DNA from: Symbiodinium sp. CCMP2592
Lineage: Eukaryota; Sar; Dinophyceae; Suessiales; Symbiodiniaceae
Reading direction: 5' to 3'
DNA length: 64,000 nt
Assembly (NCBI GenBank): GCA_905221615.1
Contig: CAJNDT010000001.1
Span: forward strand, 1,138,653-1,202,652
Position 1 is the first letter of the stretch. Each line of letters opens with the position of its first letter. The notes below the pieces were generated by a model. It saw only the letters and a program-made list of their open reading frames with translations, was not told the origin of the DNA and made no database searches. Made by a program: the position numbers and the translations under genes. Of the stretch, positions 1 to 64,000 are shown one piece after another.

Positions 1-1924
1 CTCCTTTTCCCCTTCGATGAACGTCTATGAGCGTTTCAAAACCCTACAGGAAACCCTGGAGCCTGCTGGATGGCCAGCTCCTCCTGCTGCAAGGCTTAAG
101 GGTTTAGGGTTTAGGCTTTAGCGTTAGGGTTTAGAGGTGGATTTGGGGTTTAGGGTTTTGGAGCTGCAAGGCAGTGGATTGAAGGCTCAGCTGTCGGATG
201 GGTTTGCTGCAGGGTTTTTGTAGAGTCTGATAGTAAAAAGGTATGGTTTTGTAGAGTTTGGTAGTAAGAAACGTTTCATAGAGCATGTATTCCTTCGGAC
301 CTTGTGCGGCGTTGGTTGCTGTAAGGGCTAGAGTGTACGGTATGAAAACTTAAGGCCCGGGGCTTCTGGAGTAGGATGGCTGGCTCCGCGGGTTTTGAGC
401 TTCAGGGGTTTGGGTTCGGGTCTTAGGGGTTTAGGGTTTAATATAGGGGCCTTAATGATTACCTGTACTATTTTAAATGTTTTTATTATAATTATAGCAT
501 AATGGGCCCCTAAACCGTATTATTCTAATTATTAGGGAACACTGGGCATGTAGGTTTTTTTCAGGTCTGGAGAGGGTTTGGGTCCCTTTCGGCTTCAAGC
601 TTGTCAGCCCTGGTTCGATCTTGCCAAGCCTGACCTGGCATCTGAAACTATTCTAATACTAATACCTAATACTAGTACTGATACTAATATTAATACTAAT
701 TTCTATTTCCGGTCAAGGGTGTCGGCTGCCAGCAGGTCCACACAAACCCTAAGCCCTGAACAAACAATCCAAAGCCCTGAACCGAAGCCCTAAACTAATA
801 GACCCGACTCCTAAAAGACCCTTAATGAAGGACACGCCCGGGTATATCATTCTACTATAGCCACATGTGAAAATTAAAAACTACAGAGATCTATCATCAT
901 ACTATATTCGCGTTTTGGGGGGCTTTGGAGCAAACATGTCCAAGACTATTTCGGCTCCGATGTCCAGCCCTCTGCCCTGAACCCTAAACCCAACACCTCA
1001 ACTCTAAGCCCTAAACTCTGCATGGCAAGGGGCCAACGGCACACCGGGGCCCAACTCCACGAAGCCAGACCTCGGTAGGACATTTAGGGCGCCTTTAGAG
1101 CATAGCGGTTTAGGGCATTAAGGTTTCAGGCTTTTTAAGGCTGGCTTTTGTATGATTTAGGGTTCAGTGTTTCGTGGGTTTCGGGATTGTGGAAGGGGTT
1201 TGGGTAATCAGCAATAATGGTCCCTTCAAGTCCCTCTATATCCCCATATAACCTGAGTTTAACTTCTATGACCCAGCTTCAGGCCTTCAGGGGGTTGGCC
1301 ACCCTCACACAGTGTAGGCGGCGAACTTAGAAGTGATGGCTGTTGATGGGTTTCGGGTCCCAGTACTCAGTACCAATATATTAGGTACTTATTACCCTTA
1401 AAGTATATAGTATAAGCTTACTTGGACCCTTTGATGGGTTTGAGGGTTTTCTGGGATGCCAAACGAACAGGCAGTGGCGAAAGACCATGAATAGAGCCGT
1501 ACGCGAGAACTTGAGCGGCTTCCTCCGGCTGGTGGATTTAGATTAGCCATCTGTAGGGTTTCCGACAGCACACAACTTTTACTGACCAAAGGGGTCGTCC
1601 TGTAGAACACCCTATTGAGTCTTCTTGGCTTCTGTGTCCAGATTAGCAGACTTTGCTCTCGAGTAAAAAAATTGGGATAGGGCTGCATTATTCCTGAGAG
1701 GTCCGATAGGCACCATGATGGGGATAATGTTCCTAATTGCGCCGACCGCTGTATTTATAAGCCCTAAAACATGGGCGGTGTTCGATGCTCAAAGATCTGA
1801 AGTTCGCGGCTTGTGGCGGCAATCGATGCCCAAGGTGTTCAACAGCAGTGCTTTCAGTGTGCGAGCTACTGGACCGAATGGGTGCCATAATGTGCCATGC
1901 CCTGCAGAACTCCATGTTCTGACT

Positions 1925-2036
1925 CTACTATTTGCTTAAGAACACCCCCCAAAAAAATAAAAAAATGATAATCCCTATATTATCCCTATAAGGAATATAT
2001 CTTTTATTTTTTGGGGGGTTCTTAAGCAAATAGTAG
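1925..2036. repeat. Foldback (palindromic) element
   Basis: The left arm begins CTACTATTTGCTTAAGAAC and the right arm ends with its complement, CTTAAGCAAATAGTAG. Next to these are matching C-run/A-run and T-run/G-run arms around an AT-rich centre. No clear target-site duplication is visible. It is a different family from the CCCAGAGACTCC elements but has a similar AT-rich core. Confidence 0.7.
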
Positions 2037-2118
2037 GGACTTGCTAAGGCCCTGTGATCCCAAACGTTGACTGTAGCTCTCAAGATCTTATCTCTCTACC
2101 TATCTACCCATCTTCCTC

Positions 2119-2227
2119 CCCAGAGACTCCAATATCCCTTAATTAAGGAATATACCTTAAAGTATAGTAGGATCCCTAATATGATTTAAGGAATATTCCT
2201 TAATTAAGGGATATTGGAGTCTCTGGG
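2119..2227. mobile_element. Palindromic MITE-like element, copy 1
   Basis: A 109-bp near-perfect palindrome starts CCCAGAGACTCCAATATCCC and ends with the complement. A TTAATTAAGG block lies in each arm and the short centre contains AGGATCCCTAATATG. It is flanked by TC on both sides; the flanking direct repeat can also be read as 5 bp (TCCTC). It has no coding capacity. Sister copies lie at 3919, 6840 and 52471. Confidence 0.85.
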
Positions 2228-3119
2228 TCCTCCATCTACCTACGCACTTACCTATCTATCTGCCCGAGAGGCTTTTTCTCGCCGCACTCAAAACAACGTG
2301 AGAGTTTCCCAAGACCGGGTCCCCCTTTTCGTTTTCCTAATCTTAGCATCGCCGGGGGTATCTAGGGGAACCCGAACCCTGGGAAACTCCCACATAAAGA
2401 TTCATAAGGTTACGGTTTGGGGTTTCGGGTTTAGGGCAGGGTTTAGGATTTGACTTCGAGTGAAACCGCTGCACGTGGCGGCTAGGGCAAAAGCACAGGA
2501 GGGTACCGCACCGCAGGAAGGCAGCTGAGTTTGGGGTTGTCTTTAAAGGCCGCTAGAACTCCACTCTAAGGCTGCTGAGGTTACTACACATGTGATATGA
2601 AGCTACTTTCACTTTAAGACTGCTATTCGGGTCCTTTGCAAGCAATGCCACGACCACGAGTATCTACAATGAATCCCCTCAGAAATTTAGGGTTCAATAG
2701 AAGGCTTAACCCGGCTGAGCACTCAAGTCCTAAACTCCAACCATGCCTGCGCAATCTCTCAACACTCAAGATGAGAGCGAAGCTGTGGAGTTTGTTCTAA
2801 ATTGTGTATCTAAGCTCCCTATGGCCTGAGAATTTTTAGACTCGTAGTTTCACCGAGGGCACGTGCTCACGAAGCATAAGGGCCACAAACTCGGCACCTT
2901 GAATATCCCTGCGACATGACCCGTGCATGAATAGCACAAACGAATGTCCGACGCACATGTAGACCGTCATAGCTCGGATGGTTTACGCTGGCTGGTTTAG
3001 TTTAAAAGCCTTCATAGTGCCACTTCAATACAAGCTTATCTCAATATGGGTGGTTCTCTACGCTGAGGTCTCTTTTTGGATCCCCCAAAACTGATATAGG
3101 ACCCTGAAAGGGAGCCTAA

Positions 3120-3225
3120 TTGGGAGTTTCCGAAATTAGGAGACCCTGACATGGTACCCTAAGTAGTAGGATCCTTATTATAAGGACCCCAAAATAAGGT
3201 ACCCCTAATTTTCGGAAACTCCCAA
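3120..3225. repeat. Foldback element (TTGGGAGTTTCCG arms)
   Basis: Arms at 3120-3140 and 3204-3225 are inverted complements (TTGGGAGTTTCCG against CGGAAACTCCCAA). The centre contains TAGTAGGATCCTTAT, resembling the core of the MITE family. An extra right-arm copy stands alone at 3296-3318, perhaps a fragment of a second element. Confidence 0.65.
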
Positions 3226-3918
3226 ATCCTAAACCCTTTACAGAACCCTTATAGATCCCTTTAAGGAACCCTTATCGATCCATTTAAAGGTACCCCCTAA
3301 TTTTCGGAAACTCCCAATTCAGAGAACTACTCCTAAGCAGCGGCGCAGAGTTTCCAATCCTGTCTGGTGATACGGTCTACGACGAAGCGTCCCGAACTCG
3401 CCCAGGTGGCGGGCTTCTTTTGAGTTCAGGGGGTTTAGGGGGTTTAGGGTTTAGGGTTTTTTTCCCTCTCGCATTCCTTGGAAGTCTATGCCTGCTCGCG
3501 AGGTCTGGCTGTTTAGTGTTAGGGTTTAGGGTTCGGGGTTGGGGCTCAAGACTTCTTAGGTCTTGGGGGTGGGGGATTCGGCTTCAGCCAGTGTCAGAAA
3601 CGTTTGACAAAACTGTCCTGATGCCGCAGGGCTTTAAGGAACCCCAAGACCAACGGTCTTTAGCGCTTTAAGGGTATATGGGCTGAGGGTTTAAGGGTTC
3701 AGGGTTTAAGGGTTCGGGGGTCAGGGTCCCACTTTCTGGATTTTGCTGTCGGTGAAGGTTGGTCTTGACTATAATTATGGCTAGTTTAGGGTTCACAGGG
3801 CTGAGAGCTCGCTTAGCGCAGGGGCCTGACCAGCTGAGCTTGTTGTAGTATCTTCAACACCTTTAACGAGGGTTAGCTGATATCTTGCAGGAGCCCTTGA
3901 AGGAACTCTAACAGCTTA

Positions 3919-4028
3919 CCCAGAGACTCCAATATCCCTTAATTAAGGAATATACTTTAAATTATAGAAGGACACCTAATATGATTAAAGGAATATTCCT
4001 TAATTAAGGGATATTTTTAGTCTCTGGG
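3919..4028. mobile_element. Palindromic MITE-like element, copy 2
   Basis: Same family as 2119-2227: CCCAGAGACTCC arms, TTAATTAAGG blocks, 110 bp. Flanked by TA on both sides. The right arm is slightly decayed (ATATTTTTAG in place of ATATTGGAG). Confidence 0.85.
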
Positions 4029-6663
4029 TAAAAGGCCTCTCAGCCGAACCGAGGATTTGGCTGGGCAGTTGTCAATTCGGTTCGGGCTTGGGGTGTGGTG
4101 TTTGTCTATTCGAGTTTGAAGGCTTTGGGTCTCAGGCCTTGAGACCTTAGCGCGTCTAGGTTATTACGGCCTTTGGGCTGCTTTCAGGGTTTTGTAAGGT
4201 TTAGGGGTTTAGGGCTTTGGGGTTCGAGGGTTAGTGCCGCCCTTGGGTCAGCTGCATTGCATGGCGCTGTAGGCTTTGGGTGAATAGGGGGCTGTCAGCG
4301 AGCAAATCGCCAAGTGCACAAGGGGAATCATGTTTAGGATAGGAAATGTAGTGAATCAGGTTGTCTAGGGCATACGAATAGGAGGAGGTTTCTAAAACTA
4401 CAGGAACCACAAGTGACGACACAGTATAGTGGCCGAATCAAACACGGTGAAGTGTTTGTTGAAGGCATGTTATACTGCAAATTTGGATGACTTACAGCTT
4501 GCAATGGAAAAGCCTCAACCCGGACTCCCAGTCCTTACACTGATTTTCCAGGCTCCCATGTTGGCGTCATGGGGGAGTTCGGCTCCCCACCTAATCCCGA
4601 AACCCTAGATTTGTCTTTGGGGGTTTAGGGGCTAAATTTTCGGGTTACCCTCATCCAAGGACCGGGACGTAGTGCCCACCCAGGCAAGCACGCAGCTGCG
4701 TCATCCTACTGTGGCCCGTCCTGTGACCTCAAGGCCAAGCAAAACCCTCATATCGCGATGCGAGTGAGAATTTAGGGTGGAGGTGCTAGGCACAGGATTT
4801 AGTCGAGCTATACTATAAGTACTATAAGTGCTTCGGTATAAGTACGTACTGTTACAGACCTCGTAACTCCATTGACTAGGTCTCCTGATACCAGTTGGGA
4901 ACGCGCGCACCGAAGCCCAGAGCTGGTCCGAACCCACACTACAATGGAGACTATAGGTAGGAACCCTGGGCCTTTTTTAGGGTGGGTCTACAAGGGCTAG
5001 TATAAGGGGATCTATAAGGGTACTATAATAAGAGATCAAAGACACAGCCAAGGTTTTTGCATTCAGGGTTCAGTTTTCGGCGTTCCGCTTGTAGGGCTTA
5101 GAGTTTTGGGCTTAGGGTCAAGCTTAGGGTCCTCAACCCTAAACCTCTAAAAGCCGTAAAAACAGAGGAAATGGTGTCGTTTGGCGGGCTCTACACCTTC
5201 CCAAACACGATCCTAAACATGTAGTACTCTGGGCCCTAACCAGGCCCTAATCACTACATTGTTTTTGGAAGCAGGGCTCTTCTTCTGTGTTTGCTCCTCC
5301 AACCCTGAGCTCATATACACCCTAAGTCCTACATCCTAAACACCAGCATCACGTGGAGACCACATTTGGGCTTACAGGGTCTAGGGTCTAGGGTTGAAGG
5401 TTTAGGGGCCAGGGAGACCTCGTTTGATGGTCACAGGAAAGCCAGTCAGCGACGAGACTAATGATCGCGCTCATAGCTGCCGGAACGGCTAGGATAGAAT
5501 GCGGAAGGTATAATATCATGTGAGTAAACCTGACACTGAGTATGGAGGAGTAATCTTTCGATTGCATCTGCTTACCCCTGGTCTGTGGATCAAGTACAAC
5601 CAAGCCTAAACTGCTGAACCCCAATCCTTACTAATTACCCAGATGCCTATGAACGACCGGACGACGCGATGAAAGTAATGACTCAGGCCTGGAACCTAGG
5701 ACTTGCTTCGGGGTCAGGGTGTACCGGAAAGAGGCAGCCTGCATGACGCCATTTTTTTCGAGGACCTCTTACAGTCAAGCAGCTTTCGTCAGCGATCACC
5801 AGTTCATAATATCGAGCTCCTACTGCTACTTGGGGGGGTTGTGGTACAAGCGCCGCATCCCAATGCACAAGTTTGCTGACAGTGTTTTGCTATTGCAAGG
5901 CATCATAAAGAGACATCCGCCTCTCTGTCACGTTTACGCACGTGCACGAATGCAAGGTCGTGTGCGTCCTCGTCGAACAGGTAGAACGGTAGAACCCTAA
6001 AAGAAACGGTCCCACCTTGACTGAACGCTCGAAGCCTCCATAGAGCCCCTCGATTTACAACCTCTATTTTGCAGACCCTGCCACAAAAAGATACCTTTCT
6101 GTTAAAACCCTACCAAAAACACTACAGAAGCCTTTAAACCCAGGTCTTCTAAAGAGGGACACTGGGCTGCGCAGCGCTCCGAGTCATTAACGTCTCGATC
6201 GGGAGCTCCCTTGCAAGGAGCTCACTGGAGGCCTCCCACAAGCCTTCCGGCTAGTTAGGGTTTAGGGTTTAGGGTCTAGGGTCTAGGGTTTAGGGTTTGT
6301 TTTTTTTTTAGACGCCTCTTTTCCGTCTGACAAGCATTTCGAAAGCGGTCTCCCGCTGGGGGTTTGTAGCTGCTCCCCTAACAGCATCTGTGCACTGCTG
6401 CATTCGAACAATCAGACGATTGACACAGGGTTTAGGGTCTAGGGTCTAGGGTTTAGGGTTTAGGGCATAGGATTGTAGGGTTTAGGGTTCATGGGTAGTT
6501 ACAAATGGGCTTATACGTAGGGGCAATTCTAATCCGCCGAAACCAGAGGCCCAGGCATCTTGATGGTCCTCCACCTAATCCTCCTCCCTGCAGTCCAAAT
6601 GTTTGGAGACACCCGTTTTTTGCGTTCGTTTGCCACCCCCTTGTCCGGCTTCCCTTCATTTTG

Positions 6664-6746
6664 CCTCCCCCCCCTCCCCCTCCCCCTCCCCTCCCCCCTC
6701 CCCCCCCTCCCCCCCCCCCCCCGCCCCCCCCCCCCTCCCCCCCCTC
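6664..6746. repeat. Polypyrimidine C-rich tract
   Basis: An almost pure C tract with scattered T. It produces poly-proline open frames on plus and a poly-glycine frame on minus, both artefacts of base composition. Such tracts are prone to length errors. Confidence 0.9.
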
Positions 6747-6839
6747 ACCCGGTATCAACAACCGTGTAAAGCCTGCCGCTACACAGCCGAGGCGGGCGGC
6801 GTAGCGTTAAAATTATGACCTGTATTGGGAGGGTCGCAT

Positions 6840-6948
6840 CCCAGAGACTCCAATATCCCTTCATTAAGGAATATACCTTAAATCATAGTAGGATCCCTAC
6901 TATGATTTAAGGTATATTTCTGAATTAAGGGATATTCGAGTCTCTGGG
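6840..6948. mobile_element. Palindromic MITE-like element, copy 3
   Basis: Same family as 2119-2227, 109 bp, flanked by AT on both sides. A few arm mismatches (TTCATTAAGG, GATATTCGAG) suggest an older copy. Confidence 0.85.
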
Positions 6949-7520
6949 ATTGTTTCGGGTTTAGGGTTTCGGCGCTCACATTCGGACGATCCAGGCGATG
7001 CAAATGGTTCGAGGTCTATTGAGAGAGACTGTTCTAGTTGGCAGTGTACCAGAAAAACTCAGAATGGTTTAGGGTTTAGGGCCGTGGTTTGCGATGTAGG
7101 TGATTGTGTTGGGGGGCCTGAGGCTTCAGAGCCCTGTGGTTTATGAGAGTTTCAGTAAGGTTCTATAAGGGTTCAAGCCTCCTTTCTGTGCGGAAAGGTT
7201 TGGTGCAAAGACCAAAGTTCTGCCTGTCAAAAAACGCCGAGGATGATACTTAGTATGAATATTCGACTGCTTCATTATCCCAGTATTGTTGTACCTCCAA
7301 ACCCTAGCCAACTTCTGCAAGCTACGATGCTTCTGACTTCCGAGGTGCAGGACTTGGGGTTTAGGTCCTAGCCGCCGAACATCCAACCCGGAACCCAAGC
7401 GGACAAAGCTTATAACCTGTACACCAAGTCCCACACTGGAGCTCTGAATGTAGACAGCCCAATGCCCCTGCAGCATAGCCAAACGTCAGCCAATTGGCAG
7501 GAGTGCATGACCCTAGAGGT

Positions 7521-7522
7521 TG

Positions 7523-7570
<48 letters not shown>
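7521..7570. repeat. (TA)n(GA)n microsatellite
   Basis: A run of TA dinucleotides passes directly into a run of GA dinucleotides. Confidence 0.95.
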
Positions 7571-7574
<4 letters not shown>

Positions 7575-8019
7575 GTAAGGAAGGGGCCCTACGGAATAAT
7601 GTCGCTGTTTACGCAAACTTCCATTTTACGCCCCCACCCTAAACCCCAAATCCCTCACACAAAATCCAACCCCCTCTGCACAGTGCCTCCTGATTCATTA
7701 TCGATGGAGAGGCTGCTCGCGGCCTTTCAGAAGTTTTTGTAAAGCGGTTTGGGGTTCAGGTGTGTTTTTGCACGACCGTTTTCCGTCCGCCGAAACGGTG
7801 GCGCCAAGGCTTTAGGGTTTAGGGTGCAGGGCACCGACAGGGACGTGGGTTGTCGGTAAACTTGTTTCAAACATGATTGGCTTGCTGGCATTAGAAGCAT
7901 AGCCAAAGATTGTGTCTGCATGTGTTGCAGTTTTGATAGCCTTGTGATACCTTGACTGTACATACACACATATACATGTATGCATATGTAAATAATTATG
8001 TACATATATATATCATTGC

Positions 8020-8065
8020 CCCTTTGCACCGAACCAGAACCACAAGGTTTAGATCCACAGGGCTT
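8020..8065 (+). repeat. Left terminal inverted repeat
   Basis: Starts CCCTTTGCACCGAACCAGAA and runs to the AGGGCTT at 8059-8065. It matches 51468-51513 in inverted orientation at 42 of 46 positions with no gaps. A (TA)n/(CA)n-rich stretch lies just outside, as at the right end. Confidence 0.75.
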
Positions 8066-8405
8066 TTTCGACAGAGTTGGCTTTTAAAGACGTTTACAGA
8101 CTTTTAAAAACTTTCAAATGCAAGAAAAAACATTCTAAAAACTTTTAGAAGACTTTAAAAGACTTTTAGAAACTTTTAGAAGACTTTTGCAAACTTTAAA
8201 AGACTTTTCAAAACTTTAAAAGGCTTTTAAAATATTTAAAAGACTTTTAAAAACATTAAAATACATTTAAAAGCTTTAAAAATACTTTAAAAGACTTTTA
8301 AACGCTTTTAAAAGCTTTTACAAACTTTAAAAAGAATTTGAAAGACTTTTAAAGACTTTAAACAACTTTTAAAAATTTTTAAAAACTTTAAAACAAAAAA
8401 AACTA
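8066..8405. repeat. AT-rich TTTTAAA subterminal repeat
   Basis: Irregular repeats of the type AAAAGACTTTTA / CTTTAAAA fill about 340 bp. There is no open frame of note. A similar TTTTAAATAC-rich stretch lies just inside the right inverted repeat. Confidence 0.8.
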
Positions 8406-8439
8406 ATGTTTTTTCCGAGAAGACGAGGATGAAGAAGAC

Positions 8440-9270
8440 CTGGCACAGGGTTTACAGTTTCAGGGTCTTTAGGGTTTGGGGTTAAGAAGGCAGAGTGCCA
8501 TAGTATTAGGGGTTTGAGGGTAATGAAAGGGTTAGGGTTAGAGTTTCAGGGTCTTTATTATATTTAGGGTTTGGGGTTAGAAGGCAGAGTGCCATAGTAT
8601 TAGGGGTTTGAGGGTAATGAAAGGGTTAGGGTTAGAGTTTCAGGGTCTTTATTATATTTAGGGTTTGGGGTTAGAAGGCAGAGTGCCATAGTATTAGGGT
8701 TTGAGGGTAATGAAAGGGTTAGGGTTAGAGTTTCAGGGTCTTTAGTATTTAGGGTTTGGGGTTAGAAGGCAGAGTGCCATAGTATTAGGGGTTTGAGGGT
8801 AATGAAAGGGTTAGGGTTAGAGTTTCAGGGTCTTTAGTATATTTAGGGTTTGGGGTTAGAAGGCAGAGTGCCATAGTATTAGGGGTTTGAGGGTAATGAA
8901 AGGGTTAGGGTTAGAGTTTCAGGGTCTTTAGTATTTAGGGTTTGGGGTTAGCAGGCAGAGTGCCATAGTGTTAGGGTTTGAGGGTAATGAAAGGGTTAGG
9001 GTTAGAGTTTCAGGGTCTTTAGTATATTTAGGGTTTGGGGTTAGAAGGCAGAGTGCCATAGTATTAGGGGTTTGAGGGTAATGAAAGGGTTAGGGTTAGA
9101 GTTTCAGGGTCTTTAGTATATTTAGGGTTTGGGGTTAGGAGGCAGAGTGCCATAGTGTTAGGGTTTGAGGGTAATGAAAGGGTTAGGGTTAGAGTTTCAG
9201 GGTCTTTAGTATTTAGGGTTTGGGGCTAGAAGGCAGAGTGCCATAGTTTTAGGGTTTGATAGTATTAGGG
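8440..9270 (+). repeat. Tandem array of nine 91-94 bp units, one 13-bp motif each
   Basis: Nine units have AAGGCAGAGTGCC or a one-base variant starting at 8487, 8581, 8675, 8766, 8860, 8952, 9045, 9139 and 9230. Each unit also carries TTTAGGGTTTGGGGTTAG, ATAGTATTAGGGGTTTGAGG and GGGTTAGGGTTAGAGTTTCA. Units differ by small indels (ATTATATTT, ATATTT or ATTT) and point changes. This is the only cluster where the motif runs in plus orientation. It sits just downstream of the 3' end of the minus-strand gene cluster. Confidence 0.92.
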
Positions 9271-9448
9271 ATGCACAAATCGCGTGAAGTGGCTACGAAC
9301 TGCTGGATGTTGCGCTTTTCTGCGTTGACCACACTGTCAAGCGAATCACGTGCAGGCGAAGCAGGGTACAGCTGGGTGACGCGACAACGTCTGGCACTCT
9401 GCCTTCCCAGCTGCTGGCACTCTGCCTTCCCGCCTCAAGATCCATTAA

Positions 9449-12400
9449 TTATTGCCACCCCAACTTTGCACGAAGCTGGTCGGTCAAAGGTATTGCTCCA
9501 GCATCAAGGTCAGGAAGTTCCCCCGGACCACCGAGACGGATGGCAACAAGTGAGAGGTGTTTCATCTGAAGGACAAACTGCCGTTGTTGTTCATCTTCGT
9601 CGTTCCAAACATAAACAAAATCACAAACGAGAGAAACGCGCGGCAACTCCAGCGGTTCTTCTCCTTCACCCACCTGATAACACTTCGGGAAGGGGCCTTC
9701 GTACCGTCGAAGAAGCCTGAGGCCTCCTGTAATGCGGGAGCCAATACGTGGCCAGTAACGCAGGTAGCGAACCATGATTTCCCAAGGCACGTCGTCATAA
9801 ACTTCATTCCATCTCTCAGCTGGTTTCCACTGGTCAGGCGCTTTGGCCAATTTTTCGCAAGCGGTTTTGATCAAGATTGGGGAGAGCTCGCCTCTGAAGA
9901 AACACTCTCCTCGTTCGATCGGGGCGAAATGCATTGCTCTGGACGGCTACTGTTCAGTCACAAGCACGCACGGCTTCAAACCACATGTGCTAGTTTGTGC
10001 GGCTTCCGGGTTGTGGCACTCGAAATGATTGTCCATGTGCTTGCACGTGACAAATTCCACATGTGTGAAAATGCGAACATGCTTTCGCAATCCGTCTTCC
10101 CCAAGCAGAAACACACAGTCTCTCGGACGCATTCCAATCTAGCAGGACCCGCTGCCATCAATGCAAGCACACAGACAGACACACAACTTTTCTTTGCAGC
10201 GCAGGATGAATCCTCTAGTTGTTGCCAGGCCTCCTGGTCGGGCCACAACAGGGCCTATGGTCAATGACGTGTTGTCTGGCCTGCGCTTCTGTCATCTTGG
10301 AAGCCACACGTCCCCAGTGATAGGGTACGAGGTGGCTCCACTCGCCTTCAATGCCAGACACACATGGGTTCATGTAATGTGACACAACACACAGCAGATC
10401 AGGCAACCACATCGAAGCTATAACAAATGTTCCGAATCTTTCCAAGAGACCGCCGTCTGTCACACGAACTCGGAGAAACCATTTTGCTTTGTCAGTGCCA
10501 CCAGGATTCGGGTCGTACTTCATCTCACCAGCGATCTTGGGACACTCCGGGCATTGAACAGGTGTCCATACCCCTTGGTAGTCAACACGGTTCGGCCGCC
10601 GCTGATGTTGGGGGCCACGGACTGCAACCTCCCGTGGCTCGAGTGCTGGGATAGGCACTGCAGGCACCTCCGGCATCTCAGCAGGAGGGGCTGGCACTCT
10701 GCCTTCCTCGGGCTCCACGTGATCATCAGGCTCTGGGACAGGGATTGCAGCAGGCACCTCCGGCATCTCAGCAGGAGGGGCTGGCACTCTGCCTTCCGCG
10801 GCCTCCACGTGATTATCAGGCTCCGGCTCCACCGGCACCTCAGCAGGAGGTGCTGGCACTCTGCCTTCTGCTCCCTCTTGACCACTTTCATCAGGAGGCG
10901 CGGGTTGCTTCCTGGGCAACATACGTGGGCGACAAATCTTTCTCTTGGCTTTCCGTTTGGCCTGTGGCTTGGCCTTTGCTTTGGTCTTTGCTTTGGCCTT
11001 GCCCTTTGCCTTGGCCTTTGCTTGCTGCGTCTTGATGGCCTGCCAGGTTTGATGCACCCTTTTGATTCTGCGTTTTCTGACTGCGTCTGAGACCATTTTA
11101 AATTCCTGTTTGTCCTCAGCAAGCAGGTCGTCAAGAACCAGCTCATCAACAAAGTCCCCCATGATAATGTCATCCTCATCCTCATCCTCTGTTGAATCTT
11201 TGGCTGTCGAATACATAGCCTCAATTTTGCGCATGAAATCCTCATCTTCCGGAAGGTGATGAGAAGCGATCAGGCTCATGAGCTTTGGACGGCGCATTCG
11301 TTGCAGCTCCTTTCGCTTTTTTTCGTCTACGTTTCCAGTCTGGGAGATCACATGCTCGGCGAGATTCTGGCAGTCTGCGAGAGTCCGACATGCTTGTGAC
11401 ATTTCCCTCAGTCGAGTCAGCAAAAACAAGCACAGCAAAACTTATATAAGTTTATTGTACTATTTACTGTATGGGTCGACAGTTGACAGAATCCTAAATG
11501 AAAACATGTCACTTGGGATGCTGCAACATATAGGATAGAAGTGACACTGAGCTTGTAGCACAACGACGGAGGCAAATGAAGCCATTCCAGAAGACTGCCT
11601 CTGTTTCGATGACTTCCCAATACTGGGGCTCATACAAATGAATCCAGCAGGCCTTGACGCTGGAACCATCCGGGCACTCTGCCTTCAAAACAAAATATAT
11701 CTCTCCTGTCGACTGGTCCTCATGCTGGACCACTGGCCACATGAGAGCAGCCCAGGTTTTTGCCCCAAGAGAGAGATAGCATGTCAAATCCAAGACATGG
11801 TTCAAGATCTTCAAAGGGGCTGCAAGGCTGCTAAACTTCCCAGCACGCAAGGGAACATGCTGAGATGCCAGTCTTGCATCATTGTAGTGAATTAGCCATG
11901 ACCACGCAGCTGATGCTCGTTCGAGTGTCTCTTCTGACAGGGTGTTCCATGTCTTGTCGCCGACAATCTCGGTATACTGTGACGGCAGCTTGTGGACACA
12001 TCCTCTGAAGCACAACTTTTGGCGCTTCCTGTCCACATTCCAAAACTCCCTTTCAAAATATTCCCGTTTGACTTTTGCCGGATGCCTGATTGAACGGCTT
12101 TCAAAGACGTTTGAATTCTCGATCACAGTTTGAATCGTGGAGTATGTTTGCTTGCGGGTTTTGTTCAACAAAGAATCATTACGAATCTTGTTGTGCACAT
12201 CTTCCACAATCTTGTTGTCTGGCAGCGTCTGCACCAGAACACTCAGCAGGTGGGTTGCAGGGCATGCTGGTACCGATATTGTTACAGTCCTTTGAGCTGG
12301 CACTCTGCCCTCTTGCCCGTCTAACAAAATGTCACCAACTCCGGCACCGTCATCTGCTTCTTCAGGCACAGAATCCTCCATCTCCCCGTCCTGCTCTGTG

Positions 12401-14384
12401 TCAACATCATCCACGACAATGTCTTCTGACCCCGGAGGCGCCACTTCATATCCCTGTGCCTCCAATGTGTCCAGAAAAAGTCTCGAAGGATGGCTGATTC
12501 CAACTTGCAGGTCTGTGAAGAGTTGCCGGGCATGAACACTTGGAGTGGACCGTGCCAATGTCGACTCCAACCTCAAGAGTGATGTGTGATGGCCCTTTGC
12601 CTTCAAAGCCGTGATCGTCCGAATTTCTGCATCAGGTGACAGCAATCCCGCATAGGCATCTGGTGGAAGTGAAAAAAGACTGCAAGTCCAGACCCTGTTC
12701 ATCAGCAAATGCAAGCTCAACATCATGATTTTTTCTGCGGGCTCGTGTAAATCAGTATCCAGATGCTCCTTCCACAACTCGGTCTTCTGCAGGTTGGAGA
12801 CAATCTGCAACAAATGTTTGTCTGCTTTCCAGGCATCATTCACTGTCATCAACTCGGCATAACCTCGACCATCCTGCGGCGATTTAACGTTTTTTACTTG
12901 TTTCCCATACCATGTCCACAACGGTTCGGTCACTTTGTACAATATCTTGGAGTGATCGAAAAGGTCTTCTGTCATGAGATAGTATGCCAACTTGAAGCCC
13001 CCCATGCTGGCTTTCAACAAGCTGAGTTCTTTCCGTGGATCAGTGGCACGACCAGCCTGTGACAGCTTTTGCAAATCACCCAGTGCATCTTCCTGCCTCT
13101 CACCATTGTCAGAGTCCGGCACTCTGCCTTCGGACTCTGGCACTCTGCCTTCGAAGAGCTCCTTGCCCGATTGTGTATTCGCCGAGTTGGAATACAGGCT
13201 GAGTCTTTCCCTTGAGCAAGGGCTGAAAGATTGATCTTCACCGAAATGATCAGCCAGCAGCATTTTGAGGACATGAAACTCATGAAGTTGCTCACAACAT
13301 AGCTGGTTCCAGCTGAACCATCTGGAGGATTTCACCAAGCTGCCCTTCTTCATGAAGGATTCGACATTTGCAAGCATATGTTCAATCTCATGCTCGTCAC
13401 CGGATAGCTGCCTGTCTAAGTCATAGGCAATCTTATCTCGAAAAGCGTCCCACAACAAGCTTCTGCTCGGTGATGTGCAGGAAACAAAACTCGCCAGCAT
13501 TTCCTTCTTCTGCTGGTAGAAACCACCACTTCCAAAGGGTTTATAATTCAGGGCAAAGATGTAAGAGGAGTGAAGTTGTGCTTTCAGGAAGAGTCCTTTG
13601 AGGCATCTCGACATGCTGTTTTTGAAATCTCGAATGGCCCTGTGAATCTTGTCACATTTCACATGAATCATGTTTTCACGCATAGCATAGGCCATGCCAG
13701 CAAGTCCGATGCTGCCCTGGTCAAGGCCCAAGACCAGCAGTGGAATGTTCAGCCACCACTTCTCTGACTCTGGCAAGACGGGGAGCACATTTGTGATCTC
13801 TCCATCCTCAGACATTGTCTTCAGAAAGGAGACATGAGGAAAAGCTGGTGGCACTCTGCCTTCTGGCACTCTGCCTTCTGGCACTCTGCCTTCAGCCGGA
13901 TCCGGATTGTCCCTCAACCACTGAAAACAGCGGTCAATGTCATTGTCTTCTTTTCCAACTTGGAAAACCACCCTGCTTTCATATCTTTTCACAGGCCTCT
14001 GCCCAAGAGAGGGGGCGATCTTGAAAGAGCCCAAATCCATTCGCCCTCTGTGCAAAATCCAGATTTGGTGACTGATCGCTTGAAGCTGCCTGAATGCAGC
14101 AATCCTTTCCAGCTTCTTTCGCTTTGATATGTGAAGAAGCAGGTCGTCGTCAAACCGGTCTTGTGGAGAAACTTGTCCAGTCTTCATCACTTGCATGGGT
14201 GCAAACACTGCAGCAGAAATCTCATTCGCCCAAGCCACTGTCACAAGACAATCGCTGGTGCTGTGAGTAGACCCATCGGCGATGAAGTTGATTTGTCGAC
14301 AGTGCTGCATAGCAGTGATAGCTCTCTCCTGGTACAACCGATTGGTTCGAAGCTGCCACTCGTCACAGCTGGACTCAGGCACAC
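9449..14384 (-). CDS. Spliced gene, unknown; first exon weakly RNase-H/transposase-like
   Basis: Exon 1 (14384-11513) encodes about 957 residues. It opens after CCAGCTCAG with no ATG, so an upstream exon probably exists. Exon 2 (11406-10215) joins it in frame through a 106-bp intron (11512-11407, GT...AG; ...HPK|EMSQ...). A further open exon (about 9936-9449) ends with TAA, but I could not fix its exact splice. Exon 1 has FIADGST (about residue 33), three EGRVP repeats (164-178), LGLDQGS (219) and CDKIHR (243-248). The spacing of D36, D221 and the HR box recalls RNase-H-fold transposases, but that is inference only. Exon 2 has an acidic stretch, a Lys/Ala-rich linker and Pro-rich EGRVPAPPAE repeats, then a Cys-containing C-terminal part. 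The gene lies outside the 14.7-kb duplication, so it is single-copy here. Confidence 0.6.
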
Positions 14385-14539
14385 CTGAGCTGGCAAGTCA
14401 AAGAGCGATTCGTTCACTGCAATAAATAGTTGAGATACAAGTACAACTTGGACTTCAACACCATGCGCAAGCAACACCATTCTTCGGCCTCCCATGGAAG
14501 AGTCCGGGTCACCCGGGCTTCGTCATTTTCGGGAGGGGC

Positions 14540-14667
14540 CACCTGGCACGTTAGCGCATGTGTCCAGATGTCATGGTCGGCTGCCCGCCGACCGTTGGCC
14601 CCAACCCCCCCCTAGACTGCACGACCCTGGGGCCCTTTCCCTGGCTCCACACCCGGCCAACAGTGTG
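14540..14667. repeat. Two-hairpin structured element, copy 1
   Basis: Hairpin 1 at 14540-14570: CACCTGG pairs with CCAGATG (one mismatch), loop core GTTAGCGCAT, followed by TCAT. A TTGGCCCCAA box follows near 14595. Hairpin 2 at 14648-14667: CACACC against AGTGTG around loop CGGCCAAC. A GGCCTCCC box lies upstream near 14485. The strand of any transcript is unknown. Confidence 0.65.
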
Positions 14668-15014
14668 TCGGTAGCTGCCAAATTGGCGGGCATGCAGCTG
14701 CCGCGTGGTAGAGCAACACACACCAAACCCCATTCTGAACATGTTGGCACTCTGCCTTCGACAAACACAACCGAACAGCAAGCCAAGCAAGGTTCTCTGC
14801 TCAATAACACAACCATGTCCCAAGAACGGACGGCCTCCCTTCTTTGTTCGGAACCTGGAAGTCTGGCCCGGACAACACGATCCGAGGTCGCAGAAAATCC
14901 AGCTAGGTAAGGCAACCTTGAGGAGGTTCGACTGACACTCTAATTACTGTACTTCTGCGCGATATTTGGCCTCCCATGTTGCAAAGGGGGACACTCGGGT
15001 GCCGAGCTCGGACC

Positions 15015-15144
15015 CAGCCAGCACGTTAGCCCATGTGTCTGGCTGTCATCACCAGGTGTCCGCTCTGGTGGTTGGCCCCAAGTCATCGTTCGGTTCCGTC
15101 TTCCACGGTCCCCCAAAGCGACCCCATGCCCGGCCATCGGCATG
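15015..15144. repeat. Two-hairpin structured element, copy 2
   Basis: Hairpin 1 at 15015-15045: CAGCCAG pairs perfectly with CTGGCTG, inner CAC/GTG, one bulged base, loop GTTAGCCCAT, then TCAT. A TTGGCCCCAAG box lies near 15073. Hairpin 2 at 15125-15144: CATGCC pairs with GGCATG around CGGCCATC. Hairpin 2 and its downstream sequence are duplicated at 15210-15229. Confidence 0.7.
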
Positions 15145-15209
15145 CAAGCGCGGCTGGTGAATCAAAACTGGACACACCGCGACTTGTTGGTAAGGTCCGT
15201 GTGACAACG

Positions 15210-15229
15210 CATGCCCGGCCATCGGCATG
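15210..15229. repeat. Extra hairpin-2 module
   Basis: A second perfect copy of CATGCC-CGGCCATC-GGCATG. It lies in an 85-bp direct duplication that includes the following GGTGAATCAAAACTGGACAC sequence. Confidence 0.65.
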
Positions 15230-15286
15230 CAAGCGCGGCTGGTGAATCAAAACTGGACACACCGCGACTTGTTGGTAAGGTTGGTG

Positions 15287-15345
15287 TGACAAAGAATTCA
15301 CTATAATCTTAAACAACTGGCTAACAAAACAACATTCTACTATGA
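15287..15345. repeat. Direct repeat shared with 17543-17600
   Basis: GTGACAAAGAATTCACTA and the following AATCTTAAACAACTGG and AACAAAACAACATTCTACT recur at 17543-17600 with few changes. It lies between structured modules at the first site and at the 3' end of the next gene at the second, so it may be a shared gene-end sequence. Confidence 0.65.
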
Positions 15346-15467
15346 ATGAGACGGAGGAACACACCAGCTCAACAACACAGACATGTCCCAAGAACGGCCT
15401 CCCTTCTTTGTCCGGTATTGCTTCCGGTGACTTGCATGACTGCTTCGATGTCACCAGGTCACAGCCC

Positions 15468-15590
15468 CAGCCGGCGCATTAGCCCATGTGCCCGGCTGTC
15501 ATCTACACCCTGCCCCTGGGATAGGTTGGCCTCAAGGCTGTGACACAGGCAAACCGAACGCCTCACACATGGCCAATGGTGTGGGGAGCA
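15468..15590. repeat. Two-hairpin structured element, copy 3
   Basis: Hairpin 1 at 15468-15498: CAGCCGG pairs with CCGGCTG, inner CGCA/TGTG with a G-T pair, loop TTAGCCCA, then TCAT. A TTGGCCTCAAG box lies near 15524. A weaker hairpin 2 (CACACATGGCC...GGTGTG) lies near 15568. Confidence 0.65.
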
Positions 15591-16230
15591 ACCCTGGTGG
15601 GGCAGGGGTTTACTCCTTAGGTAAGGCAACACCGAAGAGGTGCGACTGGCACTCTGCCTCGGCACTCTGCCTCTGTCGTCGATCCAAGAGAACAGAAAGC
15701 ATGTGCTCAGCAGAAAGAGATATAGCCTAATCATGGGTTAGCGGCCTCCCCCATTTGCTGAAATCCACCCCACTCGGCCAAGGTGGGTCGCCATGCTCAC
15801 AGGGACTGAATTAAGATGACAGCGCTGTGCCGGATCCCGTCGCAGCTGTTGCTCAGCAGGCCATTGGCACACCTGCGATGTAACAGATCCCGGAGACTTG
15901 GTTTGCTTCGGCGTAAACATCGCCCGCAACGCGCCGATAGAAACAAACCAGGCACAGGCCGAAATCACCCTGTGAGTAGCAGGCTCTAGGCACAGCTGGC
16001 GGCTGGGGTAGTGGAAACTTACAGCAGGCTGCTACACTGCCAATACAGGCCATGCCAAACGATCAACGATAGACCTGATCCCAGGGCCACTTGCGCGCAA
16101 AAGTGAGCACAGGCAAGAACTGAAGAAGGCACTATCTCACCCTTCTCTTTACAACACAACTCAAGCGGCCTCCCTTTTAGGATCTCACCGGGGGGGGAAG
16201 GAAACACCCGCCCCCCATTTAAGCCACCCC

Positions 16231-16300
16231 CAGCAGGCGCATTAGCGCATCGCCCTGCTGTCATACCCCTCGGGCTGTAGGGGAGTTGGCCCCAAGGGTG
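16231..16300. repeat. Two-hairpin structured element, copy 4 (hairpin 1 and box)
   Basis: Hairpin 1 at 16231-16260: CAGCAGG pairs with CCTGCTG, loop core ATTAGCGCAT, then TCAT. TTGGCCCCAAG follows near 16288, and GGCCTCCC lies upstream near 16166. No hairpin 2 recognised. Confidence 0.6.
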
Positions 16301-16439
16301 GCCGCCACGAGGCCACGCAGGCGTCAGTGGCCAAGCTTTCAGCTCCGGATGGATCGCTGCCCCCAACACGGCAAACAAGATGGAACCTGGCAGGTCTCTA
16401 GGGCCCCCTCGGCCAGCCCGCTGCTCAGGTTTAGGTCGG

Positions 16440-16580
16440 GCAAGCGAATCGACAAGGACGTTTATGATCAAAAGCAAGCACAGCAAACCACTAAACCCTA
16501 CTAAAAAACCCTTAGAAGTTTTACTGGCACGCTGCCTTTGGCACTCTGCCTTTCATAAATTTGATCACAACCTGACACTT
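16440..16580. repeat. Direct repeat, first copy (second at 17012-17150)
   Basis: CAAGCGAATCGACAAGG, CACTAAACCCTACTAAA, AGAAGTTTTACTGGCAC and a doublet of GGCACTCTGCCTTT followed by CATAAAT recur 572 bp downstream. This is a local tandem duplication of the structured-module region that has since diverged. Confidence 0.8.
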
Positions 16581-16727
16581 AATGACTACTCACTCGATTC
16601 GGCCTTTCATGTTGCGCACTCGGTCGATCAACAGTTCAAGAGCCTCCCCTGCTGCCACCGAGTGGGTCATCATCTCGCACTGACTACTGGCTAGCCAGAG
16701 CGTGCAGAGACATAAAGGGGGGGCTCC

Positions 16728-16845
16728 CAGCAGGCACGTTAGCCCATGTGTCCTGCTGTCATAGGGATCTGGTCAGCAGATCCCCGTTGGCCTCAAGAGC
16801 CCGAAAATCCCAAACAGCGGCCCGCCACACCCGGCGAACGGTGTG
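16728..16845. repeat. Two-hairpin structured element, copy 5
   Basis: Hairpin 1 at 16728-16758: CAGCAGG/CCTGCTG with inner CAC/GTG, loop GTTAGCCCAT, then TCAT. A TTGGCCTCAAG box lies near 16788. Hairpin 2 at 16826-16845: CACACC/GGTGTG around CGGCGAAC. Confidence 0.7.
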
Positions 16846-17011
16846 AACTACAAGCTGCCCTGCACTAGCGAACCCTCAGGGAAGTGACCCCGGCTAATGG
16901 TGTGCGACTATAAGTTGCCCTGCACTACGTTCTTCCCTCAGAGCCCTGTGCGAGACACAGCGAGACACAGCGAGTCCTGGGTAGCGGCCACACACATGCC
17001 TCCACATGCCG

Positions 17012-17150
17012 GCAAGCGAATCGACAAGGATTTTCTGATCAACAGCAAGCGCAGCAAACCACTAAACCCTACTAAACCCTGAGAAGTTTTACTGGCACTC
17101 TGCCTTTGGCACTCTGCCTTTCATAAATATTAAATGCACAACCTGACTTA
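17012..17150. repeat. Direct repeat, second copy
   Basis: Second copy of the 16440-16580 segment, 572 bp downstream. It includes two adjacent GGCACTCTGCCTTT motifs and a CATAAAT end. Confidence 0.8.
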
Positions 17151-17604
17151 CGCATCCCTTTCTGTAACGGCCTCCCCGGCGTCTTTGCAAAGACGAACGT
17201 GCTCTGACAGTCATGCGGACCGGAGACTTAGGCCACCCCCATGCGGCCGAGATATGGGGTCACCCCGCTCTGCCATGGGGATATGAGGCTCTCAACGACC
17301 ACTAGCAGCTGCAAGCATTTGCCCGCGCTATGCTTATGTCGCCCTCTGCTCGAAAAGAAGCAGGACGTCGTGGTCGTCGTGGTGCCATCCCAGAGTTCGC
17401 AGCGGATACTTCTGCCCCCGACATTACCTTCTGCTGGACTTGGCCAACAGCTTGGCGCAAGAGCCGAACGTCGGGTCGGCCATGGCACGAGCGGTAGTCG
17501 AATTTAGTTCGACTGTGGCGCGGGTACGTGGCATCAAATGAATGTGTGACAAAGAATTCACTAATCTTAAACAACTGGTTAACAAAACAACATTCTACTC
17601 CATA

Positions 17605-18657
17605 TCAAATCACCAAGGAACCATGCAGGTCGCTGCGTTCGTCCTGGTTCTTGAGAATGAGGGCTTGTCGCAAAGAGGTCCCACTTTTTGCAGCGCCCTC
17701 TAGCAACTTCCAGCTGCTTTTGATGTCCACAGTCTTTTTCAATGGAACACGCTTGCCCAGAAGTGCCCTGCGAGACGTCACAGGCACACCAGCATCATGT
17801 ACACTCAAGTAGTGCCCAATGACATACACGTGGAGGCCGGCTGACAATGTCTCGGACAGACACTCATGTATGTGCATGAAGGCATTCACGACTGTCTTGG
17901 CAAATCCATGAGCCTGCCCCGACGGTTGAAGCGCTCTGTGTTTTTTTGCCATGGTTGCAAAGGCGATGATGTAGTAGATGCTAGTTTCAACCTCCTCCCA
18001 ATCTCGTGGCACTCTGCCTTCAGATTCATCTCGGAGAGATGAAGACAGCGTCCTTGCATTGAACATAGATTCCCAAAGCTGACGCAAAGATCGGGACGTG
18101 TTGCCTGCCAGCGATTTCATCATCCAAGCGGCAAAGCCTGACACCAACCCAGCTGATTGAAGAAACCATGACACTCTGCCTTCATCCAACTGCATGACCA
18201 GAGGCTCATCACTGATAGTTTCCCACACACGTACCATAGCATCATTCAGTTTTCTCTTGTACCATTCCCTGTGGGCGTCTGTCCTTGTGTCGAAGGATGC
18301 TTGCAACATGAATCGGGCCAAGGCTGTGGAAGATGCCACATTCTCCTGTACAGCATCAGGGTTTGGCACTCTGCCTTTTTGACTTTGCACATGTGACCCC
18401 CAGTTCGCAGCCAAGGGGGTCTTCCTGAGAAGATCACTGAAGAAGTTGTACCATTTGTGGTACTGTCGACGTTCTGAGCCGTTCCTGTTGCTCTCATCGA
18501 AAAACAAGTCCAGACGCCCCCACAGTTCGCCCTGTGAGAGCCAAGCTGCTCTCGCTGGCAGTTTTGCATCATTTTCCAAGTTAAGCAATTGCCCATCACG
18601 GAGCAATAGCATGACCCACAGTTTCAGAAGCATCACCGAAATCCTCCAAAGCAACAC
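17605..18657 (-). CDS. Unknown protein, about 350 residues (copy A)
   Basis: Open frame beginning at a GTG just after TTCAAGTACAG, so the visible start is probably a splice acceptor, not an initiator. The mid part is charged and aromatic (RRQYHKWYNFFSDLLRK, FMLQASFDTRTDAHREW). The motif is read as KGRVP near residue 94 and EGRVP near residue 214. No family recognised; probably soluble. It is the last gene before the structured-module region. The second copy is cut by the assembly gap. Confidence 0.6.
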   Translation of the reverse strand: MLLWRISVMLLKLWVMLLLRDGQLLNLENDAKLPARAAWLSQGELWGRLDLFFDESNRNGSERRQYHKWYNFFSDLLRKTPLAANWGSHVQSQKGRVPNPDAVQENVASSTALARFMLQASFDTRTDAHREWYKRKLNDAMVRVWETISDEPLVMQLDEGRVSWFLQSAGLVSGFAAWMMKSLAGNTSRSLRQLWESMFNARTLSSSLRDESEGRVPRDWEEVETSIYYIIAFATMAKKHRALQPSGQAHGFAKTVVNAFMHIHECLSETLSAGLHVYVIGHYLSVHDAGVPVTSRRALLGKRVPLKKTVDIKSSWKLLEGAAKSGTSLRQALILKNQDERSDLHGSLVI

Positions 18658-19213
18658 TGTACTTGAATCTTACTAAAGACTGACACACACCTGCACTTGT
18701 GTAACAAGCCCCAGTTCACAACACATTGAATTCTTAAGAAATCAACCCAAAGACTCACGATGACATGTCAGCAGCCACAGCATGTCACTCGAACTTGAGA
18801 CAGGAAACTATCGCAGATGGCACTGAACTGACAACCACATGGAATGATTAACACAGGCCACCGATGCCTGCAACTGGAGGTCGAGACACCAGCCAGGTCA
18901 TTGCCACCTGCACGACAGCAGCATACGAACTGAGACAATACCGACAAACACATCTGATCACGGAGTGACTGAAGCTCTCTACATGTTCATTGCACAGCTG
19001 CACCAGCTCGGATCACTCAGATCCTTCCACGAGGCGGCGAGGATTTTCCTCGGCACCTCGTGGAGGGAACGGACGGGGTCCAGGGCTCAACCCAGTCCCA
19101 ACATTGGAAAGCAGAATACCAACAAGACAGAAGGTCGAAAGATGAAGCAAGCTCATTTAACTCTAGAGAATTATGGCACTCTGCCTTATTGGCACTCTGC
19201 CTTCAGCTACAAT
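18658..19213. other. Intergenic segment
   Basis: No convincing gene. It holds two GGCACTCTGCCTT motifs, at 19174 and 19191, just past the 3' end of the methyltransferase-like gene. Acceptor-like CAG sites exist, so small exons of the downstream gene cannot be excluded. Confidence 0.5.
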
Positions 19214-20371
19214 TCATGTTGGGACATCCCTCATCATATGAAAGGCCACAGCCTTGCCGAACTCCGGGGTGTACTCCTCTGACACCTGAAGATCTTCAGG
19301 ACGACCGGTGAACTTCTCACAATCTCGATCAACGCAACCAGCACTTCCTCTGACATGGGAAGGATAGCTGCGCCGCATACCATTGATGTGCTGACAGTTG
19401 CTCCACAGTTGAAGCGGTTTCAGGATGGGCTGGCCGAAGGCACCACCATAGGTTTTGACCTTCATAGCCTGGATCATTCCCATGACACGATCGACGAGTG
19501 GAATGTCGAACAGCATGCTGGAGCAAGGCTGCTCGATCACAAACCGGTTGTCATTCAAAGCCGCGAGCAAAGTCAACAGCAGCGTCACATACATGAAACG
19601 ATTGCCTTCTTGGCATGCCAGCGATCGCTCAGGTTCTCCCATCCAGTCATTGGCAATGGACCTTCCAGTACTGTATTTACAGAGTTGGACGAAGGAAGAG
19701 CATGGAGTTCCAAACCACAACAGGCCGTGTTTGTGTGTTTGACACACAGCATTGACAGCCAGGCGAAGTCCTCTCACAGAAAGAATATCATGATCTGTGC
19801 CGTACCTGATGTCCAAGGCTAGCCCCTGCCAGCCAGCACGGAGCATCTCCCGACTGAGGTTGCCCTGCCCTGCAAAGATCTCCAGGAAGTGGAACCTGGC
19901 ACTCTGCCTTATGTTCCGCTTCCAATGACAAAAGTTGATGAGGAATCTCATCTGTTTCTTCCATGGCCACGAAGTCATGATGGGAAAAGTTTCTGATAAC
20001 ATTTGTTGCCAGATTGATATCATCCAGGAAAACCCACTGGCTTCAAGAATCACATCATAGTTGCACTCAGGCAGAACTTCATAAGGACCTTCATTATGGA
20101 ACTCCAGAAGCGACGGGTCAACTTCGCAAAGGCGCAGAACATCCTGTCCTCTCGAAATGGCCAAGAATCTCTTCTCCAGTTCGATGTTTGCATCAAACTG
20201 CCGCCGAATGTCTGCTAACAGTCTTCTTCTTGTTTCAGCCGGGTCATCTGCTGCTGCAGACATGGCACTCCGAATTGCACTGTGCATGGCACTCTGTCCT
20301 ATCCGCAAGAAAGTGTAACACCTTAACCTCAAGGGTGTTCGAATTAACAACGTAATTGTGAACCAGCACAT
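19214..20371 (-). CDS. C5-methyltransferase-like SAM-binding protein (copy A, intact)
   Basis: ATG-started, 385 residues. Residues about 162-173 read FLEIFAGQGNLS, a class-I methyltransferase motif I. LALDIRYG (184-191) fits the acidic strand-2 end. GTPCSSF (221-227) sits where C5-cytosine methyltransferases have PCQ, and VIEQPCSS (278-285) where they have ENV. The fold assignment follows these motifs. Whether it methylates DNA is open, because PCSS and EQP are not canonical. The 13-bp motif is read here as RQSA at residues 155-158, immediately before motif I, and lies in a linker. The N-terminal part is charged and unrecognised. Copy B has a TGC-to-TGA stop at C253. Confidence 0.65.
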   Translation of the reverse strand: MCWFTITLLIRTPLRLRCYTFLRIGQSAMHSAIRSAMSAAADDPAETRRRLLADIRRQFDANIELEKRFLAISRGQDVLRLCEVDPSLLEFHNEGPYEVLPECNYDVILEASGFSWMISIWQQMLSETFPIMTSWPWKKQMRFLINFCHWKRNIRQSARFHFLEIFAGQGNLSREMLRAGWQGLALDIRYGTDHDILSVRGLRLAVNAVCQTHKHGLLWFGTPCSSFVQLCKYSTGRSIANDWMGEPERSLACQEGNRFMYVTLLLTLLAALNDNRFVIEQPCSSMLFDIPLVDRVMGMIQAMKVKTYGGAFGQPILKPLQLWSNCQHINGMRRSYPSHVRGSAGCVDRDCEKFTGRPEDLQVSEEYTPEFGKAVAFHMMRDVPT

Positions 20372-20670
20372 TCAGCAGTTGACACACTTGTGAGTCGATT
20401 GATCCATCACAACACAAGGATGAGACAGACATGATGCAATCACTCGTTGAAATTCACATGTGGCATAGTTGTTGCAGACCATGACTTCATGCTCAAGCAA
20501 TCAAATACAGCACTGCCAGACCCTCACTCGATTCTCGTTTTTCTGGTACCGCACACAGCAGTCCATCCATCGTCCTCGACGATTCCGAGGCCACCGAGGT
20601 GGCAGACACAAGCATTCTTGGCACTCTGCCTTCTGTAAAGTTTCCAAGCTGTCATTGAAAGACATCAACC

Positions 20671-21681
20671 TTAGGGCCACCAGAAATCTTCAGGTGGCTC
20701 ACAGTCGGAGGGTGGTTCTGATGAGATATACCCCGATCGACGACCACGAATGCGAAATCCTTTGCCTTCACCTGCAGAATCATACTGATTTGAGTCTGGG
20801 GACGACTGAGCTTCGTCCAGTGCGTCCATCTCCTCATTGTCTGACTCCTCACCTTCCTCCACATCTGAGGGGGCTCCATCATCCGCTGAGCCGCGCTGAC
20901 TCCAGTCCGGGTCTTCTTCTGAGATGTGCCCATAATCAATACCCAAACGACCCCGCCCTCCAAGCTCACCAAGGCGAACATCTCGAACACCTTCCTCAAT
21001 CACATCTGAGTCTGAGGCGTGAATCTCACCTTCGGCACGAGCTGGCCCAGTCAACCAGGCATCCGGGCGAGATTCCAAACGAAAAAAGATTTGACCACGA
21101 ACTCCACTTTCGAACTCATCTGGCACTCTGCCTTCCGGCACTCTGCCTTCTGGCACTCTGCCTTCAGTAGCTCCACTGTTGGCATTATTGTTAGGGCCAG
21201 GATAGCCATTTTCAGGCATCGGCCTTGGCGGCACTATTGGTGGCGGCGGGTTGTCTGGAGCATTGAAACACATGGCACAAATTCGCCGTCCCAACTGCCG
21301 ACGTTGCATCTCTTCAGGGGTCAAGTTCTCAAGGGTGACCAGAACAATGCGGCCCTCCCTAACAGTAACCACATCCGGCTCGAAGTTGATCATGATCGGG
21401 GTCTCCATAATGTCCAACGCTTCTGCCACAGCTTGGGCAATCTCAAACTCATGTCGCGCAGGGGCGGGAGGTCTTGGGCCAGGTGGGTAAGGTGGCCGAT
21501 TCACAGGCGTTGGTGGCGGCGGACCCATTTGTGGCCCTGGCACTCTGCCTTCCGCCCCACCACCTTCTTCACCAATGCCATTCACACCGGTTGGCGGCAC
21601 TCTACGAGGCCGTCGCTTCGGAGTCCTCACCCCGCCGATCCTCCCCGCTGCTGCCGGTTTGGCCTTCGGTTTCGGTGCCAT
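20671..21681 (-). CDS. Pro-rich/acidic protein with triple EGRVP (copy A)
   Basis: I place the start at ATG 21681 (MAPKPKAKP), in a good context after ACC; the longer frame upstream lacks an ATG. About 336 residues. Order: a basic N-terminus, a Pro/Gly-rich stretch (PPPPTPVNRPPYPPGP), a compact middle with ICAMCFNAP, three tandem EGRVP repeats, then a strongly acidic C-terminal third ending FWWP. No family recognised. Disordered, possibly nuclear or nucleic-acid associated from composition alone. It lies between the RING gene and the methyltransferase-like gene on the same strand. Confidence 0.6.
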   Translation of the reverse strand: MAPKPKAKPAAAGRIGGVRTPKRRPRRVPPTGVNGIGEEGGGAEGRVPGPQMGPPPPTPVNRPPYPPGPRPPAPARHEFEIAQAVAEALDIMETPIMINFEPDVVTVREGRIVLVTLENLTPEEMQRRQLGRRICAMCFNAPDNPPPPIVPPRPMPENGYPGPNNNANSGATEGRVPEGRVPEGRVPDEFESGVRGQIFFRLESRPDAWLTGPARAEGEIHASDSDVIEEGVRDVRLGELGGRGRLGIDYGHISEEDPDWSQRGSADDGAPSDVEEGEESDNEEMDALDEAQSSPDSNQYDSAGEGKGFRIRGRRSGYISSEPPSDCEPPEDFWWP

Positions 21682-23156
21682 GGTGCTTAACTTTAAATAT
21701 CTTTGATCCAACAAGCTGCAAGCAACTATATGTGTTGGATAGTACGAACAGGTACTAGAAGTTGATTGTCATGTCCGTTTCAATACCACATGCAATAGGT
21801 TCCACTGGACGACACAAGCATTTATGCACATGATCATTAGATTAACACATATTTGAAGACAGAGTGCTATTAATAGATGATGTAGTTTAATGTTCGAAAG
21901 CAGTATGCCCAATAATAAGTGTATGCATATAATCCATACATATATCTATATGTATGTATGTATGTTATACATATACCTAGGTCTATGTGTAAACTTACCA
22001 CACACAGTAACGGTTTAGGGTTTAAAAGAGCTTCAGGGTTTTAGGTTTTAAGGAGGTCCATGGTTTAAAGGTACTTCAAGGCAGAGTGCCACCTAGTTTA
22101 TGCTTAATCATAAGATGTGTTACTACTCGTAGGGATTTGGTTGGGTTAGCTGGACTGTGCCGATTCAATGGGATTCGATATTGTATAACTAGCTCCCAAG
22201 ATTCAATAAGCTCCAACAAGACTTTTGGGAGGGGATGCTACATGTGTGCAATTGTCTGGTACAGGGTCGGTGTGCCTTCAAAACGTGATGGCCCGAACAC
22301 TAAGATTCAATAAGATTTTTTCGGGTAGTCCACAATCCTGCAAATGTCTTCTAAGATTCAATAAGATTTTTTGGGCGAGCTGGAGGCTGTGTCCCTTGTA
22401 AAACCGATAAGATCAATAAGATTCAATAAGATTCAATAAGATTCAATAAGATTCAATAAGATTCAATAAGATTCAATAAGATTCAATAAGATTTTTTCGG
22501 GGTAGGCCACAATTGTACAAATGTCTTCTAAGATTCAATAAGATTCAATAAGATTTTTTGGGGCGATCTGGAGTCTTGTCCCTTTTAAAAATGATGGACC
22601 AATAAGATTCAATAAGATTCAATAAGATTCAATAAGATTCAATAAGATTCAATAAGATTTTTCCGGGGCATGCCACAAGTGTCACAAATGTCTTCTAAGA
22701 TGTTGCAGGGCCTGTGGGGCGGTATGGGGATGGTGTCCCTTCAAAGGCCATATGTTTTTTTAAACACGGATGCACCCCATTGCAGACTTCCGTGGTCCTT
22801 TGTTGGGTCCCTCCCAACTGGTGTTCTAGGACAGGTTGGATCCTGCCTTTGGCGCGGATTTGTCCACAGGCATCTGCAGTATCCTTGTGAAATCGACCGA
22901 CCGCCTGGGATTACAAAGAGACATACATTCCTGATGGCATAATGCAACACAAGGCAACACAATCATGTCAATACATAATGATCATGGAACACATGTTACA
23001 ACCCATGGCACTCCGCCTTCAGAAACATGTCTGTGACAATGGCATTGCCACACCTCCAAAATTAATTAGACTCGAGGCCACATCACCGACAACACATACA
23101 CATGAGCCAGTTATTGTGGCACTCTGCCTTGTTACCGAGCCACCTTGTCGACGCAA
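21682..23156. other. Intergenic region with reversed motif
   Basis: About 1.4 kb without a gene. It has a TATGTATG-rich stretch near 21940-21975, short TTTAGGG-like sequence near 22010-22060 and the 10-bp arrays listed separately. The 13-bp motif at 22081-22093 is in plus orientation, opposite to almost all other copies. Motif copies in the usual orientation stand at 23008 (one mismatch) and 23118. Confidence 0.7.
22405..22660. repeat. Tandem 10-bp repeat GATTCAATAA
   Basis: Two runs of the 10-bp unit (about 22405-22492 and 22593-22660), plus isolated units. Each run ends in GATTTTTTCGGGG-type sequence followed by CCACAA and ATGTCTTCTAAGATT, so there is also a higher-order composite repeat. 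Copy B is longer by 31 bases over this interval. Confidence 0.95.
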
Positions 23157-24780
23157 TCAGTCCACCACGGGGTCGTTGACCTCAGGAGCTTCCTCTTCAC
23201 GAGTGCGGTCGTCAACGAGTTGAGCTTGTATTTCCTGAACGATTGCGTCCACATCATTAGCATCATCTTCGACAGGAACAGGGGCATTGCTTCCCGTGGA
23301 CCCCCTCGGACCCAAAAAGAACCTTGCCATAGAGGCTGAGCTCGCACACTTGAGAGGGCAAGCGGTGGCCTTGTTCCGCCCGGTCGACTCACAGTATCGA
23401 TTGATACATTCGCTGTGAAAGAGGTGGCCACACGATAGCGCTTCCAATGCCTGCATTCCAGGGAAGCAACAGAAAAAGACACGTCATGTGAGAGGTACTG
23501 TTCTGAGGATTAGTGGAATGTACAAACAGGACAGGCACCACTATCAATGGTTCATTAACCAAAGGCAAACGAAACCAGCCTGCCTGGCCCGGGTGCATCT
23601 CCGAATGGCAAATGACACAGAGGTCCTGGTTCCACCGGTTCGCAGGTCTGCTCGACTCATTCGGAGCATCCTCCTCCTCCTCCTCAAAGAAGGCACTGTC
23701 GTCGGCCTCGCGCTCGACCTCGGCCTCGACCTCGGCCCCGGCCTCGACCTCGGCCCCGGCCTAGGCCATGACCTCATCATCGACCTCGACTGCGACCTCG
23801 TCCTGCGACTCTGTGTTTGGTGCCGTCGCCCTGGCCTTGGACTTGGCCTTGGCTTTCGACTTGCCCTTGGCTTTTGCTTTGGCTTTCGACTTGGGTGTCG
23901 CAAAGGGCACAACGGCATTCACGTCAGCACCGGCTGTCGAGTCACTGTTCGTGGAGGTGTCTGGCTCTGGCAACTCAACTGTTTGAGGTGCAGTGGTCAC
24001 TTCTGCAGGAGGCATGACGATCTCCTGATCGGGCCTGATCTCTGCCTCTGCCGGCGCTAGACCATCGTCATCCATGGCAGGAGCATTCCCATCAACTGGC
24101 ACTCTGCCTTCCACAACCCTCGGCACTCTGTCTTGTTCACTTCCTGCAGCCTGGCTGCCTTCGGTTGCCTGGCTTGCATTGGAACCCGGAACGGCATGAG
24201 GGGAGGCAGGCGGCTGTTGAATCGGCACTCTGCCTTGTTCCCCAGCCGGGCTGCGACCCACAGCCTGGCTTGGATTGGAACTAGGAGCAGTCGTTGGCAA
24301 AGGACCAGAACGGACCACGTCTGGCACTCTGCCTTCCGACGGCGGAACCGTTGGCGGGGCAGCTGGAGCAGGACTCGGATTGAAACTGAGACGTCCCTGC
24401 GTCTCAGTGGACTGCCTTGCTCTCGCTCTACGCCTGGCATAGGTCGTGACATCCTCGGTCATCCATGTGGACTGCCATCCACACTCCAAGGCAACCCTGT
24501 CAACAGAATGCTCAGACATATTCACCCCCAGTCCCAGAACCGGTTTGGCTATGCGGTTCCAACTGCTGCTATCGCAGACGGATTGACGCCTATGGGCATT
24601 CTCACATCGCTGACCAAGCAAGCTGTATTTCATATCGACCCTGAGTTCACTGACCTTTGTGGTCGGCTTCAGATTGGTCAATATGAAGAGCAGTTGCAGC
24701 GCTGTTTGTTGTGGCAGGTCAGCCGTGACCGCAGCATCCCATGCACTATGAACTCGCTCGAGCAGAGCTTTCACCTTCAC
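23157..24780 (-). pseudogene. RING-finger protein gene, copy A, with in-frame stop
   Basis: Exon 1 opens at GTG 24780 after an acceptor-like CTGAG. It encodes a helical N-terminus, a Pro-rich EGRVP region, an Ala/Lys linker and an acidic stretch, then CVIC-HSEMHPGQ. A 133-bp intron (23583-23451) starts with GC and ends with AG. Splicing continues with ALEALSCGHLFHSEC and ends in ACPLKC at about 23370. Together these form a RING-H2-like set, C-x2-C-x12-C-x-H-x2-H-x2-C, with an atypical final C-x3-C, as in E3 ubiquitin ligases. In copy A, TAG at 23761-23763 replaces the GAG of copy B and would cut the protein before the RING. Copy B lacks this stop but has a frameshift. The stop could also be an assembly error. 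Confidence 0.65.
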
Positions 24781-24840
24781 CTCAGTCAGTAAGGCTTATC
24801 TAGGCTTTGTGGGGGGAGGGTTCAGGGATCATTGCTGACC

Positions 24841-25404
24841 TTAGGGATACTCTGTTGATTGACAAGCAGCCAGAGGGATCGAACGCAATGTCGTGGCGCT
24901 TCTCGGGATTGCATCTGCATCGGTAGTGGACGTTGCCAGCCGATCAATCCCGATCGTTGCTGCTTGCCTTGCTCTGTTCTTCTTGGTTTCCTTACGAATC
25001 CTCCTCACTTCTTGGTCTTCTGATTCCGACGAGGAGGAGTCGTTGGCACTCTGCCTTGATTCACCCACAGCAGCCATCTGCTGCTGTTGCTGCATTTGCT
25101 GCATCTGCTGCATTTGCTGCATCTGTTGCTGCTGCTGCATCTGTTGCTGCTGTTGCAACATGAAAGGGTTCATCATGGCCAGTGGGTTGTTCATTCCCAT
25201 TGCTGGGTTCATTGCCCCCGGCATTGGGAACATCATCTGATCACTCACACGAGCGCTCTTCCTCGACTTTCCCATTGCTCTCGGCGACTGTCTCTGGCAC
25301 TCTGCCTGGAAGCACCACTGCAGCACTAAGGGACTCGATCTTGAACACACATATGTTGATTGCGGCCAGGTCAAGAAATTCTTGCGCATCCACTCACTAG
25401 TCAC
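24841..25404 (-). CDS. Gln/Met-repeat protein or exon (copy A)
   Basis: Likely start at MGKSRKSARVS within the frame (an ATG near 25275), or an internal exon. It contains MNPAMGMNNPLAMMNPF followed by a poly-Gln tract broken by Met (QQQQQMQQQQQMQQMQQ), an acidic Ser/Glu patch (SSSSESEDQE) and a basic stretch. The frame ends 60 bp from the first exon of the RING gene, so it may be its upstream exon. Another open frame in the 5' part (DAQEFLDLAAINICVF) also looks coding, so the exon structure is unresolved. No family recognised. Confidence 0.5.
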   Translation of the reverse strand: MTSEWMRKNFLTWPQSTYVCSRSSPLVLQWCFQAECQRQSPRAMGKSRKSARVSDQMMFPMPGAMNPAMGMNNPLAMMNPFMLQQQQQMQQQQQMQQMQQMQQMQQQQQMAAVGESRQSANDSSSSESEDQEVRRIRKETKKNRARQAATIGIDRLATSTTDADAIPRSATTLRSIPLAACQSTEYP

Positions 25405-25437
25405 TAGAGTCCGTACACACTACGTGGCATGGTCCCA

Positions 25438-25539
25438 TCAACGGCCAGATAGCAAGCGTTTCAGCTTCCACAACTCACAATCACTTGCATCATGCATTCC
25501 AGCCTTGCCATAGTAGCCAACCACCTTGGACGCCAGCAC
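25438..25539 (-). CDS. Orphan C-terminal exon, 33 residues (copy A)
   Basis: After CTTTCAG the sequence reads exactly 33 codons plus TGA, starting VLASKVVGYYGKAGMHDASD. It looks protein-coding from composition, and copy B (40219-40320) is intact. The upstream partner exon is not identified. The 25560-25889 stretch just upstream is crowded with four motif copies (25747, 25762, 25821, 25856) and is otherwise unassigned. Confidence 0.45.
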   Translation of the reverse strand: MLASKVVGYYGKAGMHDASDCELWKLKRLLSGR

Positions 25540-25985
25540 CTGAAAGGTTTTATGGGGCTGTCACAGAAAACCAAGGTTGAACCAATCAATTCACAGGCAC
25601 AGTAATTAATCCATCGAGTTACTGCCGACATGACTGTATGCATAGGCATCGTCTTTGTTTTCCAAAACGGCAAGCTGAAATGTGCCAGATCAGACGGACC
25701 GCAAAAGTGACAACATTCAAACGCCCCAAGAAATGCGATTTCACATTGGCACTCTGCCTTTCCGGCACTCTGCCTAGTGACAGCGACACAAAAATGAATC
25801 TGAACAGGCCACACTGTTTGGTGGCACTCTGCCTTAGTCACACCGAGAACTCTCTGGCACTCTGCCTTGTGAAAGTCCCCAGTGCCCAAGGACGAATGGG
25901 ATGAAGAAGAGGAGGTCCACTAGATGGCTTTGTTTTGGCAACACAATTAATAAACCTACTCGTTCAGCTCAATCATTGACACTGA

Positions 25986-28900
25986 TCAATCCTGAAAGCC
26001 ATCTGCAGTTACTCCCCAATCAGGAACGAAGTTCGCAGTGGTCTGGTAAACATCCACATACTCTTCATCTTCCGATGGCGGGACATCATCACCCATCTGG
26101 CTCACCGCGTCTAGGTCTTCCCCCCTTGCCTTCTGTTCCAGCTTCTTCTGACAATACACAAGCATGGTGTAATTGTAAGCATCCCAAATCTTGCAGGACA
26201 AAGGCACAATCCAGCTCTGCAGGTCTTTGGGCTTGAATTTTTCCTTTGAGATGACATCTTCCGTCGTATAAACCTCAACGAGTGTCTTGGAGGCCTCAAA
26301 CCAGTGCCAGTATGTCAGATTTTTTCCCTTGACTTTATCACGGCCATGTTTTGGCGGAGTGACATTGAACATGCACTGGAGAATCTGCTCAATGACCGCC
26401 ACCCCAGTTTCCCTCTGAAGCCACAGGTGCCAGTCCCCAGGCTCAGAATTGTTTGGAATCTCCTTCACGTTCTGGTCACACAACAGATCCCAGACAACCG
26501 CAGTTTTCGAGCCCTTCGACCGAAAGTCATTCCACGCCATGTCCTTTCTATCCACTGGCACGTTATTCTTCTCGCATTCTCGGACTGTGATCTCATGGAC
26601 AGCCATGAGCAGCTGGGTCATGACAGTCGTAGTCTTGCTGTTGAACTTCCGATCGTTGTGCTGGGGGTTGAACGGCTGATCTTGTGGCACCGGTCTCGCC
26701 ATACGTGCCCGATTGGCGAGGCGGCCCACCTTCGAAGTCGTCACCGCCCTGTGACTGCATGGCAGCATTCCCCGCAACGCTCTGAGAGTTTTCTCCTCCT
26801 CAGTCTCTGGCTGCAAAAGCTCGGCTGGAACCTTGATCTTGTTTTGACCCCTTGGCACTCTGCCTTGGGGGTCCGTAATTCCGAGGTCCTCCTCCGCTTC
26901 CAAGAAAGGCTTCACCTCTCCAGGCACTGGCGCAGTCGCACTCTTGGGGTTTGCGGCAGCCTTCGGGCTCGGGTCCACATTCATAGCCTCCAGCTCGTTC
27001 ATGACCTTGGCGACGACGGCATCGTGCTCGCTCTCAGTCACCCGGGTCTCCGGTACAGAAGGCATCGGCTCATCTTGCTCCTCTCGGAGATGGTCCCCTA
27101 GTACCATTGTTGCTTGGCTGTCACCCTCATCCTCGTCCAAGCGATCCGGGTCGGGCTCCGCCTCCATCTCAAGCGGCGGTTGCTCATCCTGCACCATAAC
27201 CTCGACAAATTCCATTTCATCGTCCGACGGATCTTGCACAGGCTCCTCCTCTTCCACCACAACATCAACCAAAGTGTCCTCCTCCTCGGCTTCCACCTCC
27301 TCCTTGGGGTCCAACCATATTCCTCCCTTCTCCGTCTTCATATGCCGCAAAAAAGCAGGATGAGCTTCGCCTGGACGGCCCTTTCCAACAAGGTGAGTAG
27401 GGATATTGGGACGGCCCTTTCCAACAAGTGGCACTAGGGCTGGACGGCCCTTTCCAACAAGGTCAGTAGGGATATTGTCCTCCACTGGCACTCTGCCTTT
27501 GTGGCCCTTTCCGGCAGGCTTGCCCTTTTGGGCGAAGTAAGCTGCTTTCCCGATCGGGACGGCGTCGCCCTTGCTTTTCAAGCCCTGGGCCTTTGCCACC
27601 CAGGCCGGCTCAGCGCGTCGGCCCTGCGGAACGAAATTGGAGCCTCTTGCCGTATCGTCAGCATACTCGGCAAGTTCCTTGGCGAAATCCTGCTCGTCCA
27701 TCCTTTGCTTTTCCGTCATTTCAGCAGGAGCACTTGCCGACATAAACTGTGGCTTGGAACCAACAGGCACAGGCTGTCCGTCGCCGAATTTCCTTTTGGC
27801 AGGAGGCTGCTTTGCCGGCGGGGGACCCATCGGCTCTGGCACTCTGCCTTGCTTTGCCGGCGGGGGACCCATCGGCTCTGGCACTCTTGGCGGGGGATTC
27901 GGCTCGGGATCTGGCACTCTGCCTTGCTTTGCCGGCGGGGGACCCATCGGCTCTGGCACTCTGCCTTGCTTTGCCGGCGGGGGACCCATCGGCTCTGGCA
28001 CTCTTGGCCGGGAATTCGGCTCGGGATTCGGCTCATCGTCATGCCAGGCATCGTATTCGTCCTGGATGACGGGCATTCTGGCCGTTCTGCCCCAGCGATG
28101 TTGCTGCTGCTGGTGGCCAGGAGGAGGATGAGCTGGTTGCACCGGGCCCTTGCCAGGAGGAGGATGATCTGGTTGCACCGGCCCCCTGCCAGGAGGAGGA
28201 TGATCTGGTTGCACCCTGCCAGGAGGAAGTGGTTCCCACTCCTGCTGCCAAGGGTGATCAGGCAGAGGCCCAGCATTTCGCAGCGGTCTTACTGGCACCT
28301 GCCACGGAGCAGGAGGCCTCGCCTTTTGCTGAGGCGGTTTATGCAAAGGCGGGCGGGCCCCCCTGGGAGGAGTCCCATCAGGATGATGTATTGCTTTGCC
28401 TTTGCCTGGCACTCTGCCTTCTACTGGCACTCCTCCTTTCATCCCTTTGGCTTTTGCAGTCGCAGATCCAGGGGGATCCCAGGGAGGTGTCGAATCCCAA
28501 CACTGAGGTGTTGGCGGAGGATTCGGCGGCGCAAGTGCCTGCGGCTGCATTCTGCTCATTACTGCCCTTGTTGCCTCGACCCTCATTTGCTGGCATTGTT
28601 GCATCAAGTCCAGACCCTGCTGGAACTTTGCTTCCAGATTCTTGCACAACTTGTACAGATCGGACACCATTTCACCAACTCTCCACTTATTCGGTCCATA
28701 GTCCGTTTTGAATTTTTCGCCAGCAGCAAGCATCTTCTTCCAGACCTGTGACGCGTACTCGGAGACGGTGGCGCTGTGGTTTGAGGGAATTTGCCAGAAG
28801 CTCAGAAAGCAGTTGAGGTGACCCTTCATCTTTTTTGCGGGAACCTCACTAATTGGTAGGCAACCGGAGCAGTCCACCAAGGCAAACGTCAAATTCTCCG

Positions 28901-29800
28901 CCCCCACTGGCACTCTGCCTTTGTGGTCCGGCACTCTGCCTCCCATGACAGTAATGTTATTCTCATGGAGGTCCCCCAGAAGACACCCTTCCAGCCTAAG
29001 GGTATGCATTTGTAGCTTCAAGACAAACTTGAACAGCTTGAAGAGGATCAGCATGGTCTCTTTCTCTGGGAACTTGCTTGGGTCGGAAAACCTCTGGTTG
29101 AGGAAGGCTCCCACAGTCGTCCCGTTGCCTTTGGCTTCTGTGACGATCACCGATTTTCTCATCCGCGGTGCCACTACGCCCGAGGCATGGGTGACCAAGG
29201 TTTTCAAGTCGAAAGCGAGCGGGACAGGAAACGATTGCCAGTGGGTTGTGAACATTCGAGATTGCAGAAAACGCCAGTCAAATTGGTTTCCACACTCTTT
29301 TTCATCCTTTGCGAGTGGCCTGTGCAGCTTGACACAGAGGTGCACCTGATCTGTCCGATTATTGAAGTCCAGAGCATCTTCAGGAATAGAATCCACCAGT
29401 CTCAGGGCCTCTGCTGCGACTTCCGGGGCTTTGAGGACTTCGGCACTCTGCCTTTCAGACCGAGGAATCCTGAGCTCGCGCAGAAGCTTCAGAATGTCGA
29501 TGACCCACGGCTGTGGGATCCTCGCAATCATTGAGTCCCGATTCATTCCATGACCGACGTATTTCCATTCACACTTGCACTGTTTGAATCCTTTCCCGCC
29601 TCTCACGCGGAATTGCAGGCGGACCTCACCGAAGGCTGTGACATAGTATCTAGAGGTTTTTTGATCGGCCAGGGATAATTCGGACCCATCTGCAAGGATC
29701 CATCCAGCTGTTGTTCGTAAAACTCACAGGTGATGTTGCCGGCTCGCACATTGGCCCAAAACGTCTGACCAAGCGGACTCGTATGCACAGGCGCTGTCAT
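25986..29800 (-). pseudogene. Kinase-like Pro-rich giant protein gene, copy A, frameshifted
   Basis: Same gene as 40767-44582. Relative to copy B, one G is missing near 29647 (ACATAGTATC against ACATAGTAGTC). This separates the first about 51 codons from the remaining 1,206-codon frame. A sequencing error would restore it. The downstream frame keeps the kinase-like motifs, the GRVPEPMGPPPAKQ repeats and the C-terminal helical domain. Confidence 0.7.
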
Positions 29801-29935
29801 CCTGCGGCACTCTGCCTTGTCCAGCCAGATTGCGGCACTCTGCCTTGTCCAGCCAGATGCAGGCACTCAGCCTTCTCAGTCCAGCTCAAGGCACTCTGCA
29901 AAGAATGGCGAGGCGGCACTCTGCCTTATAATGTC
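29801..29935 (-). promoter_or_regulatory. Motif-loaded 5' leader of the kinase-like gene
   Basis: Immediately upstream of the predicted ATG (29800) lie five motif copies or near-copies, at 29806, 29834, 29862 (CAG for CTG), 29890 (truncated) and 29915. The first two sit in a 28-bp direct repeat that includes ATCTGGCTGGACAAGG. Each motif can form a 4-bp GGCA/TGCC hairpin. The same arrangement precedes copy B. A regulatory role is inference. Confidence 0.45.
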
Positions 29936-30926
29936 GAAATGATATACTACCTCTGACGTCAATGTGTTGTTAGATTATAGTTACTAGTATTTGACACAAT
30001 TTAAATTATATCAACTATATTTTGATATTATGCTCACATTGACATTAAATATCATGCATATGCCATCATTCAAGGACCACGACTCACTTCACTTTGAGCA
30101 ACTCCATCGACAGAATAATCATGACATGACACTTTTATTGAAGCAGCAGCTACACGGAGTTTAACTTAATTGAGGGGCCAGACAGACTCAGCATGATCGG
30201 GAGCTTAGCACACGAATGAAACCTAATTCAAGGGCTGTGTTGATATTCAAATCTGCCATATGCCATGATTCAAGGACCACTGCAGCAACATTTGAAACCT
30301 GAGCAACCATCATAAGCCATAGGCAAAACAATCATGACATGACACTTCAGAAGCCCGAGAATGCTAAGTTGAATTTGGCAACGCAGAAGCAGCATGATCG
30401 GAAGCTAAGAACAGCACCGATGACCAGCAATCCTGGGGTCTGGAGACGCCAGCTGACGGCCAAACCTTGCATGGTCACTTTCATTCATACTCAGACTCTC
30501 TCAGCACAGTCGCAAACCCAACACATCCAACAGAACTCAGAAGTGCTCGGTCTTCAGAAGTCTCAGCACTCACAGTTTTGCTTCTGCAGCAAGCAATGCT
30601 CTTCTGGAGGCACTACTCTGACAGCGACGAGGCCTTCTCCAAAACACTCACAACTTTGATCATGACTTGTTGGTTTGCCTGCACCACAAACAAATAACCT
30701 GTTGCTGTGCGAAAGGCAGGCAGAAGTCCACATGAGCAGACATCGGCACTGAAAAACTTGAGAAGAGTCAGTCGACGAAGCCTGACCCACCTGGCACTCT
30801 GCCTTCGTCACTGTCCTGGCCTGTAAATTAAATTGATGTTGGAATTTGCCACTCACTGAATGGCCCAATTCTGGGCACTCTGCCTTTGGCACTCTGCCTT
30901 TTAAGGCACTCTGCCCTTCTTTTTTC
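29936..30926. other. Intergenic region
   Basis: AT-rich at 29940-30060. A direct repeat containing CATATGCCAT and ATTCAAGGACCAC, then ATCATGACATGACACTT, occurs at about 30057-30137 and again at 30257-30347. Motif copies at 30791, 30873, 30885 and 30905 cluster at the 3' end of the next gene upstream. The minus open frame at 30563-30892 has two motif copies and Cys residues but no recognisable domain. Confidence 0.5.
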
Positions 30927-32125
30927 TCACGATTCGCCGTCCATCATCAGGATGTTTTCTTGCACAATAGCAGGCTCGAACTCGTTGTAATCCTCCTCAT
31001 CGTCCACACGCTCTTCATTCCAGGCCTCCGGATCATCTTCGTCGTAACCGAATCTCACCATGGTCGTGGTCCACAAGAGTTGCTCACCTTCGCGGACTTC
31101 CCCTTCCCACAGCTTCAAATTCTCAGCCCCCCGCGCCCAGCCCTGATGACAGGCATAGAGCCATCTTCTCTCCGTCATCACTTGCATGCCTGCACCGGTG
31201 AGCTCCAGCTTCAGGTAAAGTGGCGGTGGCTGTTTATCGATCCTGAACTGAGATCATGTTGAAGTTGCTACTTGATTCTAGTCAGTTTTAATTATTAAGA
31301 TCCGTAGATATAAGATAATAAATAAATGTAGCGTCGAAGCATGGCTTGCATCTGGGTGGCCATCTAATGCTGTCTGGCCACCATTGGTAGCGTTCAAGGG
31401 CCAACTGGGCCGTGGGGCGCAAGGACCAGTGCGGATGGTTTTTGGTCTCCGAGGAACCGGGTTGCGCCCAAGCGCTGATGCCGTTCCCTTTCAAGAAGTC
31501 CCAGCGAATCTGCAGGGAGACATCCAGGCAAGCAGTAAGAAACAGTCACAATCAACACATGCTATGATTATCATCAAACACACTGCCCACTGCCTGCCAA
31601 ACGTCCTCCACGCACATGAAGTATGTGTGAAGGGTCTGGTTGGGGTCTTGCATCGGGGTCTTGCCCTTCTTTCCATTGCCCTTGCCAAGATCGCCCTTGC
31701 TCGCGCTGGCACTCTGCCCTGTGGCACTCTGCCCTGTGGCAGTCTGCCCTGGCTTTCCTGCTCCCTTCCCGACCTGACTTGTTCTTTGGGCTTGAGCGGT
31801 GTTCAATGAGTTGGTCAGCTGCCAATTTGAAAACTCTTGCAGCTGAGTGCGGTGGCGGCCTGCCCCTGTGTTTTCCATGGCGGATAATGACTTGCCCACT
31901 GCAAAATTGGGACAAGGGCACTCTGCCTTACCTGAACCAGACTGCTGCAACAGCACAAGTAGGCAAAAATGAGCACTCATTACAATCACCGGAGACTGAC
32001 TGTTAAAGTCACATTTGCACCCACTGAGTCGCCGGCTGGATTCACTCATCCAATCGCACCAGCGGCCCTGATCACCATGTCGGCACAACCGACAAAGGAA
32101 CTGACAGTTTCCACAACCGAGACGG
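30927..32125 (-). CDS. Multi-exon Cys-rich protein gene (copy A)
   Basis: Several open blocks follow in order. About 32125-32020 has CGNCQFLCRLCRH, giving C-x2-C-x3-C-x2-C, a zinc-ribbon-like pattern. A block ending near 31560 has CPCPN(F/C)AVGKS, Gly/Lys-rich sequence and HTYFMCVEDVWQAVG. An exon from 31509, after CCCTGCAG, reads IRWDFLKGNGISAW. A last exon reads LELTGAGMQVMTERRWLYAC and ends in an acidic tail MMDGES plus stop at 30927. Splice borders are partly inferred. The second CxxC is CPNF in copy A but CPNC in copy B. A zinc-binding role is plausible, but no family is assigned. Confidence 0.45.
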
Positions 32126-32393
32126 GCATGATCTCACTTTCTTTTTAAGCTCAGTCAGTAACACCGGCAGCCAGGTTTAAACGCACGAATTAAGCTGTGA
32201 CTGCCAGCTGAAAGTGGGAATGTAACGATTAGCCTTTTCAAGGTAAGGACTGTGTTTCACTTCCAGCCAGCAGTCCAGTGTCGGGTCCAGGACTCTCTGG
32301 CTGGGCCAGTGTCGGGACACAAATTTCGACGGCTCAGAATCATTCATTGGAGCAGAACTGTTTGACCATGGACTTCGGGTTCAGTGTCGATGA

Positions 32394-32641
32394 TCAACTG
32401 TACGTGTGCAGCTCATCCTGCATTTCCAGCAGTGCTTCAATCATGTACTCACGATCACGGAATGGAGCATAGTAGGCTCGGTGGTTGATCCACCTGACAA
32501 TGGCTTGTTCCATGGTCATCGAGGCAAAGGCCATGACTAGGACACAATAAGCAGCACAGGTCCTGTTAATGCCACCGTAGCAATGGACAAGCACACGAAT
32601 TGGCCTCTTCTTGCCTCCACGCTTCCGACCACCTCCCTGAA
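32394..32641 (-). CDS. Dual-specificity-phosphatase-like, 3' part only (copy A)
   Basis: Encodes the C-terminal about 82 residues of the gene complete at 47176-48474, including HCYGGINRT, the C-x5-R phosphate loop. It is cut by the scaffold gap. The frame that appears to run through the Ns into the next gene is an artefact. Confidence 0.8.
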
Positions 32642-32741
32642 NNNNNNNNNNNNNNNNNNNNNNNNNNNNNNNNNNNNNNNNNNNNNNNNNNNNNNNNNNN
32701 NNNNNNNNNNNNNNNNNNNNNNNNNNNNNNNNNNNNNNNNN
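32642..32741. other. Assembly gap (100 N)
   Basis: Exactly 100 Ns, a conventional placeholder for unknown length. It separates the two copies of the 14.7-kb segment, so the true junction is unseen. Confidence 1.
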
Positions 32742-33430
32742 ATGTCGTAGATGCTAGTTTCAACCTCCTCCCAATCTCGTGGCACTCTGCCTTCAGATTC
32801 ATCTCGGAGAGATGAAGACAGCGTCCTTGCATTGAACATAGATTCCCAAAGCTGCCGCAAAGATCGGGACGTGTTGCCTGCCAGCGACTTCATCATCCAA
32901 TCGGCAAAGCCTGACACCAACCCAGCTGATTGAAGAAACCATGACACTCTGCCTTCATCCAACTGCATGACCAGAGGCTCATCACTGATAGTTTCACACA
33001 CACCTACCATAGCATCATTCAGTTTTCTCTTGTACCATTCCCTGTGGGCGTCTGTCCTTGTGTCGAAGGATGCTTGCAACATGAATCGGGCCAAGGCTGT
33101 GGAAGATGCCACATCCTCCTGTACAGCATCAGGGTTTGGCACTCTGCCTTTTTGACTTTGCACATGTGACCCCCAGTTCGCAGCCAAGGTGGTCTTCCTG
33201 AGAAGATCACTGAAGAAGTTGTACCATTTGTGGTACTGTCGACGTTCTGAGCCGTTCCTGTTGCTCTCATCGAAAAACAAGTCCAGACGCCACCACAGTT
33301 CGCCCTGTGAGAGCCAAGCTGCTCTCGCTGGCAGTTTTGCATCATTTGCCAAGTTAAGCAATTGCCCATCACGGAGCAATAGCATGACCCACAGTTTCAG
33401 AAGCATCACCGAAATCCTCCAAAGCAACAC
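32742..33430 (-). CDS. Unknown protein, copy B, 3' end lost in the gap
   Basis: Same gene as 17605-18657, about 98 percent identical in protein over the shared part. The last about 120 codons lie in the gap or were never present. Confidence 0.6.
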
Positions 33431-33986
33431 TGTACTTGAATCTTACTAAATACTGACACACACCTGCACTTGTGTAACAAGCCCCAGTTCACAACACATT
33501 GAATTCTTAAGAAATCAACCCAAAGACTCACGATGACATGTCAGCAGCCACATCATTTCACTCGAACTTGAGACAGGAAACTATCGCAGATGGCACTGAA
33601 CTGACAACCACATGGAATGATTAACACAGGCCACCGATGCCTGCAACTGGAGGTCGAGACGCCAGCCAGGTCATTGCCACCTGCACGACAGCAGCATACG
33701 AACTGAGACAATACCGACAAACACATCTGATCACGGAGTGACTGAAGCTCTCTACATTTTCATTGCACAGCTGCACCAGCTCGGATCACTCAGATCCTTC
33801 CACGAGGCGGCGAGGATTTTCCTCGGCACCTCGTGGAGGGAACGGACGGGGTCCAGGGCTCAACCCAGTCCCAACATTGGAAGGCAGAATACCAACAAGA
33901 CAGAATGTCGAAAGATGAAGCAAGCTCATTTAACTCTAGAGAATTATGGCACTCTGCCTTATTGGCACTCTGCCTTCAGCTACAAT
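33431..33986. other. Intergenic segment (copy B of 18658-19213)
   Basis: No gene seen. Two motif copies lie near 33947 and 33964. Confidence 0.5.
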
Positions 33987-35144
33987 TCATGTTGGGACAT
34001 CCCTCATCATATAAAAGGCCACAGCCTTGCCGAACTCCGGGGTGTACTCCTCTGACACCTGAAGATCTTCAGGACGACCGGTGAACTTCTCACCATCTCG
34101 ATCAACGCAACCAGCACTTCCTCTGACATGGGAAGGATAGCTGCGCCGCATACCATTGATGTGCTGACAGTTGCTCCACAGTTGAAGCGGTTTCAGGATG
34201 TGCTGGCCGAAGGCACCACCATAGGTTTTGACCTTCATAGCCTGGATCATTCCCATGACACGATCGACGAGTGGAATGTCGAACAGCATGCTGGAGCAAG
34301 GCTGCTCGATCACAAACCGGTTGTCATTCAAAGCCGCGAGCAAAGTCAACAGCAGCGTCACATACATGAAACGATTGCCTTCTTGTCATGCCAGCGATCG
34401 CTCAGGTTCTCCCATCCAGTCATTGGCAATGGACCTTCCAGTACTGTATTTACAGAGTTGGACGAAGGAAGAGCATGGAGTTCCAATCCACAACAGGCCG
34501 TGTTTGTGTGTTTGACACACAGCATTGACAGCCAGGCGAAGTCCTCTCACAGAAAGAATATCATGATCTGTGCCGTACCTGATGTCCAAGGCTAGCCCCT
34601 GCCATCCAGCACGGAGCATCTCCCGACTGAGGTTGCCCTGCCCTGCAAAGATCTCCAGGAAGTGGAACCTGGCACTCTGCCTTATGTTCCGCTTCCAATG
34701 ACAAAAGTTGATGGGGAATCTCATCTGTTTCTTCCATGGCCACGAAGTCATGATGGGAAAAGTTTCTGATAACATTTGTTGCCAGATTGATATCATCCAG
34801 GAAAACCCACTGGCTTCAAGAATCACATCATCGTTGCACTCAGGCAGAACTTCATAAGGACCTTCATTATGGAACTCCAGAAGCGACGGGTCAACTTCGC
34901 AAAGGCGCAGAACATCCTGTCCTCTCGAAATGGCCAAGACTCTCTTCTCCAGTGCGATGTTTGCATCAAACTGCCGCCGAATGTCTGCTAACAGTCTTCT
35001 TCTTGTTTCAGCCGGGTCATCTGCTGCTGCAGACATGGCACTCAGAATTGCACTCTGCATGGCACTCTGTCCTATCCGCAAGAAAGTGTAACACCTTAAC
35101 CTCAAGGGTGTTCGAATTAACAACGTAATTGTGAACCAGCACAT
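33987..35144 (-). pseudogene. C5-methyltransferase-like gene, copy B, premature stop
   Basis: Same as 19214-20371 but with TGA at 34386-34388 where copy A has TGC (Cys253). The stop falls after the GTPCSS motif and before IEQPCSS. The remainder of the frame is otherwise open to its normal end, so the lesion is recent or an error. Confidence 0.7.
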
Positions 35145-35443
35145 TCAGCAGTTGACACACTTGTGAGTCGATTGATCCATCACGACACAAGGATGAGACA
35201 GACATGATGCAATCACTCGTTGAAATTCACATGTGGCATAGTTGTTGCAGACCATGACTTCATGCTCAAGCAATCAAATACAGCACTGCCAGACCCTCAC
35301 TCGATTCTCGGTTTTCTGGTACCGCACACAGCAGTCCATCCATCGTCCTCGACGATTCCGAGGCCACCGAGGTGGCAGACACAAGCATTCTTGGCACTCT
35401 GCCTTCTGTAAAGTTTCCAAGCTGTCATTGAAAGACATCAACC

Positions 35444-36454
35444 TTAGGGCCACCAGAAATCTTCAGGTGGCTCACAGTCGGAGGGTGGTTCTGAGGAGAT
35501 ATACCCCGATCGACGACCACGCATGCGAAATCCTCTGCCTTCACCTGCAGAATCATACTGATTTGAGTCTGGGGACGACTGAGCTTCGTCCAGTGCGTCC
35601 ATCTCCTCATTGTCTGACTCCTCACCTTCCTCCACATCTGAGGGGGCTCCATCATCCGCTGAGCCGCGCTGACTCCAGTACGGGTCTTCTTCTGAGATGT
35701 GCCCATAATCAATACCCAAACGACCCCGCCCTCCAAGCTCACCAAGACGAACATCTCGAACACCTTCCTCAATCACATCTGAGTCTGAGGCGTGAATCTC
35801 ACCTTCGGCACGAGCTGGCCCATTCAACCAGGCATCCGGGCGAGATTCCAAACGAAAAAACATTTGACCACGAACTCCACTTTCGAACTCATCTGGCACT
35901 CTGCCTTCCGGCACTCTGCCTTCTGGCACTCTGCCTTCATTAGCTCCACTGTTGGCATTATTGTTAGGGCCAGGATAGCCATTTTCAGGCATCGGCCTTG
36001 GCGGCACTATTGGTGGCGGCGGGTTGTCTGGAGCATTGAAACACATGGCACAAATTCGCCGTCCCAACTGCCGACGTTGCATCTCTTCAGGGGTCAAGTT
36101 CTCAAGGGTGACCAGAACAATGCTGCCCTCCCTAACAGTAACCACATCCGGCTCGAAGTTGATCATGATCGGGGTCTCCATAATGTCCAACGCTTCTGCC
36201 ACAGCTTGGGCAATCTCAAACTCATGTCGCGCAGGGGCGGTAGGTCTTGGGCCAGGTGGGTAAGGTGGCCGATTCACAGGCGTTGGTGGCGGCGGACCCA
36301 TTTGTGGCCCTGGCACTCTGCCTTCCGCCCCACCACCTTCTTCACCAATGCCATTCACACCGGTTGGCGGCACTCTACGAGGCCGTCGCTTCGGAGTCCT
36401 CACCCCGCCGAGCCTCCCCGCTGCTGCCGGTTTGGCCTTCGGTTTCGGTGCCAT
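35444..36454 (-). CDS. Pro-rich/acidic protein with triple EGRVP (copy B)
   Basis: Copy of 20671-21681, intact, with the same ATG (MAPKPKAKP). Differences are scattered substitutions, for example Leu for Ile near residue 15 and Asn for Thr before the EGRVP triplet. The repeat triplet and the FWWP end are kept. Confidence 0.6.
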   Translation of the reverse strand: MAPKPKAKPAAAGRLGGVRTPKRRPRRVPPTGVNGIGEEGGGAEGRVPGPQMGPPPPTPVNRPPYPPGPRPTAPARHEFEIAQAVAEALDIMETPIMINFEPDVVTVREGSIVLVTLENLTPEEMQRRQLGRRICAMCFNAPDNPPPPIVPPRPMPENGYPGPNNNANSGANEGRVPEGRVPEGRVPDEFESGVRGQMFFRLESRPDAWLNGPARAEGEIHASDSDVIEEGVRDVRLGELGGRGRLGIDYGHISEEDPYWSQRGSADDGAPSDVEEGEESDNEEMDALDEAQSSPDSNQYDSAGEGRGFRMRGRRSGYISSEPPSDCEPPEDFWWP

Positions 36455-37960
36455 GGTGCTTAACTTTAAATATCTTTGATCCAACAAGCTGCAAGCAACT
36501 ATATGTGTTGGATAGTACGAACAGGTACTAGAAGTTGATTGTCATGTCCGTTTCAACACCACATGCAATAGGTTCCACTGGACGACACAAGCATTTATGC
36601 ACATGATCATTAGATTAACACATATTTGAAGACAGAGTGCTATTAATAGATGATGTAGTTTAATTTTCGAAAGCAGTATGCCCAATAATAAGTGTATGCA
36701 TATAATCCATACATATATCTATATGTATGTATGTATGTTATACATATACCTAGGTCTATGTGTAAACTTACCACACACAGTAAAGGTTTAGGGTTTAAAA
36801 GAGCTTCAGGGTTTTAGGTTTTAAGGAGGTCCATGGTTTAAAGGTACTTCAAGGCAGAGTGCCACCTAGTTTATGCTTAATCATAAGATGTGTTACTACT
36901 CGTAGGGATTTGGTTGGGTTAGCTGGACTGTGCCGATTCAATGGGATTCGATATTGTATAACTAGCTCCAAAGATTCAATAAGCTCCAACAAGACTTTTG
37001 GGAGGGGATGCTACATGTGTGCAATTGTCTGGTACAGGGTCGGTGTGCCTTCAAAACGTGATGGCCCGAACACTAAGATTCAATAAGATTTTTTCGGGTA
37101 GTCCACAATCCTGCAAATGTCTTCTAAGATTCAATAAGATTTTTTGGGCGAGCTGGAGGCTGTGTCCCTTGTAAAACCGATGAGATTCAATAAGATTCAA
37201 TAAGATTCAATAAGATTCAATAAGATTCAATAAGATTCAATAAGATTCAATAAGATTCAATAAGATTCAATAAGATTTTTTCGGGGTAGGCCACAATTGT
37301 ACAATTGTCTTCTAAGATTCAATAAGATTCAATAAGATTTTTTGGGGCGATCTGGAGTCGTGTCCCTTTTAAAAATGATGGACCAATAAGATTCAATAAG
37401 ATTCAATAAGATTCAATAAGATTCAATAAGATTCAATAAGATTCAATAAGAGTCAATAAGATTTTTCCGGGGCATGCCACAAGTGTCACAAATGTCTTCT
37501 AAGATTTTGCAGGGCCTGTGGGGCGGTATGGGGATGGTGTCCCTTCAAAGGCCATATGTGTTTTTAAACACGGATGCACCCCATTGCAGACTTCCGTGGT
37601 CCTTTGTTGGGTCCCTCCCAACTGGTGTTCTAGGACAGGTTGGATCCTGCCTTTGGCGCGGATTTGTCCACAAGCATCTGCAGTATCCTTGTGAAATCGA
37701 CAGACCGCCTGGGATTACAAAGAGACATACATTCCTGATGGCATAATGCAACAAAAGGCAACACAATCATGTCAATACATAATGATCATGGAACACATGT
37801 TACAACCCATGGCACTCCGCCTTCAGAAACATGTCTGTGACAATGGCATTGCCACACCTCCAAAATTAATAAGACTCGAGGCCACATCACCGACAACACA
37901 TACACATGAGCCAGTTATTGTGGCACTCTGCCTTGTTACCGAGCCACCTTGTCGACGCAA
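36455..37960. other. Intergenic region (copy B of 21682-23156)
   Basis: Holds the reversed 13-bp motif near 36854, the TATGTATG stretch and the 10-bp arrays. No gene seen. Confidence 0.7.
37182..37461. repeat. Tandem 10-bp repeat GATTCAATAA (copy B)
   Basis: Copy of 22405-22660 with more units, making this interval 31 bases longer. One unit has become GAGTCAATAA. Confidence 0.95.
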
Positions 37961-39561
37961 TCAGTCCACCATTGGGTCGTTGACCTCAGGAGCTTCCTCT
38001 TCACGAGTGCGGTCGTCAACGAGTTGAGCTTGTATTTCCTGAACGATTGCGTCCACATCATTAGCATCATCTTCGACAGAAACAGGGGCATTGCTTCCCG
38101 TGGACCCCCTCGGACCCAAAAAGAACCTTGCCATAGAGGCTGAGCTCGCACACTTGAGAGGGCAAGCGGTGGCCTTGTTCCGCCCGGTCGACTCACAGTA
38201 TCGATTGATACATTCGCTGTGAAAGAGGTGGCCACACGATAGCGCTTCCAATGCATGCATTCCAGGGAAGCAACAGAAAAAGACACGTCATGTGAGAGGT
38301 ACTGTTCTGAGGATTAGTGGAATGTACAAACAGGACAGGCACCACTATCAATGGTTCATTAACCAAAGGCAAACGAAACCAGCCTGCCTGGCCCGGGTGC
38401 ATCTCCGAATGGCAAATGACACAGAGGTCCTGGTTCCACCGGTTCGCAGGTCTGCTCGACTCAGTCGGAGCATCCTCCTCCTCCTCCTCCTCAAAGAAGG
38501 CACTGTCGTCGGCCTCGCGCTCGACCTCGGCCTCGACCTCGGCCCCGGCCTCGACCTCGGCCCCGGCCTCGGCCATGACCTCATCATCGACCTCGACTGC
38601 GACCTCGTCCTGCGACTCGGTGTTTGGTGCCGTCGCCCTGGCCTTGGACTTGGCCTTGGCTTTCGACTTGCCCTTGGCTTTTGCTTTGGCTTTCGACTTG
38701 GGTGTCGCAAAGGGCACAACGGCATTCACGTCAGCACCGGCTGTCGAGTCACTGTTCGTGGAGGTGTCTGGCTCTGGCAAATCAACTGTTTGAGGTGCAG
38801 TGGTCACTTCTGCAGGAGGCATGACGATCTCCTGATCGGGCCTGATCTCTGCCTCTGCCGGCGCTAGACCATCGTCATCCATGGCAGGAGCATTCCCATC
38901 AACTGGCACTCGGCCTTCCACAACCCTCGGCACTCTGTCTTGTTCACTTCCTGCAGCCTGGCTGCCTTCGGTTGCCTGGCTTGCATTGGAACCCGGAACG
39001 GCATGAGGGGAGGCAGGCGGCTGTTGAATCGGCACTCTGCCTTGTTCCCCAGCCGGGCTGCGACCCACAGCCTGGCTTGGATTGGAACTAGGAGCAGTCG
39101 TTGGCAAAGGACCAGAACGGACCACGTCTGGCACTCTGCCTTCCGACGGCGGAACTGGAGCAGCAGGATCTGAGACCGTGCGTCTCAGTGGACTGCCTTG
39201 CTCTCGCTCTACGCCTGGCATAGGTCGTGACATCCTCGGTCATCCATGTGGACTGCCATCCACACTCCAAGGCAACCCTGTCAACAGAATGCTCAGACAT
39301 ATTCACCCCCAGTCCCAGAACCGGTTTGGCTATGCGGTTCCAACTGCTGCTATCGCAGACGGATTGACGCCTATGGGCATTCTCACATCGCTGACCAAGC
39401 AAGCTGTATTTCATATCGACCCTGAGTTCACTGACCTTTGTGGTCGGCTTCAGATTGGTCAATATGAAGAGCAGTTGCAGCGCTGTTTGTTGTGGCAGGT
39501 CAGCCGTGACCGCAGCATCCCATGCACTATGAACTCGCTCGAGCAGAGCTTTCACCTTCAC
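37961..39561 (-). pseudogene. RING-finger protein gene, copy B, frameshifted
   Basis: Same gene as 23157-24780; the homologous GC-AG intron is 38387-38255. Near 39155-39180 a 50-base stretch of copy A is replaced by 24 unrelated bases, a net change of 26. This shifts the frame between the helical N-terminus and the Pro-rich region. The rest, from EGRVP through CVIC to CGHLFHSEC, is open and lacks the stop seen in copy A. A start at ATG 39233 could give a shorter RING protein. Confidence 0.65.
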
Positions 39562-39621
39562 CTCAGTCAGTAAGGCTTATCTAGGCTTTGTGGGGGGAGG
39601 GTTCAGGGATCATTGCTGACC

Positions 39622-40185
39622 TTAGGGATACTCTGTTGATTGACAAGCAGCCAGAGGGATCGAACGCAATGTCGTGGCGCTTCTCGGGATTGCATCTGCA
39701 TCGGTAGTGGACGTTGCCAGCCGATCAATCCCGATCGTTGCTGCTTGCCTTGCTCTGTTCTTCTTGGTTTCCTTACGAATCCTCCTCACTTCTTGGTCTT
39801 CTGATTCCGACGAGGAGGAGTCGTTGGCACTCTGCCTTGATTCACCCACAGCAGCCATCTGCTGCTGTTGCTGCATTTGCTGCATCTGCTGCATTTGCTG
39901 CATCTGTTGCTGCTGCTGCATCTGTTGCTGCTGTTGCAACATGAAAGGGTTCATCATGGCCAGTGGGTTGTTCATTCCCATTGCTGGGTTCATTGCCCCC
40001 GGCATTGGGAACATCATCTGATCACTCACACGAGCGCTCTTCCTCGACTTTCCCATTGCTCTCGGCGACTGTCTCTGGCACTCTGCCTGGAAGCACCACT
40101 GCAGCACTAAGGGACTCGATCTTGAACACACATATGTTGATTGCGGCCAGGTCAAGAAATTCTTGCGCATCCACTCACTAGTCAC
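39622..40185 (-). CDS. Gln/Met-repeat protein or exon (copy B)
   Basis: Identical in protein to 24841-25404 as far as I can see, including the poly-Gln/Met tract. The perfect retention of a simple repeat suggests very recent duplication or an assembly duplicate. Confidence 0.5.
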   Translation of the reverse strand: MTSEWMRKNFLTWPQSTYVCSRSSPLVLQWCFQAECQRQSPRAMGKSRKSARVSDQMMFPMPGAMNPAMGMNNPLAMMNPFMLQQQQQMQQQQQMQQMQQMQQMQQQQQMAAVGESRQSANDSSSSESEDQEVRRIRKETKKNRARQAATIGIDRLATSTTDADAIPRSATTLRSIPLAACQSTEYP

Positions 40186-40218
40186 TAGAGTCCGTACACA
40201 CTACGTGGCATGGTCCCA

Positions 40219-40320
40219 TCAACGGCCAGATAGCAAGCGTTTCAGCTTCCACAACTCACAATCACTTGCATCATGCATTCCAGCCTTGCCATAGTAGCCA
40301 ACCACCTTGGACGCCAGCAC
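40219..40320 (-). CDS. Orphan C-terminal exon, 33 residues (copy B)
   Basis: Copy of 25438-25539: opens after CTTTCAG and ends with TGA. Confidence 0.45.
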   Translation of the reverse strand: MLASKVVGYYGKAGMHDASDCELWKLKRLLSGR

Positions 40321-40766
40321 CTGAAAGGTTTTATGGGGCTGTCACAGGAAACCAAGGTTGAACCAATCAATTCACAGGCACAGTAATTAATCCATCGAGT
40401 TACTGCCGACATGACTGTATGCATAGGCATCGTCTTTGTTTTCCAAAACGGCAAGCTGAAATGTGCCAGATCAGACGGACCGCAAAAGTGACAACATTCA
40501 AACGCCCCAAGAAATGCGATTTCACATTGGCACTCTGCCTTTCCGGCACTCTGCCTAGTGACAGCGACACAAAAATGAATCTGAACAGGCCACACTGTTT
40601 GGTGGCACTCTGCCTTAGTCACACCGAGAACTCTCTGGCACTCTGCCTTGTGAAAGTCCCCAGTGCCCAAGGACGAATGGGATGAAGAAGAGGAGGTCCA
40701 CTAGATGGCTTTGTTTTGGCAACACAATTAATAAACCTACTCGTTCAGCTCAATCATTGACACTGA

Positions 40767-43700
40767 TCAATCCTGAAAGCCATCTGCAGTTACTCCCCAA
40801 TCAGGAACGAAGTTCGCAGTGGTCTGGTAAACATCCACATACTCTTCATCTTCCGATGGCGGGACATCATCACCCATCTGGCTCACCGCGTCTAGGTCTT
40901 CCCCCCTTGCCTTCTGTTCCAGCTTCTTCTGACAATACACAAGCATGGTGTAATTGTAAGCATCCCAAATCTTGCAGGACAAAGGCACAATCCAGCTCTG
41001 CAGGTCTTTGGGCTTGAATTTTTCCTTTGAGATGACATCTTCCGTCGTATAAACCTCAACGAGTGTCTTGGAGGCCTCAAACCAGTGCCAGTATGTCAGA
41101 TGTTTTCCCTTGACTTTATCACGGCCATGTTTTGGCGGAGTGACATTGAACATGCACTGGAGAATCTGCTCAATGACCGCCACCCCAGTTTCCCTCTGAA
41201 GCCACAGGTGCCAGTCCCCAGGCTCAGAATTGTTTGGAATCTCCTTCACGTTCTGGTCACACAACAGATCCCAGACAACCGCAGTTTTCGAGCCCTTCGA
41301 CCGAAAGTGATTCCACGCCATGTCCTTTCTATCCACTGGCACGTTATTCTTCTCGCATTCTCGGACTGTGATCTCATGGACAGCCATGAGCAGCTGGGTC
41401 ATGACAGTCGTAGTCTTGCTGTTGAACTTCCGATCGTTGTGCTGGGGGTTGAACGGCTGATCTTGTGGCACCGGTCTCGCCATACGTGCCCGATTGGCGA
41501 GGCGGCCCACCTTCGAAGTCGTCACCGCCCTGTGACTGCATGGCAGCATTCCCCGCAACGCTCTGAGAGTTTTCTCCTCCTCAGTCTCTGGCTGCAAAAG
41601 CTCGGCTGGAACCTTGATCTTGTTTTGACCCCTTGGCACTCTGCCTTGGGGGTCCGTAATTCCGAGGTCCTCCTCCGCTTCCAAGAAAGGCTTCACCTCT
41701 CCAGGCACTGGCGCAGTCGCACTCTTGGGGTTTGCGGCAGCCTTCGGGCTCGGGTCCACATTCATAGCCTCCAGCTCGTTCATGACCTTGGCGACGACGG
41801 CATCGTGCTCGCTCTCAGTCACCCGGGTCTCCGGTACAGAAGGCATCGGCTCATCTTGCTCCTCTCGGAGATGGTCCCCTAGTACCATTGTTGCTTGGCT
41901 GTCACCCTCATCCTCGTCCAAGCGATCCGGGTCGGGCTCCGCCTCCATCTCAAGCGGCGGTTGCTCATCCTGCACCATAACCTCGACAAATTCCATTTCA
42001 TCGTCCGACGGATCTTGCACAGGCTCCTCCTCTTCCACCACAACATCAACCAAAGTGTCCTCCTCCTCGGCTTCCACCTCCTCCTTGGGGTCCAACCATA
42101 TTCCTCCCTTCTCCGTCTTCATATGCCGCAAAAAAGCAGGATGAGCTTCGCCTGGACGGCCCTTTCCAACAAGGTGAGTAGGGATATTGGGACGGCCCTT
42201 TCCAACAAGTGGCACTAGGGCTGGACGGCCCTTTCCAACAAGGTCAGTAGGGATATTGTCCTCCACTGGCACTCTGCCTTTGTGGCCCTTTCCGGCAGGC
42301 TTGCCCTTTTGGGCGAAGTAAGCTGCTTTCCCGATCGGGACGGCGTCGCCCTTGCTTTTCAAGCCCTGGGCCTTTGCCACCCAGGCCGGCTCAGCGCGTC
42401 GGCCCTGCGGAACGAAATTGGAGCCTCTTGCCGTATCGTCAGCATACTCGGCAAGTTCCTTGGCGAAATCCTGCTCGTCCATCCTTTGCTTTTCCGTCAT
42501 TTCAGCAGGAGCACTTGCCGACATAAACTGTGGCTTGGAACCAACAGGCACAGGCTGTCCGTCGCCGAATTTCCTTTTGGCAGGAGGCTGCTTTGCCGGC
42601 GGGGGACCCATCGGCTCTGGCACTCTGCCTTGCTTTGCCGGCGGGGGACCCATCGGCTCTGGCACTCTTGGCGGGGGATTCGGCTCGGGATCTGGCACTC
42701 TGCCTTGCTTTGCCGGCGGGGGACCCATCGGCTCTGGCACTCTGCCTTGCTTTGCCGGCGGGGGACCCATCGGCTCTGGCACTCTTGGCCGGGAATTCGG
42801 CTCGGGATTCGGCTCATCGTCATGCCAGGCATCGTATTCGTCCTGGATGACGGGCATTCTGGCCGTTCTGCCCCAGCGATGTTGCTGCTGCTGGTGGCCA
42901 GGAGGAGGATGAGCTGGTTGCACCGGGCCCCTGCCAGGAGGAGGATGATCTGGTTGCACCGGCCCCCTGCCAGGAGGAGGATGATCTGGTTGCACCCTGC
43001 CAGGAGGAAGTGGTTCCCACTCCTGCTGCCAAGGGTGATCAGGCAGAGGCCCAGCATTTCGCAGCGGTCTTACTGGCACCTGCCACGGAGCAGGAGGCCT
43101 CGCCTTTTGCTGAGGCGGTTTATGCAAAGGCGGGCGGGCCCCCCTGGGAGGAGTCCCATCAGGATGATGTATTGCTTTGCCTTTGCCTGGCACTCTGCCT
43201 TCTACTGGCACTCCTCCTTTCATCCCTTTGGCTTTTGCAGTCGCAGATCCAGGGGGATCCCAGGGAGGTGTCGAATCCCAACACTGAGGTGTTGGCGGAG
43301 GATTCGGCGGCGCAAGTGCCTGCGGCTGCATTCTGCTCATTACTGCCCTTGTTGCCTCGACCCTCATTTGCTGGCATTGTTGCATCAAGTCCAGACCCTG
43401 CTGGAACTTTGCTTCCAGATTCTTGCACAACTTGTACAGATCGGACACCATTTCACCAACTCTCCACTTATTCGGTCCATAGTCCGTTTTGAATTTTTCG
43501 CCAGCAGCAAGCATCTTCTTCCAGACCTGTGACGCGTACTCGGAGACGGTGGCGCTGTGGTTTGAGGGAATTTGCCACAAGCTCAGAAAGCAGTTGAGGT
43601 GACCCTTCATCTTTTTTGCGGGAACATCATTAATTGGTAGGCAACCGGAGCAGTCCACCAAGGCAAACGTCAAATTCTCCGCCCCCACTGGCACTCTGCC

Positions 43701-44582
43701 TTTGTGGTCCGGCACTCTGCCTCCCATGACAGTAATGTTATTCTCATGGAGGTCCCCCAGAAGACTCCCTTCCAGCCTAAGGGTATGCATTTGTAGCTTC
43801 AAGACAAACTTGAACAGCTTGAAGAGGATCAGCATGGTCTCTTTCTCTGGGAACTTGCTTGGGTCGGAAAACCTCTGGTTGAGGAAGGCTCCCACAGTCG
43901 TCCCGTTGCCTTTGGCTTCTGTGACGATCACCGATTTTCTCATCCGCGGTGCCACTACGCCCGAGGCATGGGTGACCAAGGTTTTCAAGTCGAAAGCGAG
44001 CGGGACAGGAAACGATTGCCAGTGGGTTGTGAACATTCGAGATTGCAGAAAATGCCAGTCAAATTGGTTTCCACACTCTTTTTCATCCTTTGCGAGTGGC
44101 CTGTGCAGCTTGACACAGAGGTGCACCTGATCTGTCCGATTATTGAAGTCCAGAGCATCTTCAGGAATAGAATCCACCAGTCTCAGGGCCTCTGCTGCGA
44201 CTTCCGAGGCTTTGAGGACTTCGGCACTCTGCCTTTCAGACCGAGGAATCCTGAGCTCGCGCAGAAGCTTCAGAATGTCGATGACCCACGGCTGTGGGAT
44301 CCTCGCAATCATTGAGTCCCGATTCATTCCATGACCGACGTATTTCCATTCACACTTGCACTGTTTGAATCCTTTCCCGCCTCTCACGCGGAATTGCAGG
44401 CGGACCTCACCGAAGGCTGTGACATAGTAGTCTAGAGGTTTTTTGATCGGCCAGGGATAATTCGGACCCATCTGCAAGGATCCATCCAGCTGTTGTTCGT
44501 AAAACTCACAGGTGATGTTGCCGGCTCGCACATTGGCCCAAAACGTCTGACCAAGCGGACTCGTATGCACAGGCGCTGTCAT
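40767..44582 (-). CDS. Kinase-like Pro-rich protein (copy B, intact)
   Basis: About 1,271 residues from ATG 44582 (MTAPVHTSPLG); the frame is open 22 codons further up but has no earlier ATG. Residues about 240-315 look like a protein-kinase-type core. VTEAKGNGTTVGAFL resembles a hinge, GDLHENNITV (276-285) matches the catalytic loop of APH/ABC1/RIO-type kinases (GDLHxxN), and VDCSG (309-313) replaces the DFG-type metal-binding motif. Two GRVP motifs fill the loop between these strands. A P-loop-like lysine is not obvious. The middle is Pro-rich with GRVPEPMGPPPAKQ repeats and KGRP repeats, followed by an acidic stretch. The last about 300 residues form a compact, Trp-rich helical domain of unknown family. 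Kinase activity is inference. Confidence 0.6.
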   Translation of the reverse strand: MTAPVHTSPLGQTFWANVRAGNITCEFYEQQLDGSLQMGPNYPWPIKKPLDYYVTAFGEVRLQFRVRGGKGFKQCKCEWKYVGHGMNRDSMIARIPQPWVIDILKLLRELRIPRSERQSAEVLKASEVAAEALRLVDSIPEDALDFNNRTDQVHLCVKLHRPLAKDEKECGNQFDWHFLQSRMFTTHWQSFPVPLAFDLKTLVTHASGVVAPRMRKSVIVTEAKGNGTTVGAFLNQRFSDPSKFPEKETMLILFKLFKFVLKLQMHTLRLEGSLLGDLHENNITVMGGRVPDHKGRVPVGAENLTFALVDCSGCLPINDVPAKKMKGHLNCFLSLWQIPSNHSATVSEYASQVWKKMLAAGEKFKTDYGPNKWRVGEMVSDLYKLCKNLEAKFQQGLDLMQQCQQMRVEATRAVMSRMQPQALAPPNPPPTPQCWDSTPPWDPPGSATAKAKGMKGGVPVEGRVPGKGKAIHHPDGTPPRGARPPLHKPPQQKARPPAPWQVPVRPLRNAGPLPDHPWQQEWEPLPPGRVQPDHPPPGRGPVQPDHPPPGRGPVQPAHPPPGHQQQQHRWGRTARMPVIQDEYDAWHDDEPNPEPNSRPRVPEPMGPPPAKQGRVPEPMGPPPAKQGRVPDPEPNPPPRVPEPMGPPPAKQGRVPEPMGPPPAKQPPAKRKFGDGQPVPVGSKPQFMSASAPAEMTEKQRMDEQDFAKELAEYADDTARGSNFVPQGRRAEPAWVAKAQGLKSKGDAVPIGKAAYFAQKGKPAGKGHKGRVPVEDNIPTDLVGKGRPALVPLVGKGRPNIPTHLVGKGRPGEAHPAFLRHMKTEKGGIWLDPKEEVEAEEEDTLVDVVVEEEEPVQDPSDDEMEFVEVMVQDEQPPLEMEAEPDPDRLDEDEGDSQATMVLGDHLREEQDEPMPSVPETRVTESEHDAVVAKVMNELEAMNVDPSPKAAANPKSATAPVPGEVKPFLEAEEDLGITDPQGRVPRGQNKIKVPAELLQPETEEEKTLRALRGMLPCSHRAVTTSKVGRLANRARMARPVPQDQPFNPQHNDRKFNSKTTTVMTQLLMAVHEITVRECEKNNVPVDRKDMAWNHFRSKGSKTAVVWDLLCDQNVKEIPNNSEPGDWHLWLQRETGVAVIEQILQCMFNVTPPKHGRDKVKGKHLTYWHWFEASKTLVEVYTTEDVISKEKFKPKDLQSWIVPLSCKIWDAYNYTMLVYCQKKLEQKARGEDLDAVSQMGDDVPPSEDEEYVDVYQTTANFVPDWGVTADGFQD

Positions 44583-45708
44583 CCTGCGGCACTCTGCCTT
44601 GTCCAGCCAGATTGCGGCACTCTGCCTTGTCCAGCCAGATGCAGGCACTCAGCCTTCTCAGTCCAGCTCAAGGCACTCTGCAAAGAATGGCGAGGCGGCA
44701 CTCTGCCTTATAATGTCGAAATGATATACTACCTCTGACGTCAATGTGTTGTTAGATTATAGTTACTAGTATTTGACACAATTTAAATTATATCAACTAT
44801 ATTTTGATATTATGCTCACATTGACATTAAATATCATGCATATGCCATCATTCAAGGACCACGACTCACTTCACTTTGAGCAACTCCATCGACAGAATAA
44901 TCATGACATGACACTTTTATTGAAGCAGCAGCTACACGGAGTTTAACTTAATTGAGGGGCCAGACAGACTCAGCATGATCGGGAGCTTAGCACACGAATG
45001 AAACCTAATTCAAGGGCTGTGTTGATATTCAAATCTGCCATATGCCATGATTCAAGGACCACTGCAGCAACATTTGAAACCTGAGCAACCATCATAAGCC
45101 ATAGGCAAAACAATCATGACATGACACTTCAGAAGCCCGAGAATGCTAAGTTGAATTTGGCAACGCAGAAGCAGCATGATCGGAAGCTAAGAACAGCACC
45201 GATGACCAGCAATCCTGGGGTCTGGAGACGCCAGCTGACGGCCAAACCTTGCATGGTCACTTTCATTCATACTCAGACTCTCTCAGCACAGTCGCAAACC
45301 CAACACATCCAACAGAACTCAGAAGTGCTCGGTCTTCAGAAGTCTCAGCACTCACAGTTTTGCTTCTGCAGCAAGCAATGCTCTTCTGGAGGCACTACTC
45401 TGACAGCGACGAGGCCTTCTCCAAAACACTCACAACTTTGATCATGACTTGTTGGTTTGCCTGCACCACAAACAAATAACCTGTTGCTGTGCGAAAGGCA
45501 GGCAGAAGTCCACATGAGCAGACATCGGCACTGAAAAACTTGAGAAGAGTCAGTCGACGAAGCCTGACCCACCTGGCACTCTGCCTTCGTCACTGTCCTG
45601 GCCTGTAAATTAAATTGATGTTGGAATTTGCCACTCACTGAATGGTCCAATTCTGGGCACTCTGCCTTTGGCACTCTGCCTTTTAAGGCACTCTGCCCTT
45701 CTTTTTTC
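44583..45708. other. Leader and intergenic region (copy B of 29801-30926)
   Basis: Five motif copies precede the ATG, as in copy A. The rest mirrors the AT-rich region with the ATTCAAGGACCAC direct repeat. No gene recognised. Confidence 0.5.
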
Positions 45709-46905
45709 TCACGATTCGCCGTCCATCATCAGGATGTTTTCTTGCACAATAGCAGGCTCGAACTCGTTGTAATCCTCCTCATCGTCCACACGCTCTTCAT
45801 TCCAGGCCTCCGGATCATCTTCGTCGTAACCGAATCTCACCATGGTCGTGGTCCACAAGAGTTGCTCACCTTCGCGGACTTCCCCTTCCCACAGCGTCAA
45901 ATTCTCAGCCCCCCGCGCCCAGCCCTGATGACAGGCATAGAGCCATCTTCTCTCCGTCATCACTTGCATGCCTGCACCGGTGAGCTCCAGCTTCAGGTAA
46001 AGTGGCGGTGCCTGTTTATCGATCCTGAACTGAGATCATGTTGAAGTTGCTACTTGATTCTAGTCAGTTTTAATTATTAAGATCCGTAGATATAAGATAA
46101 TAAATAAATGTAGCGTCGAAGCATGGCTTGCATCTGAGTGGCCATCTAATGCTGTCTGGCCACCATTGGTAGCGTTCAAGGGCCAACTGGGCCGTGGGGC
46201 GCAAGGACCAGTGCGGATGGTTTTTGGTCTCCGAGGAACCGGGTTGCGCCCAAGCGCTGATGCCGTTCCCTTTCAAGAAGTCCCAGCGAATCTGCAGGGA
46301 GACATCCAGTCAAGCAGTAAGAAACAGTCACAATCAACACATGCTATGATTATCATCAAACACACTGCCCACTGCCTGCCAAACGTCCTCCACGCACATG
46401 AAGTATGTGTGAAGGGTCTGGTTGGGGTCTTGCATCGGGGTCTTGCCCTTCTTTCCCTTGCCCTTGCCAAGATCGCCCTTGCTCGCGCTGGCACTCTGCC
46501 CTGTGGCACTCTGCCCTGTGGCAGTCTGCCCTGGCTTTCCTGCTCCCTTCCCGACCTGACTTGTTCTTTGGGCTTGAGCGTTGTTCAATGAGTTGGTCAG
46601 CTGCCAATTTGAAAACTCTTGCAGCTGAGTGCGGTGGCGGCCTGCCCCTGTGTTTTCCATGGCGGATAATGACTTGCCCACTGCACAATTGGGACAAGGG
46701 CACTCTGCCTTACCTGAACCAGACTGCTGCAACAGCACAAGTAGGCAAAAATGAGCACTCATTACAATCACCGGAGACTGACTGTTAAAGTCACATTTGC
46801 ACCCACTGAGTCGCCGGCTGGATTCACTCATCCAATCGCCCCAGCGGCCCTGATCACCATGTCGGCACAACCGACAAAGGAACTGACAGTTTCCACAACC
46901 GAGAC
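45709..46905 (-). CDS. Multi-exon Cys-rich protein gene (copy B)
   Basis: Copy of 30927-32125. It keeps CGNCQFLCRLCRH and has CPCPNC, where copy A reads CPCPNF, so the zinc-ribbon-like set is complete only here. A probable intron ends CTGTTGCAG just before QSGSGKAECPCPNC, and another ends CCCTGCAG before IRWDFLKGNG. It ends with an acidic tail at 45709. Confidence 0.45.
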
Positions 46906-47175
46906 GGGCATGATCTCACTTTCTTTTTAAGCTCAGTCAGTAACACCGGCAGCCAGGTTTAAACGCACGAATTAAGCTGTGACTGCCAGCTGAAAGTGGG
47001 AATGTAACTATTAGCCTTTTCAAGGTAAGGACTGTGTTTCACTTCCAGCCAGCAGTCCAGTGTCGGGTCCAGGACTCTCTGGCTGGGCCAGTGTCGGGAC
47101 ACAAATTTCGACGGCTCAGAATCATTCATTGGAGCAGAACTGTTTGACCATGGACTTCGGGTTCAGTGTCGATGA

Positions 47176-48474
47176 TCAACTGTACGTGTGCAGCTCATCC
47201 TGCATTTCCAGCAGTGCTTCAATCATGTACTCACGATCCCGGAATGGAGCATAGTAGGCTCGGTGGTTGATCCACCTGACAATGGCTTGTTCCATGGTCA
47301 TCGAGGCAAAGGCCATGACTAGGACACAATAAGCAGCACAGGTCCTGTTAATGCCACCGTAGCAATGGACAAGCACACGAATTGGCCTCTTCTTGCCTCC
47401 ACGCTTCCGACCACCTCCCTGAAGCTTCATCGCCTCCAACAAAGCAAGAGCATTACCGAGCTCACCAGGGAATGTCTCATCGGCCACCTTCAAGGCACTC
47501 TGCCTTCCATCGGCACTCTGCCTTCCTTCAGCGGCTCTTCCGAACAGGCTGCCCATGTCACTTCCCTTGCTGAAGCCCTTGTCATAGGAGCAGCCATAGC
47601 CAAATGAGCCCTTCGTCGATGCCTTCTGGCTTTGCATGTGATTGGAAACCTGACAGGGGCCGCTGTAGCCCTTGCTGATTGTCTTGCCCTTGCCCCTGCC
47701 GCCATTGGCCTTGCCCATCATTTTGCCCTTGATGGCACTCTGCCTTTGACTCTGGCTGAACTCCTCTGCTGAGCGCTGCCAGCACATCATAATCTTTCTG
47801 AAATCTGAAATGAGGCGGCGCCAAATGGTCTTGAACTCATGACTTCTTTGTTCAGCATCAAAGTCATTGGCATGTGTTTGATCCCAGCCACCATACCGAA
47901 GATGTGCAGTGCCAAACGGTCCACAATTCGCCAAATACTGATACCAGTCCCATGGCTCAAAATTCCGAGGTCTGTCATCTGCATTCATAGAGATGACAAT
48001 GTCAGGCTTGACCCGGAGCTGGTCATATCGGATCGGGCAACCAATACTGCCAACAAACAGTTGCCACTGGGGATGGTCGTAAATCAAAACATCATCCATG
48101 GGCCACGTCTCGACATCATGCTGGCATGGCCGAGGTGGCGGGATCGACCCAGGCAGCACATCTGTCTGGCCGGTCCATGCTTTGTACAACTTCATATCCA
48201 TATCTCCGAAATCTGAGATGGCCTCAACTGCCAATTTGATTCGTTGATCCAATTGTGCAGCCCTTTGGATCTTTCGGAGCCCGGTGGTATAGTCGGCAGC
48301 TGATCTGCCACAGTGTAAACAATTCCACCGAAGTTGTTGCACGGCTTCGTTCCAGTAATCACTGCCAAGGTCAATGTGATTGGCCTGATTCTGATGGTCA
48401 GCAGCAGAAGTCTGGCACTCTGCCTCGGAACTCCCTGAGCACCTTGAAACGGTCGTCGGCATCACTGCTTTCAT
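47176..48474 (-). CDS. Dual-specificity-phosphatase-like protein
   Basis: ATG-started, 432 residues. LFVGSIGCPIRYDQLRVKPD (from about residue 139) fits the first strands of a dual-specificity phosphatase domain. VLVHCYGGINRTCAAY near residue 370 is the C-x5-R phosphate-binding loop, followed by a typical helix and an RxYY segment. The two halves are split by a Gly/Lys-rich low-complexity insert of about 115 residues that carries motif copies in the RQSA/DGRQSA frame. The catalytic Cys and Arg are present. The general-acid Asp is uncertain because of the insert. Substrate unknown: protein or RNA-cap phosphatase are both possible. The first codons (MKAVMPTT) lie in the 858-bp repeat described next. 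Confidence 0.65.
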   Translation of the reverse strand: MKAVMPTTVSRCSGSSEAECQTSAADHQNQANHIDLGSDYWNEAVQQLRWNCLHCGRSAADYTTGLRKIQRAAQLDQRIKLAVEAISDFGDMDMKLYKAWTGQTDVLPGSIPPPRPCQHDVETWPMDDVLIYDHPQWQLFVGSIGCPIRYDQLRVKPDIVISMNADDRPRNFEPWDWYQYLANCGPFGTAHLRYGGWDQTHANDFDAEQRSHEFKTIWRRLISDFRKIMMCWQRSAEEFSQSQRQSAIKGKMMGKANGGRGKGKTISKGYSGPCQVSNHMQSQKASTKGSFGYGCSYDKGFSKGSDMGSLFGRAAEGRQSADGRQSALKVADETFPGELGNALALLEAMKLQGGGRKRGGKKRPIRVLVHCYGGINRTCAAYCVLVMAFASMTMEQAIVRWINHRAYYAPFRDREYMIEALLEMQDELHTYS

Positions 48475-49311
48475 CGAGCACCCAATTGTCCAACGATTAA
48501 AACATTAACAGTGACTAATGCATCACTATACAGTACATTAACCAATGATATGTAACATTGTGTTACTACTGTTACATCAGTATGAATGAATCACTTGATT
48601 ATCTGGCCGGCAGATGTCGATCATGTATGGTGCAAGGCAACTCACTGACAGACTATGCAGGCAGGCAGGCAGGCAGCCAGCCTCGGAGACAGCAGGGTCC
48701 TGAGGACGTCACTGCCACCCGGCACTGTGTAGTCAGCATGTCATGCTGGGTAACCTTTTGGAATCCAAGTTGCGCACACTACCGCTGAGGTCTCCAATCG
48801 GACAGTCTAGCTCTGCTGGCTAGATCGTCGAATTCAAAATCCTCTAAGCACACGCAAACCCGGCACTCTGCCTTCCCCAACATCCGTAATGCGGTCTCGG
48901 AGGCTGTACAAACACGATGAATCACTGATTCATCATTGACGACAGAGCTTCGTCTCGCACGTCATTGTAATATAAAATTCCTGGCACTCTGCCTTCACTG
49001 TAATCCTGCATAAATCTCGGAAAGAGTACGTGCAGGATCATATCATTGATATGCCAGTCTACTTGCAAGACATGCCCACGCTCTTCAGAATTCAGAAAGA
49101 ACCACAATGTCGAAAAGGACTCCTCTAGCAGCGCGTCGAAATAAATCACATAATCATCGTAGTCACTGTCCATGATCGAGGCCACAGTGCTTGCACGCTC
49201 ATCGGCAACCAGAATCCAGTCCGAGTCCAGAGACTCACTGTCACTGCACGACATCGACGACATCTGCCGGCTTGCAGGGGGGCCTACTACGACTTAGACT
49301 AGAGACAGAGC
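48454..49311. repeat. 858-bp direct duplication, unit 1
   Basis: Starts GGTCGTCGGCATCACTGC. It is repeated from 49312 with the same order of blocks: a leader with GTAACATTNTGTTACTACTG, a (GGCA)n stretch, a motif copy, then a small minus-strand gene. Non-coding parts are about 95 percent identical by eye. Confidence 0.85.
48922..49263 (-). CDS. Small acidic protein, 113 residues (paralogue 1)
   Basis: Starts ATG with MSSMSCSDSESLDSDW. A Ser/Asp-rich N-terminus is followed by a hydrophobic-aromatic core (EESFSTLWFFLNSEERGHVL) and SEGRVPGILYYND near the end, where the 13-bp motif is read in the GRVP frame. No family recognised. No signal peptide or membrane segment. Its paralogue at 49776 has the same length and layout but many substitutions. 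Confidence 0.6.
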   Translation of the reverse strand: MSSMSCSDSESLDSDWILVADERASTVASIMDSDYDDYVIYFDALLEESFSTLWFFLNSEERGHVLQVDWHINDMILHVLFPRFMQDYSEGRVPGILYYNDVRDEALSSMMNQ

Positions 49312-50165
49312 AGGTCGTCGGCATCACTGCTTTCATCGAGCACACAATTGTCCAACGATTAAAACATTAACAGTGACTAATGCATCACTATATAGTACAT
49401 TAATCAATGATATGTAACATTTTGTTACTACTGTTACATCAGTATGCATGAATCGCTTGATTCTCTGGCCGGCAGATGTCGATCATGTATGGTGCAAGTC
49501 AACTCACTGACAGACTATGCAGGCAGGCAGCCAGCCTCGGAGACAGCAGGGTCCTGAGGACATCACTGCCACCCGGCACTGTGTAGTCAGCATGTCATGC
49601 TGGGTAACCGTTTTGAATCCAAGTTGCGCACACTACCGCTGAGGTCTCAAATCGGACAGTCTAGCTCTGCTGGCTAGATCGTCGAATTCAAAATCCCCTA
49701 AACACACGCAAACCCGGCACTCTGCCTTCCCCAAGATCCGTGATACTGTCGCGGAGGCTGTACAAACACGACAAATCATTGATTCAGTGACGACAGCCAT
49801 TCGTCTGTCACATTGAAATATAAAATTCCTGGCACTCTGCCTTGCCTAAAATCCCGCAAAAGTCTCGGAAACAGTACGAACATGATCTGTTCATTGATAT
49901 GGAAGGCTGCTCGAAAGACTTGCCCACGCTCTTTAGAATCCAGAAACATCCACAATGTCGAAAAGGACTCCTCTAGCATCTCGTCGAACGGAATCACATA
50001 ATCATCGTCGTCAGCACTGTCCGCGACCGAGCCCGCAGTACTTGCACCCTCATCGTCAACCAGAACCCAGTCCGAGCCCACAGACTCACTGTCACTCCAC
50101 GACATCGACGACATCTGCCGGCTTGCAGGGGGGCCTACTACGACTTAGACTTGAGACAGAGCAGC
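49312..50165. repeat. 858-bp direct duplication, unit 2
   Basis: Second unit of the duplication, slightly shorter because of fewer GGCA repeats. It ends just beyond the start of the second small gene. Confidence 0.85.
49776..50114 (-). CDS. Small acidic protein, 112 residues (paralogue 2)
   Basis: Starts ATG with MSSMSWSDSESVGSDW. Same architecture as paralogue 1: an acidic N-terminus, EESFSTLWMFLDSKERGQVF, and RQGRVPGILYFN near the C-terminus. Roughly a third of residues differ, while the surrounding non-coding sequence is nearly identical. Function unknown. Confidence 0.6.
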   Translation of the reverse strand: MSSMSWSDSESVGSDWVLVDDEGASTAGSVADSADDDDYVIPFDEMLEESFSTLWMFLDSKERGQVFRAAFHINEQIMFVLFPRLLRDFRQGRVPGILYFNVTDEWLSSLNQ

Positions 50166-50672
50166 TGTAACACGACTATAGTAGATTACGCAGGGCAACA
50201 GCGAGCACAACTGCTGCAGCGGCAAGTTGCGATACATGACACGCTCACTGACTATGCAAGGCAGCTTGTCCTCTGCGATGGCAGCATGTCCTCAGGATCC
50301 TCGTCATGAGCCTCGGTGCCAGGACTGTACCATAATAATGGAAGTAGCTGAAGCAAGCTGATGCTGAGATCCCAGCAGTTGGCATCCACTTCTCGATGGG
50401 CTGGAAGCCGATGAAGACCGATGGGAGAGAAGGAAATGGAAGAGAAGGCGTTCACTAGGCTTGGATTCAAACCGAACACTTAGACCTGGCCAACGGTGTG
50501 GGGAGCAACCCCGATGGGGCAGGGACTTAAGTAAGGCAACCTCGAGAGGCTCGACTGGCACTCTGCCTCTGTCGATCCAAGTCGCAAGGCTCCCTAACTA
50601 ACGTGACAAGCATGGATGGCCTCCCCTCCTGGTTGGGAGAAAAATAAAAAAGCCACAACCACTGGACCACCC

Positions 50673-50784
50673 CACCCGGCACTTTAGCCCATGTGCCCGG
50701 GTGTCATATGCCACTGCCCTGGCACGTTGGCCCCAAGGCGGTCCAGGTACCATCGACAACACCTGACACCCGGCCAACGGTGTC
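50673..50784. repeat. Two-hairpin structured element, copy 6
   Basis: Hairpin 1 at 50673-50703: CACCCGG pairs with CCGGGTG, inner CAC/GTG, loop TTTAGCCCAT, then TCAT. TTGGCCCCAAG near 50728. Hairpin 2 at 50765-50784: GACACC/GGTGTC around CGGCCAAC, all six pairs intact. Confidence 0.75.
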
Positions 50785-50937
50785 CACGAACCGAGATGGG
50801 CAGTCGATCCGTGTGGGTAAGGTGGCACTCTGCCTCTGTCGATCCAAGTCGCAAGGCTCCCTAACTAACGTGACAAGCATGGATGGCCTCCCCTTCCTGG
50901 TTGGGAAGCAAATCAAGCCGCAACCACTGGACCACCC

Positions 50938-51051
50938 CACCCGGCACTTTAGCCCATGTGCCCGGGTGTCATATGCCACTGCCCTGGCACGTTGGCCCCA
51001 AGGCGGTCCAGGTACCATCGACTCAGCACCTGACACCCGGCCAACGGTGTC
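50938..51051. repeat. Two-hairpin structured element, copy 7
   Basis: Tandem copy of the previous element: hairpin 1 at 50938-50968, box near 50993, hairpin 2 at 51032-51051, with identical stems. Confidence 0.75.
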
Positions 51052-51165
51052 CACGAACCGAGATGGGCAGTCGATCCGTGTGGGTAAGGGCAAGGTCTCA
51101 AGGCAAGTCAACATGTCACTACGGCCTCCCTTCTTTGTTCAATCACAACCCAAAACTATTTAAAA

Positions 51166-51430
51166 AGATTAAATTTTAAAAATTATTAACTTCAACAACA
51201 AATAAACAACAATTTTGTAGACATACAGCAGCAGGAAACCAGGTAGAACAACAGGAAGCCAATTGACTCACTCAGAAACAAAATTCACAAACATGTATTT
51301 TTTTACACCAAAAATAAAATAAAAGAATTTTAACAACTGTAAAACACAAAAAAACCTATTTAAAAAACTTTTAAATACAAAACAATACTTTTAAATACAA
51401 AAAAACACTTTTAAACACAAATAAAGCCAA
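51166..51430. repeat. AT-rich TTTTAAATAC subterminal region
   Basis: A-rich sequence with repeated CTTTTAAATACAAAA. Compositionally it matches 8066-8405 at the other end, just inside the inverted repeat. Confidence 0.75.
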
Positions 51431-51467
51431 CCACATACAAAAATGAGATTTTGGGTTCCTTTCATAT

Positions 51468-51513
51468 AAGCCTTGTTGATCTAAACCCTGTGGTTCTGGT
51501 TCGGCGCAAAGGG
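51468..51513 (-). repeat. Right terminal inverted repeat
   Basis: Reverse complement of 8020-8065 with four mismatches in 46 bp. It is followed outward by TTAAGGAATATATATATATAT. Confidence 0.75.
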
Positions 51514-53680
51514 TTAAGGAATATATATATATATATATGTGAGTGTGTGTATGTATATGTATACGTATATGTATATGTATTCAATCTATTGGCATATGAA
51601 CATGTGCAGGCATGTCTATTATATATATATATGTGTGTGTATAACCTCTATGATTTACCACTGAAGCCATTCTTGTTGACAAATGTCTGCTTCTCGATGA
51701 TCCGTCTTATGAGTCGTTGAGAGGGACGACTTAAAACAATGAGCCTTGTTGCAAGCCTTGTTGCAAGACCCCGCGGTCCCGTGCTCTGGGCTGTGATTGG
51801 CTTTAAGGTTTCAACTCGTGCACTCGCAAAGCATGCACGCATCCAAGAACCAGGTCTGAACTTGGTTTAGGGTTTAGGTTCGTTGAGTCACAGCGGAACA
51901 GCGAAATAGATGATACTCTGCGATCTAGATTATTCAGAAAATCTGCTTAATGTGAATTCTGCGAAGGTAGTGGGTAGGGTTGAGATAATTAAATTGGACC
52001 ACTTGCCGCAAGACGCAAGAATCGAATGCAATCCCCCTAAACCCTACATCCAATTCTTCAACTCAGGCTCTGCAAGCCCCTTTTGTCGTATCTGTAGCCC
52101 TGCGCGTGTGAAGCCAAGATTTACTTAGCATAGGACCCGAAGCCTAAACCTCTATATCTTTACTCTATTTCATCCTAGGCCGATCCTTAACACCGAAGCA
52201 TCCATACCAAAACTCGATCATCCTAAACCCTTAAGCTATACCGCCCTCAGAACCATAATAAAATCAAACATTTTCAATTTTCTCTTGGGTTAATATGAAC
52301 ATAAACAAAAATATTCCAAAGGAGACCTTAGTAAGCCCTACAGTCGGTCCTCAAGTTCGCACTCTGCAGGCATCCCTCAGCCATGTCGGAAGCTGCTGCG
52401 AGAGGCTGGCGAAGGACTCATACCTTCCGGGGGTGGCAGACGACGACTACTTCCACAACCACCACCACTACCCAGAGACTCCAATATCCCTTAATTAAGG
52501 AATATGCCTTAAATTATAGTAGGATCCCTAATACGATTTAAGGAATATTCCTTAATTAAGGGATTTTGGAGTCTCTGGGTAGGACTACTGGGACTGAGCC
52601 TCTGGCTTTAGGACAAGGACTGGGGCTACGACTGGGAATACCACCACGACTGTAACGTAGTCCTATGCAACTTACTACTCACCACTCGCTGTGGTCGTGC
52701 TTCTGTTCGTTGCTGAGAGCCCGTGTAATCATGCTGCTTTGGGTCCAGGCTGTAGGTTGAAGTTCTACATCGACTCGGGCTTGACAAGATCTGGCAGTGG
52801 CCCTAACGGTTTACTCTAACGCATACCGGGGCATGAATGCACTTGGGGGCTGTAGGACCGAGAGTAGAACAGCACCCTGCTTAGTGCTTGCCGGGTTTCG
52901 ACATTTTTGACCCCACTCTGGGTCGGCAGGAATGCCTATATTCAGCTACTACTAAGCAGTGGTTTTGGGGTTCCCTTGGCTCTTTAGCTCCTTATTTACT
53001 AGGGATTATCATCATCCCTGGCTCCTTAGCTCCTCCGATATCAATGGTTAGACTATGTCTGCAGGCTTCGGATCAAACGAGTCCGCAGACTGCTGGCATA
53101 GCAGTTGCAAGCAAGTTAGTGCGATGCGCACGGACACTTCAAGTACAAGTGCTTTAAAACCCAATTACTGATTGGCGCAGCTTATGATAAAAAGATGATG
53201 CGGTTCCGGTGGTTGTGGTGATCATCGCTGCCTTCGGGTTGACAGAAAATGGCTGTATCGATGCAACCCTGAATACGCCCAGCTCGTCAAGGCTCGGAGC
53301 CATGATCCAACCCTGTGGACGCCCAAAAATTTCACAGAAAGTGTAGTCGTTGTAGGAGGAATGGTAGTCGTCGTCATAGTACGTAGTAGTTTAGCAGTAG
53401 AAGTAGTGGTGCTGGTACGGCTACTGCTACTGGCACTGTTACTGGCAGTGGCAGTGGTAACGGTAGGGGTAGGTAGGTAAATAGGTGGTTGGGAGATAGG
53501 TCGTTGGGAGATAGGTCGTTGGGAGATAGGTCGGTGGGGCGGTCTGGTGTGGGTATGGGTATGGGTGTGGGCGTCGGTGTAGGTGCAGGTGTAGGTCGTG
53601 AATAAAAACCAGTGATGTCCAAGCATGCATATACAACAGCGTTCGAAAAATGTTGTAAAGTTTATAGTTTCGGGTTCGGA
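51514..53680. other. Gene-poor flank
   Basis: (TA)n and (GTATAT)n sequence occupies 51520-51645. After that there are scattered CCCTAAA-type repeats, the MITE at 52471 and no convincing gene. Confidence 0.6.
52471..52579. mobile_element. Palindromic MITE-like element, copy 4
   Basis: Same 109-bp family as 2119-2227, with well preserved arms and TA on both sides. It lies outside the right inverted repeat. Confidence 0.85.
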
Positions 53681-53689
53681 GTCTGGTGG

Positions 53690-53713
53690 CGTTCTTGTAG
53701 TAGTAGTAGTAGC

Positions 53714-53770
<57 letters not shown>

Positions 53771-54500
53771 TGTGGTGGTGGTGGTGGTGGTGGTGGTGGT
53801 GGTGGTGGTGGTGGTGGTTGGTGGTTGGTGGTTGGTGGTTGGTGGTTGGTGGTTGGTGGTTGGTGGTTGGTGGTTGGTGGTTGGTGGTTGGTGGTTGGTG
53901 GTTGGTGGTTGGTGGTTGGTGGTGGTGGTGGTGGTTGGTGGGTGGTGGTGGGTTGGTGGGTGGTGGGTGGTGGTGGTGGTGGTGGTGGAGGTGGTGGTGG
54001 TGTGGTGGTGTGGTGGGGTGGTGGGTGGTGGGTGGTGGGTGGGGTGGGTGGGTGGTGGTGTGGTGGTGTGGTGGGTGGTGGGTGGTGGGGTGGTGGTGTG
54101 GTGGGGTGGTGGGTGGTGGTGGTGGCGGTGGGTGGTGGGTGGTGGGTGGTGGGTGGTGGGTGGTGGGTGGTGGGTGGTGGGTGGTGCGGGTGCGGGTGCG
54201 GGTGCGGGTGGGGGTGGGGGTGGGGGTGGGGGTGGTGGTGGTGGTGGTGGTGGTGGTGGTGGTGGTGGTGGTGGTGGTGGTGGTGGTGGTGGTGGTGGTG
54301 GTGGTGGTGGTGGTGGTGGTGGTGGTGGTGGTGGTGGTGGTGGTGGTGGTGGTGGTTTTTAGTAGTAGTTGTACTTGTAGTAGTAGCACTAGTAGTAGCT
54401 GCTGCTGCTGGTGTTGTTGTTGCTGCTGCCGTCGCTGTTGCTGCAGCCGTTGGTGGCCGTGTTGTTATTGTTGTTGTGGTTGTTGTTCTTGTTGCTGGTG
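53690..54500. repeat. Large compound trinucleotide microsatellite
   Basis: A (TAG)n tract is followed by (TGG)n and TTGGTGG / GGGTGGT variants, a pure (GGT)n tract at about 54230-54355, and then mixed TAG/TTG/CTG repeats. All long open frames here (poly-Gly, poly-Val, poly-Trp, poly-Thr) are artefacts of the repeat. Confidence 0.95.
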
Positions 54501-54980
54501 ATGTTGCTGTTGTGGCATTGTTGTTTCATTACACGGCACAACCGTCAGAAGGTGAGAACTCATATAACATCAATCTGGCTTGCCGAAACCCGATACTCCA
54601 AGCACTGCTGCGGAGCGGCAGAGCCGGTTCTCGGACTCTGCTGCCTGCTGCCCGCATCTCGAGCACCTCACGTATCTTTCGGGAATAGGGATTTTGGAGT
54701 TGTGGGTGTCAGCAGGTTCAAGCAAGGAATCCTCTCCGATCCCATGTTGGTTCGGTCCTCCTGTGGTACTGCCAGCCCAGGCTTTAAGATGACAAATGAC
54801 AGCACGAGACACTACTGTTTCGAGGTTAAAGCAAGGGTGCTTTTTTGATTCTCCGCAGTCAGGGGTTAGAACTTAAGGCTTTTTTTAGCCTTAGGGTTTG
54901 GGGACCTTGCGCTAACACGTAAAGCTGCAGTACAGACTTGCCTCAAGGCTGTCCAGCATTGATGCCAATAACTACCCCAC

Positions 54981-55076
54981 AGGGTCTTAAGTACCTGTAT
55001 GGGCCTTATGGGTGATACTTACCCCAATTCCTACTCCTAAAAAACCTTTTTGTACTATGTAAGTACTTAGGACCCT
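54981..55076. repeat. Short foldback
   Basis: Arms AGGGTCTTAAGTAC and GTACTTAGGACCCT pair at 13 of 14 positions around an 68-bp centre. Confidence 0.45.
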
Positions 55077-55196
55077 TTGGGTTCTGGGAGATGACATTTG
55101 TCTTGCTTGGGGGTGTTGACTTCTTTGGGCAACTCGAAGTACTAGTTCTTGAAACGACTGGCAAGCTTTTCCTAAATTGAGTTGCGGTTGATGCCA

Positions 55197-55372
55197 ATAC
55201 CACTACAACGACGACTACTACGACGACTACGACTACGTCTACGACTACGACGACGACTACTGCTACTGCTACTGCTACTGCTACTGCTACTGCTACTGCT
55301 ACTGCTACTGCTACTGCTACTGCTACTGCTACTGCTACTGCTGCTACTACTACTACTACTACTAGTACTACT
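55197..55372. repeat. (TAC)/(TACTGC) microsatellite
   Basis: CGACTAC repeats are followed by about fourteen units of TACTGC and then TAC repeats. The poly-Leu, poly-Ser and poly-Ala/Val frames are artefacts. Confidence 0.95.
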
Positions 55373-55656
55373 AACACTACTGCAGCCATGACTAGGCATA
55401 CCGTTCTTGTCCACGGCCTGTCCGGCCTGAGCCGGCTCGAGAAATAACCAGTGGACATCAGCGAAAGCCCGTTCAAGCTCACCCTAAACGTTTATAGGTT
55501 TAGGGTTTAGTGCGCTTTCATACCCTGTACCTGAAGGGGGGGCCGAAAGCCCTGTATGGGCTCATCTGAACTATTCAACAAGAGGCTTGTGATTCCCTAA
55601 CTCAACCGGTAAAACCTAAACCCCACTCTCGCTGACGATTGCGACAGAACCTAGCG

Positions 55657-55785
55657 TTAAGGCGTCCCTCCCGGTTTCCCTACGGCCTCTTTGCAGAGCC
55701 GCAGCAGAGCAAAGGTGGTCTTGGCATCGCGACGACGATTCTTGTCCGGGTGAGCCATTCGCGCCAGCACCTCTAGCACTCTTAG
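55657..55785 (-). pseudogene. J-domain (DnaJ-like) exon or fragment
   Basis: On minus, a frame reads VLARMAHPDKNRRRDAKTTF and then ALLRLCKEAVGKPGGTP before TAA. HPDKN is the J-domain HPD signature with the expected helix II/III context, where J proteins stimulate Hsp70 ATPase. An acceptor-like CTAAG or CTAG precedes it. I find no N-terminal J-domain exon nearby, so this is a terminal exon of an unseen gene or, more likely, a relic. Confidence 0.5.
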
Positions 55786-56104
55786 GTTGAATATGTGTGT
55801 GCGTTGACTTTAGCGTTTCTTCAAGGGGCTTGCTCAAATGTGGTTTTGTGCTTGCAATAGGCGCAAAGCGATCCTATAAACACCACGTTTGAATCATCTG
55901 ATATGATTGGACTCACGACCGAGTTCTTGCCCGAGAAACAGCACATGTGGTTACAGCTTGTTCCAGGTCAAGGGGGCTAGAGGCTGTGCTTGCGCTGAAA
56001 AGACCGCGCCCCAGACCCAAACCCGCCCAAAACCCCAGCGCCGAAGCTGAACCACTGAAAGAAACCACAGAGTCCGAGGTTCTCCCTAAGCCCGACTTAG
56101 AGGA

Positions 56105-56213
56105 TCAGGGAACTTAGTAAGTAGGGTTATAGGTGCCTTAATTGGAGCTACGAACAGATATAAGTACAAGTTGCAAATACCTTACTTATAACCCTACTTG
56201 CTGAGTCCCCTGA
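56105..56213. repeat. Foldback element
   Basis: Arms 56105-56131 and 56187-56213 (core TAGGGTTATA against TATAACCCTA) match at 24 of 27 positions in inverted orientation, with an AT-rich centre. Confidence 0.7.
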
Positions 56214-56233
56214 ACCTACAAGTAACCGGAAAT

Positions 56234-56306
56234 CCCAAAGTAGTTCCTTTTGGGGATTACCCTATAGGATTCTATATACGAACCCCAAAAAAGGAACTAC
56301 TTTGGG
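56234..56306. repeat. Foldback element
   Basis: Arms CCCAAAGTAGTTCC...GGGG and CCCC...GGAACTACTTTGGG pair perfectly apart from a 2-base length difference in the A run. Confidence 0.7.
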
Positions 56307-56309
56307 GCC

Positions 56310-58840
56310 TTTGGGTAGACCCTAAACCCTAAACCCTGAACCCTGAACCCTAAACCCTAAGCCCTAAACCCTGAACCCTGAACCCTGAACCTACAAGTAA
56401 GCCGGAAACCCCGAAGACGGCTGAGCATGCTGCGCGCCAGCGCCGGTCCAAGCTCCGCTGTGTGTGCCTTAGGGTCTATAGGGTTTAGGGTTTAGGGTAT
56501 AGGGTATAGGGTTTAGGGTTTAGGGTCTAGGGTTTAGGTCGGTTTCGTCTCTCCCTCTCGCACAAGCAGGCAACGTGGACGGTTCAGGGATTTAGGGTTT
56601 AGAGCTGTAAGGTCTGGAGTGAAGGGTTTGAGGTCGACGGGGTTTTGCGGGAGTTTAGGATCAGGATTTACGGTTCGGTCTAGGGTGGGGTGATCCCTTT
56701 CGGTGTATGTTTTTTTAGGCGTTTCAGGGGGGAGGGCATAGGGGTTGATTCGTGACCAAGGCTCGTGGCAACCAACTCTTGGGCTCGGGGCGAAGGTCGG
56801 GAGTTAAGGTTTCGGCGCTCACACTCGGACAATCCAGGCGAGGCGTGTGGTTCGAGGTCTGGTGAGTGAAACGATCTAGTGGAAATGGGGCAGGATACAG
56901 CTTCATTGAAGATCACACGACTATCCAGAAAAAATTGAAGAGTTAAGGTTGAGGGGTTAGGGTTCTACGTTGAAGGGCGCCATACTCGTTCTGGTACCGT
57001 GGTCTGTCTACCTGCTGCTGTTCTTGCGACCATGAGAGGTGTCCACATCGACCTTGTGGCGGTGTTGCCACAAGCATCTCAAGAAAATGCACGACAAACC
57101 AAGACCCCGAAAGCCCGTTGATGCGAATCTGTCACGAAGACGGACGTACCACTTGTCACCACTGAATTCCACCCCCAACCCTAGACCCCCTAAGCCCTCA
57201 GCCCTTTGTAGCACTGGGCTCAAGTCTTGCCAGACCGCGACCCCAAATCATCATTGTAAGGCCGTAAGCCCTAACACCCCAAACCCAAAACATTTAAATG
57301 ATGTCGTAGAGCCCCTTTACCACCCGTATGGAACATTATAGTGCCTTTGAAGCACTCTTTATAGAATCTGGAAGCCAGATCCGGCCAAAGCGACTCCCTC
57401 GAAAACCTGTAGGCTGCTTGCACATACCGAGAGGAGCCAGAAGCTTTTCGTGTGTTTTCTTGGGGGGTTTGCTTTGCTACACTTCTCGATGGTAGGGCTT
57501 AGGGCTTAGAGTTTAGGGAACCAGTCGTCCGAAGCTACGTGGCGGTTGAAAAATTCAGATGTCTTAAGCGAAGCTTAAAACCATGATCTGAGATACTTCG
57601 GATAGTCAAAAAAACCAATATGTTCTAAAAGGACCACAGAGATGCACTCCAAGCGCTCAGCACCAAAGACGTAAATCCGAAATCGCTAAGTCCCCAAAAC
57701 TGCACCCCCTAAAAGCCACCTGCATCGCTGCACCCACCGGAAACAAAACCCAAACAGACTCCTAACACTCCTCAAATCAAATGCCCCAATATAATTTCGA
57801 AAGAATCATCTAAGTCCTCTAACCTTTTTTCACCCGCAAAACTCCTAAACCCTCAAACTCCACACCCTACACCCCAAGCCCTAAACCCCCAACCCCTAAA
57901 GCCTAAACCCGGAACCCTAAACCCGAAAATCAGCGAATGAGGCCCCGACCCAGGCCCAACCCCAAAGACGTCCCGGGCTAGGGCCAGCAGCTTATCCTCG
58001 AAGATGTGTATATACTGTGTGTATATATGTGTATATATATATATATATGCTCACCCCCCCCCCTTTGACAGACCGCGGGTCTAAAAAACACCGTGCACGA
58101 CGATATTCTATGAAGCAAAACCTTTACATGAGGTACATAGTATAGCACCAGACGTGCGGCACATGAGTTACGTAACAGTCTTGTGGTAGTATCGGTATTA
58201 GGGTGAGTATTATTATTAATATTAGTACTACCCTGCACGTCAACCGCCTCATTTAACATGACGGTTCTGATTGTGACGCAACCGCCTCGTTTTACCATGT
58301 GCGAGAAATCGCCATTTCGGGCAAAGTTGTTTTGTGTCTAGTTTGTTTCAATTTACCGTAGAATCCTTTAGCGCATACCCTAATTATGAAGTCTAGATCA
58401 GGGAGAATTCATGATTTCTAAATCGTTTTGTCTTCTTTATGCACAGGGATTCTGTCTATTGGGTTTCTTTTCATGGAAGATCATTAAGCCCCAAGCCAGA
58501 ATTTCATAAGATCTTCATGCTCTTTAACAGACATGTTTCAACCAGCCTTGTGTAGAGGATGAGTGTTTCATCGATAAATTTAGCCCTGAACTTGACCCTA
58601 AAAGCCCGAAAAAACGACATATCTTGTTAGTGCACATGCACCTTCCCAAGCCGCCAAAACCTGTTTAAGGAGCCTCGTGACAAGGCCACACAGGCGATGC
58701 AGCTGTCAAGCATTCAAACCCCAACCCTCCAGAGACTTTGTACACCTGCCACCCCGGAACCATACATTCCCAGAATACATAATTCCTGTGTGTAGCTGTT
58801 GCAAGGCCCCAGGCAACATACATAATCCTGAAGATATAGG
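56310..58840. repeat. TTTAGGG/CCCTAAA-rich gene-poor region
   Basis: Dense telomere-like repeats on both strands, for example 56320-56390, 56475-56540 and 57840-57925, and a (TA)n tract near 58025-58045. A minus frame at 57008-57223 (GDKWYVRLRDRFASTGF) could be an exon but has no recognisable domain. Confidence 0.6.
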
Positions 58841-58845
58841 GAACT

Positions 58846-58935
58846 CCAGAAAGTTGGAATATGGATTAATGGTAGGATCCCCTATGCTATAATTTACCTT
58901 AAAGGGGTTACGATAATGATATTCCAACTTTCTGG
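58846..58935. repeat. Foldback element
   Basis: Arms CCAGAAAGTTGGAATAT and ATATTCCAACTTTCTGG are perfect complements. The centre has TAGGATCCCCTATG, close to the core shared by other foldbacks. Confidence 0.75.
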
Positions 58936-59775
58936 CTTCTACTTTATTTGCATTGAATTATATAAGGCTAATGCTACACCGAATCGAATCAACTAGATAC
59001 GTAAAAGGTTTAAAGGCTCGGTCGAACCAAGCTTGCGGTGCTGTACGATGGCATGGAGGCTGATCAGATATAACTTCGACGAATCTTAGCAGCAATTGCC
59101 TTAAGCTTGCCGCTGAAACCACAAGGCATAATCTATCTTGCTATGTAAAATTACAATCCAAGGAGTACAGTGGTGATGAGTGGATGTGCGATTCTCCATG
59201 CGCAAGGCTCTGCTTCGCCGCAGCTCAGCAGCATTCGATTCAGTGTCGCAGGTGAGTGAATGATCACATGTGTCTAGATCTGGATATAAGGACATGTGGA
59301 GAGGAAATCAGATCAATGGGTGGATGATGCTTCGTCATCCGGTCTCGCTAGCTTTGTTTGGGACACATTATAAATAATCCTGAGATGCAGCAGCCCGCTT
59401 TTCACTTGCGATGCTGTGCTGCACATTGTGGATCAGACAGCAGCCGATACCTTGCAGAACCCACGTGGAGCTTTGTAGTAATAATCAGATCACTTGTGGG
59501 GCTTCCTGATCCAGGGGCTTATTCAAGCCCTGCTGTCATGTTCACATCCCCCTTTAGATTGGAGGGGAATTTTGGTGCAGGGTCCGCCTAGATCGCAGCA
59601 TGGGCCCAACGAAGCCGAATCCTCGAACTGTGCTCTTCCTGAAGGCCACTCATTGCCATCTTTAGTTCCTATCCCTCTCTCTCTCTCTCTCTCATGATCT
59701 CTCTTCTCTTTCTCCTATTTCTGTCTCGAGTATAGATACGAGATAAATATATGTATACATACTTGCACTGGGCAG
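58936..59775. other. Upstream region of the plus-strand gene
   Basis: No firm exon. A (TC)n tract lies at about 59672-59704. A short ATG frame at 59602 (MGPTKPNPRTVLFLKATHC) could be a first exon but stops at TAG. Confidence 0.4.
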
Positions 59776-62700
59776 GAACTCTACAAAAGCTTCCTCTCCG
59801 ACAAGCAATTTGTGGAGGGCAGGATGGAGGCCATATGCAAAGAGCATGGCATCGGGCCGAAGAAGCTTGCTCGCTGCTTGAAGCGCGGGGTTGCTGCTCT
59901 GCATGATATTAATGTACATGTGTGTTTGTTTCTTGTGCATTGTGGGCTAGAATAACCATATATAGCCCTTCCGTGAACATTTGCCCAAGGTCCCCATCAA
60001 CTTTAGTCTCGTGGACTTGGGCGGCGAGACCCGGAGCATCACAGAAGCTGATGCAACATGTCAGATATATACATGTACATTTTGTGGATCATGATCTGGG
60101 TGGATGTTGGAGCAGTGTTCTGAGCTTAGGTGGAGATGAATCCCACCAACTTCCTATTCCTTCAAAACTTTTTGGGATTATTCCCTCAAATACCGACTGC
60201 GAAGGAAGCCGAGGCATTCAAATCATGATTTTTTCTCGAATTCAACTATGGATGTCGGTAAATGTGCATGCAGGCAGCACTATCCAATTTGGCGGTGGAC
60301 TATGGCATAGTGTCGAAGAAGATTTCGAAGTCGCAGCTCAAGGAGTGTGTATGTACACTTTAATTAAAGTAGATTGTTGCATGCGACATGTGTTCGAAGC
60401 TTTGTGCCAGGATTGGGCGAATACGGAAGGCTGCCTGCACAGGGCGCTGGCTGCATATGTGCACAGACGGCTGTCGCAGAACAGTGGGGCGAGGCTTGGG
60501 CGTAGTGTTGCATTGTCTAGGGGTCCGTGTCTAGAGCACATTATCCCGCGAGACCGGGCCACGAGAAGATGTACATGCTCAAGGAGATTGCACGATGTGT
60601 TCGAGAGGCCAAGCTGAAGCTGGTATGATTCTTTTCGAATATCATCAGAACTCATGCTCTTGACAGGCCGCAGGAATATCAAGATCCCGTTCGGGAGCCA
60701 GTGATGAGATGAAGTATGCTATGGATACCGATGAGACTCAGGTCGTGCAAGGCAGCTTGGCCTGTGTGCAGCATGAAATGGTTTGTTGGTCCGGGTAATT
60801 TCTCAGGGCCTGCTGCTGATGATGACGATGTCATTGTCGTGGAGCCGCACATGAATCCCATCGAGGAAATCACGATCTCAGAGGCTGGGAAAACACATAT
60901 TTGCACGCACAGACAAACCCTTGAATGTGGCATGACTCTAATATATAATCAGGACGAATGCGAAGAGACTGAGGGCGCCGAGGGGACACAGGGTGGTGAT
61001 GCCATGGCCACTGACCAGGCAACATGAATCATAGTTTCGGTATCTGCACGTTTTATGCCAGTGTGTGCATGCCATGGTCAGGTGCAAGGTGGCCAAACCC
61101 GATCGCCAGTGCCGATTCTTCGCAAGGCGTGTGTTCAATAAATAGTATTTCATATGTATATCATAATTATGTGTGTATATAATATATTTATGCACACTGT
61201 ACCCTATAAGTGCTATGCAAGGCTGAGCCGCTTTGGGATGAGGATTTTGGTGGGTCGGGAGATGATGCTTGGTTGCATATAATCGAATTGCTCCTATTAA
61301 TTTTTGTTTTGGAGCTGTGCCTTTTGCCATTTCAGGTTCCCCGCCCTGAGCGATCGCCCACACCATCTCCACCCAGAAGGCCAAAGCCGTCTATGTCACC
61401 AAAGGCGAGGAGGCTACTGACTTCCACAGGAAAGAAGGCAGGTCTCGTGATTGTCTACATGCATGATTTTTTTTGTAGCCCTGGACTTGGAAATGAGGCT
61501 CCTCGCCCATCCAGCTCCCCAACGGGTCCAAGAGTGCCAGAGGTACATGCGTTTGTTTTATAGAAGAATCACATGTTCCAATCCATGCAGTGAACGTTCC
61601 AATTCTGCTCAATCCTCAGGATTACTTGGAAAGTGCAGCTGTGCATGAGGAAGTCGAGAGGTGTGATCATGAGGTGCGCCGAGGATTGGTTTGCTCGAAC
61701 ATGCAAGCTATATATTGCTGTTGCCATGCCCAGGCACCTGATGCTGCAAGGCCAGTGAGTGAAGAAATGGATCAGGCTCACGATTCATCATGGAGACACA
61801 TGTACATGTACAGCATGGTGTTATGTGATCGTCTCGCCACTGCCAGGTGTCTAGTCCCACAAGCAGCAAGAAGAAGAAGCCGCAAAAGAGGGAGGAAACG
61901 GAGCAGGACGAACCGATGCAGCACGATATGCATGCAGTGTTAAATGCTCTGCATGTTATAAACATGAAACATGTCCCCGGCCATAGGTCTCTAGTCCCAC
62001 AAGCAACAAGAAGAAGAAGCGGCAAAAGAGGGAGGAAACGGAGCCTGGTCCCGCAAGCTCTGCTGAACCTTGGATGAAGTTGAAGATAGAGCCGGTCGGG
62101 TGTCACAACTTGCAATACTTATTTCTATGTTTATCCAGCTGAGGATGCAGCAGCTGGTCTTCCTGCGGGTGGTCATGATGATCAGGCCGCAAATTTCAGT
62201 GAATCATGATTTCTATTTTTGTGTGATCGAATCTGTCCTGTCCAGGCTACTATCTCGACTGAAGACAGCCAGCCTTTCTACGCCCGGGGTGTCTCCGCAG
62301 AGGAACAGAAGGTGCAAGAGGTCTTGGAGGTACATGATGAGTGGAGTGATATCCATGTGCATGTTGCATGAGCATAGCTGTGATTCGATGAGTGGTTTCG
62401 AATTCTGCGATCCCTGGAGGATAACGACCGGATCCCCTTGCCGAATATCCCGTGGTCTTTGTTGAGGCCTGCGCGAGATTCTGGTGATGCTTTGGTGAAA
62501 GATGTGGAAAAGCAGCTTGGCCCTTTGAACCCCGAGCTCCTGAAGGCTGTCTTGCAACCTGAGAGGGGGTATGATCTCTGCAATCATGCTGCGATTTTCT
62601 TTTGGGTGATTTAAACGAATATTAATTACACTTGATCCAGGTCCAGCGAACGCTGAGGAAGAATATAAGGGAAAATGAAGATGATGATGATGATGGTGCT

Positions 62701-63581
62701 GAGAAGGAAGACAAGCCCAAGCGGGGCAAAGCTAAGCCCAAAGGAAAGGCCAAGGCGTCCAAGAAGGCCAAGGCTAAGCCAAAATCAAAAAGCAAGCCAG
62801 AGTGCGAGATTGAGCGCAGCAAAGATGATGATGTCCTGAGTGATGCCATGGAGTTGGAAAAGGAGGAGGAGTGCGAGCAGGAGAAGCTGAAAAGGGAAGA
62901 GGAGGATGCCGATGGGAAAAAGGTGAAGAAGGCAAAAGGCAAAAGGATTAGAAGCAAAGCCAAGCAGGCCACCAAGGATGATGATCAGGAGGATAAGCCG
63001 GCCAAGCCTGTGAAGCGACGGCTGGACTTCGATGCAGAGCCGGAGGGAAGCGCATGCGCCGAAGATGGGGCCCAGGTGCATGAAGTGTGTCTTGATGTAG
63101 ATGTGAGAAATGGTAGTATAGTAGATGGCACCGCTCTGCAGGCCCACCTTTGGGAGAGTTTGGACGAAGCTGCCCAGCCGGAGGAGACACCGGTGCAAGA
63201 AACAAGAAAGAAAAAGAAAAAAACCAAGAAAGCCAAGGCAGCAGAGAAGAAAAAGGAGAATAAGAAGCATGCAACCCCGGACAAGGAGAAGCCAGCTCCG
63301 CAAAGCGACCATGAGGATGAGGCCAGGGCCTTGAACATACCATATATCGTATATATTATTATAGCATGATCTTATTATCACAACCATATATATATATCTA
63401 TATAATTAGCAAATGTGATACATATATATATATATATATATATGCATGGGCACATACACACATGTAAGCATACGTGCACATACCCCAGGGTTGAACACAT
63501 AGAATTATATAACTATATAAATAGTTATAATATTATTACAAGCTTTCGCTGCTGTTCTGTTTCTCTCTCTCTCTCTCCGTC

Positions 63582-63616
<35 letters not shown>

Positions 63617-63641
63617 GTCACTCAGTCACTTTCTCTCTCTC

Positions 63642-63707
<66 letters not shown>

Positions 63708-63930
63708 ACTCCCTCTCTCAGTGGTCGTGAGCTCCTGATTTATTATCCAAGACCCTTGCGAGGAGGCAAAGACACCGCCGCCACTGGCAGTGCCGGCGCA
63801 CTGCTACCGGCAGACCGGATGGACGCCGCATCTGAGCAGGCCCAAAGCCAAAGCTAGAAAGAACAAGCCGGTTTACGACGACAACAACCCCAAGCCTCAG
63901 TGGAAAGTCAAGGCAGACGTGTGCTTCTGA
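59776..63930 (+). CDS. Multi-exon gene for a Lys/Glu-rich, probably nuclear protein
   Basis: Exons I can support: 59776-59913 (ELYKSFLSDKQFVEGRMEAI...), 60274-60348 (AALSNLAVDYGIVSKKISKS...), one ending 60622 (HEKMYMLKEIARCVREAKLK), 60667-60700 joined in phase to 60807 onward (RPAADDDDVIVVEPHMNP), about 60952-61019 (DECEETEGAEG...), 61336-61437 (VPRPERSPTPSPPRRPKPS...), paired exons near 61848 and 61987 (both VSSPTS.KKKK.QKREETE), 62247-62330 (ATISTEDSQPFYARGVSAEE...), a block ending near 62569 (DRIPLPNIPWSLLRP), 62641 to about 63320 (Lys/Glu-rich) and a last exon to TGA at 63930. Introns are short, often start GTACATG or GC, and end CAG. The Lys-rich parts resemble nuclear localisation sequence. 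No family recognised. The 5' end is not resolved. Confidence 0.55.
63415..63705. repeat. (TA)n and (TC)n microsatellites in the last intron
   Basis: (TA)n lies at about 63421-63443, and long interrupted (TC)n runs at 63560-63703, in the presumed final intron of the plus-strand gene. Confidence 0.9.
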
Positions 63931-64000
63931 GCTTGTGCAAACTGTGCCTGTTCAGTGCATGTCTTGCAGAAGGAAGTCGAATTCAACTAAGGAGGCAAAA

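Follow-up and report, generated by a model that had tools for sequence, protein, structure and literature searches.

The window analyzed here is a 64,000-nt stretch of contig CAJNDT010000001.1 of Symbiodinium sp. CCMP2592, and all coordinates are positions within it unless otherwise indicated (Table 1). It contains a pair of terminal inverted repeats that enclose subterminal arrays, a DDE transposase-like ORF and a series of further ORFs. The longest interior ORFs are on the minus strand, in agreement with the same-strand gene cluster reported in a preliminary description of this DNA. That description also noted that a 46-bp sequence at positions 8020 to 8065 returns inverted at positions 51468 to 51513. 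We confirmed this pairing (42 of 46 matches), the runner-up for the end sequence in the whole window reaching only 26 of 46, and found that outward extension lengthens the repeat to 53 bp, with 46 of 53 matches. The TTTTAAA-rich sequence said to follow both ends inward takes the form of 20-bp arrays, and the four MITEs placed outside the domain correspond to four 109- to 114-bp repeats, self-matching in both orientations, at positions 2116, 3917, 6840 and 52468, all outside the element. The element's termini read TC...GA. Its target-site duplication is ambiguous in the window because it is located inside a TA microsatellite; other copies are clearer.

TABLE 1 Features of the element and of the assembly gap within it
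Positions	Strand	Feature	Remark
8008..8012		Target-site duplication of 5 bp (ATATA), left side	Ambiguous at window copy
8013..8065	+	Left terminal inverted repeat, 53 bp	Self-comparison; outer boundary set by 7 other left ends
8081..8393		Left subterminal TTTTAAA-rich 20-bp array
8468..9259	+	Left subterminal 94-bp array, 8.5 units	11-mer motif present in 9 exact copies (+ strand, inward)
8489..50834		Span of 116 exact GGCAGAGTGCC copies	Core of AAGGCAGAGTGCCA
9452..9946	-	ORF, 165 aa	No Pfam match
10218..11441	-	ORF, 408 aa	Motif translated as GRVP in 3 copies; no Pfam match
11512..14397	-	DDE transposase-like ORF, 962 aa	D41, D226, E732; Hermes/hAT-like fold
14398..17607	-	Sequence of 3.2 kb separating the two transposase parts	Repeated modules akin to those at 50.5-51.0 kb; probable intron
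17608..18669	-	ORF, 354 aa	Probable upstream exon; matches first 341 residues of fused transposase homologue
17969..32641		First contig, terminal part	Same sequence as 32742-47423
19217..20371	-	ORF, 385 aa	Belongs to a conserved family (16 homologues); methyltransferase-like by eye only
20674..21768	-	ORF, 365 aa	Motif translated as GRVP in 4 copies; no Pfam match
23160..23483	-	ORF; RING-finger match below threshold	zf-RING_2, 21.4 bits vs cutoff 27.3
23764..24795	-	ORF, 344 aa	3 GRVP; no Pfam match
25989..29723	-	ORF, 1245 aa	10 homologues, among them a named protein of Symbiodinium microadriaticum
32642..32741		100-N scaffold gap	Separates two contig ends that overlap
32742..47423		Second contig, initial part	Same sequence as 17969-32641
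47176..48474	-	ORF, 432 aa	Sub-threshold dual-specificity phosphatase match, residues 366-398
48451..50164	-	Tandem duplicate pair, 89.6%	Each carries a short ORF (48925-49293, 49779-50144)
50556..51089	-	Right subterminal 267-bp tandem, two units	Motif at edge of each, inward-pointing
51362..51425		Right subterminal TTTTAAA-containing 20-bp array
51468..51520	-	Right terminal inverted repeat, 53 bp	Self-comparison and other copies
51521..51525		Right copy of target-site duplication, ATATA

The cargo had initially been labeled phosphatase-, RING-, kinase- and methyltransferase-like. The first two labels persist as sub-threshold matches only. Pfam and PDB-sequence searches gave no support for a methyltransferase in the 385-aa ORF, nor did our searches support a kinase-like nature of the 1245-aa ORF, including its second copy at positions 40767 to 44648, which reads 1293 aa from a GTG codon.

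Length of the element and the assembly gap

The 14.7-kb segments flanking the 100-N gap are the same sequence (99.0%). The 43-kb length first given to the domain is thus inflated because this sequence was counted on both sides of the gap, and we corrected it to approximately 28.7 kb. If the tandem duplication were genuine and the 43-kb arrangement no assembly artifact, the 89 positions and 7 indels that distinguish the two segments would find an explanation, but transitions account for only 22 of the 89 substitutions, and the repeat boundaries coincide exactly with the gap. Furthermore, the 100-N gaps of other copies are likewise accompanied by overlapping or missing sequence, at differing element positions: overlaps at about 10734-18939 in C3347 and 14195-15594 in C5251, and losses of about 9964-22625 in C3668 and 8607-22164 in C4801. 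The C335 copy measures 28.9 kb. We therefore regard a true duplication as very unlikely and favor overlapping contig ends. A 100-N gap was present in all four longer copies fetched, the examination of C335 being confined to its middle 1 kb. Such an element is easily missed or mis-sized, since each of the five large copies examined over a long stretch has an assembly gap in its interior.

The putative transposase ORF and copies in the genome

Structural comparison of the DDE ORF placed it nearest to the hAT fold of the Hermes type, with weak Foldseek E-values (0.1 and above). No transposase match to this ORF was obtained in Pfam or NCBIfam, and no match in the PDB by profile. Pfam scans of the main ORF, the upstream ORF and homologues revealed neither an hATC dimerisation domain nor a BED finger. 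As judged from the sequence, the ORF at positions 17608 to 18669 is probably an upstream exon of the transposase, and the stretch between the two parts an intron. The DDE ORF is intact in other copies, its frame being open in all 52 places scored; these were the best-matching of 832 candidates, which biases the share of intact copies upward. We infer that the 962-aa ORF is the element's putative active transposase.

Genome-wide comparison showed that the ends are high-copy, with a sharp outer boundary. The core of the end sequence occurs at 601 places, and among the first 100 of these, 70 form 35 inverted pairs, no partner being listed for the other 30. On the contigs covered by the same 100 places, 15 of 16 scored transposase places are located inside inverted pairs. 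The preliminary description would have been refuted by ends scattered singly with no link to the gene set; at these places the outcome was in its favor. Two copies of a short dispersed repeat placed by chance around an ordinary unidirectional gene cluster might account for the high copy number of the end sequence and for the places without a listed partner, but not for this inverted pairing. Moreover, conserved sequence runs 1.2 to 1.6 kb inward from the end in 7 other copies and carries on through the transposase ORF in all four copies fetched at length, and all seven copies read at both ends have 5-bp target-site duplications, the window's own being ambiguous. We consider the chance arrangement extremely improbable.

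For one copy, uninterrupted paralogous sites were found in 38 repeats of the same genome. Dispersed copies bounded on both sides by terminal inverted repeats, a target duplication of fixed length, these empty sites (one copy) and a DDE ORF with a conserved acidic triad are features of cut-and-paste (class II) TIR DNA transposons. With respect to the hAT superfamily, the Hermes-type fold is present (by structural comparison, with weak E-values), and the typical 8-bp target duplication is absent, being replaced by one of 5 bp. The giant transposable element proposed earlier is thereby upheld in kind, and the locus is very probably one copy of an autonomous cut-and-paste dinoflagellate DNA transposon of approximately 28.7 kb. 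An endogenous DNA virus or a Polinton/Maverick-type element of about 29 kb would share its size range, many ORFs and terminal inverted repeats. However, none of the ORFs scanned with Pfam matched a capsid, polymerase B or packaging ATPase (some small ORFs lay outside the scan), P0002, which is homologous to the 1245-aa ORF, had no relative in viral contigs, and the hAT-like transposase fold also argues against this origin, which we deem highly improbable.

We infer cut-and-paste movement of the transposon as follows. A two-exon hAT-like-fold DDE transposase (17608-18669 and 11512-14397) would recognize the 53-bp ends and the subterminal arrays, excise the element and reinsert it where the DNA is rich in A/T, with a 5-bp duplication as the result. 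The element would take along as cargo some ten more ORFs, which are presumed to be genes and lie mostly on one strand. Shorter elements of approximately 5 kb carry the same ends and are probably mobilized by the transposase of the large element.

A repeated word in one orientation

The motif described as restricted to the domain is indeed so in the window: all 116 exact copies of GGCAGAGTGCC, compared with 0.12 in shuffles, lie inside the element, and none occurs in the 20,492 bp outside it. Genome-wide, the word is present at 12,746 places. On the gene strand, 67 exact copies contrast with 8 one-mismatch copies, and outside the left array 67 of 68 copies share one orientation. The word is scattered at 2.4 to 2.5 per kb, within and outside ORFs alike. 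Its bases vary less between copies than other bases do (10/2609 versus 837/94692; P = 0.004, for non-independent comparisons), and distant homologues have other words, GVVP and GVLP. As a hypothesis, the 14-bp word most likely serves as a tag that a protein encoded by the element would recognize, and it may derive from the inward-pointing subterminal repeats. A functionless by-product of tandem slippage and gene conversion inside the element is a less favored reading with a substantial chance of being correct. Slippage is visible in tandem 13- to 17-bp clusters and in one 14-bp motif-unit indel between copies, and the single short element read has only 2 word copies. In contrast, the scarcity of one-mismatch copies, the uniform orientation, the scatter within and outside ORFs, the lower divergence and the differing words of homologues speak against a functionless by-product.

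We tentatively propose, at somewhat less than even confidence, a new group of giant dinoflagellate DDE transposons, hAT-like in fold only. Every lineage of this group would have a short word of its own (AAGGCAGAGTGCCA here, other words in relatives), written in one orientation along the entire element and through its genes, as a self-identity code. If so, an element-encoded protein would read the word for end pairing, protection or escape from silencing, and the word would reshape the encoded proteins through in-frame GRVP, KAEC or RQSA peptides. We know of no explanation for a word that keeps one orientation throughout a single element, in coding as well as non-coding DNA; this poses a sharp, testable question.

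Significance and relation to known systems

Eukaryotes seldom harbor large autonomous DNA transposons that carry many cargo genes, and our searches of the open-licence literature turned up no element of this kind. Its host belongs to a group, the dinoflagellates, whose genomes are poorly understood. High copy number and open transposase frames (52 of the 52 best-matching places) make recent or current activity testable, and the transposase, if it works, would offer a candidate tool for algae in which transformation is difficult.

Compared with hAT elements (Hermes; hAT5), which have short, CAG-type ends, this element is 28.7 kb long, carries about ten cargo ORFs, has 53-bp ends starting with TC, and has no BED or hATC domain by Pfam and no profile match to any PDB sequence. 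Its 5-bp duplication and TC...GA termini are not those of classical hAT elements, although the consulted part of one report gives a 5-bp target duplication for hAT5 (PMC12730594). Polintons/Mavericks, typically 15 to 25 kb and up to 40 kb with several ORFs according to the sections consulted of PMC6431247, resemble it in size, several ORFs and terminal inverted repeats. They differ in that no DNA polymerase B, capsid, protease or packaging ATPase was found here among the ORFs scanned, that the nearest fold here is hAT and not retroviral integrase, and that the duplication is of 5 bp. The enlarged EnSpm of red algae, Teratorn and Starships are likewise giant eukaryotic transposons (PMC6431247; see also PMC12134995). 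The sections consulted of PMC6431247 contain no mention of a one-orientation word along an element, and the term hAT does not occur in that paper. These giant transposons have other transposase or recombinase types than the element described here.

Neisseria DNA uptake sequences are short words found about once or twice per kb, also in genes, with other dialects in relatives. By analogy, the word reported here may be compared with them, but no uptake system is known for it, it has one orientation, and it is confined, as far as tested, to one transposon. Introners, which are small and form introns, differ from this element, in which a block of ORFs lies between terminal repeats. What the two have in common is that introner elements are likewise high-copy insertions in dinoflagellate genomes, as stated in the consulted part of PMC11453091.

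Ends and size of the element

The preliminary description had proposed a 43-kb giant transposable element bracketed by 46-bp inverted repeats. The repeats were borne out (42 of 46 matches, with no other site in the window exceeding 26 of 46), and comparison with other copies placed the outer boundary 7 bases further out on each side. The motif, the TTTTAAA arrays and, outside the element, the palindromic MITE-like repeats are likewise present as described. In contrast, the size was wrong, 14.7 kb having been counted twice around a gap of 100 N. The 14.7 kb on either side of this gap are the same sequence (99.0%), and the repeat stops and begins exactly at the gap, a pattern typical of contigs joined side by side although their ends overlap. 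Removal of the repeat leaves an element of 28,726 bp; a copy on contig C335, collinear with it at its middle, measures 28,887 bp end to end. Each of the four other copies fetched at length has its own 100-N gap, with an overlap or a lost stretch, at differing positions in the element.

When 17969-24105 is compared with 32742 onward, 46% of the intervals between differences measure 90-130 bp (14% expected), and transitions account for just 22 of the 89 substitutions between the two overlaps. Because of this spacing near 100 bp and the low share of transitions, the differences look technical in origin rather than biological.

Features of the element, its copies and its surroundings (window coordinates unless a contig is named)
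Feature	Position	Description
Terminal inverted repeats, true limits	8013-8065 and 51468-51520	46/53 matches
Assembly gap	32642-32741	100 N
Related modules	14900-16760 and 50468-51007	75-87% alike; probable transposase intron and near right end
Palindromic MITE-like family	2116-2228, 3917-4030, 6840-6948, 52468-52580	about 110 bp; four flank copies
GTA/GTG-type microsatellites	53697-54530	long; about 2 kb beyond right end
Possible gene outside element	59700-63400, + strand	ORFs, one lysine-rich, without the word
Short relative (L235)	C335:1538850-1544050	5.1 kb; same ends; duplication TAAAC
5-bp duplication, window copy		ATATA; ambiguous, within TA microsatellite
5-bp duplication, C3668		ATTTA
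5-bp duplication, C4801		TTATA
5-bp duplication, C3347		CCATA
5-bp duplication, C5251		ATATA
5-bp duplication, C169		CTATA

Copies in the genome and probable mode of movement

The genome searched (1,098,105,373 bases in 5383 contigs) yielded 656 candidates for the left end with its inner flank and 646 for the right end, and the 40 scored of each were 95-100% and 98-100% identical, respectively. Seven other left-end copies have about 1.2-1.6 kb of interior in common (97.7-99.0%), and their outer flanks differ, save two with a common flank. A 27-bp core of the ends occurs exactly 601 times (control, 0). Among the first 100 of these places listed, 70 form 35 inverted pairs, the arrangement expected of the proposed element, and 30 have no listed partner. 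The pairs span 20-60 kb (21 pairs), 7-20 kb (4) or 4-7 kb (10). Overlaps at gaps and nested insertions should each lengthen some spans beyond 28.7 kb. The copy on C5251 (near contig position 1193300) stops at element base 17496, where other sequence intervenes, and 60 kb separate its two ends, reflecting either a nested insertion or a misjoin. The proposed link between ends and gene set also held: 52 genomic matches of the 962-aa DDE transposase-like ORF were scored, 16 of them on contigs covered by the first 100 listed core places, and 15 of these 16 sit within an inverted pair; for the remaining match, on C56, one end is listed.

In every copy read at both ends, the five bases before TC are identical to the five after GGA. 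The commonest bases in 30 right flanks are A (22), T (22), A (15), T (18), A (22) and G (19), some flanks misfitting and several being duplicates. When the C5251 flanks were joined through a single ATATA, 38 dispersed paralogues matched across the junction (75-82%), whereas the copy's own flanks are split. As the paralogues run unbroken through the junction, these alignments place the C5251 copy within an older repeat whose other copies are without the element. Most likely, the DDE transposase would bind the ends and pair them, and the whole block would then move to A/T-rich sites.

A word repeated within the element

On the gene strand, the word, GGCAGAGTGCC (wider form AAGGCAGAGTGCCA), has 67 exact copies compared with 8 forms with one mismatch, and its edges are sharp. 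With 10 plus-strand copies added to the 67 on the minus strand, each element holds 77 copies of the 11-mer, and 49 of the 14-mer. Genome-wide, 12,746 copies of the latter were counted (control, 3); division by 49 gives a figure, rough in view of gaps and overlaps, equivalent to about 260 full-length elements (7.5 Mb). All 74 places of the 14-mer on the 4.0-Mb contig C1 lie within this element, and none of the flanks of element copies examined contains the word.

Word density is 2.49 per kb in the eight long ORFs and 2.41 per kb elsewhere within the element. In these ORFs the word reads GRVP 26 times, with 5 readings in the QSA frame and 2 in the AEC frame, and the spacing of close word pairs is divisible by three in 8 of 8 cases, versus 2 of 11 for other pairs. 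Homologues at about 80-87% identity have most word positions in common, with some gain and loss. In three distant transposase homologues (P0015, P0016 and P0017; 42-47% identity), repeated GVVP or GVLP replaces GRVP, so that other lineages may have words of their own; more distant homologues showed no such repeated word. Between copies, 10 of 2609 word bases differ, versus 837 of 94692 other bases (P 0.004, with one reference throughout); a first count, 6 of 2565 versus 841 of 94728, carried a bias, since only the reference had been used to define the word. The 11-mer is also found in clusters, with as many as 10 copies within 8 kb, in the bacterial Oscillospiraceae MAG Tb.RUG.97 (L176, L132 and L160), apparently unrelated to the element.

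At the left end, nine copies within a 94-bp array point inward, and the final copies at the right end likewise point inward. The word resembles a binding tag, which would have started in subterminal repeats and then spread inward in one orientation; passive slippage is a possible alternative origin. The one short relative read shares the 10-bp minisatellite region of the large element and has termini 78-89% similar, no ORF >209 aa, and just two word copies, both close to the left end. This suggests that internal copies of the putative tag are dispensable for mobilisation, so that any role of the word might lie with the genes or their RNA, or in protecting the long element.

Cargo and relation to known transposons

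Among the other ORFs examined, most had no match in a Pfam scan. The sole hints were a phosphatase-like ORF end (17-19 bits) and a RING-like stretch (21 bits), both under the cutoffs, so these two labels of the preliminary description persist as hints; its kinase and methyltransferase labels found no support in the searches made. The 385-aa ORF has 16 homologues and the 1245-aa ORF has 10, one entry being named Symbiodinium microadriaticum; among the homologues of the 962-aa ORF, one entry bears the name Polarella glacialis. These names point to a dinoflagellate of the Symbiodiniaceae as the source.

We know of no element with such size and cargo and, above all, such a word, and searches of open-licence papers brought up nothing similar. 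The element is, by the tests applied, a class II TIR transposon. By fold it works like hAT; however, its duplication differs from the 8 bp of hAT, and no hAT domain was seen in it by sequence. A group with a 5-bp duplication, hAT5, exists (PMC12730594), so the element may or may not fall within hAT.
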